In this document: positions 1-29,246 of the stretch, piece after piece
Layout of the letters: each line of letters starts with the position of its first letter
How positions within the stretch are numbered: the first letter of the stretch is position 1
Virus record (IMG/VR): IMGVR_UViG_3300009620_000033
Location: 1-29,246 of that record
DNA from: a virus
DNA: 29,246 nt
Direction: 5' to 3' (one strand)
Position numbers and translations under genes: made by a program
The notes under the pieces: generated by a model
The model's database searches: none
What the model was told of the DNA's origin: nothing
The model's input: only the letters and a program-made list of their open reading frames with translations

Positions 1-33
1 CCCGCCCTACCCTCTAAGTGCCGGGGACGAAAC

Positions 34-50
34 TCAGCCGTCAACGGCTG
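34..50 (-). terminator. Short hairpin at the end of the leftmost gene
   Basis: A near-perfect inverted repeat (CAGCCG, loop of four, CGGCTG) covers the stop codon of the last minus-strand gene. On the minus strand it is followed by AGTTTCG, which is only weakly U-rich. It may be a weak terminator, or may simply protect the transcript end. Confidence 0.3.
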
Positions 51-267
51 GGTTGTCCGCATCCCGGCGCGAAGGCCCCCCGGTCCCGGGCTTGGCAGCA
101 GCCTTTGAGATAAAGTAAAAGCCCAGAACGAGCGTCACAAGAGTCTCCACGTCGCCGCCAGCGAGGATGAGAGCAAGGAATCCCACGATAACGATAAAGA
201 TGGCGAGTAGCGCCCTCACACTGCCCGCTGGCAGCCAGAGGGGTTGTGTCTTATCAAACCAGTTCAC
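34..267 (-). CDS. Small two-helix membrane protein (holin-like)
   Basis: A 77-residue protein. I chose the GTG start at 267 because an AGGAG lies 8 nt upstream and overlaps the stop codon of the preceding gene; the longer in-frame ORF would run back into that gene. Residues 19-36 and about 40-55 are two hydrophobic helices joined by a short acidic turn (GGDVE), followed by a polar basic tail of about 20 residues. Size and two-helix layout fit phage holins and related small membrane proteins. It is the last gene of a minus-strand cluster that also holds other small membrane proteins and a peptidase-like protein, so a lysis role is plausible but only inferred. No sequence motif proves holin function. 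Confidence 0.6.
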   Translation of the reverse strand: MNWFDKTQPLWLPAGSVRALLAIFIVIVGFLALILAGGDVETLVTLVLGFYFISKAAAKPGTGGPSRRDADNPAVDG

Positions 268-278
268 GTAGGGGTCTC

Positions 279-527
279 CTAGAAACGGGGCCGCGTGCCC
301 TCTTCGAACTTGCCGCTGTTTGTGAGTCGCTGCCACTCGGGGCGTGTGAGAGTCTCGGTGCACGCTCGGGCTGTGGAGCAAGCCCATAGCACCGGGCTGT
401 CATCCGCCGGGGGCTTCCAGCTACGGGGCTTGCTATAGCCGCGCTTGAAGTCGTACGCCGTTCCGTCGTCCCCGCTCTTGTGTGAGATGGGGTACCAGCG
501 ATGGGTGTGCTTGAGGGGCCTAACCAC
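279..527 (-). CDS. Hypothetical small protein
   Basis: An 82-residue ORF starting at GTG 527, overlapping the end of the upstream gene by 8 nt. Its stop codon lies inside the AGGAG that serves the next gene. This tight packing on both sides, rather than any recognised domain, is why I accept it. It is rich in His, Trp, Ser and Arg, with two Cys (WACSTARAC) near residues 49-56. No membrane helix or known family is recognised. Translation probably depends on coupling to the upstream gene, because no good ribosome binding site is visible. A longer ORF on the same strand (254-841) overlaps it but covers two better-supported genes and is rejected. Confidence 0.5.
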   Translation of the reverse strand: MVRPLKHTHRWYPISHKSGDDGTAYDFKRGYSKPRSWKPPADDSPVLWACSTARACTETLTRPEWQRLTNSGKFEEGTRPRF

Positions 528-975
528 AGTCCGCTTCGCCCCGGGCTACAGCCGCCATCTGGGACATCGACTGGCTGAGGCCGTAGGCGCCGAAAGCCAC
601 GTCGGGGCTCTGGATGGCCTCGTAGTAGAGGCCCAAGCGGTAGAGGTCGAGCGACGAACGGAAGTAGGCCCACCAGCCCGCGTAGCACGGGCGAAGGGTC
701 ATAGCGTCCAGCCGTACCAAGCCTTGCTCCACCACGATGATGAGGTCGTCGCGGGCGTTGAGACTCTCGGGATACTCCCGCCGAAACGCCGCGTAGTACG
801 CTACGTCCTCTGACACTTCGGCGACCGTCATATCGGCCCACCGAAGCGCGAGAGAGTCGCCGTAGGCATCACTGCTACTATCGGCGCGAACGGCAACGCC
901 AGCGAACACCGCCGCGAGCGCTGCCCAAACCACGATGGCTGCTAGCTGAGTGGCTCGGAGTTCTAGGTTTCTCAT
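520..975 (-). CDS. Membrane-anchored protein with a Cys pair, unknown function
   Basis: A 151-residue protein from ATG 975; an in-frame GTG at 1023 is possible, but neither has a strong ribosome binding site. Residues 10-29 form one hydrophobic helix after a short basic start, so it is probably anchored with the rest outside the cytoplasm. The remainder looks helical, with Cys97 and Cys150 as its only cysteines. The gene at 3723-4265 has the same plan (N-terminal helix, alpha-helical rest, two Cys 55 residues apart near the C-terminus), so the two may be distant relatives. It sits in the membrane/lysis-like cluster; a spanin-like or exclusion role can be imagined but is not shown. Confidence 0.6.
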   Translation of the reverse strand: MRNLELRATQLAAIVVWAALAAVFAGVAVRADSSSDAYGDSLALRWADMTVAEVSEDVAYYAAFRREYPESLNARDDLIIVVEQGLVRLDAMTLRPCYAGWWAYFRSSLDLYRLGLYYEAIQSPDVAFGAYGLSQSMSQMAAVARGEADCG

Positions 976-1001
976 ACGAGCCAAGCTACCACTGGAGTAG
1001 T

Positions 1002-1013
1002 CAGCACTGCTAC
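1002..1013 (-). repeat. Copy of the dispersed CANTGCTAC motif
   Basis: Reads CAGCACTGCTAC on the plus strand (GTAGCAGTGCTG on the coding strand). It lies in the short gap between the gene ending at 1051 and the ATG at 975, and is followed by a small inverted repeat (CTACTCCAGTGGTAG). It is one of nine exact CANTGCTAC copies in the window, all in the same orientation. Confidence 0.45.
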
Positions 1014-1050
1014 CCCGGACCACAATAGGAACCAGCCGAGGGACTCGCAG

Positions 1051-1854
1051 TTACTCATATCCCTCATCGCGCTCATCTTCGATGCTGTCGATGATGCGAT
1101 CTAGGGTTCGACCGAATACCCACTCCGGGTCATTTTTCCACTCGTAGTCGGCAAGGTCTAGGTTGAGCTCTTCGATGTCGCGCTCGGCAAGCGCCAAGTC
1201 TTCCTTAAGGGTGTTACGCTCGTCACGGACAGCGCGGAGCTTCCGCTCGGCTACCGCCCCAGCGGATCCGACGCCGATCTCGAAACGGATACAGAAGTAA
1301 CGCTTGTTGTTGCGAAACTCGCTGCCGAACTTAGTGACGTGCGCCCACCTCACCCAGAAGGGCTTGTGGCTCATCGGCTCATAGACGAGCACTTGTGTAC
1401 CGTCGCCGTTGAGCCGAGCTAGGCCGACCTCGTGGGGGACATCGCCGACCTTATCATCTAGCCGGGATGAGCCCGGCACGTCATCGACGTTGCCGCTCAG
1501 CGAAACAAAATAGCCGTCCCGTAGGGCTTGCTTGAGTTCTGCCCCCGTGGGGTCGAACGGCTCCGCTCGCAGCTCGGGGAACAGCTTACGGTAGGCGTAC
1601 AGCGCGTTGCCCCGGCTGTAGCCTTTCGCCGCTGCCACGGACTCGCCGCGGTGGTCCGCTGCGAGTGCCCGCAATCGGCGCATCACTCTCGTCCGCTGCG
1701 TCTTGGTGTAGGGCTTGCCGCTCGGGTTTGTAAAGTATTCGTCAAGCGTTTGGTAGCGGGCTGCCGTCACCAGCGTGGACAGTCGGCACGCCGTGGTGGG
1801 CTTTATCCACGTCTGGGGTGTGGCACTGGGCTTGAACTTGTTTGGTGCAATCAA
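1051..1854 (-). CDS. Papain/C39-like cysteine peptidase-like protein (possible lysis enzyme)
   Basis: A 267-residue protein if translation starts at TTG 1854, which has a GGGAGAG 5 nt upstream; the ORF extends further but would overlap the upstream membrane gene. Residues about 20-180 resemble phage C39-like domains: a Cys near the start of a helix (ACRLS, Cys23), a segment like ELKQALRDGYFVSLSG, a His before a strand (PHEVGLARL, His141), then a strand ending in YEP and a Trp-rich stretch. This pattern suggests a Cys-His catalytic pair but is weak. Residues 195-235 are charged and probably a coiled coil. Its neighbours are a single-helix membrane protein (1878-2087) and further membrane proteins, so endolysin or virion peptidase are the two functions to consider. 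Confidence 0.45.
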   Translation of the reverse strand: MIAPNKFKPSATPQTWIKPTTACRLSTLVTAARYQTLDEYFTNPSGKPYTKTQRTRVMRRLRALAADHRGESVAAAKGYSRGNALYAYRKLFPELRAEPFDPTGAELKQALRDGYFVSLSGNVDDVPGSSRLDDKVGDVPHEVGLARLNGDGTQVLVYEPMSHKPFWVRWAHVTKFGSEFRNNKRYFCIRFEIGVGSAGAVAERKLRAVRDERNTLKEDLALAERDIEELNLDLADYEWKNDPEWVFGRTLDRIIDSIEDERDEGYE

Positions 1855-1877
1855 TGCCGCTCTCCCGTCATCTCTGT

Positions 1878-2087
1878 TTAGAACACGCCCGTGACAAGTA
1901 GGGCGGCGGTGGCTAGGCCACCCGCGCCGATGCCCCAAGCACCGAGGCGGGTGACTGCCGAGATTTGGATGTAGAAGTGGATGACTGGCTCCACCTTACG
2001 CTCAAACAAGACTTGTCGGATAAGAACATCGCGAAGCGTCGGGTTCTCTGGCACCTCGTCGAGGGGGTCTACGTAGTGGTCGTGCAT
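1878..2087 (-). CDS. Small C-terminally anchored membrane protein (holin-like)
   Basis: A 69-residue protein starting at ATG 2087 with AGGAG 5 nt upstream. The first 45 residues are polar and helical (PTLRDVLIRQVLFERKVEP). The last ~20 are hydrophobic (GAWGIGAGGLATAALLVTGVF), making one membrane helix at the C-terminus. It lies directly upstream of the peptidase-like gene at 1051, so the pair resembles a holin/lysin arrangement; this is an inference from size and position. Tail-anchored phage proteins of this shape are also found in roles other than lysis. Confidence 0.6.
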   Translation of the reverse strand: MHDHYVDPLDEVPENPTLRDVLIRQVLFERKVEPVIHFYIQISAVTRLGAWGIGAGGLATAALLVTGVF

Positions 2088-2113
2088 AGCCGCTCCTAGC
2101 GGGTGGGAGGAAG

Positions 2114-2179
2114 GCCCCGCCCTCCGTGGCGCTAGCGATGACACGCATAAAGGCGCGGTCCACGAACAGAGGGCGGGGC
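2114..2179. repeat. Long inverted repeat / structured intergenic RNA
   Basis: Perfect 11-bp arms (GCCCCGCCCTC at 2114-2124 and its complement at 2169-2179) enclose a 44-nt loop that itself holds a second inverted repeat (CGTGG / CCACG). It lies in the 179-bp gap between 2087 and 2267, just upstream of the ribosome binding site of the gene starting at 2087. It lacks a U-tract, so a leader structure or RNase-resistant stem is as likely as a terminator. Confidence 0.5.
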
Positions 2180-2257
2180 GTAGGGTTCTGATGTGATCCC
2201 CAGACCGGGGCACTCCTCACAGTCGCGTGAGATATAGATAGCGACTGGTAGCCACAC
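2132..2257 (-). CDS. Possible 41-residue Cys-containing ORF
   Basis: A GTG-started ORF fills much of the gap between 2087 and 2267. It encodes a CEEC pair and a later Cys-His (ACHR) at its end, which could bind a metal. There is no clear ribosome binding site, and it overlaps the long inverted repeat, so it may be chance. It is listed because the gap is otherwise unexplained. Confidence 0.2.
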   Translation of the reverse strand: MWLPVAIYISRDCEECPGLGITSEPYAPPSVRGPRLYACHR

Positions 2258-2266
2258 GGTCCGGGG

Positions 2267-2479
2267 TCATTTGGTTCCGCCGTCAACGTGGAACCCATTG
2301 GGGTCACGGGGCGGGGCTGGCTGAGAGCCAAACAAGCGTGGCTCTAGGCGTCTGGTGAGTTCGCCCACCGGATGCTTGCCTAGGTGGTGGAAGTAGGCCA
2401 CCGTGCTACGTGCGACGTAGCCGCACACTTCACACTCGTTAGGGTAGGGGTCGTAAGCTCTGGAGTAAAGGTTACCCAC
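2267..2479 (-). CDS. C2H2 zinc-finger protein
   Basis: A 70-residue protein from GTG 2479, with AGAGAG about 6 nt upstream. Residues 16-36 match the classical zinc finger spacing C-x2-C-x12-H-x3-H (CEVC ... HLGKH). The rest is short, polar and proline-rich. One finger this small usually binds DNA weakly or mediates protein contacts, so a regulatory role is plausible but unproven. It is the first gene after an AT-rich promoter-like stretch (2497-2525), which suggests that it starts a transcription unit including the membrane/lysis-like genes to its left. Confidence 0.7.
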   Translation of the reverse strand: MGNLYSRAYDPYPNECEVCGYVARSTVAYFHHLGKHPVGELTRRLEPRLFGSQPAPPRDPNGFHVDGGTK

Positions 2480-2496
2480 GGAGCGCTCTCTCAGCG

Positions 2497-2525
2497 TACA
2501 TATACATTATACCACACACTGTCAA
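2497..2525 (-). promoter_or_regulatory. AT-rich minus-strand promoter(s)
   Basis: On the minus strand a perfect extended -10 (TGG-TATAAT, hexamer at 2506-2511) stands in a strikingly AT-rich stretch of an otherwise GC-rich genome. A perfect TTGACA lies at 2520-2525. It is only 8 nt from TATAAT but 17 nt from a second hexamer TATGTA (2497-2502), so two overlapping promoters are possible. Transcription would start about 10-25 nt before the GTG of the zinc-finger gene. A 9-codon leader ORF (ATG at 2499) would overlap that GTG. Confidence 0.65.
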
Positions 2526-2527
2526 GC

Positions 2528-2962
2528 TCAAACCGCAACCCCCGCCTCCCGCTTCGCGGCGTTCCAATGCCGCGAGTAGTGCTTGCGGCAGTAGATCTTT
2601 CCATCCCCGCCGTAGCGTCTCTGTGCTGGCCGCTTGCACTCCGCATCTCGGCACAGTTCGCCGACGTACTTATGCTTGCGTCCGGGGTGCTTTCCCCCGG
2701 CAGCGTTTCGCTTGGCAGCAGCAGCAGCCATCTCTCCCCGCCGCTTTTCTGCCCACTGCTCGTCCGACCACTTGCGAGTGACGCCAGCGTCGGCTATCGT
2801 GATAGTCCCGTCGCACGTGCCCGCATCTCGCATATCGGCTCGGAATTCCGGGATGCAGTCCTCACACGGACTGGCTGCCGCCATCGGCCCGCTCCGGTCG
2901 TTGAGCGCGAGCCATACCGTCCGTTCTATGGGCGTCATACACGCCCCGGTGTTACTCGTCAT
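2528..2962 (-). CDS. Double Cys-cluster (zinc-binding-type) protein
   Basis: A 144-residue protein whose ATG overlaps the end of the upstream membrane-protein gene by 11 nt. Two metal-binding-type clusters are visible. One is C-x2-C-x13-C near residues 33-50 (PCEDC ... GTC). The other, at the C-terminal end (about 104-130), is C-x4-C-x15-C-x2-H (YCRKH). A basic, Ala/Lys-rich linker (KRRGEMAAAAAKRNAAGGKH) joins them. The basic linker and zinc-type ends suggest nucleic-acid binding. No HNH catalytic motif is obvious, so I do not call it a nuclease. The function is unknown. Confidence 0.65.
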   Translation of the reverse strand: MTSNTGACMTPIERTVWLALNDRSGPMAAASPCEDCIPEFRADMRDAGTCDGTITIADAGVTRKWSDEQWAEKRRGEMAAAAAKRNAAGGKHPGRKHKYVGELCRDAECKRPAQRRYGGDGKIYCRKHYSRHWNAAKREAGVAV

Positions 2963-3194
2963 CGGTTGCGATGACCCACGCGAAACCCGCCGCTGCCAGA
3001 ACCGCCGCGGTTGCCCCCGCGAAGACGTGGACGAATGCCCCTAGAGCCACTGCCCCCACTCCCGCCAGAGCGAATGGGGCGAATAGCTCTACGAATATCT
3101 TGTATCGAAGCAGCCGAAGCACCGCGCGTCGCCGCTCTTGGCGGGCGTTGTGCTCGCGCACGAGCCGCCCCCGCTCGACATCCAACCTACTCAT
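2952..3194 (-). CDS. Small membrane protein, two hydrophobic helices
   Basis: 80 residues from ATG 3194. GTG at 3197 is equally well placed behind the GGGAGG. The start overlaps the last codons of the upstream nuclease gene. The first 30 residues are highly basic and polar. Residues about 33-75 are two Ala/Val-rich membrane helices (AGVGAVALGAFVHVFAGATAA ...), and the tail is acidic. It is another candidate holin or inner-membrane protein; nothing identifies it further. The dispersed motif GTAGCAGTG overlaps its start codon. Confidence 0.6.
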   Translation of the reverse strand: MSRLDVERGRLVREHNARQERRRAVLRLLRYKIFVELFAPFALAGVGAVALGAFVHVFAGATAAVLAAAGFAWVIATDDE

Positions 3195-3726
3195 CACTGC
3201 TACCTCCCAGCCAACGCAGCCAACTTTGCTCCATAAAGGCCGGGGCTGTGATGTCAGCCGGTGGCCTCACGTAGCAGTGCCGCACGTCCAGCTTGTGCAC
3301 GCTCTTCCGATGGTCGATGGACCGCCCGCCGCGCTTACGTAGGAAGCGGGGATCCTCCACGCCGATAGTCAAGATGTCCTCAGCGCTGGCCCCCACTAGC
3401 CAACCGTCTGACGTACGCCATACGACGACGCCACGCGCTGGGGGGTCCATCTCAGCGGCCCGCTCGGCCACGGCTGCGGCCTTCCCGGTGTCCACCAGCG
3501 GACCACCCCAGCCCGCCAACTGCGTATAAGTGTAGTCCCGGTCCTTAACTTCCACCACGAACGTTTCGAGCATCCCGTTCGATACGAGGAAGTCAGTGCG
3601 GTCCGCCGGGCCGGGAGTGCCCAGAGTGGTGTGATCCAACCCCTCCCACGCGCGGTCTACGATAGCTTGCTCGGCTGCCTTGTCGATAGTGACCGGACCG
3701 TGCCGTACGGCTGTAGTGCTCGTCAC
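3187..3726 (-). CDS. PD-(D/E)XK superfamily nuclease-like protein
   Basis: 179 residues from GTG 3726, which overlaps the upstream stop codon (GTGA), so translation is probably coupled. The core fits a PD-(D/E)XK fold: a helix (KAAEQAIVDRAWEGL), Asp45 in RTDFLVSN, then ETFVVEVKDRDY with Glu59 and Lys61 on a strand, followed by a helix with GWGGPLVDTGKAAAVAE. These residues could coordinate the metal for DNA cleavage. The subfamily cannot be assigned. A role in DNA processing, host-DNA degradation or defence against other phages are alternatives. The longer ORF back to 3840 only copies the opposite reading of its neighbour. Confidence 0.5.
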   Translation of the reverse strand: MTSTTAVRHGPVTIDKAAEQAIVDRAWEGLDHTTLGTPGPADRTDFLVSNGMLETFVVEVKDRDYTYTQLAGWGGPLVDTGKAAAVAERAAEMDPPARGVVVWRTSDGWLVGASAEDILTIGVEDPRFLRKRGGRSIDHRKSVHKLDVRHCYVRPPADITAPAFMEQSWLRWLGGSSDE

Positions 3727-4265
3727 CCGCGGGCGCACTCGTAAAATGCCGCTCGGGTCCGCTCGACTCGCCCTAGCTGTCGCCAGTAACGACGGAGCAT
3801 CCACGGCTGTATGGCGCGGTCGTTGTCCAGCCGCCGCCAATAGCGGGCGCTCGTTTGCCCGAACATCACGCCCGCTACTGACAGCCGGGAGAGACGAACG
3901 GTGCAGTCGGGGTAGGTGCCCCGCGCTATGCGGTTCAAGTTGGTCGTGCCCCAGCGGGCGATATCACGCGACTTGCGAACTGCCCCCGCGTAGTCGCTGC
4001 TGACACCGCGGAACAGTTGAGCGTTAAGGCGGTCGTTGAGCACGCCGACTCTCTGGTCGGCGTCGGGGACCGCGGCGGTGACGCTGGCAGTCGCGAACAC
4101 CGCCCAGCCCAGTCCGATGAGGGCCACTGCCGCCATAGCCTTCTTGTAGCCTTGCTGTAGCGGCCTAGGGCTGGTCCCAGCCCGCTTGTGGGCTTGAAAC
4201 ACCCCACCCTTGCCGCCACTGCCTACGCTCGCATCAGATAGGGGAACTCGTGCAGTTGTTCTCAT
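3723..4265 (-). CDS. Membrane-anchored protein with a Cys pair, unknown function
   Basis: A 180-residue protein. The ATG at 4265 has GGAGGG 4 nt upstream and is preferred to two in-frame ATGs slightly upstream. A basic, flexible N-terminus of 40 residues precedes one membrane helix (about 43-65), then an arginine-rich helical domain with Cys121 and Cys177. The plan matches the gene at 520-975. It is the first gene behind a very good minus-strand promoter (4276-4304), whose predicted start falls within a few bases of the ATG. No known domain is recognised. Confidence 0.6.
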   Translation of the reverse strand: MRTTARVPLSDASVGSGGKGGVFQAHKRAGTSPRPLQQGYKKAMAAVALIGLGWAVFATASVTAAVPDADQRVGVLNDRLNAQLFRGVSSDYAGAVRKSRDIARWGTTNLNRIARGTYPDCTVRLSRLSVAGVMFGQTSARYWRRLDNDRAIQPWMLRRYWRQLGRVERTRAAFYECARG

Positions 4266-4275
4266 AGTGCCCTCC

Positions 4276-4304
4276 ATAGTAGCCATCTTCTAGCCAATTG
4301 TCAA
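4276..4304 (-). promoter_or_regulatory. Strong sigma-70-type promoter
   Basis: On the minus strand, TTGACA (4299-4304) is separated by exactly 17 nt from TACTAT (4276-4281). Transcription should begin near 4269-4265, at or just before the ATG at 4265. The transcript would be leaderless or nearly so, or else a slightly later start would be used. The same -10 hexamer, TACTAT, is used by the plus-strand promoter at 19774. Confidence 0.7.
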
Positions 4305-4305
4305 G

Positions 4306-4404
4306 CTATCCATCTTCAAAGATGTCCCCCATAAGCTCGACAGCACGCTTTCGGCTCACGTCCACCAGTCCCCCGGCGGCAGCCTCACGGATGGAGACGA
4401 ACAC
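4306..4404 (-). CDS. 32-codon ORF directly after an in-frame TAG
   Basis: It begins with GTG immediately after the TAG that ends the small gene 4405-4566, in the same reading frame, and encodes a plausible helical peptide (SIREAAAGGLVDVSRKRAVE). There is no ribosome binding site. It is either an amber-readthrough extension, the remains of a longer gene, or a short coupled ORF. Confidence 0.3.
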   Translation of the reverse strand: MFVSIREAAAGGLVDVSRKRAVELMGDIFEDG

Positions 4405-4566
4405 CTAGGGAGACTGCGATACCGTCGGTGATTGTTTCCACGGCGGCTTGTGGCGGTAGGCGCGCTCCGCAATGACTTTCGCCAGCCGTAGCGCTTCCTC
4501 TCTGCTCAACGGGACGCCGCCCACCCGCTCGCCCTCAAGCGCTTTGGCGATTGCGTCAACGTCCAT
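4405..4566 (-). CDS. Small helical protein, 53 residues
   Basis: ATG 4566 overlaps the stop codon of the upstream gene by 11 nt, as expected for a coupled operon gene. The protein is charged and helical (DVDAIAKALEGERVGG, then SREEALRLAKVIAERAYRH) and ends in a polar tail. It has no membrane segment and no known family. The frame stays open after its TAG stop for 32 more codons up to TAG 4306-4308. The total coding potential would be about 86 residues if the amber codon were read. Confidence 0.5.
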   Translation of the reverse strand: MDVDAIAKALEGERVGGVPLSREEALRLAKVIAERAYRHKPPWKQSPTVSQSP

Positions 4567-4798
4567 CGCGCGCCCGTCGCGCCTTCTCGGCTGCGAGGAT
4601 GCGACGCACGACGAGCCGTGCCCTCCATAGCCGCTTGTTCATCATCCCGCTGCGCCCCCGGCGCGCCTCTTGGTCCAACTCGGAGTCCGAGAGTTCGCGC
4701 GCCCCCGCTTCGATAGCTGCTCGCTGCACTGGGTCCACGTCCCGGTCCACCGTGTCGATGGCCGGGATAAGTGTCCGGTGTGGTCGCTCTTCTGTCAT
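4556..4798 (-). CDS. Small basic hypothetical protein
   Basis: 80 residues from ATG 4798, with GAGGGG about 8 nt upstream at the end of the previous gene. The first half is acidic/polar (DPVQRAAIEAGARELSDSELDQ) and the C-terminal third is strongly basic and helical (NKRLWRARLVVRRILAAEKARRARDGR). A nucleic-acid or protein-binding tail is likely from charge alone. It belongs to the tightly packed early operon running from 10236 to 4306. Function unknown. Confidence 0.6.
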   Translation of the reverse strand: MTEERPHRTLIPAIDTVDRDVDPVQRAAIEAGARELSDSELDQEARRGRSGMMNKRLWRARLVVRRILAAEKARRARDGR

Positions 4799-4800
4799 CT

Positions 4801-5148
4801 TTAATACCCCTCAACCATACGATCACTGCAAATCCAATAGCCGATACCGTCCACCCGGTTGTCCCGCTTGGGGCTGGCTGCCTCTCGGGACAGCTTTACG
4901 CCCGTCATATTCAGCGCCACGATGCGCGGCGGGATATCGGGGAAGCCGTCACGGGGCAGCCCTTGGGCCGTGGCGTCATCAATGCTGTAGACGGCAAGCC
5001 CCACGGACTCCAGCCACCGCTCCAAGATGGCCGCGGTGACGCGACCCGTACCCCGGAAGTCGCTGCTGGGATGGCCGTAGGCCGCTTCGCGGTTACCATT
5101 GACCAAATCCCACGCCTCATCGGTAATCCGCCTTGGATGGTCATCCAT
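4801..5148 (-). CDS. DUF6378-like phage protein
   Basis: 115 residues from ATG 5148, which has AGGA 8 nt upstream; ATG 5163 is an alternative. The sequence shows the features I associate with the DUF6378 phage family: NREAAYGHPSSDF near the start, a tryptophan helix in the middle, VALNMTGVKLSREA, and DNRVDGIGYW close to the end. Family members are common in the early regions of siphophages. Their biochemical role is not established as far as I know. The assignment is from motif memory and should be checked by profile search. Confidence 0.6.
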   Translation of the reverse strand: MDDHPRRITDEAWDLVNGNREAAYGHPSSDFRGTGRVTAAILERWLESVGLAVYSIDDATAQGLPRDGFPDIPPRIVALNMTGVKLSREAASPKRDNRVDGIGYWICSDRMVEGY

Positions 5149-5149
5149 A

Positions 5150-5398
5150 TCAAGTGTCCTCATCTTCCGTGTCGTAATCCGCGGGTCCGCCCATCGCAGA
5201 GATGTCATCTCTGGGGCACGGCTGGCTGAGGGCCGGCATCTCGCAGATGTCGCACCACTCCGGCCCCGCTAACCGTAAACGTGTCGGGGGGCGCGCCGTA
5301 GTCATCTCGTGGTATCCGCCGTCTTCTAGCAAGTCGGGCCGGAGCGGGATTGTGGGGTGGCCGTCTGGGTCCCGCCGGTAGCAGATTCGTTTAAACAC
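5150..5398 (-). CDS. Small Cys-containing protein carrying a copied primase fragment
   Basis: 82 residues from GTG 5398, with GGGAGGGAG 4 nt upstream. The second half has a possible metal site (WCDIC ... PC). Codons for TTARPPTRLRLA near the middle fall inside a 39-bp sequence (5268-5306) that is repeated with one mismatch in the primase gene (7579-7617), where it is read in another frame and encodes part of the primase active-site region. That segment of this protein is therefore probably recent and not under old selection. The tail is very acidic (DYDTEDEDT). Function unknown. Confidence 0.5.
   Translation of the reverse strand: MFKRICYRRDPDGHPTIPLRPDLLEDGGYHEMTTARPPTRLRLAGPEWCDICEMPALSQPCPRDDISAMGGPADYDTEDEDT
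5268..5306. repeat. 39-bp direct repeat, copy in the small gene
   Basis: It matches 7579-7617 at 38 of 39 positions in the same orientation. The only difference is G versus A at the 23rd base. Flanking sequences do not match. This is the likely recipient copy, because the other one encodes conserved primase residues. Confidence 0.85.
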
Positions 5399-5930
5399 CG
5401 CTCTCCCTCCCGTGTACGTCAAGCCAGTAGCCCCCGCCCATCACGTAGAAGCCGATACGTGGCTCCCCGCCGTGTAGGGCTAGCCAGTCGTTGGCCCGGA
5501 TGTAGATGTAGTCAGTAGTGCTACGTCCCGCGTGGACAAAGGACCGGACCACGATGCCAATACGGTCGGGGTACAGCCCGTCCATCGCTTGCAGCGGGCC
5601 CATCACGTACCCCGGCAGCACATCCACGTGTGCAATGCCGTGGGAACTGGCTAGGAAGTCGGGAACGGCGGCCCGCGTGGCTTTGCTCTGGACCTTCACG
5701 TGGTCCCCCAAGAGGTCCACGGCATCACCTAGCTGGCCGACTTTCAGCCAGCCGTAGCGCTTCGCTAGCCGCCGCTCGTTGTCTTTACCCATCCGCACGC
5801 TGCTACGGGACCGCTTGGCTGCCTCGTGGTCCCGCGTCTTTCCACACGTCGAGACTTCGCAGACTTCCACCCCGTCGAGCACGCCCCAGCGGTGGCGCTG
5901 ATGGATGCTCGCAAACTTACGCTGGCTCAT
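5391..5930 (-). CDS. Hjc-like Holliday-junction resolvase-type protein
   Basis: 179 residues. The ATG at 5930 overlaps the primase stop codon by 14 nt. Residues 48-86 fit an archaeal-Hjc/PD-(D/E)XK pattern: GKDNERRLAKRYGW (Glu52), then GQLGDAVDLLG (Asp72) and KVQSK (Gln81, Lys83), where Gln occupies the usual Glu position, as I recall from other phage members. Such enzymes cut four-way DNA junctions or trim recombination intermediates. Two Cys in EVCEVSTCG (residues 21-30) could bind zinc. The position, directly after the primase-ATPase and near the YqaJ exonuclease, supports a replication/recombination role. Confidence 0.55.
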   Translation of the reverse strand: MSQRKFASIHQRHRWGVLDGVEVCEVSTCGKTRDHEAAKRSRSSVRMGKDNERRLAKRYGWLKVGQLGDAVDLLGDHVKVQSKATRAAVPDFLASSHGIAHVDVLPGYVMGPLQAMDGLYPDRIGIVVRSFVHAGRSTTDYIYIRANDWLALHGGEPRIGFYVMGGGYWLDVHGRESGV

Positions 5931-7935
5931 AGGACCACTCGCCCTCTCTGAACGCGAACTCGGGCCAGTGCTCCAGCACGTCCTCTGCTAGTGACTTTTT
6001 GATACGGGCGTGCGAGCACACGGAGTCAAGCGACAGCGCGCCGTGACTCGCGAGCACGCCCGCGATGTCTTGGTACTGCTTGTCCTTGGTAAGGTGCGGG
6101 GAGTCCGGTAGCAGCTTAAGGCTGCCCCCGACCCGCTCGACTCTAAAGTGAGCGTCCGGATGCTTGGCCGTCAGATTGGCCTTGCGCTGCGATACCGTTA
6201 GGTGCTGCACGAAAGGGTTAGGCTCCACGCCCGCGGGTGTGTCTCGCTCGTACAGCTCAAACGTGGCGCGGGCCAGCGCGGGCTTGTAGACAGAACCGTA
6301 GGGCCGCGCTCCCTCACCGCTCGGCGTTTGCTTATTGAGATGGTCGATCAGTAGGGACGTGACGCCGAGTTCGCGGAGTCCGCGGAACAGTTCTAGCGCC
6401 GAGTCGGCGGCTTCCCCGCTACCGGGTGGGCTCGCCATCATCACTGAGTCCACTACCACCAGCCCGGCGTCGTGCGACTTGACTAGCTGTTCCGTCTCTC
6501 GCAAGTCTTTCGTGATGGCTCGGGCCATCGGCTCATAAAAGATGTTGCGGGGCACCGGGATGTCACAGCCAGCGGCCATCCGCGCCACGTGATCGTTCCA
6601 GTCGGCGCGGCTCGTCTCCCAGTCCAGTACCAGCACGGGGGTCGGCTCGGCCACCTCCCAGCCGGTGAACACCGGGACCCCCGACGCCGCCGATAGCGCG
6701 ATGGCAGCGGCTAGCGTGCTCTTTCCGGTGCCCTCTTTCGCAAACAAGATGGTGGCTACATCCCCGAGCACCAGCGGCTTAACGACGTAAGACGGCTCGG
6801 GCCGGATGGCGTCGTGGCCGATGGGCTCCAACGGCTCACGGAACTTGTGGTCATCGTGCCGACGCCGATAGAAGCCAGCTAGGATGCTCGGCCAGTGGAT
6901 GCCGATGGGGCAGATTTTCTCTAGGGCCGCTGCTACCCGGTCCGCTCGCACTGCGTCTAGCAGCGGCTCGTTGGACCGCTGCCGTTGCTCATCGTCAACC
7001 GTCACGGTCAGCTCACCCGATGGCCCGCTCCTCCCGTCCGTGACGTAGGGCATATCAAGTACCACCTCGTGGCCGTTAAGCACGTCGGTCAGACGCCCAT
7101 CCTTGTAGTTGGCCGCGTCCACGTAGCGCGCCTCTGGGTCCGCGCCGAACTTATCTAGTACGTTCCCTATGGCGTCGCGGACTTGCTCGGGCGTCTTGGG
7201 GTTCTCTAGCCGGCCATTCTCGGCCAGCATCGTGGCTTCAAGCACCGCAGCGTCACGGATATGGCCAGCGTGATAGCGCGCCCGGTCCCGTAGCCAGTCG
7301 TGCCGCCCGCCCTCCGTGGGTAGCTCGTCATCCCCGCCGGGGATGGTGAACGTGACGGGCTTAACCGTGGCCGCGGCTACCCACCGGGCGGGGAGCGGCT
7401 CCACGAAAGGCAGCCCATCAGTGGCGTAAACGTGTCCGCTGGCGTGGACGCTGCCGGGGCCGATGACGTAACCCGCCGTCGAGCCCGTGCCCCACCGCGT
7501 GATGAGGCCAAACATCTTATGCTCTGGCCGGTCCACCCCCTCCGGCCAGTTGTAGTACGCGTGCTTGCCGTTCGCGGTGCTAACCGTAAACGTGTCGGGG
7601 AGCGCGCCGTAGTCATCAGCTAGGCGTTCGAACCGCGCCACGTCTGGGCCGTCCACGTCCAAGACGAAAACCCCGTCCGGGGGCACCACACCGTAGTTTG
7701 GCACACTCGCGGCAGCTAGGAACGTCTTGATACGCTCCGGGTCCGTCGTCGCGGCCTTAAAGCCGTCAACCGTGATTGGGTGCTTGGCGGGGCTGGGGCA
7801 CTCACGGCCCTTGGGGCATCGGCATACTCGATGGCGCCCATTGCCGGTGGACTCTTCGCGAGACCCCCACACGGGGAAGATCCCAAACCCGCGGTCCGCA
7901 AGTGCTAGCGCATTCTCTAGTCGGGTATCCGCCAA
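5917..7935 (-). CDS. Primase-polymerase fused to a RepA-like ATPase
   Basis: 672 residues from TTG 7935, with TAGGG about 6 nt upstream. The N-terminal part (about 5-195) is a bifunctional primase/polymerase (PrimPol) domain: a Cys-rich loop (C38, C40, C46) before KHP, the metal-binding VLDVDG (Asp93, Asp95), STANGKHAYY, and GYVIGPGSVHASGHVY. The C-terminal part is a RecA/RepA-type ATPase with Walker A AKEGTGKST (about 399-407), a Glu after the second strand (DWETSR) and Walker B GLVVVDS (about 491-497). A short winged-helix-like end follows. It should prime and unwind DNA for phage replication. The 39-bp repeat encodes residues about 108-120. Confidence 0.9.
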   Translation of the reverse strand: MADTRLENALALADRGFGIFPVWGSREESTGNGRHRVCRCPKGRECPSPAKHPITVDGFKAATTDPERIKTFLAAASVPNYGVVPPDGVFVLDVDGPDVARFERLADDYGALPDTFTVSTANGKHAYYNWPEGVDRPEHKMFGLITRWGTGSTAGYVIGPGSVHASGHVYATDGLPFVEPLPARWVAAATVKPVTFTIPGGDDELPTEGGRHDWLRDRARYHAGHIRDAAVLEATMLAENGRLENPKTPEQVRDAIGNVLDKFGADPEARYVDAANYKDGRLTDVLNGHEVVLDMPYVTDGRSGPSGELTVTVDDEQRQRSNEPLLDAVRADRVAAALEKICPIGIHWPSILAGFYRRRHDDHKFREPLEPIGHDAIRPEPSYVVKPLVLGDVATILFAKEGTGKSTLAAAIALSAASGVPVFTGWEVAEPTPVLVLDWETSRADWNDHVARMAAGCDIPVPRNIFYEPMARAITKDLRETEQLVKSHDAGLVVVDSVMMASPPGSGEAADSALELFRGLRELGVTSLLIDHLNKQTPSGEGARPYGSVYKPALARATFELYERDTPAGVEPNPFVQHLTVSQRKANLTAKHPDAHFRVERVGGSLKLLPDSPHLTKDKQYQDIAGVLASHGALSLDSVCSHARIKKSLAEDVLEHWPEFAFREGEWSYEPA
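7579..7617. repeat. 39-bp direct repeat, primase copy
   Basis: The partner of 5268-5306. Here it encodes the conserved stretch DDYGALPDTFTVS of the PrimPol domain, so it is probably the donor. Confidence 0.85.
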
Positions 7936-7982
7936 CTCAGACCCTACCGACCATCGTTTCTACCTCTTTCTCTCTGTACAGA

Positions 7983-8002
7983 GCGGGGCCGCGAAGCCCC
8001 GC
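7983..8002 (-). terminator. GC-rich hairpin upstream of the primase gene
   Basis: Seven-bp arms, GCGGGGC (7983-7989) and GCCCCGC (7996-8002), enclose CGCGAA. On the minus strand it follows the dispersed motif (8009-8020) by a few bases. It is followed by a palindrome (TCTGTACAGA) and a purine-rich run rather than by a U-tract. It may attenuate transcription into the primase gene or stabilise the transcript. Confidence 0.5.
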
Positions 8003-8008
8003 CCTAGT

Positions 8009-8020
8009 CAACAGTGCTAC
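8009..8020 (-). repeat. Copy of the dispersed CANTGCTAC motif
   Basis: Reads CAACAGTGCTAC on the plus strand. It lies in the gap between the ssDNA-binding-like gene and the primase, and is followed on the coding strand by TTGACTAGG and a GC hairpin. The copy at 8449-8460 has the same TTGACTAGG after it. Confidence 0.5.
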
Positions 8021-8028
8021 GTAGCGGC

Positions 8029-8436
8029 CTACCGCCTAGGGAGCGCCGTCACCTCTTCGACCTTCGGCCAATTGCTCTTGCTCTCCCCGATGGTTAGCTG
8101 TCCCTCGCGCCCGATGAGGTCACTGGGATCGAAGTGAGCCCCGGGCTGGACAGCGCCGGCACCCATAAGGGCAGTCAGCCACTTGAACGCCTTGGACTTG
8201 GCGCCCGTCGCCATCGACGTAACGCCGCTGACTTCCTCATTCCCACCGTTGATATCGACGTTGAACTGCCACTCTACCAACTGTCGGGTGGCCTTGGACT
8301 GGTCACTCTCGGCAGCGTCGGTATACGTAAAGGGCTTGAAGCCCACGAGCTTACCGACGTAGACCGAACCGAACTCCAGCGGGGAAGGCTCTGCTACGTC
8401 GAACCCAATAAACGGTGTCTGTGCCTTTTCGTTCAT
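8029..8436 (-). CDS. Probable ssDNA-binding protein (DUF669-like)
   Basis: 135 residues from ATG 8436, with AGGAG 5 nt upstream; the longer ORF start at 8451 lies before this site. The layout resembles small phage ssDNA-binding proteins: FIGFDVAEPSPLEFG, a strand with EWQFNVDINGGNEEVSGVTSM, a helical KAFKWLTALMG, and a final beta-rich part (REGQLTIGESKSNWPKVEEV). An OB-like fold is inferred, not shown. Its place between the YqaJ-type exonuclease and the primase fits an annealing/ssDNA-protection role in recombination and replication. Confidence 0.6.
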   Translation of the reverse strand: MNEKAQTPFIGFDVAEPSPLEFGSVYVGKLVGFKPFTYTDAAESDQSKATRQLVEWQFNVDINGGNEEVSGVTSMATGAKSKAFKWLTALMGAGAVQPGAHFDPSDLIGREGQLTIGESKSNWPKVEEVTALPRR

Positions 8437-8448
8437 ATGTCTCCTAGT

Positions 8449-8460
8449 CAAATCTGCTAC
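8449..8460 (-). repeat. Degenerate copy of the dispersed motif at a gene junction
   Basis: Reads CAAATCTGCTAC on the plus strand. It overlaps the TAG stop of the exonuclease gene and precedes the ribosome binding site of the next gene. On the coding strand it continues as TTTGACTAGGAG, sharing TTGACTAGG with the copy near 8009. Confidence 0.35.
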
Positions 8461-9359
8461 TTACTCAAACGGGTGAAGCGCAACGTGCGCTTACCGCTCT
8501 TGTTTGGCTTGGACTCAGCCGTCCAGCTTGGATGCCGGACAAGCCGCAAGCCGTCCCGCCCCATTCGCTCGATAAGCCCAGAACGGGCATCGCCAAGGGC
8601 GATCTTGATAGCGTCTTGTTGGCCCATAAGGCCAACAATCACCGTGCCGATTGCTTCCATCTCGCTACTCGCTGCCGCCACGCCCTCCGGGACGTCAAAC
8701 GACCACAAGAGGTCTGGTGGCGTATCCGCTGGTGGGATACGCGGGGTGATGTGATCCCGGTAGAACGCGGTGATGCGCTCGGCAATCTCACGCTGTAGCT
8801 CCGGGTCGGCTGGTACTTCCAGCCCTATGAATTCCCGCCCGCCGATCAGTGCCCACAAGCGCCCACGGCTGGCCCCGGACACCATAAGTTGAGCTTGGAC
8901 TTGGGCGTAGTAATGGGGCGGGGCAGTCGGGTTGTCCTCCCCGTCGCGCCACTCCTCGGCCATATACGCGCTGGCCGTCTTGACTTCTACCACCTCTGGC
9001 GGACTGGTACCGACGACAACGGCGTCATAGGTCACGACCAGCGGCAGCATCGGGTGCTTACGAGAAAGGCTGTTGCGCCGGACCCGTAGCCCGGTCTGCT
9101 CCATACCTATCCGGAGGACAACCGGCTCCAACACGTGCCCCATTTCCACGGCTCGGGCGTTGCCACTGAACGTATCAATGCCGTGGACGATATTGGCATA
9201 CAAGTCGGCGGGAGTGCGGAAGGGGTGGCCGCAATCCAGTAGGGCCGCGACTTCCGACGCGCCGACGCGGCCCGCTCGCGCCGCTTGGTTTTGGCGCTAA
9301 GCGGCGGCACTGTCGGCTTCCCCGAAGACTTTGAGAGGGGCCGTGGCAATCTCCGTCAC
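8457..9359 (-). CDS. YqaJ-type recombination exonuclease interrupted by an in-frame TAG
   Basis: Translation would start at GTG 9359, overlapping the upstream stop (GTGA). It runs 20 codons, then meets TAG at 9297-9299, and the same frame continues for 279 codons. After the TAG the protein is a typical YqaJ/lambda-exonuclease-like nuclease: RVGASEVAALLDCG, GHVLEP, Asp112, the catalytic EVVEVKTAS (Glu125, Lys127), and HYYAQVQAQLMV. No ATG, GTG or TTG precedes the conserved GASE segment after the TAG; the first is the TTG at 9203, which would lose that motif. The gene therefore needs readthrough, a non-standard start, or is broken (or miscalled at one base). It degrades 5' ends to make ssDNA for recombination with the protein encoded at 8029. 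Confidence 0.75.
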
Positions 9360-9697
9360 GCTGCCGCCCTCCGCCGCCGACCAGCAGCGCGGACTTCACG
9401 GACTCTGGCCCACGAGACACCGACTGCCTTGCATCCCCGCTCGTCAAGACCGACTTCCATCGCCAGGAGGCCGTCAAAGCCCTCTCGGATAGCGGCGGGG
9501 TCGGATCGAGCGGCGTCGAGGGACTGTTGCTCGCGCCCGTTCACACCCCACCGAAAGCACATTGATCGGTCCGGGGTGCTGGGTCGATGGACGAAGTGGG
9601 TACGCCCGGACTCGTTGCCCGTGACGGCGATAGCCCCTCCGTCCGCGAAGTCAACGCTGTCCCGGCACGAGTCGCAACGCTGGGATTGCCTACCCAC
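9356..9697 (-). CDS. Small Cys/His-containing early protein
   Basis: 113 residues from GTG 9697, overlapping the upstream TAG (GTGGGTAG). A CDSC pair near residue 8 and a later His/Cys group (HFVHRPSTPDRSMC) could form a zinc site. A second Cys lies near the C-terminus, and the last residues are Arg/Ala-rich. It directly precedes the YqaJ gene, sharing a GTGA junction. The longer ORF to 9832 overlaps the upstream gene and is not favoured. No known family. Confidence 0.5.
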   Translation of the reverse strand: MGRQSQRCDSCRDSVDFADGGAIAVTGNESGRTHFVHRPSTPDRSMCFRWGVNGREQQSLDAARSDPAAIREGFDGLLAMEVGLDERGCKAVGVSWARVREVRAAGRRRRAAA

Positions 9698-9938
9698 AGA
9701 GTGCCGCCTCACAGAGTGGGGCGAAAAACTCGTGCACGTCATTAACGTCGCGCAAGTCGGCACCGCCCTCAGCCATCGCATATAGCGCCAGTAACGCCCG
9801 GTCGATGCTAGCGATACCCATTGCGGGGTCACCCCCTTGCATCTCGTGGATACGGCTCATCAGCTCGTCAACGAGGCTGTATGTGGTCGCGTCGGCAACA
9901 CTGCTACCTTTGTCGCTCAAGGGCGGAAGGGGTTCCAA
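9690..9938 (-). CDS. Small acidic hypothetical protein
   Basis: 82 residues from TTG 9938; an AGGAG 6 nt upstream overlaps the end of the previous gene and decides this unusual start. The protein is acidic and helical (SLVDELMSRIHEMQGG, SIDRALLALYAMAEGG, VNDVHEFFAPL), with two Cys at the end (LCEAALCG). A copy of the dispersed motif (9896-9907) lies within the early codons. Function unknown. Confidence 0.6.
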   Translation of the reverse strand: MEPLPPLSDKGSSVADATTYSLVDELMSRIHEMQGGDPAMGIASIDRALLALYAMAEGGADLRDVNDVHEFFAPLCEAALCG

Positions 9939-9939
9939 C

Positions 9940-10236
9940 TTATTCTCCTAGCTCGATGACGCTGTACCCAGCCGTGAGGGCCGCTGCCCTCTGCGCTGGT
10001 TGGCTGTGGTGGTAGCAACGCGGATGGTCCGTGTACTGCCACTGGCCGCCCCGGTTGAGCCGTGACTCCATAAACACGTACCGGGGTGCTCGGCTACACG
10101 GTCGCGTGGGTTCGTCCGCCTTGTTGAGCGGATACGTGCAAGTCTCCAACTGGTGGCCTACCTCACGTGCGGACTGATTGGATTCGGCTAGTCCGATAGC
10201 CCCTAACGACTCCCGCCGCTGGTGCAACCTTAGCAC
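9940..10236 (-). CDS. First early gene, small Cys-containing protein
   Basis: 98 residues from GTG 10236, though no strong ribosome binding site is visible; an internal ATG near 10068 is a weaker alternative. The middle part has Cys-Tyr ... PCSRAPRY ... DHPRCYHH, a possible zinc ligand set of three Cys and His. It is the first gene of the left minus-strand block after the non-coding region 10237-10618. A small inverted repeat (GATAG ... CTATC, about 10241-10254) sits just upstream of its start. Function unknown. Confidence 0.5.
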   Translation of the reverse strand: MLRLHQRRESLGAIGLAESNQSAREVGHQLETCTYPLNKADEPTRPCSRAPRYVFMESRLNRGGQWQYTDHPRCYHHSQPAQRAAALTAGYSVIELGE

Positions 10237-10292
10237 ACCGATAGGTTGCTATCTGAGCGGGACCGCAATTCGTCGATACGTTTCAGCGAGGT

Positions 10293-10339
10293 GGCTGATC
10301 CCCTACCCCCCCCCTTTAGGGGGGGGGTAGGGGTCAGCC
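10293..10339. repeat. Very stable C9/G9 hairpin
   Basis: The arms read GGCTGA(T)CCCCTACCCCCCCCC and its complement, 21 paired bases with a single bulged T, around a TTTA loop. Both strands carry G9-TA-G4, so G-quadruplex formation is also possible. It could be a bidirectional terminator, an origin element or a packaging/pausing site. Confidence 0.7.
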
Positions 10340-10374
10340 CTAGTAACTAGTAGCTAGGGGTTGCCGTCCCGGGG

Positions 10375-10403
10375 TTGACGGACGTAGCAACGTTAGCTAG
10401 TAT
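10375..10403 (+). promoter_or_regulatory. Plus-strand sigma-70-type promoter
   Basis: TTGACG (10375-10380), a 17-nt spacer, then TAGTAT (10398-10403). The spacer contains GTAGCAACGTTA, which resembles the half-site of the dispersed motif. Transcription would start near 10410 and run rightward, opposite to the genes on both sides. Confidence 0.6.
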
Positions 10404-10507
10404 GCGTTGAGACGGGTGCCAGTAGGAAGTGATGCTCCCATCACCGAAGCACTAGTGTCGTCCACCCGTCAACTCACCACAGCCCCGGCTGGTCACCGGG
10501 CGGGGCT
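10404..10507 (+). ncRNA. Possible structured plus-strand small RNA
   Basis: Directly downstream of the plus-strand promoter, GTTGAGACGGGTG (10406-10418) pairs with CACCCGTCAAC (10463-10473) with a two-base bulge. Inside it is a perfect hairpin, GTGATG-CTCC-CATCAC (10429-10444), and a palindrome, CACTAGTG. A GC hairpin (10481-10507, AGCCCCG ... CGGGGCT) could end the RNA. No ORF longer than a few codons is present, so the product, if any, is RNA. Confidence 0.4.
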
Positions 10508-10533
10508 CCTCGCTGTGTATGCGACTAAGTTAA

Positions 10534-10564
10534 CCCCCGCCCCAGCACAAAGCTGGAGCGGGGG
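10534..10564 (-). terminator. Late-operon terminator
   Basis: CCCCCGC/GCGGGGG arms with a second paired block (CCAGC/GCTGG) and one mismatch. On the minus strand it is followed by TTAACTT. It lies 55-85 bp after the last tail gene (ends 10619) and is well placed to stop leftward late transcription. Confidence 0.65.
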
Positions 10565-10580
10565 TAGAGAGAGGGAGTGA

Positions 10581-10595
10581 CGGGGTAGCACCCCG
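10581..10595 (-). terminator. Small hairpin after the last tail gene
   Basis: A perfect CGGGG-TAGCA-CCCCG stem-loop between the stop codon at 10619 and the larger terminator. It may back up or precede it; there is no U-tract. Confidence 0.3.
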
Positions 10596-10618
10596 CCGCG
10601 TGTAGTGGGGGGGAGTGC

Positions 10619-11947
10619 TTAGTGGTTAGGGTTCGATGCCCCGCGCTCATCCACAAGAGCGAAAGTGACTTGCGCCACGCCATCCGCGCTGGTGGGCGCC
10701 CACGTGTTAGAGCCCGTTGAGCGGGACCTTACAAAGATACGCTCGCCCCCGGCAAAGATGTTCCACAGTTCGCCGCTTCCGGCGTTGGTTTCGCGGTTAG
10801 AAGTGGACTCAAAATACGGGATGCCCCGTGAGTAAACGAGGTCATCGGTGTAGCCGTTGTTGTTGCCGTCGATGTCCACGTAGGGGCCGATGGCGTAGGC
10901 GGTCGTACTTGACCTCGACTGGATGCTCGTTTGACCGGCGGTCCGCGCAGTGTTGATACGGGCCGCGATGGAGTGGACCCAGCCGGTGGACGGGGCAATG
11001 AAGCCCTCGATGCTGCCGGTGGTGAAGCTGCCGCTGCTGCCGTGGCTGCCCATCAGCCAGTCAGCATTGTACCCGACCGTACCGGGGAGGTTCTCTTGGT
11101 AGAACGAGGCCGATGCGTAAAACAACGTAGGCTCGCCAGCGAACGCTTCCTTAAGGTCCGTTGCTTGTGCCGTAGCTACGCTAATCGTGTCGATGGTTTC
11201 GACAAACCACATATAGCGAACAAGCATAAAGCGGGCGCCCTCCGGCACCGCGCCGATGACCAACGCCACCTCATCGGGCGTCTGGTGTAGCTGCGCGCCA
11301 CCGCTGGCGTAGGTGGACTCATCACCGAAGCCTTGCTCTGCGATTACAGAGTCAGTGTCACCGGCCACATTAGCCAGCATCGCGCCCAAGTAATCGTAGA
11401 ACTGGCATTCCACGTAGCCGAGCAACTCTTGTCCGGATGCGTAGGACCACAGCCCAGTAGGGGCAAGCACTCGCATCCGCGGGGCGACGGGTACGACTTG
11501 TTCGATGTAGACGAATTTTTCGTCAACCTCGCCAACGTCTGCGTGGCCCCGGATAGACTTGCCGCCGGGCGCCGTGGCGTCGTCAACCCAGTACAGCCGC
11601 AAGCCACCGGGGGCGCCCTCATCCCCGAACTTCCAACCGGGCAGCGGGTTATTGTCTCCGATGGGCTCACCGGGTGTCGGGGGTCCGATGGAAAAGTCTG
11701 AGTTGAACAGACCGCCGCTCAACTGCATATGGAGGGCCTTGGATGTAGCAAGCCCGTAGGCCAGCATATCCGAGTCTAGCGAACCAACGTCGATATCCTC
11801 ATTGTCAATCGTGAGGCCGTCGTCTCCGGGCGTGTACATCTCCTCACCGAAAATGCTGGGGAACGTCTCGTCCGATGCCGTCAGAGGCTCGATGTCCTCT
11901 GGCAGCGCCTCGGACCCGGGGAAGTACTCATCCGCTTGGCGGGTCAT
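10619..11947 (-). CDS. Minor tail / distal adhesion protein
   Basis: 442 residues from ATG 11947, with AAGGAGG just upstream; it overlaps the preceding gene by 4 nt. It has an acidic N-terminus, then beta-rich, Gly/Ser/Thr-rich sequence typical of tail-fibre or tip proteins (GLRLYWVDDATAPGG, GSHGSSGSFTTGSIEGFIAPSTGWVHS, DIDGNNNGYTDD). No enzymatic motif is seen. As the last gene of the late operon, after the tail-hub-like protein, it is the best candidate for a host-recognition component. The assignment rests on position and composition. Confidence 0.6.
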   Translation of the reverse strand: MTRQADEYFPGSEALPEDIEPLTASDETFPSIFGEEMYTPGDDGLTIDNEDIDVGSLDSDMLAYGLATSKALHMQLSGGLFNSDFSIGPPTPGEPIGDNNPLPGWKFGDEGAPGGLRLYWVDDATAPGGKSIRGHADVGEVDEKFVYIEQVVPVAPRMRVLAPTGLWSYASGQELLGYVECQFYDYLGAMLANVAGDTDSVIAEQGFGDESTYASGGAQLHQTPDEVALVIGAVPEGARFMLVRYMWFVETIDTISVATAQATDLKEAFAGEPTLFYASASFYQENLPGTVGYNADWLMGSHGSSGSFTTGSIEGFIAPSTGWVHSIAARINTARTAGQTSIQSRSSTTAYAIGPYVDIDGNNNGYTDDLVYSRGIPYFESTSNRETNAGSGELWNIFAGGERIFVRSRSTGSNTWAPTSADGVAQVTFALVDERGASNPNH

Positions 11948-13860
11948 CGCCTCCTCCTTGCCAGTGCGCGGAGCATCGTACGCCGTAGCACTCCGTAGTC
12001 AACATCTAGGCGCACGGATTGCCCGCCGCTCATCTCGCCGCGGACGGACACCACCTCGTAGGGCTGCCGCGCCGTGCCATCCCAGTACGTATCGCTGGAC
12101 GTGAGGCCGATACCGTCATCGTCGGAGTAGAGCGCTTGGCCGGATCGCCAGCCGACAGCGTGGTCGGGGTCCGTAACGGTGAACGAGCCGGTGTACCTAT
12201 CCTCTTTGCGGCGCAGAAACCCCTTGCCCTTTTTGCGCTTTTTGTTGCTCGTGTCTGAGCCGCGGCGGGTGATATAGGCTTGCTTGTTGTGTGTAAATGC
12301 GGCGTTGCCGATGCCGACCCATCCACTACCTTTGGCGTTCTTACCCTTAACGTAGACGGCGTGTACTTCCGGCTCTGAATCGTCGGACCACGTGTGGTCC
12401 TCTGGTACGATTGCTTGCCCCATCCGATAATGGACTAGCGCCTCTGCCGCGGACATCGCAGTGGAGTACACACCGTGGAAACCAAAGTCGCCGTCGATTG
12501 CGTTGCTGGCCCCGCCGCCGCCGTCGTGGGTAGCTTGGTAGGCCGTGGCGCTGCCGAACACCTTGGCGGCTTCCGTCGCGTACGTTAGCTCCACCCCGTT
12601 GAGCATCACGTCCGTGTTGCCGGGGCTGTGGGAGATGACCAAGTGGTAGACGGTATCCACTGCGAGGTTGGAGTTGTTGGTTTCGACGTCAATGCCGCCA
12701 CCGCCTCGCTTTTGCATCCGGATCTCGTCGGTAGAGATTAGGTGCACTTCGGCCCAGTCATCGGAACCGCCCGTGCTCGTGGTTAGACGATAATCCTTCG
12801 AAGCCGTTGACGGAAGCGTATCCAACCGGAACCAGTATTCCAGCGTGAACGTGTCGCCCAAGGCAGCACAAGTGGCCGCGTTTACGGCTGCGTCTCCCTC
12901 GATCCGCTCGCCGCCGCCGGAGTTGATCGGGAGATAGCCGGGGCTGTTTGGCAGTAGCGCCGTGGTCCCGTCCGTGATGGCCGAGAAGTCGTTATACGTC
13001 AAGTCGCCTACGCCATTGATGCCGTGGAACGTGCCTAGCACTTGGTCCTCTTGTGAGGGCCGCTCGTGCATCGGCCAGCCCTCTACGAGCGTGGCGGTAC
13101 AGCTACTACCAAGGTGCGTGATGTAGTCTTGGTTGGTCAGCCGGAACGGCGCTGGGTTGTCGGACGTTCCGTTATTCCCATCCTCCCGCCGCTTGTAATA
13201 GTGCAGCCGCTTGTGATAGTCCACGTAGAAATTGCGAGGCACACCGTCGTAATTCGCCTCGTCAGAGATTTCCTCTAGCGCTGTGCGGAGCGTAGCCGAT
13301 TTTACGTGAAAGTTTTTGCCCATCTGGTTGTCAGCTTGGCTCGCGTGAGTCGTGCGAGTGACGAAGCCGCCTTGTGTGGTCAGCGGGCCGTGTCGCCGGT
13401 CGGAACCAAACATTCGCTTGATGATTTGGTCATCGTGTGCGTTGAAGCGGACGGATTTGCCATCGCCTCGGTTCTTTTTGTTACGTAGGCGGGGGACCAT
13501 CCGCCAGTCAAGCCACGCGTCGTAGGACACGATGCGAAGCTCGGCGAAGCGGCCAGCGATTGCCTTGCTCCAGTCAATGCGGACGAGCGTGCCGCCAAAG
13601 ATGACGTGTCCGGCTGCCGTCTTGAACCGGACATCTTGGCCGTTCCGCAGCGGGGCCCGGTTGGACCACAGCGGGTTAGGGTCATATACCACGACGGTCA
13701 TATCCCCGACACCGTTGCCCACCTCGTCGGACCACGTGATGGGGTGAACGTCAACGGGTATGAACGGCTGCGTGTCGCTGCTGGGATTAAGGTAGTCGAT
13801 ACCACCAATCTCTAGCGTGTACGCCTTGGAAGTGCCTTGTTGGTTATTGGATATGACCAT
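11944..13860 (-). CDS. Tail hub/minor tail protein with LamG-like lectin insertion
   Basis: 638 residues from ATG 13860, with a GAGAGGGGG run upstream. Residues 1-290 and 480-638 look like a tail-tip/baseplate protein (DVHPITWSDEVGNGVGDMTVVVYD; QALYSDDDGIGL; a basic C-terminus). Residues about 300-480 resemble a laminin-G/concanavalin-like jelly roll: FTLEYWFRLDTLPS, then VYHLVISHSPGNTDVMLNG, then a glycine-rich loop and FGFHGVYSTAMSAAEALVHY. Such modules bind carbohydrate, so this virion protein may contact host surface sugars. Sits downstream of the tape measure, in the usual place for tail-tip proteins. Confidence 0.65.
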   Translation of the reverse strand: MVISNNQQGTSKAYTLEIGGIDYLNPSSDTQPFIPVDVHPITWSDEVGNGVGDMTVVVYDPNPLWSNRAPLRNGQDVRFKTAAGHVIFGGTLVRIDWSKAIAGRFAELRIVSYDAWLDWRMVPRLRNKKNRGDGKSVRFNAHDDQIIKRMFGSDRRHGPLTTQGGFVTRTTHASQADNQMGKNFHVKSATLRTALEEISDEANYDGVPRNFYVDYHKRLHYYKRREDGNNGTSDNPAPFRLTNQDYITHLGSSCTATLVEGWPMHERPSQEDQVLGTFHGINGVGDLTYNDFSAITDGTTALLPNSPGYLPINSGGGERIEGDAAVNAATCAALGDTFTLEYWFRLDTLPSTASKDYRLTTSTGGSDDWAEVHLISTDEIRMQKRGGGGIDVETNNSNLAVDTVYHLVISHSPGNTDVMLNGVELTYATEAAKVFGSATAYQATHDGGGGASNAIDGDFGFHGVYSTAMSAAEALVHYRMGQAIVPEDHTWSDDSEPEVHAVYVKGKNAKGSGWVGIGNAAFTHNKQAYITRRGSDTSNKKRKKGKGFLRRKEDRYTGSFTVTDPDHAVGWRSGQALYSDDDGIGLTSSDTYWDGTARQPYEVVSVRGEMSGGQSVRLDVDYGVLRRTMLRALARRRR

Positions 13861-13887
13861 CGCTTAACCCCCTCTCTGGGAGTGGAC

Positions 13888-13903
13888 GGCCCCCAAGGGG
13901 GCC
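13888..13903 (-). terminator. Perfect GC hairpin between tail genes
   Basis: GGCCCCC-AA-GGGGGCC, a fully symmetrical inverted repeat. On the coding strand it follows the dispersed motif copy directly, as the hairpin at 7983 does. There is no U-tract, so a pause or attenuation role is more likely than full termination. Confidence 0.5.
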
Positions 13904-13914
13904 AACAATGCTAC
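13903..13914 (-). repeat. Copy of the dispersed CANTGCTAC motif
   Basis: Reads CAACAATGCTAC. It lies just after the stop codon of the 13916-14527 gene and immediately before the GC hairpin that precedes the tail-hub gene. Confidence 0.5.
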
Positions 13915-13915
13915 G

Positions 13916-14527
13916 TTACAGATAGGCCGTGGTGATCACTTCAGCGGTGACGAGCACGGAGGTGCTTGCAAGCGCGTCAATCACCTTGACGGCGATGCCT
14001 TCTGTATCTGCGATGCCGAAGATGATGGGCTTGGTCCCGTCCTTTGCCTCGTAGACCAAGTTAGGCTCTTGTGCCCATCCGCGCTGGGCGCCAGTGTCCA
14101 CGCCACGATAGAACGTGCGGAGCAATTGCCCCTCCGTGCCTTTGGTGCCGGGGTTTCGGCGCATATCCCCGCCGTAGCTGTCCGCGGTGTCGTGGGGTGC
14201 GTCGCTCAGAGCCGCTCCCCCCGTCCCCGCGGTGGTTAGTCGATACAGCGCCAGCTTGAAGTGCCCGATGCTCGCGGGCAAGTCTTCGGTCGGCGTTACC
14301 CATAGGCGCATCAGACGGGAAAAATTACTCCCATCCGCCATAATCTGCAAAATGTGCGCGTTGGCCGTGTTTACCGCGGCATCGTCCGATTCGATGGTGT
14401 ACGTGGGGATGTAGCCTTGCCCCGCGTGGACGATTTGCTCCTCACGAGCCGTTCCGCCGATCGAGCGGGACTCGCTGTTAAGGTACTTGTCTGTGCCGGT
14501 GCTAACTCCGACGACGGATTGGGTCAT
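13916..14527 (-). CDS. Minor tail protein, unknown fold
   Basis: 203 residues from ATG 14527, with GGAGG 6 nt upstream. It is beta-rich and soluble: GYIPTYTIESDDAAVNTANAH, a central SRLMRLWVTPTEDLPASIGHFKLALYRLT, and a final Val/Thr-rich strand (VLVTAEVITTAYL). The region between the tape measure and tail tip normally encodes distal-tail or minor tail proteins, so that is the likely role. I do not recognise a named family. Confidence 0.6.
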   Translation of the reverse strand: MTQSVVGVSTGTDKYLNSESRSIGGTAREEQIVHAGQGYIPTYTIESDDAAVNTANAHILQIMADGSNFSRLMRLWVTPTEDLPASIGHFKLALYRLTTAGTGGAALSDAPHDTADSYGGDMRRNPGTKGTEGQLLRTFYRGVDTGAQRGWAQEPNLVYEAKDGTKPIIFGIADTEGIAVKVIDALASTSVLVTAEVITTAYL

Positions 14528-14539
14528 AGCGAGCCTCCG

Positions 14540-16693
14540 CTAGTACGAGCCACGGGTGCCGCCATAGCGGCCACCTAGTCTCTGGTCGAGTATTTGTCCG
14601 ACGAGTCGCCCGTCTAGGTAGACATCTCCACCACTACCGCCAAGCTCGTGGTTAGGGGTCACGTTGCCGTGCTTGCTTCCGAGAGTCAGAAGCTCCGGCC
14701 CTTGCTCGCCCACTAGGTAGGTGGCCCCGGCTGACACCGGGCCACCGCCAGCGCGCCCACCCGTGCGCTCCACTCGGGGCACGCTACCGGACACGTGGAT
14801 GTTGGTTCCGTTAGGGGCGTTGCGTAGCAACCAGTCGAGCGCTTGGGTGGCGCCCGTGAAGGCGACGTGGACCTTAACATCCGGGGCCAGCGTCACAGTC
14901 TCGCCCTTAAGCAATTTTGCGATGTAGGCCCCGGCTGACTCGCGCAGTCCAGCGTTGAGCCCGGAGCCGAACGCTATAGCCGCCGTTACGGCAGCAGCAT
15001 TCACGCCCTTGGTATTCACTTCGCTGGCGTCTATGGCCCCGCCGATAAATAGAGCCGCAAGCGGGTTCTTTTTGCCCGCAACCTTGTCCGCCTTGCCCGC
15101 AAGCCACTCCCGTTGATTCTCGTACTGTTCGCCGATCCATCCAAGCAACTTGGGGTCCTTGATCAAGTCCCGCACCTTGTTGCGCTCAAGGCGCATCGAG
15201 GCTTTGAGTTGCTTGCGAATAGACTTTGAGAAATTCTTACCGCGGTCCACCGAGAACAGTCCTACCAGCCACTCGTTGGCGCTTTCCATAATCCCCGGCA
15301 TCTTACCAGCCAGTACGTCGGACCCGTTTATCCCGCCAACCTTGCCGCTAGGGCTACTCATCGCAACGGCGATGGCGTTGCCGTAGTGACCGAAGAACAT
15401 AGACGCGGTGTGGCGCCCCAGCTCTTCCATACCCGGCGCTGCCGGTAGCGTGATGTTACTGTGTCGCTCAGCCTCCTTGTCAGTGGCAGTCACCCAAGTC
15501 TGGTTAAGGAAGCGGATTACTTCGGGGGCGAACTTGTTAATGTTATTGCCCGCGTCGTCTTTGACGCCACGGACCAAGGCCCGGAAGTCAAAGAAGTTTC
15601 CATCTGGTGAGGCTTTGCGATATAGCTCGCCTAGGTCAACACCCCGGAATAGCTTCTCTCCCGTGAACAGTTGTCTAATCTCAAGGGCGCCGGAATTGAT
15701 AGCCTCGGAGAACTCCGAACTGAAGTCTTCCAAAGTACCAAACCCACGCACACCAAGCTCCTCAAGGTCGCTGGTCGTCTTTCGGGCGGCGTCACCCAAG
15801 CCCCCGGTTAGCCGAGTGTACTGCTTATATGCATTGGACAGAGGCTTTTCGATGCCGATTATGGAGTTGAACACGCTAAGCAAGTCCCGCTTGGCTTGCG
15901 TAAGGTTCTTGGCGGTGGGCAGTAGGCCCATCCCAAGTCGCGCTTCCAAGTCCTCAACCTCAGCATCCAGCTTGCGCTGACTGTTGGCGAGTCCGTCCGA
16001 CGTGCGGGCGAAGTCGCCTTGTGCCGTGGCAGTGTCTTGGAGAATGACCTCGTATCGCGCCATCAGCTTGTCGGCGTCGGTAAGCTCGGCCTTTGTCTCG
16101 GCTAGCCCCATCGCTAGGGCTTGTGCTTCCACGCGGGCAGCGGAGATGGAGACTCCGAACCGCCGCATCGGCTCGGCTTCCCCGACTAGGCCGGAGCGGA
16201 GTGCCGTCAACACGTCTTGGATCTCGGTGTCGTTGAAGCTCGCCAGATCGGATGCCAGCTCCACGAGTGCGCGGGACATATTCGAAGCGTCTTCTAGCCC
16301 CGAGCCCATCGCCTTAAACAAGTTGCCGAAGTCACCGGCTGCCCGCGAAGCGGCCAACTCGGAGATACCGAAGGCATCCGTTGTCGTCTTGGCCCACTTC
16401 AAGACAATCTCAGCGCCGTCCTCAAACACGGCATTGACTTTGGAGTTAGCTTCCTCTAGCTCGGAAGCCTTCTCTACGGCCCTACCGCCGAAGTTGACCA
16501 CCGCGCCAAGCGCATCCGTAACCTTGCCCATCGCGAAGGACGCCACGTTGAAGCCAGCCGCGAGGCCGAAGCCTTGCTTGGCGTCTTTTTGGAGGGAGTC
16601 CATAGATGACTTGATACCGCGCACGACGGGCGAGACTTTATCCTCGCCCTCAAAGGCAATGGAAACGGCGTTGCGGGAGCGACCAAATGCCAC
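14540..16693 (-). CDS. Tape measure protein
   Basis: 717 residues from GTG 16693, with AGGAG 8 nt upstream. The GTG abuts the stop of the frameshifted chaperone ORF (TAG-GTG). The N-terminal third is Ala-rich helical sequence (FGLAAGFNVASFAMGKVTDALGAVVNFGG; ELEEANSKVNAVFED) like other tape measures. A hydrophobic Gly/Ala stretch (VNAAAVTAAIAFGSG) lies near residue 590. The C-terminus has the recurrent AGGGPVSAGATYLVGEQGPELLTLGSKHG module common in these proteins. It fixes tail length; at about 0.15 nm per residue the tail would be roughly 105-110 nm. Confidence 0.93.
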   Translation of the reverse strand: MAFGRSRNAVSIAFEGEDKVSPVVRGIKSSMDSLQKDAKQGFGLAAGFNVASFAMGKVTDALGAVVNFGGRAVEKASELEEANSKVNAVFEDGAEIVLKWAKTTTDAFGISELAASRAAGDFGNLFKAMGSGLEDASNMSRALVELASDLASFNDTEIQDVLTALRSGLVGEAEPMRRFGVSISAARVEAQALAMGLAETKAELTDADKLMARYEVILQDTATAQGDFARTSDGLANSQRKLDAEVEDLEARLGMGLLPTAKNLTQAKRDLLSVFNSIIGIEKPLSNAYKQYTRLTGGLGDAARKTTSDLEELGVRGFGTLEDFSSEFSEAINSGALEIRQLFTGEKLFRGVDLGELYRKASPDGNFFDFRALVRGVKDDAGNNINKFAPEVIRFLNQTWVTATDKEAERHSNITLPAAPGMEELGRHTASMFFGHYGNAIAVAMSSPSGKVGGINGSDVLAGKMPGIMESANEWLVGLFSVDRGKNFSKSIRKQLKASMRLERNKVRDLIKDPKLLGWIGEQYENQREWLAGKADKVAGKKNPLAALFIGGAIDASEVNTKGVNAAAVTAAIAFGSGLNAGLRESAGAYIAKLLKGETVTLAPDVKVHVAFTGATQALDWLLRNAPNGTNIHVSGSVPRVERTGGRAGGGPVSAGATYLVGEQGPELLTLGSKHGNVTPNHELGGSGGDVYLDGRLVGQILDQRLGGRYGGTRGSY

Positions 16694-16909
16694 CTATGAA
16701 CTCCTCTCTCGGGCAGCCTTTACCTTTTCTTGGCCGTTTTGTATGTCACGGACAAGGTTGACGATTAGGGCTGGGGTTTCTTGGAGATCCCGCCACGTCC
16801 AAGAGGGGTTGTTGATTAGGAACAGCGCATCAGAGAACATCTGGTCCGGGGACCGGACGTTGCCAGTAGTGACTAGCTTTCTGATGGCTGCTCGGTAGGG
16901 TCCGTGGAG
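16694..16909 (-). CDS. -1 frame extension of the tail assembly chaperone (GT product)
   Basis: An open frame without a good start of its own, running from just after a TGA (16910-16912) to TAG 16694-16696, directly before the tape-measure GTG. It overlaps the end of the upstream chaperone ORF in the -1 frame. It encodes IRKLVTTGNVRSPDQMFSDA and, further on, NNPSWTWRDLQETPAL and a charged helix, typical of the T part of phage G/GT chaperones. Expression would need a -1 ribosomal frameshift between about 16909 and 16876. There is no canonical X-XXY-YYZ site; GACCCTACC (16899-16891) is the most plausible slip, because tRNA-Pro can re-pair from CCT to CCC. Both chaperones normally coat the tape measure during tail assembly. 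Confidence 0.8.
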   Translation of the reverse strand, partial: LHGPYRAAIRKLVTTGNVRSPDQMFSDALFLINNPSWTWRDLQETPALIVNLVRDIQNGQEKVKAARERSS

Positions 16910-17169
16910 TCATCCCCTACCTTGGCCTTCCACAAGTCGAGCGCGGCTTGGAACACCTTGTCCCCGAACTCGGGGTCTACCGGCCCCCACGCAAGCGGGT
17001 CCTTGCAGTCGCCCGGTTCGCCCCACGAGGCCACGGCTTGCGTGACGAGCGCGGGCGCGAAGTCCACAAAAAAGTCCTTACTGGATGCAGACCGGAGCGA
17101 GTTGCGCTCGCCCCACGTGAGGGGTTTGTCCCCCAGCTCGGCCCAGTGGCCGTTGTGCTCGATTCTCAT
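16873..17169 (-). CDS. Tail assembly chaperone (G-type)
   Basis: 98 residues from ATG 17169, with AGGAGAG directly upstream. It begins MRIEHNGHWAELGDKPLTWG and is rich in charged and aromatic residues, with an Asp/Thr/Pro-rich tail. Its place between the tail-tube/gp10 genes and the tape measure, and the overlapping -1 frame that continues to the tape-measure start, identify it as the shorter of the two chaperones made by programmed frameshifting in siphophages. Confidence 0.8.
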   Translation of the reverse strand: MRIEHNGHWAELGDKPLTWGERNSLRSASSKDFFVDFAPALVTQAVASWGEPGDCKDPLAWGPVDPEFGDKVFQAALDLWKAKVGDDSTDPTEQPSES

Positions 17170-17176
17170 CTCTCTC

Positions 17177-17656
17177 CTAGAACTGACGCAGCCCGCCTTT
17201 GAACGACGAAAGGCTCGCGCCCTTTACGTCTAGCGGCTGCTCTTGAATGAACCGGATTGCTCGGCCCTCGTGGGCGTCGATGGTCCGCTCCACGAAGTTA
17301 TTCCCTTCGTAGTAGTCACCCGTGGGGCTGCCATCCGGGCGAACGATGCGGTGGCCCTTGCTGTGAAGGTGGCCGTGCGAACCCTTAGGGGAGCGCGGCT
17401 TTACGTTCACCTTAACCACGGCGGTGGAAGGCTTCTTAGCTAGGGCAGCCCGGATGCTCCGAGCCAGCCCGCCGCGCTTGCGGGGTGCTGCTCGACGCAT
17501 CGGCGCGACAAGCAAGCGTGCCCCCTCGATGAAGGCCGCGATGACGCGACCGCGCCAGTCGCGGCCCTCGTACTTGGAAACGCGCTTAATGGCTCGGTTG
17601 TAGGAAGCCAAGTCCAACTCGACGCTAACGATATCGGTATTGCGCTTCCTAGCCAT
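17177..17656 (-). CDS. HK97 gp10-like neck/tail completion protein
   Basis: 159 residues from ATG 17656, with GGAG 5 nt upstream. Features of the HK97-gp10 family: a short strand/helix start (VSVELDLASYNRAIKRVSKY), a helix with IAAFIEGARLLVAPMRRAAP, the recurring APRKRGGLARSIRA, then beta strands and a tail with NFVERTIDAHEGRAIRFIQE. Members join head and tail or complete the tail. It lies between the tail-tube protein and the chaperones; in many phages it comes before the tail terminator, so the order here is slightly unusual. Confidence 0.75.
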   Translation of the reverse strand: MARKRNTDIVSVELDLASYNRAIKRVSKYEGRDWRGRVIAAFIEGARLLVAPMRRAAPRKRGGLARSIRAALAKKPSTAVVKVNVKPRSPKGSHGHLHSKGHRIVRPDGSPTGDYYEGNNFVERTIDAHEGRAIRFIQEQPLDVKGASLSSFKGGLRQF

Positions 17657-17666
17657 CAGTGCTCCG

Positions 17667-18680
17667 CTAGACCGTTAGGTTGGCTAGGCTATTGACGACC
17701 TCGGCGCCGATGGACTGGCCCCAAGAGGAGTCGTCCATAATCTTGGCGTTGATTTCGTACGTATTGACACCGTCAACGTCGCTTGCTAGCAACTGCACAT
17801 CGGTGTATTCCAAGGCGACATCAATATCAGCTTTGTAGGCAGTGCCGTCGCCAACGTCCGCGCCAGTCGCTGTGAGGTTGAGGAAGTCAATCGTGCCCGC
17901 CTCGCCCTTGTCGTAAAACTGGGTGATGGCCGTGGCGTTTGAGTCCACGACTAGCCGCACGGTCCCGGTGACGGCTGCCGACTCGACGGCTTGGCCGAAG
18001 TAGTCATTGCCGTCTTGATACTTGTGTGGGACAAGGCCAGTTGTCCAGTCCATCGACCAACTTCGAAGGAAATTGGGGATGGTGCTGGCGCCGTCGAGCC
18101 CGGACTGGGCCGTGGCGAACTTCGGCATCCAGAGGTAGCCGGGGATGTAAACGGGGTCCACGCTGGACAGCGATGTCTTAGTAGTCTTGGCCGCTTGCCG
18201 GCCAACGATGTTGGCGGATAGCTGCGTCATCCCGTCCGAGTCGGCAGACATCGAGATGTCCGTTGCGAAGCAATATTCCGCTTCATAGTTCTGCACGTCG
18301 TCGCCGTACTCGCAAGTCAGCGACCGCGCAGTACCGGCGGACGAGCCGCCCCAAGCATTCACGTCCCAGAGGTACGACGTGCCCCCGCTGGTGGCTGCCG
18401 TGGAGCCGTTAGGGAACGCGAAGAAAAACGGCAGCTCATCGAACGAGATACCCGCGTCGTCCACTGTTCGGAAGTTAACGGCGACCGCCTCGCCCATCCG
18501 GGTGGCATAGGTAGCTGGATTGCGTGACCCGGTGCGCCGCCCATCGTGGTACGACTTCTGCCAGTCGATTTGGAACGTGCTGGAAAGGTCCGGGTACATC
18601 ATCCGGGTGGCCGCTACGGCGGTACCCTTAGTGACTTCCATTCCAACTTGGAAGTGCGATAGAAGCCGCGCTCCGGCCAT
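17667..18680 (-). CDS. Major tail (tube) protein
   Basis: 337 residues from ATG 18680, with AGGAGA 6 nt upstream. The N-terminus (ARLLSHFQVGMEVTKGTAVAATR) is a common beginning of phage tube subunits. The rest is beta-rich with many Asp, Gly and Thr (DELPFFFAFPNG, WSMDWTTGLVPHKYQDG, ALEYTDVQLLASDVDG). The central location between the tail terminator and chaperone/tape-measure genes supports the call. The length is on the long side for tube proteins, so an extra surface domain is possible; the residues around 85-130 (Gly/Ser-rich) would be a candidate. Confidence 0.8.
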   Translation of the reverse strand: MAGARLLSHFQVGMEVTKGTAVAATRMMYPDLSSTFQIDWQKSYHDGRRTGSRNPATYATRMGEAVAVNFRTVDDAGISFDELPFFFAFPNGSTAATSGGTSYLWDVNAWGGSSAGTARSLTCEYGDDVQNYEAEYCFATDISMSADSDGMTQLSANIVGRQAAKTTKTSLSSVDPVYIPGYLWMPKFATAQSGLDGASTIPNFLRSWSMDWTTGLVPHKYQDGNDYFGQAVESAAVTGTVRLVVDSNATAITQFYDKGEAGTIDFLNLTATGADVGDGTAYKADIDVALEYTDVQLLASDVDGVNTYEINAKIMDDSSWGQSIGAEVVNSLANLTV

Positions 18681-18690
18681 TGGCTATCTC

Positions 18691-19143
18691 CTAACTGGTC
18701 GTCGGGTCATAGCCCGACTCGTGGTGGACGCCTACTTCAAACTCGATAACGGCGTACTCTTTCTCTGCGTACTCACCGGTGCCCGCCGTGGATGAGAGGA
18801 TTACTGCGTGCGTGGTCCCCGACGAGGATAGACCCAAGTCGAACTGAGACTCCAACTGGTCCACTAACACCTCTAGCCACGCATAGAGCGCGGCCATCCC
18901 CCGCGGTCTGTCGCTGGTCTGGGCGATGTAAAAGCGAACCGGGAAGATGAGATTGGTGCTGCGCTTGTGCCCGCTGTACGAGTAGCTCACCTCCGGTGGG
19001 AACACCAGCGCTGTTGGCGTGGTGGTGATGGCATTGGGCAACTCGTGGGTCGCCGTCGCCGGGTCGTTATAGCCCGATGGCGGGGTGATAGCTGCGGCTG
19101 CGAAGCGGGCCGCTAGGGCGCTAGCGATTGCGGCTATGTCCAC
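18691..19143 (-). CDS. Probable tail terminator protein
   Basis: 150 residues from GTG 19143, almost touching the previous stop codon, so translation is probably coupled. It has a helix-strand layout seen in tail terminators: IAAIASALAARFAAA at the start, a central VRFYIAQTSDRPRGMAALYAWLEVLVDQLES, and a final strand YAVIEFEVGVHHESGY. The family caps the tail tube and joins it to the connector. The place between the connector and the tube protein is the expected one; residue-level proof is lacking. Confidence 0.65.
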   Translation of the reverse strand: MDIAAIASALAARFAAAAITPPSGYNDPATATHELPNAITTTPTALVFPPEVSYSYSGHKRSTNLIFPVRFYIAQTSDRPRGMAALYAWLEVLVDQLESQFDLGLSSSGTTHAVILSSTAGTGEYAEKEYAVIEFEVGVHHESGYDPTTS

Positions 19144-19146
19144 CGA

Positions 19147-19749
19147 CTAGCCCACCCAGCTAGGGGAGATGACCGTACGATAGCGCTCAAGCACCGCTTG
19201 ATACTCCGGCTCTGGGAGAAAACGGACGATAGCCGCTCCGAAGTCCGTGGTGCCGATGGCTAGTACCTCACCGCTCTGGCTGGACTGGAACATCCGCAGC
19301 CCCGCGATGAGGGCCACTTGGCTTAGGTCCGGCGGGATGGCCGCCCATCCCCATCCACTGCTGGGCGTGATGCGTGCGCTGTTCCATCCGGCCGGGAATA
19401 CGCCGTCCCTCCGGTACAGTTCGAAACCCGGCCAGCCCGTGGGGCGGTCGTGGCTGAACGGGCGTAGCTCTATGTCTGTGATGGTCGTGTAGGTGGTACC
19501 CTTGTCGCTGCTGACTTCCACGGTAGTGGGGGCGTCTTGCAGCCCTTGGCGGACATACAGAAGCCGTGAGCCGTCGCCGTCGAACGTGCGGACGGCGGTG
19601 CCCGCGTCGGCGACCGGCCCGCCGATGTAAGACTCAAACATCTCATTGACTGCCGTGGCGATGCCGCCCAGCCGGGTGTCAGCGTTGACGTCGGAGATGG
19701 CGGCGTGCGTCTTAATGGCCGCAGCCGTCGTGTAGTTTTGCGCTGCCAT
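19147..19749 (-). CDS. Head-tail connector (adaptor) protein
   Basis: 200 residues from ATG 19749, with GGGAGG 7 nt upstream; the ORF start at 19773 lies before this site. The N-terminal helical part (TTAAAIKTHAAISDVNADTRLGGIATAVNEMFESYIGG) is typical of gp6-like connector adaptors. It is followed by strands (VRTFDGDGSRLLYVRQG) and a helix (LSQVALIAGLRMFQSS). The protein closes the head after packaging. The region upstream of its start contains the promoter of the divergent plus-strand gene. Confidence 0.75.
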   Translation of the reverse strand: MAAQNYTTAAAIKTHAAISDVNADTRLGGIATAVNEMFESYIGGPVADAGTAVRTFDGDGSRLLYVRQGLQDAPTTVEVSSDKGTTYTTITDIELRPFSHDRPTGWPGFELYRRDGVFPAGWNSARITPSSGWGWAAIPPDLSQVALIAGLRMFQSSQSGEVLAIGTTDFGAAIVRFLPEPEYQAVLERYRTVISPSWVG

Positions 19750-19773
19750 ATGGCTACCTCCCTTCGATTGCAC

Positions 19774-19801
19774 TTGACTTCATAGCCAACAGTGCTACTA
19801 T
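19774..19801 (+). promoter_or_regulatory. Plus-strand promoter of the lone divergent gene
   Basis: TTGACT (19774-19779), a 16-nt spacer, then TG-C-TACTAT (hexamer 19796-19801), i.e. an extended -10. The ATG of the downstream gene begins 7 nt after the -10, where transcription should start, so the mRNA would be leaderless. The dispersed motif (19787-19798) covers the spacer and part of the -10. Confidence 0.75.
19787..19798 (-). repeat. Copy of the dispersed CANTGCTAC motif in a promoter
   Basis: CAACAGTGCTAC overlaps the -10 region of the plus-strand promoter and lies 38 nt upstream of the connector ATG on the other strand. A protein bound here would block the plus-strand promoter. Confidence 0.5.
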
Positions 19802-19807
19802 TGGACT

Positions 19808-20008
19808 ATGAAGAAGCGGCATACCCTACGAATCAAGCGCCATACGTATCGCGGGCGAGATGGATTTCTCATCTTTGGCCGGCCGTCCTCCACGTCGGGG
19901 GGCTGGCCAGTTAAAATCTTCACCGGTACGGCTGAGTCAGCGCGAACAATCAAGGCAAAGCTGATTGCCGACCCCTACGATGAGTCCATTGACCGGGATT
20001 TGGTCTAG
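19808..20008 (+). CDS. Leaderless plus-strand small basic protein (moron-like)
   Basis: 66 residues: a very basic start (MKKRHTLRIKRHTYRGRDGF), a short beta-rich middle (FLIFGRPSSTSGGWPVKIF), a helix (TAESARTIKAKLIADPYD) and an acidic end. It is the only well-supported plus-strand gene, inserted between two minus-strand virion genes and carrying its own promoter with the start codon at the predicted transcription start. No ribosome binding site is needed or seen. Independent transcription within a late operon is typical of morons, which often act on the host (exclusion, lysogenic fitness), but no function can be read from the sequence. No clear terminator follows, so the RNA may run on antisense to the 20041 gene. 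Confidence 0.7.
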   Translation: MKKRHTLRIKRHTYRGRDGFLIFGRPSSTSGGWPVKIFTGTAESARTIKAKLIADPYDESIDRDLV

Positions 20009-20040
20009 CCCGTGGCTTGACCGCTCAGCCCGGGTGTCGG

Positions 20041-20421
20041 CTATAGGATGTAGGCAGCGCCTACCGAGTAAGTGATTGAGCCAGCGTCAGCCACAGCGAC
20101 GTTGAGCCGCCACACGACCGGGAGGACATCGGTTGCCACGGAGTTGGCTGCTGCCGTGAGTCCGGGGTAAATCTTCAACGTCGTGGTACCCACAGCGTTG
20201 ACGGCTGCGCTTACGAGTAGGTCGTAATACTTCCCGCTCGTGCTGTCCTTACCTTGCGCGGTGAACGTGAGCGATGCGGTGGCGGGGTCCACGGTCACGT
20301 CGATGGTGATGACCACCCCGCGCGCTACGTGGTTGAACTGGTCCGCGCCGGTTACGAGTGCGGTACGCGCCGCGCTAGCAAGTAGCGTGACTTCCTTGTT
20401 TACGATTGGTGCTCCGGCCAT
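20041..20421 (-). CDS. Probable capsid decoration / small virion protein
   Basis: 126 residues from ATG 20421, with GGGAGG 5 nt upstream. It is a compact, Ala/Val/Thr-rich beta-protein (HVARGVVITIDVTVDPATAS, LTFTAQGKDSTSGKYYDLL, TTTLKIYPGLTAAANSVA, WRLNVAVADAGSITYSVGA). This pattern recurs in small phage virion proteins encoded near the capsid genes, and a head-decoration role is the most economical guess. It lies between the sugar cassette and the connector. It could also be a target of the neighbouring glycosyltransferases. Confidence 0.5.
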   Translation of the reverse strand: MAGAPIVNKEVTLLASAARTALVTGADQFNHVARGVVITIDVTVDPATASLTFTAQGKDSTSGKYYDLLVSAAVNAVGTTTLKIYPGLTAAANSVATDVLPVVWRLNVAVADAGSITYSVGAAYIL

Positions 20422-20496
20422 TACAGCCTCCCTTTACGTGGTGCCGGTACCGGCGTTCTTGGCGCGCGCCGGTAAGGCTGGAACGATGATTGATGC

Positions 20497-20757
20497 TTAG
20501 CGGTACTCGTTAGGCTTGCTAACTGCCGCTGTCTCATAGACCTTGCCGCGTTTATCAACAACACAACAAGCGTGTCCGATACCACAGTCACAACCTCCAC
20601 GACTGTTCACGCAAGCGGGACAAGTCGGGTCCGCACTTATCGGGCGTGCCGCTGTCAAACGGCGTGTCAAACGTCTCACCGCCGCGCCAACCCCCGCCCC
20701 ACTTCCGCTTGTAGTGCGCGGCGTTCTGGGGATATGTACGTGTGTTTTCTGCCTCAA
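20497..20757 (-). CDS. Doubtful Cys-rich ORF overlapping the GT2 gene
   Basis: The last 45 codons, mostly in the gap between the GT2 stop (20588) and the 20421 start, encode a Cys-rich pattern: CPAC, CDC, then HACC within about 20 residues, ending in a polar tail. The first half overlaps the GT2 gene and looks like frame noise, so the real start may be a later GTG (20610), giving 37 residues. There is no ribosome binding site. It is either a small metal-binding peptide or chance. Confidence 0.3.
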   Translation of the reverse strand: MRQKTHVHIPRTPRTTSGSGAGVGAAVRRLTRRLTAARPISADPTCPACVNSRGGCDCGIGHACCVVDKRGKVYETAAVSKPNEYR

Positions 20758-21283
20758 GTGCAGACCCCTTCCAAGAAAGGCCGGAGCCGTGCATAGACCC
20801 GGTGCGAAAGTGATTGTAGTGCGGGACTCCAGCGACGTTACAGCGATGCTCGTAATCGCAGTCCTCTAGGTAGATAGGGTGGAATGACGGGTCGTACCAA
20901 CCGACTTGCTCTACGCACTCGGCGGTGAGACCCATTAAGCGCCAGTCACCCGCGATGCCTACCCACCGCGGGTTTCCCTTTTCCATCTCCTCTACCAAGT
21001 AGCGGATGTCTCCGGGTGATAGTTCTGTGTCCGCGTTTGCAATCAAGACGTAGGGGTCCGTCAGTAGGGCGGACCGCATAATCTCGTTCCACGACGCGGC
21101 CACTCCGAGATTGGCGTATGGCTGTGTGACCCACGCATCGTCTGGGAGATAATCGAAGTCGATTGCCCCTTCGCTGTTGTCCACGATGAGCAACCGCGCC
21201 TCACCATCCACGGACCGGACGAGCCGTTCTAGTGGCTCTTCCGGTCGGAGCACCGGGATTCCCAGTAGCGGCCTATCCTCCAT
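20588..21283 (-). CDS. GT2-family glycosyltransferase
   Basis: 231 residues; the ATG overlaps the epimerase stop by 11 nt. It has a GT-A fold pattern: LLIVDNSEG near residue 32, ANLGVAASWNEIMRSAL, the DxD-like IANADTEL (81-88, Asp85 for metal/sugar nucleotide), and YLEDCDYEHR (139-147), which has the usual ED base motif of rhamnosyl/Gal-type GT2 enzymes. The last ~50 residues are basic and Gly-rich. It should transfer a sugar from an NDP-sugar to a protein or glycan. It forms the end of a three-gene sugar cassette with the epimerase and the GT4 gene. Confidence 0.85.
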   Translation of the reverse strand: MEDRPLLGIPVLRPEEPLERLVRSVDGEARLLIVDNSEGAIDFDYLPDDAWVTQPYANLGVAASWNEIMRSALLTDPYVLIANADTELSPGDIRYLVEEMEKGNPRWVGIAGDWRLMGLTAECVEQVGWYDPSFHPIYLEDCDYEHRCNVAGVPHYNHFRTGSMHGSGLSWKGSALEAENTRTYPQNAAHYKRKWGGGWRGGETFDTPFDSGTPDKCGPDLSRLREQSWRL

Positions 21284-22193
21284 CCCGCAGATACCACGCG
21301 ATGGTGTCGGTGATGATGGCGGCCCGGTCCCGCTTCGGGTGCCACGACAACTCAGAGTAGGCGTGCGCCGTCGAAGGCACCTTATCCGGGGCCTCGCGAA
21401 AGGCGGGGCCGTGAAGGTCTACGGGGTCCACGAGGTCAACCGTTTCGGGACCACCGGCAATGGCCCGGATAACCTCGTGCGCTAGGTCACCGATAGTGCA
21501 AGCGTTATCGGCGTTGCCCAAATTGTAGATGGCGCCGTTACGACCTTTGAGCCCAGTAGCGTAGATTCCGTCTGCGATGTCTTGAACGTGTGTAAACGCA
21601 CGGATTTGCGAGCCGTCGCCATAAACCGTGAGTGGCTCGCCCGCTAGGGCCGCTTCGATAAAGCGGGGCAGCACGAATCCGCCAACCAACGACTGCCGGG
21701 GACCAGCCACGTTGAACGGTCGGACGATGCGGAGTTGACGCAGCGAGTTTCGAAGCATCATCTCGCCAGCCAGCTTGCCCACGGCGTACTCCGCCCGGGC
21801 GCTTGCGTCGGAGCCAATCACTAGGCTGGCTTCCTCTTGGACCGGCTGGGGCTGCTCCCCATAGACCTCCGACGTGGAGACGTAGACCACGGGGCACGTG
21901 AACGCTTGCAGCCACGTAGCCATAGAGACAATATCGGGGACAATCCGACCGGCTTGGCTCAAGACTCCGACCGGCCCGACCGGGCCAGCGAGATGGAACA
22001 CCACGCCGAACCGCGCCGACTGGTCGCCCGTCTTGACTCCTTGCACGCGCTTCTGGATGTGCTTGACTCCGGCGGGGAACGGCTCTACCGGCTCTGCCGG
22101 GTCGATCACGACGACCGTGTGGCCGTCCGCTGCCAACGTGTCCACGAGGTGGGAGCCGATAAACCCGGCCCCGCCCGTCACTAGTGCTTTCAT
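21273..22193 (-). CDS. NAD-dependent sugar epimerase/dehydratase (SDR)
   Basis: 306 residues from ATG 22193, with AGGGCGG upstream. A Rossmann SDR enzyme: GGAGFIG at residues 7-13 for NAD binding, FHLAGPVGP, YVSTSEVYGE with the catalytic Ser/Thr (105-107), and Tyr135-x3-Lys139 (YAVGK). Later segments (IVRPFNVAGPRQSLVGGFVLPRF, VYGDGSQIRAFTHVQDIADG) are the standard sugar-nucleotide-binding parts of UDP-glucose epimerases and dehydratases. It would make or alter the nucleotide sugar used by the flanking glycosyltransferases. The exact substrate cannot be determined. Confidence 0.9.
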   Translation of the reverse strand: MKALVTGGAGFIGSHLVDTLAADGHTVVVIDPAEPVEPFPAGVKHIQKRVQGVKTGDQSARFGVVFHLAGPVGPVGVLSQAGRIVPDIVSMATWLQAFTCPVVYVSTSEVYGEQPQPVQEEASLVIGSDASARAEYAVGKLAGEMMLRNSLRQLRIVRPFNVAGPRQSLVGGFVLPRFIEAALAGEPLTVYGDGSQIRAFTHVQDIADGIYATGLKGRNGAIYNLGNADNACTIGDLAHEVIRAIAGGPETVDLVDPVDLHGPAFREAPDKVPSTAHAYSELSWHPKRDRAAIITDTIAWYLRDGG

Positions 22194-22195
22194 TG

Positions 22196-23503
22196 CTACC
22201 GCCCTTGCTGGTTTCCGCGCTTCTGTGAGCGCTTGCGCTTTTTGCTCTTGGGCCGGACAGCGCGGTTGATCGGCTGTCCGTCCGGGGCCACTAGGCCGGG
22301 ACTCGCGGGGACTGCCAGACCCGACTTAGCCGCCTTCCCTCTGGTGCTGGCCTCTCGCATCTTGTCGAGCAAGGGGAGCCACTTATCTTCGAATACCGTG
22401 TCGGCGTCGTACAAGTCTCCGCGCTCTCTGGCGATCGCGCTCCGCTCAACGGCGGCAGCAGTGCTACGTTCGGCGTACGACTCGCTAAGCGCTGCGATGA
22501 TCGAGGGGACGTAGGGCGTAGCAAGGAACGAGCCTTGGCCGTAGTCATACTGTAGCTGGAACTCTACGCGCCAGCCGGTATCGCCCACAATCTCTGGCTG
22601 GGCCGAAAAGTCGGTGACGATGGCGGGGGTCCCGCATCTCATCGCCTCGACTACCGGGATGCCGAACCCCTCACCGGCTGACGCGGCTAGCAGCACGTCC
22701 ATCGCGCTGTATAGCTCGGCCAAGTCCTCTTCCGTGGTCAGACCCACGCGGTACGAGAGCGGGTCCACCGACCGGATGCGATTGGGGTCCATATCCAAGA
22801 TGTTGATTAGGCTGGGAAGGTCTACCCCGCCGGGGCGCTGTAGGTCCGTGTGCAAGTAGATATAAACGTCGTCGTGCTCGTGCATCAGAGCGGAGACGGC
22901 TTGTAGGTTTTCGCCCCACGCCTTGCGCGGGGGGAACTTGCCGATGTTGGCCGCGTTTATGCCGATAAGGAAGGCGTCATCCGGTACTTGCATTCGCTGC
23001 CGCACGTCGGACTCCGTGGGCCGGAAGTGCGCTTCGATAGCGTGGGGAATGTACGTTGACTTGATTCCCGCCTCAGACATCGCTCGCTGTCCGAACTCGG
23101 ACATCGCGATGGCGGGGCGTGGCCCCGCTTGCTCTGTGCCGCGCAACCAGTCCACCACTTCGGGGCCAACCGGATAGTGGTCCACCGGGACCCAAGACAT
23201 CGTGGGGAAGCCACGAAACTGGTTCTTGTTCATTGGCCACACGTCGTACAACGTGAACACAAAGTCCGGCTTGATCTCTGCCGCTTGGGCGTCCACCGTC
23301 TCGGTGCTGTATTGGCTCACGCCTTGGGGCCATACGGTGATGCCGCTGTAGTCAGTGATGCCACAACCGGCTTGTTGCCCGCCGTAGTTGCTCAAAACGT
23401 GCACCTCGTGACCCGCTGCCAATAGGCGCTTGGTTACTTGCTTGGTCTGTCCGCCGTAGCCCGTAGGGGCCACGGGGTGGTTGCTATACCACGCTAGTCT
23501 CAT
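22196..23503 (-). CDS. GT4-family glycosyltransferase
   Basis: 435 residues from ATG 23503, with GAGAGGG 5 nt upstream. A GT-B fold: an N-terminal half with the Gly-rich PTGYGGQTKQ loop (residues 13-22), and a C-terminal half with the retaining-GT4 motif E-x7-E (EGFGIPVVE, Glu278-Glu286) followed by CGTPAIVTDFSAQPEIV. The C-terminal 40 residues are basic and low-complexity (KSKKRKRSQKRG), possibly for binding an acidic partner. It is the first gene of the sugar cassette and is placed directly after the capsid gene and a set of hairpins. Virion glycosylation or host surface modification are the likely roles. Confidence 0.88.
   Translation of the reverse strand: MRLAWYSNHPVAPTGYGGQTKQVTKRLLAAGHEVHVLSNYGGQQAGCGITDYSGITVWPQGVSQYSTETVDAQAAEIKPDFVFTLYDVWPMNKNQFRGFPTMSWVPVDHYPVGPEVVDWLRGTEQAGPRPAIAMSEFGQRAMSEAGIKSTYIPHAIEAHFRPTESDVRQRMQVPDDAFLIGINAANIGKFPPRKAWGENLQAVSALMHEHDDVYIYLHTDLQRPGGVDLPSLINILDMDPNRIRSVDPLSYRVGLTTEEDLAELYSAMDVLLAASAGEGFGIPVVEAMRCGTPAIVTDFSAQPEIVGDTGWRVEFQLQYDYGQGSFLATPYVPSIIAALSESYAERSTAAAVERSAIARERGDLYDADTVFEDKWLPLLDKMREASTRGKAAKSGLAVPASPGLVAPDGQPINRAVRPKSKKRKRSQKRGNQQGR
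22456..22467 (-). repeat. Intragenic copy of the dispersed motif
   Basis: Reads CAGCAGTGCTAC inside the GT4 gene. It is listed to document that some copies lie in coding sequence, where the motif is less likely to act as a junction signal. Confidence 0.3.
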
Positions 23504-23613
23504 ATCCGCCCTCTCTCTACTTAGGGTCCGCCCGGGTCCGGCCAGTCCAGTGGGGGACCGGAAGGAATTGTTGGGAGCCGGGACACGGGGGCGGGCCGTG
23601 CCCCGGCCAGAGA

Positions 23614-23639
23614 CAGCCCCCGACCGAAGCCGGGGGCTG
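23614..23639 (-). terminator. Strong hairpin downstream of the capsid gene
   Basis: CAGCCCCCG and CGGGGGCTG arms enclose a CTTCGG-type loop. It lies 36 nt past the capsid stop codon and is followed on the minus strand by TCTCTGG, a weak U-tract. It would reduce readthrough from the highly expressed capsid gene into the sugar cassette. Confidence 0.65.
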
Positions 23640-23646
23640 GGTTTAA

Positions 23647-23678
23647 TCAGCCGCCAAGCTGACTAGTCCGAAGACTAG
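23647..23678 (-). promoter_or_regulatory. Tandem hairpins at the capsid stop codon
   Basis: Two adjacent stem-loops: CTAGTC-TTCG-GACTAG on the coding strand (23663-23678), a UUCG tetraloop that includes the stop codon, and TCAGC-TTGGCG-GCTGA (23647-23662). With the stronger stem at 23614 they form three consecutive hairpins that probably stabilise the capsid mRNA 3' end. The rest of the gap to 23503 is GC-rich without a gene. Confidence 0.55.
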
Positions 23679-24901
23679 GTGTCGGCGCTGATCATATAGT
23701 GGACTGCCGCTGTGTCCACGAGGTCGCCGTCCACTTCAAGAATGGTGCGGATAGCAACTTGGTCGTCTTGGAACTTGAAGTCCACTGACGTATCGACGCG
23801 CAGCGGTAGACGCCGCACGTAGTAGGCGGAGAAGTCTCCGAAGGCAAGCGACTTGCTAATGCTGGCGGGGGCTGCCATCGCGGGGTTCTCCCACAGAGGG
23901 CGTGCCAGAAGCGAGCCACCCGGCGCGGTATCGGCGATGCCGTTACCAAGCGGGTTGTACATAAAGTTGCCGTTACTGTCCTTGATCTTCCTAATCTTTG
24001 TCATCGAGTCGGTGGCGACTTGCCACGAGGCGACGCCCGGAAGCCGGTAACCGGCAGCCGGTGACATAAAGAGGTCGATAAGGTCAGAGGGACCGAAAAA
24101 CGTGTCCGTGGACTGGTCCGCGGCGGTGCCGCTCGCAGTTCCACCGTTGGTCGCCGCCGTGATGAAGCCGTTAGGCTTATCAGAGCCGTCGCCCGTGGTG
24201 AAGTGCGCGCCAGCGTCGATACCAATCTCGCGCGCTGCACCGCTCGCGATGATCTTAGCAAGGCCGATGACGTTGGACCGAGCAAGCTCCGTGCTCACAA
24301 ACGTGATGCTCGGGTACTTGTACGTGTACAGCGTGACGCTGGAGATTGTGGGGTCTGCGGCAACGATGCCCGTGTTTTCCGCCGTCACTGTGCCGCCATA
24401 GGCTTGGTCGGCTGTCTTACGGGGGATGACAAGGGGGACGTTATCGTCCGTCTCAAGGACGGTAGCAACGTTAATGACCGGGTTGACGGTTCGCTCGTAA
24501 TCCACGAACAAGTCTGCAAACTCGGTCGGGACGGCGGAGCCGCCATCGGGGGTGTTGCCGAGAGCACGAGACTCAAAGCGCGCACCCGGAACGTCGCCCG
24601 TGACGATAGCGCGGAGCGTGTCGTACTGGCTGACGGGGCCGGCCTTCTCGATGGCCGCAACCTTGGGGGCGATGCGCGTAGCAATCGAGTCCTCAAGGTT
24701 CACGCCAGCGATGCGCTCGGTGTGCCGCGTCTCTTCGGCGTTGAGGGCGTCAAGGTCCGCTTCGATACGGTCCATCTGCTCTCGCTCCTCAGAAGTAAGG
24801 TCGCGGTTTTCAGCGGCCACCTCATCGGTCAGAGACGTGTAGGCTACCCACGCGGAGCCCTTACGCTCACGGATTGAGCGGGTGTAGTTGTCAAGCTCCA
24901 T
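23675..24901 (-). CDS. Major capsid protein (HK97 fold)
   Basis: 408 residues from ATG 24901, with GGGAGG upstream; an upstream TTG in frame lies before that site. The N-terminal ~105 residues form a charged coiled-coil delta/scaffold domain (SEEREQMDRIEADLDALNAEE), probably removed by the prohead protease near ALGNTPDGGSAVPTE. The rest is the HK97 core: VPTEFADLFVDYERTVNPVI, VPLVIPRKTADQA, a long spine helix region with GAAREIGIDAGAHFTTGDG, and a final LRVDTSVDFKFQDDQVAIRTILEVDG. It is the product most likely to be glycosylated by the adjacent cassette. Confidence 0.95.
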   Translation of the reverse strand: MELDNYTRSIRERKGSAWVAYTSLTDEVAAENRDLTSEEREQMDRIEADLDALNAEETRHTERIAGVNLEDSIATRIAPKVAAIEKAGPVSQYDTLRAIVTGDVPGARFESRALGNTPDGGSAVPTEFADLFVDYERTVNPVINVATVLETDDNVPLVIPRKTADQAYGGTVTAENTGIVAADPTISSVTLYTYKYPSITFVSTELARSNVIGLAKIIASGAAREIGIDAGAHFTTGDGSDKPNGFITAATNGGTASGTAADQSTDTFFGPSDLIDLFMSPAAGYRLPGVASWQVATDSMTKIRKIKDSNGNFMYNPLGNGIADTAPGGSLLARPLWENPAMAAPASISKSLAFGDFSAYYVRRLPLRVDTSVDFKFQDDQVAIRTILEVDGDLVDTAAVHYMISADT

Positions 24902-24941
24902 TCTGGAACCTCCCAATTACAAGGGTTGGTTTGTTGTACGG

Positions 24942-24953
24942 CAACACTGCCAC
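24942..24953 (-). repeat. Near-copy of the dispersed motif upstream of the capsid gene
   Basis: Reads CAACACTGCCAC, one base off the consensus. It lies about 40 nt before the capsid ATG, a distance close to that seen before the connector gene (38 nt) and the tail-hub gene (43 nt). Confidence 0.4.
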
Positions 24954-24998
24954 TTAGGCAGCGTCGTCAGAGGGGAGCGGTGGCGCTGTCGGGCGCAT

Positions 24999-25010
24999 CC
25001 GTTTAAACGG
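24999..25010. repeat. 12-bp perfect palindrome at the protease stop codon
   Basis: CCGTTTAAACGG includes the TAA stop of the protease gene (25003-25005). The core GTTTAAAC occurs only once more in the window (near 5389), also at a gene junction. The palindrome may be chance or a weak protein-binding site. Confidence 0.3.
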
Positions 25011-25743
25011 GCGACCCAGTTGACTCCGACTCATAGCCCAAGCGGTGGGCAAGTGCAGCCCTTCGGGCTAGCATCTCCACCGTCTGCGGGTTCACATAGG
25101 GGGTTGGTACGCAAGCGTTGATAGCTCGCTGTAGTAGGTCGTGCTGCTCACCCGTCAGTTCCGGGCTATCAGCGGTAAGGGCCGCGAGCGCAGAACGCAT
25201 CACGGTGTCCTCCACTTGCACGGCATCGGCCAGCGCTCGGACTCCCACGCTCGTCTGCGGATAGGCGGGCCAGCTAGAGACAGTGGAGATCTCGAAAAGT
25301 TTGACTTCTGACACATCGCGGATCTGGCCGTCATCCCCCTCACTCCACGTGGCCGCGTCGGGGTTGCCGAGCGAAAAGCCGACGGACATCCCTTCCACGT
25401 CGCCGCGCTCGATGGCATCCACCACGGGCCGTCCCCACTCGTTGTCGGGGGGAACGATGCGATGCGCTAGCCCGTGGTCATCGGCGCTGAGTTCAAGCGT
25501 GCCCTTGCGGGTGGATCCGATAACAACGTCGGAGTTGTGGTTGTGGAACGCCTTAATGCTGTCGCCGCGCTCGCTCAGCGTGCGGTCAAACGACGTAGCT
25601 GCAAACCGCTCGCGAAAACCGCCCAAGTCGTCGGACAGCACGCCGAACACGGCGCTGTATCCGTAGATGGTCGGGAGGTTATGCCCCGCCTCGCTGCGGA
25701 GTTCTGGCGTCTCCGGAGAGAAACGTACTTCTCGTGTGCTCAT
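25003..25743 (-). CDS. HK97 prohead protease (peptidase S78)
   Basis: 246 residues from ATG 25743, with AGGAG 4 nt upstream. A serine protease of the S78 family: the N-terminal strand IYGYSAVFGVLSDDLGGFRERF, AFHNHNSDVVIGS with the catalytic His (His69), and VEGMSVGF with the catalytic Ser (Ser120). The C-terminal part is a helical, Ala/Leu-rich extension (SALAALTADSPELTGEQHDLLQ). It cleaves the delta domain of the capsid protein encoded next to it during prohead maturation. The normal position between portal and capsid genes supports this. Confidence 0.93.
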   Translation of the reverse strand: MSTREVRFSPETPELRSEAGHNLPTIYGYSAVFGVLSDDLGGFRERFAATSFDRTLSERGDSIKAFHNHNSDVVIGSTRKGTLELSADDHGLAHRIVPPDNEWGRPVVDAIERGDVEGMSVGFSLGNPDAATWSEGDDGQIRDVSEVKLFEISTVSSWPAYPQTSVGVRALADAVQVEDTVMRSALAALTADSPELTGEQHDLLQRAINACVPTPYVNPQTVEMLARRAALAHRLGYESESTGSPV

Positions 25744-25817
25744 AGTGCTCCTAAGTCGTCTTGAGTAGAAGTGCTGGGGGCCGCTGCCCGTGGTTTTTGG
25801 GTCGGGTCCGTCTCGTC

Positions 25818-27206
25818 CTAGGACGGGACGCCCTCGCTAGCGGTGTCCTCTGGGTCGTCGTCTTCGATAAGGTACTGCGTGGTCGGGTTGAGACCGAGAT
25901 GGTCGATACCCGAGATTCCGACGTGGGCCGCTGAGCCCACCGGATCGAACCCGGCGCGGATGAGCTTGGACATATCTTCCAACGCGGGGTCACTCGTCCG
26001 GTTATTGGGGGTGTCGAGATAACCGCCCTCACCATCCGGGGCCGGTGTCCGGTCCTCCGAAGCGCGCCACTCATCGCGGGTGATCACGCGGTTCTGGATC
26101 TCGATGGCGCGGATTTGTGCCCGCGTTTTACTGTCGCCGCGTAGGAGCGCGTCAACGTTGAACTTGACGAAAGTGTCGGCGCCGGGGATAAAGCGTGAGT
26201 AGACCGTCTCTAGCCGATTGAGCACCGGAACAAGAGCGTGCTTCACGTACTCGATAGACCGCTGCTCGGAGTTGCTTCCGAGGCTGCTGCCCGCCTCACT
26301 GGCGAGTAGGTGGGGCGGGATGTGGTAGAATCGGCAAGCCTCTTCAAGAACGTGCACCCAGAGCGGGGCTAGCTCGGCCTCACCCGGCTTGATGGTCCCC
26401 TCGTGGATGGTCGCGCCACCCGTGAGGACGCCCGTCACCCAAGACTTCTTGTTGCCCTTGTGCTTGAATTCGAACTGTCGCCGGATGCCCGCGATCTCCT
26501 CGCTGCTGGGTTTTCGACCCTCACGCGGGAGGAGGATGATGCCGCCCGTGGTGGCACCATTCTGGAAAAAGTTGCCAGCCCATCGACGGGCTGCTAGTTC
26601 TAGGCCGGTGAACTCTCGGGCTTGCTCCACCATATCCAGCCCGCGAAGGTCGCCGGGTAGGCTGATCCAAGGGACGTGGGCGATGCTGCTGCCGTCCACT
26701 GGGGCCCCCTCGATCGGGATGTAAACGGGGTAACCATCGGCACCGCGTTCGACTTCGATGCCCTTTGGCGGCAGCACGTTGATAGCTCGGGGCACGGTCG
26801 TATTGGGCAGCCCCTCCAAAAACAAGTTGCCGTTGCTAAGTAGCGAGACGACAGCCTCCGAGAGGTGGGCTTCTGACGTAGACCACGGTCCGCCGTTTGG
26901 GCGGTCCATCCACGCTGGGGAGTCAATCATCTCCCGCGCTTTGCCCGCCTTGCGAAAGGCGTGCCACGGTAGTGATGAGATGTCATCGGCCAGAAGCCGG
27001 ATGCACGCGCCCATAGCGGCCCGCATAGCGGACTGCACTGTCACTTCCTCCCCCGCATCGGGGGTCGTGCCGGGGAACTGGTTTGTGGCGAAACCGAAGT
27101 CCGATGCGTCCACGGCCCGAACCTCACCCGTGGTAGTGTCGAACCCCCACCGGGCGTTACTGTCTTTCGAAGCCACATAGTCTCGGGCTCTGTCTAGTAG
27201 ACCCAT
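25818..27206 (-). CDS. Portal protein (HK97 family)
   Basis: 462 residues from ATG 27206, with GGAGG just upstream, overlapping the terminase end region. Typical sequence: VQSAMRAAMGACIRLLADDISSLPWHAFRK, NGNLFLEGLP, the AREFTGLELAARRWAGNFFQNGATTGGII segment, and CRFYHIPPHLLASEAGSSLGSNSEQRS followed by IEYVKHALVPVLNRLETVYSRF. The C-terminal part is acidic. It forms the dodecameric channel for packaging and docks the terminase. Confidence 0.95.
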   Translation of the reverse strand: MGLLDRARDYVASKDSNARWGFDTTTGEVRAVDASDFGFATNQFPGTTPDAGEEVTVQSAMRAAMGACIRLLADDISSLPWHAFRKAGKAREMIDSPAWMDRPNGGPWSTSEAHLSEAVVSLLSNGNLFLEGLPNTTVPRAINVLPPKGIEVERGADGYPVYIPIEGAPVDGSSIAHVPWISLPGDLRGLDMVEQAREFTGLELAARRWAGNFFQNGATTGGIILLPREGRKPSSEEIAGIRRQFEFKHKGNKKSWVTGVLTGGATIHEGTIKPGEAELAPLWVHVLEEACRFYHIPPHLLASEAGSSLGSNSEQRSIEYVKHALVPVLNRLETVYSRFIPGADTFVKFNVDALLRGDSKTRAQIRAIEIQNRVITRDEWRASEDRTPAPDGEGGYLDTPNNRTSDPALEDMSKLIRAGFDPVGSAAHVGISGIDHLGLNPTTQYLIEDDDPEDTASEGVPS

Positions 27207-27218
27207 CTGGCCTCCGGG

Positions 27219-28832
27219 TTAGTCAAACGGGATAAACTCAAGTCCCGCTCCTTTATCGAATGTGAGAGCACGGTTGTGGGCCATTACCGCTGCCACAGCC
27301 AAGTCGATCTTCTGGCCGTGTGTTTGCTTGACGATATGCCCGCCGCCCCAGCCCTCTTTGATAACGGCGTTGGCGATGTGTCGGGCTAGGCGGGGGTCAC
27401 CATCGTGGGTAACTCGCTCTTCGATCACTGCGGTGTACATCTCGCGGGTAGCTGGCTTCATTCGGCCACTGGTCGGGGGCCACTCCACGATGGGCGCCCC
27501 GGACTCCTCCCAGCGGGCTAGGTGCTCGCGCCAGTAGGCCGGGTCACAGACCACCTCCACCACGTTGTGGTGGTCGAGCGCTTCGAACAGCGTGGCCTCG
27601 ACCTCCTCTGACGGCACCACCCAAGCGTGGGCTTCCGGTGGCCGCTCCCACGCCTCCACCACGAAGATGTGCCTAGAGTCGATCGTGATGCCAACGATGG
27701 CCGTGGAGTCGTTGGTCCACGAGCCGTCGAAAGCGAGTACGACTTGCTCGTCACTGCTGACTTGCCGATCGCTTGCTCGCCTCCCCCACAAGCCGTAGGG
27801 TAGCCACGACTGATGGCCGCTCACCCAGCAGTTGAGCCGCTTGGTACGGTACTCGTTTTCTGGCGTCTGTGGCGGTAGGGCGCTGTCCAAGTCCAACGGG
27901 TCTAGGACAGAGCCGAGACTCGGGTTCGCTTGCGCGCGAGCCGTTTCGTCTGCCGGGTCGGCATCCTCGTCAGCCGGGGCGTACCACGTGAAGCCGAACG
28001 TGGGATCCGCGTTTTCGCCACTCGCGATGGTGCGACCGTAATCAAACAGTTGCTTGCAGATAGTCGGCTGGCCGAACCTATCCACCATCACGCCCGCCGT
28101 GGTGATGATGACCATAAGCGGGTCGACGCGAGCACCCATTGCTAGGCTCATCACGTCGTATAACTCACGGTCCGGAAGCGCGTGTAGCTCGTCAAAGATG
28201 ATGGCGCTGGGAGAAAGCCCCTCTTTGGTAAACGACTCGCTGGACAGCGCGGTGTACGTGCTGCCCGTCTCGGGGAACTCGATGACGCTGCGGTACGACT
28301 TAAGCATCTTGGACAACCCGGGGTCCATCTCAACCATCCGCTTGGCTGCGTTGAAGGCGAGCTTGGCTTGCTCTCTGTCGGCAGCGCACGAATAGACTTC
28401 TGCGCCGTCAACTTCCACCAGTAGGGCGTACAACGCGATGACCGCGGCCATAGCCGTTTTGCCGTTTTTGCGGGCGACGCCGATCAAGTACCGGCGCGCT
28501 AGGCGTCGGCCCGTCTGCGGGTCGCGGGCGTAGATACGGTGGATGAGTCGAACTTGCCACGGCAGCCACGAGATGGGATCGCCGACTGCTCCACCGACAC
28601 TGTCCTTGTGGACGCGCCCGTACTCGAACGCGAACTCTAGGACTCGGGTTCCGTCTCCGGCTTCGATGGCGTCGTTAGGGATGGGGGACTCGTACTTTGG
28701 TAGGACGAGTCCGTCGGCTGCGGGCCGCCAGAGCGGGATTGCCGCAGCCGCTCTAGGGTCGATGTTACGTTCGCTTTCTGTAATCCGAGTCGGCCCCGGT
28801 CCGAAGGTGAGAGGCCCAGTAGAGAGAGCCAT
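27219..28832 (-). CDS. terL: Terminase large subunit
   Basis: 537 residues from ATG 28832. Motor domain with Walker A GVARKNGKT (118-126) and Walker B IIFDE (211-215, catalytic Glu215). RNase H-like nuclease with VVLAFDGSW (Asp369), VVCDPAYW (Asp430) and KIDLAVAA (Asp510). The conserved core begins only at about residue 60. The leader before it overlaps the small-terminase gene by 196 nt, yet contains no alternative ATG, GTG or TTG, so this long overlap is real. It packages DNA with the portal and small subunit. HK97-like (Terminase_1) family. Confidence 0.97.
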   Translation of the reverse strand: MALSTGPLTFGPGPTRITESERNIDPRAAAAIPLWRPAADGLVLPKYESPIPNDAIEAGDGTRVLEFAFEYGRVHKDSVGGAVGDPISWLPWQVRLIHRIYARDPQTGRRLARRYLIGVARKNGKTAMAAVIALYALLVEVDGAEVYSCAADREQAKLAFNAAKRMVEMDPGLSKMLKSYRSVIEFPETGSTYTALSSESFTKEGLSPSAIIFDELHALPDRELYDVMSLAMGARVDPLMVIITTAGVMVDRFGQPTICKQLFDYGRTIASGENADPTFGFTWYAPADEDADPADETARAQANPSLGSVLDPLDLDSALPPQTPENEYRTKRLNCWVSGHQSWLPYGLWGRRASDRQVSSDEQVVLAFDGSWTNDSTAIVGITIDSRHIFVVEAWERPPEAHAWVVPSEEVEATLFEALDHHNVVEVVCDPAYWREHLARWEESGAPIVEWPPTSGRMKPATREMYTAVIEERVTHDGDPRLARHIANAVIKEGWGGGHIVKQTHGQKIDLAVAAVMAHNRALTFDKGAGLEFIPFD

Positions 28833-29200
28833 TGCGTTATGCGGCCCTCCAACTTGTCCAGCGCACCTACAGCCGGATTGGCCGTGACCACTAGGTAGGT
28901 GTCGTACTTTGTGGTCCGTGACAACTCAAGGACCGCGCCCCGTGCGTTTATGTCGCCGATCAGAAGCGCTCGCCGCTCCCAGCCCTCGCACAGTAAGAGC
29001 AATGTGGGGAGGTCAGACGGGGCGATCCAAGCGTTGGCCTCGCGGACCACGTGTGCCCATATGCTCGCCGCGTCCTCCCCCAAGTGGGGCGGGGCTGCTA
29101 GCGCCGAGTCAACCGGCGCTGCCGCCAAGGCGTTAGAGTCTGGGTCTACCGGCCCGCGTGCGTTGCCGCGAGCTTGGCCGGGGGGCTTAGCTGCTGTCAT
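28637..29200 (-). CDS. terS: Terminase small subunit (P27-type)
   Basis: 187 residues from ATG 29200, with GGGAGGG 5 nt upstream, preferred to the GTG at 29236 near the window edge. A P27-like small terminase: disordered Pro/Ala-rich N-terminus, then GEDAASIWAHVVREANAWIAPSDLPTLLLLCEGWERR, a central helix pair, and the signature LGLSPSDRGRLGL near the end. The last ~35 residues are Ser/Thr/Pro-rich and lie entirely within the terL reading-frame overlap. It recognises the packaging site and regulates TerL. Confidence 0.85.
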   Translation of the reverse strand: MTAAKPPGQARGNARGPVDPDSNALAAAPVDSALAAPPHLGEDAASIWAHVVREANAWIAPSDLPTLLLLCEGWERRALLIGDINARGAVLELSRTTKYDTYLVVTANPAVGALDKLEGRITQWLSLLGLSPSDRGRLGLQKANVTSTLERLRQSRSGGPQPTDSSYQSTSPPSLTTPSKPETEPES

Positions 29201-29246
29201 CTCGGCCCTCCCGGGTTCAAAGTGGCCCGCGGGCACTCAGATTGCC

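What the first reader, a model, noticed from the sequence alone, without database searches (positions are those of the whole stretch)
1..29246. The tetranucleotide CATG is completely absent
I checked every ATG on the plus strand (well over two hundred) and none is preceded by C; CATG is its own complement, so this covers both strands. At about 60% GC, roughly 100 occurrences would be expected. CATA, CATC, CATT, GATG, TATG and AATG are all common, so the deficit is specific. It affects coding and non-coding DNA alike, and no ATG start is preceded by C. Such total counter-selection is best explained by long exposure to a restriction system cutting CATG (NlaIII-type specificity, or enzymes whose sites contain CATG). 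This is a strong clue to the host range.
Basis: partly seen in the sequence, partly recalled or inferred. Interest (0 to 1): 0.78.

Follow-up and report, generated by a model that had tools for sequence, protein, structure and literature searches.

The report
Phage genome purged of CATG and CAGG
This environmental phage has lost every copy of the four-letter DNA words CATG and CCTG and all but one copy of CAGG, most likely to escape a DNA-cutting defence in its host, and since CAGG is not a site I know any such enzyme to recognise, the missing words may point to an undescribed enzyme.

Summary
CATG occurs 0 times in 29,246 bases (90-93 expected). The avoided set is CATG plus CAGG/CCTG, which can be written CAKG/CMTG. 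With protein and codon counts held fixed, genes show 0/0/0 against 67/68/87 expected; glutamine before G is always CAA (85 of 85), elsewhere mostly CAG (106 of 143). Both sense words are missing although all recognised genes lie on one strand, so the pressure acts on double-stranded DNA, not mRNA. The closest distinct relative, L068 (47-68% protein identity, synonymous sites close to saturation), also lacks CATG, CAGG and CCTG, so selection is maintained. Most other relatives keep CAGG, and many have eliminated other words instead (AGCT, GATC, GGCC+CCGG+TCGA+AATT, the asymmetric CCGC and ACGG). Best explanation: host restriction by Type II-like enzymes at CATG and CAGG/CCTG, by two enzymes or one degenerate CAKG enzyme. 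Elimination of palindromic sites is a known phenomenon; elimination of asymmetric CAGG predicts a specificity I do not know to be described. The host is unknown.

The parts
1..29246 (.). Whole contig: CATG 0, CCTG 0, CAGG 1; GATC at about 0.4x; palindromic hexamers at about 0.5x
9464..9467 (+). The only CAGG in the contig; reads CCTG on the minus strand, in a Leu CTG codon of ORF 9356-9832
27219..28832 (-). Large terminase, used to find relatives
25818..27206 (-). Portal protein; 66% identical to L068, same words absent in both
23675..24916 (-). Major capsid protein (HK97 fold family); 54% identical to L068
20588..23503 (-). GT4 - epimerase - GT2 cassette shared with L068 and with prophage L037
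5917..7935 (-). PrimPol-AAA replication protein
8457..9203 (-). RecE/YqaJ-like exonuclease

Best explanation
The phage has been purged of CATG and of CAGG/CCTG by sustained selection from host DNA restriction acting on both words. The likely agents are orthodox Type II-like endonucleases: a CATG cutter (NlaIII-type specificity) plus an enzyme with the asymmetric four-base site CAGG/CCTG, or a single enzyme with the degenerate site CAKG/CMTG. Each unmethylated site entering the cell is a chance of being cut, so genomes that replaced sites, mostly by synonymous codons, survived until almost none was left. Shown: the absence, its double-strandedness, its independence of reading frame, and its maintenance in a diverged relative. 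Inferred: that the agent is a restriction enzyme, and its type. Unknown: the host and the enzyme.
For: CATG 0, CAGG 1, CCTG 0 against about 93, 128 and 155 expected. Codon shuffles expect 67/68/87 in genes, observed 0/0/0; glutamine before G CAA 85 of 85 and histidine before G CAC 83 of 83. Both sense words are missing though all recognised genes are on the minus strand, so DNA rather than mRNA is read. The same zeros in near-identical contigs of three other IMG/VR records. L068, at 47-68% protein identity and near-saturated synonymous sites, has the same zeros although about 250 single synonymous steps would create one. Relatives have lost other words, many of them restriction-type palindromes. 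Published surveys tie such elimination mainly to orthodox Type II sites (PMC6286503; PMC8034619).
Against: No host, enzyme or methyltransferase was identified. CAGG is not a recognition site known to me, and REBASE was not available. In the published survey avoidance is mostly of palindromic sites. One CAGG remains at 9464.
Confidence: 0.85

Rival explanations
1. One enzyme of degenerate asymmetric specificity CAKG/CMTG (K = G or T) explains both words, rather than two separate systems. This is a sub-case of the best explanation.
For: Both words are at or near zero together in the window and in L068, and no contig lacks CAGG while keeping CATG.
Against: CATG zeros without CAGG loss occur in 14 other contigs of the survey, so CATG cutters act alone elsewhere. 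Only two lineages show both, and L068 has also lost CCAG/CTGG, GATC and AGCT, so several systems act there.
Confidence: 0.3
2. A non-classical defence that reads short words (for example phosphorothioation-based Dnd or Ssp systems) imposes the selection instead of a Type II enzyme.
For: Such systems read three- to four-base words (own knowledge). Flank-independent three-base depletion (GAC/GTC at about 0.2x) is seen in some relatives.
Against: None is known to me to read CATG or CAGG. The three-base depletions are partial and in other viruses. Not testable without a host.
Confidence: 0.08
3. Mutational bias or deamination at methylated sites removed the words without selection.
For: None beyond the absence itself.
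Against: Mutation bias does not give exact zeros; the replacements are not only C-to-T type (histidine CAT to CAC, base before ATG codons G 92, T 47, A 12); the same words persist at normal frequency in most relatives.
Confidence: 0.02
4. Selection on mRNA (codon-pair bias or a sequence-specific RNase) rather than on DNA.
For: Most of the contig is coding.
Against: An RNA-level agent reads one strand, but sense CAGG (68 expected) and sense CCTG (87 expected) are both 0, in all frames, and intergenic stretches are depleted too.
Confidence: 0.02
5. Assembly or library artefact that removed DNA with these words.
For: The contig is known only from metagenomes.
Against: Losing reads that contain a word breaks contigs; it does not replace the word by synonymous codons. 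Three other IMG/VR records give at least 99.9% identical sequence, and a diverged relative agrees.
Confidence: 0.01

Closest known systems
Restriction-site avoidance in dsDNA phages (Rusinov et al. 2018, PMC6286503; significant absent words in viruses, PMC8034619)
   Same: Complete loss of a short word in a phage genome, strongest for Type II sites; CATG is a classical Type II site (NlaIII, own knowledge)
   Different: CAGG/CCTG is not palindromic and not a site known to me; two words are lost in full together
Asymmetric four-base Type II R-M systems: MnlI (CCTC) and AciI (CCGC, site from own knowledge) (PMC4081073), MhoVII (GATG/CATC, PMC12898733)
   Same: Four-base non-palindromic sites read on both strands; relatives here have lost CCGC (L154, L194) and nearly CCTC (L099)
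   Different: None of them reads CAGG/CCTG; no enzyme was identified here
Contig L068 (IMGVR_UViG_3300032231_000237)
   Same: Closest relative found; CATG, CAGG and CCTG all 0
   Different: Also lacks GATC, AGCT and CCAG/CTGG, and CAG is rare overall; only 5.9 kb known
Pontimonas phage phiPsal1 (MG835450)
   Same: Similar gene order with terminase, portal, protease, capsid, glycosyltransferases; terminase 42%, capsid 34%
   Different: CATG only slightly depleted (87 of 113) and no four-letter word eliminated; annotated with a DNA methylase

Membership tests
Phage restriction-site avoidance (orthodox Type II) | Word far below expectation from composition and codon use | tested here: met
Phage restriction-site avoidance (orthodox Type II) | Loss on both strands, in all frames and outside genes | tested here: met
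   the intergenic sample is small (2.8 kb)
Phage restriction-site avoidance (orthodox Type II) | Different relatives lose different words | tested here: met
Phage restriction-site avoidance (orthodox Type II) | The word is a known restriction site | tested here: inconclusive
   CATG yes (own knowledge); CAGG/CCTG not found in the papers searched; REBASE not available
Phage restriction-site avoidance (orthodox Type II) | The host carries the matching restriction-modification system | not testable with these tools
   Host unknown
Type III restriction escape by strand bias | Site removed from one orientation only | tested here: not met
   CAGG and CCTG are both gone; Type III sites are rarely avoided (PMC6286503)

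The most novel reading that the evidence does not exclude
The missing words record an undescribed restriction specificity, a four-base asymmetric enzyme reading CAGG/CCTG (or CAKG/CMTG as a single site), in environmental bacteria infected by this phage lineage. The wider phage group, whose members have each lost different words including ACGG, would then be a readable catalogue of unknown host enzymes.
Probability: 0.5. Interest if true: 0.55.

Novelty: new variant of a known kind. Interest (0 to 1): 0.45.

Why it matters
Complete removal of a palindromic restriction site by a phage is well known. Removal of an asymmetric four-base word on both strands, kept up across near-saturated synonymous divergence, turns the phage genome into a prediction of an enzyme specificity that I do not know to be described. 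Since 72 of 190 surveyed contigs carry at least one total or near-total absence, word sets of phages could help match uncultured phages to hosts and find new restriction enzymes.

Tried and rejected
Circularity or terminal repeats of the contig: none found. Relatives by primase: none encoded; by capsid or portal alone: only the near-identical contigs; portal and epimerase alignments with L068 added only distant hits. Methyltransferase or antirestriction genes in the window: none recognised in the Pfam, PHROG or PADLOC scans, though not every small ORF was scanned and each library was given only part of the proteins. The match of 5391-5930 to TPR chains (E = 2e-16) is a sum over repeats, each stretch at 0.05 or worse, and was rejected. 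AlphaFold without an alignment failed for both nuclease-like proteins (pLDDT 35 and 37), so no fold search was made. AGCT depletion in the window depends on the null model (0.58x by order 2, about 0.9x by order 1, 80 against 96 by codon shuffle), so I do not claim it; GATC depletion holds under all of them. No other five-base word in the window is eliminated once those containing the three words are set aside. tRNA genes: none. Literature searches for CAGG or CAKG as a methylation or restriction site gave nothing relevant.

Full report
OBSERVATION. CATG is absent from all 29,246 bases. An order-2 Markov model expects 90 and order-1 simulations give 93 +/- 9 with a minimum of 73 in 100. The absence is not confined to CATG. 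CCTG is also 0 and its complement CAGG occurs once, at 9464; the two-strand expectation is 149 by order 2 and about 283 by order-1 simulation. CAAG/CTTG (143/238) and CACG/CGTG (209/247) are common. The eliminated set is therefore CATG plus CAGG/CCTG, which can be written CAKG/CMTG.

CODING CONSTRAINT. In 35 gene-like ORFs, synonymous codon shuffling that keeps each protein and its codon counts expects 67 CATG, 68 CAGG and 87 CCTG in the sense strand; observed 0, 0 and 0. Histidine before G is CAC in 83 of 83 cases and glutamine before G is CAA in 85 of 85, while glutamine elsewhere is CAG in 106 of 143. Proline before G is CCC, CCG or CCA but never CCT, and the base before an in-frame ATG is G 92, T 47, A 12, C 0. 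The surviving site is in a Leu codon of ORF 9356-9832, an ORF that was not in the gene set. All recognised genes lie on the minus strand, so an RNA-level pressure would have removed only one of CAGG and CCTG from the sense strand; both are gone. The intergenic stretches also have fewer than expected. Mutational bias does not give exact zeros and does not fit the replacement spectrum.

WHAT THE CONTIG IS. It is a virus record without terminal repeats: a tailed phage with small and large terminase, portal, S78 protease, HK97-type capsid, a GT4-epimerase-GT2 cassette, tape measure, PrimPol-AAA and RecE-like exonuclease. Terminase and capsid are nearest, among named phages, to Pontimonas phage phiPsal1 (42% and 34%), which has no eliminated tetranucleotide. 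A syntenic prophage, L037, lies in a MAG labelled Chloroflexi (terminase 60%; cassette 46-55%). It has normal CAGG and about half the expected CATG. The host of the window phage remains unknown.

RELATIVES. Contigs at least 99.9% identical in three other IMG/VR records show the same zeros. The closest distinct relative, L068 (5,868 bases; portal 66%, protease 47%, capsid 54%, GT4 61%, epimerase 68%), has CATG 0, CAGG 0, CCTG 0, and in addition GATC, AGCT and CCAG/CTGG at 0. Conserved fourfold sites agree at 39% against 32% for random pairing, and about 250 single synonymous changes in its five genes would create a CATG, CAGG or CCTG. The shared zeros are therefore best read as maintained in both lineages rather than merely inherited. 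GATC, zero in L068, is at 0.36x in the window, which fits a weaker or lapsed pressure there; that reading is inference.

SURVEY. Among 190 contigs of at least 4 kb, found by terminase or GT4 similarity (overlapping and near-identical records included), 72 lack or almost lack at least one tetranucleotide: AGCT in 43, CATG in 20 (five of them pieces of the window virus), CCGG in 9, GGCC, TCGA and GATC in 7 each, ACGT in 6. L019/L029-L031 lack GGCC, CCGG, TCGA and AATT together. Asymmetric words are rarer: CAGG (window virus and L068), CCGC (L154, L194), ACGG (L215, 1 against 70 expected), CCTC (L099, 2 against 49), CCAG (L068). CCGC and CCTC are the sites of AciI and MnlI, which are real asymmetric four-base enzymes (MnlI CCTC and the AciI system in PMC4081073; the AciI site is own knowledge), and MhoVII at GATG/CATC was reported in 2026 (PMC12898733). 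This supports reading CAGG as an enzyme site. I found no described enzyme for it in the literature I could search; REBASE was not available.

MECHANISM. The best explanation is host restriction by orthodox Type II-like enzymes acting at CATG and CAGG/CCTG. A published survey reports that avoidance concerns mainly orthodox Type II sites, is not seen for Type I and IIG, and is rare for Type III, with complete or nearly complete elimination in about a tenth of viral genomes (PMC6286503). Loss of both orientations argues against escape from a Type III system by strand bias. Whether one CAKG enzyme or two enzymes act cannot be decided: both words are at or near zero together in two lineages, but CATG zeros alone are common in other relatives. 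A non-classical word-reading defence is not excluded.

VERDICT. The phenomenon is known; the asymmetric word is the new element.

Noticed in passing
L068 1-5868: The trinucleotide CAG/CTG is almost absent (22 against 147 expected); Gln CAG 0 of 49, Leu CTG 3 of 130 with CTA 62 of 130 at 59% GC. The depletion holds in all frames against codon shuffles.
   Followed up: partly
L184, L200, L207, L214 (whole loci): GAC/GTC is at about 0.2x of expectation regardless of flanking bases in four contigs that also lack AGCT.
   Followed up: partly
L019, L029, L030, L031 (whole loci): Distant relatives with four palindromes at zero: GGCC, CCGG, TCGA, AATT.
   Followed up: partly
L215 1-6079; L154; L194; L099: Asymmetric words at or near zero: ACGG in L215, CCGC in L154 and L194, CCTC in L099.
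   Followed up: no
L057 1-11155: GAG/CTC at 62 against 307 expected in a contig of a MAG labelled Planctomycetota.
   Followed up: partly
window 1-29246: Palindromic hexamers as a class are at about half of expectation (275 against 566 in order-1 simulation).
   Followed up: partly
window 3187-3840 and 5391-5930: Two proteins that look by eye like PD-(D/E)XK nucleases; no family hits and no usable fold.
   Followed up: partly
window 10280-10350: A run of C followed by a run of G (hairpin-like) in the long intergenic gap 9939-10618.
   Followed up: no
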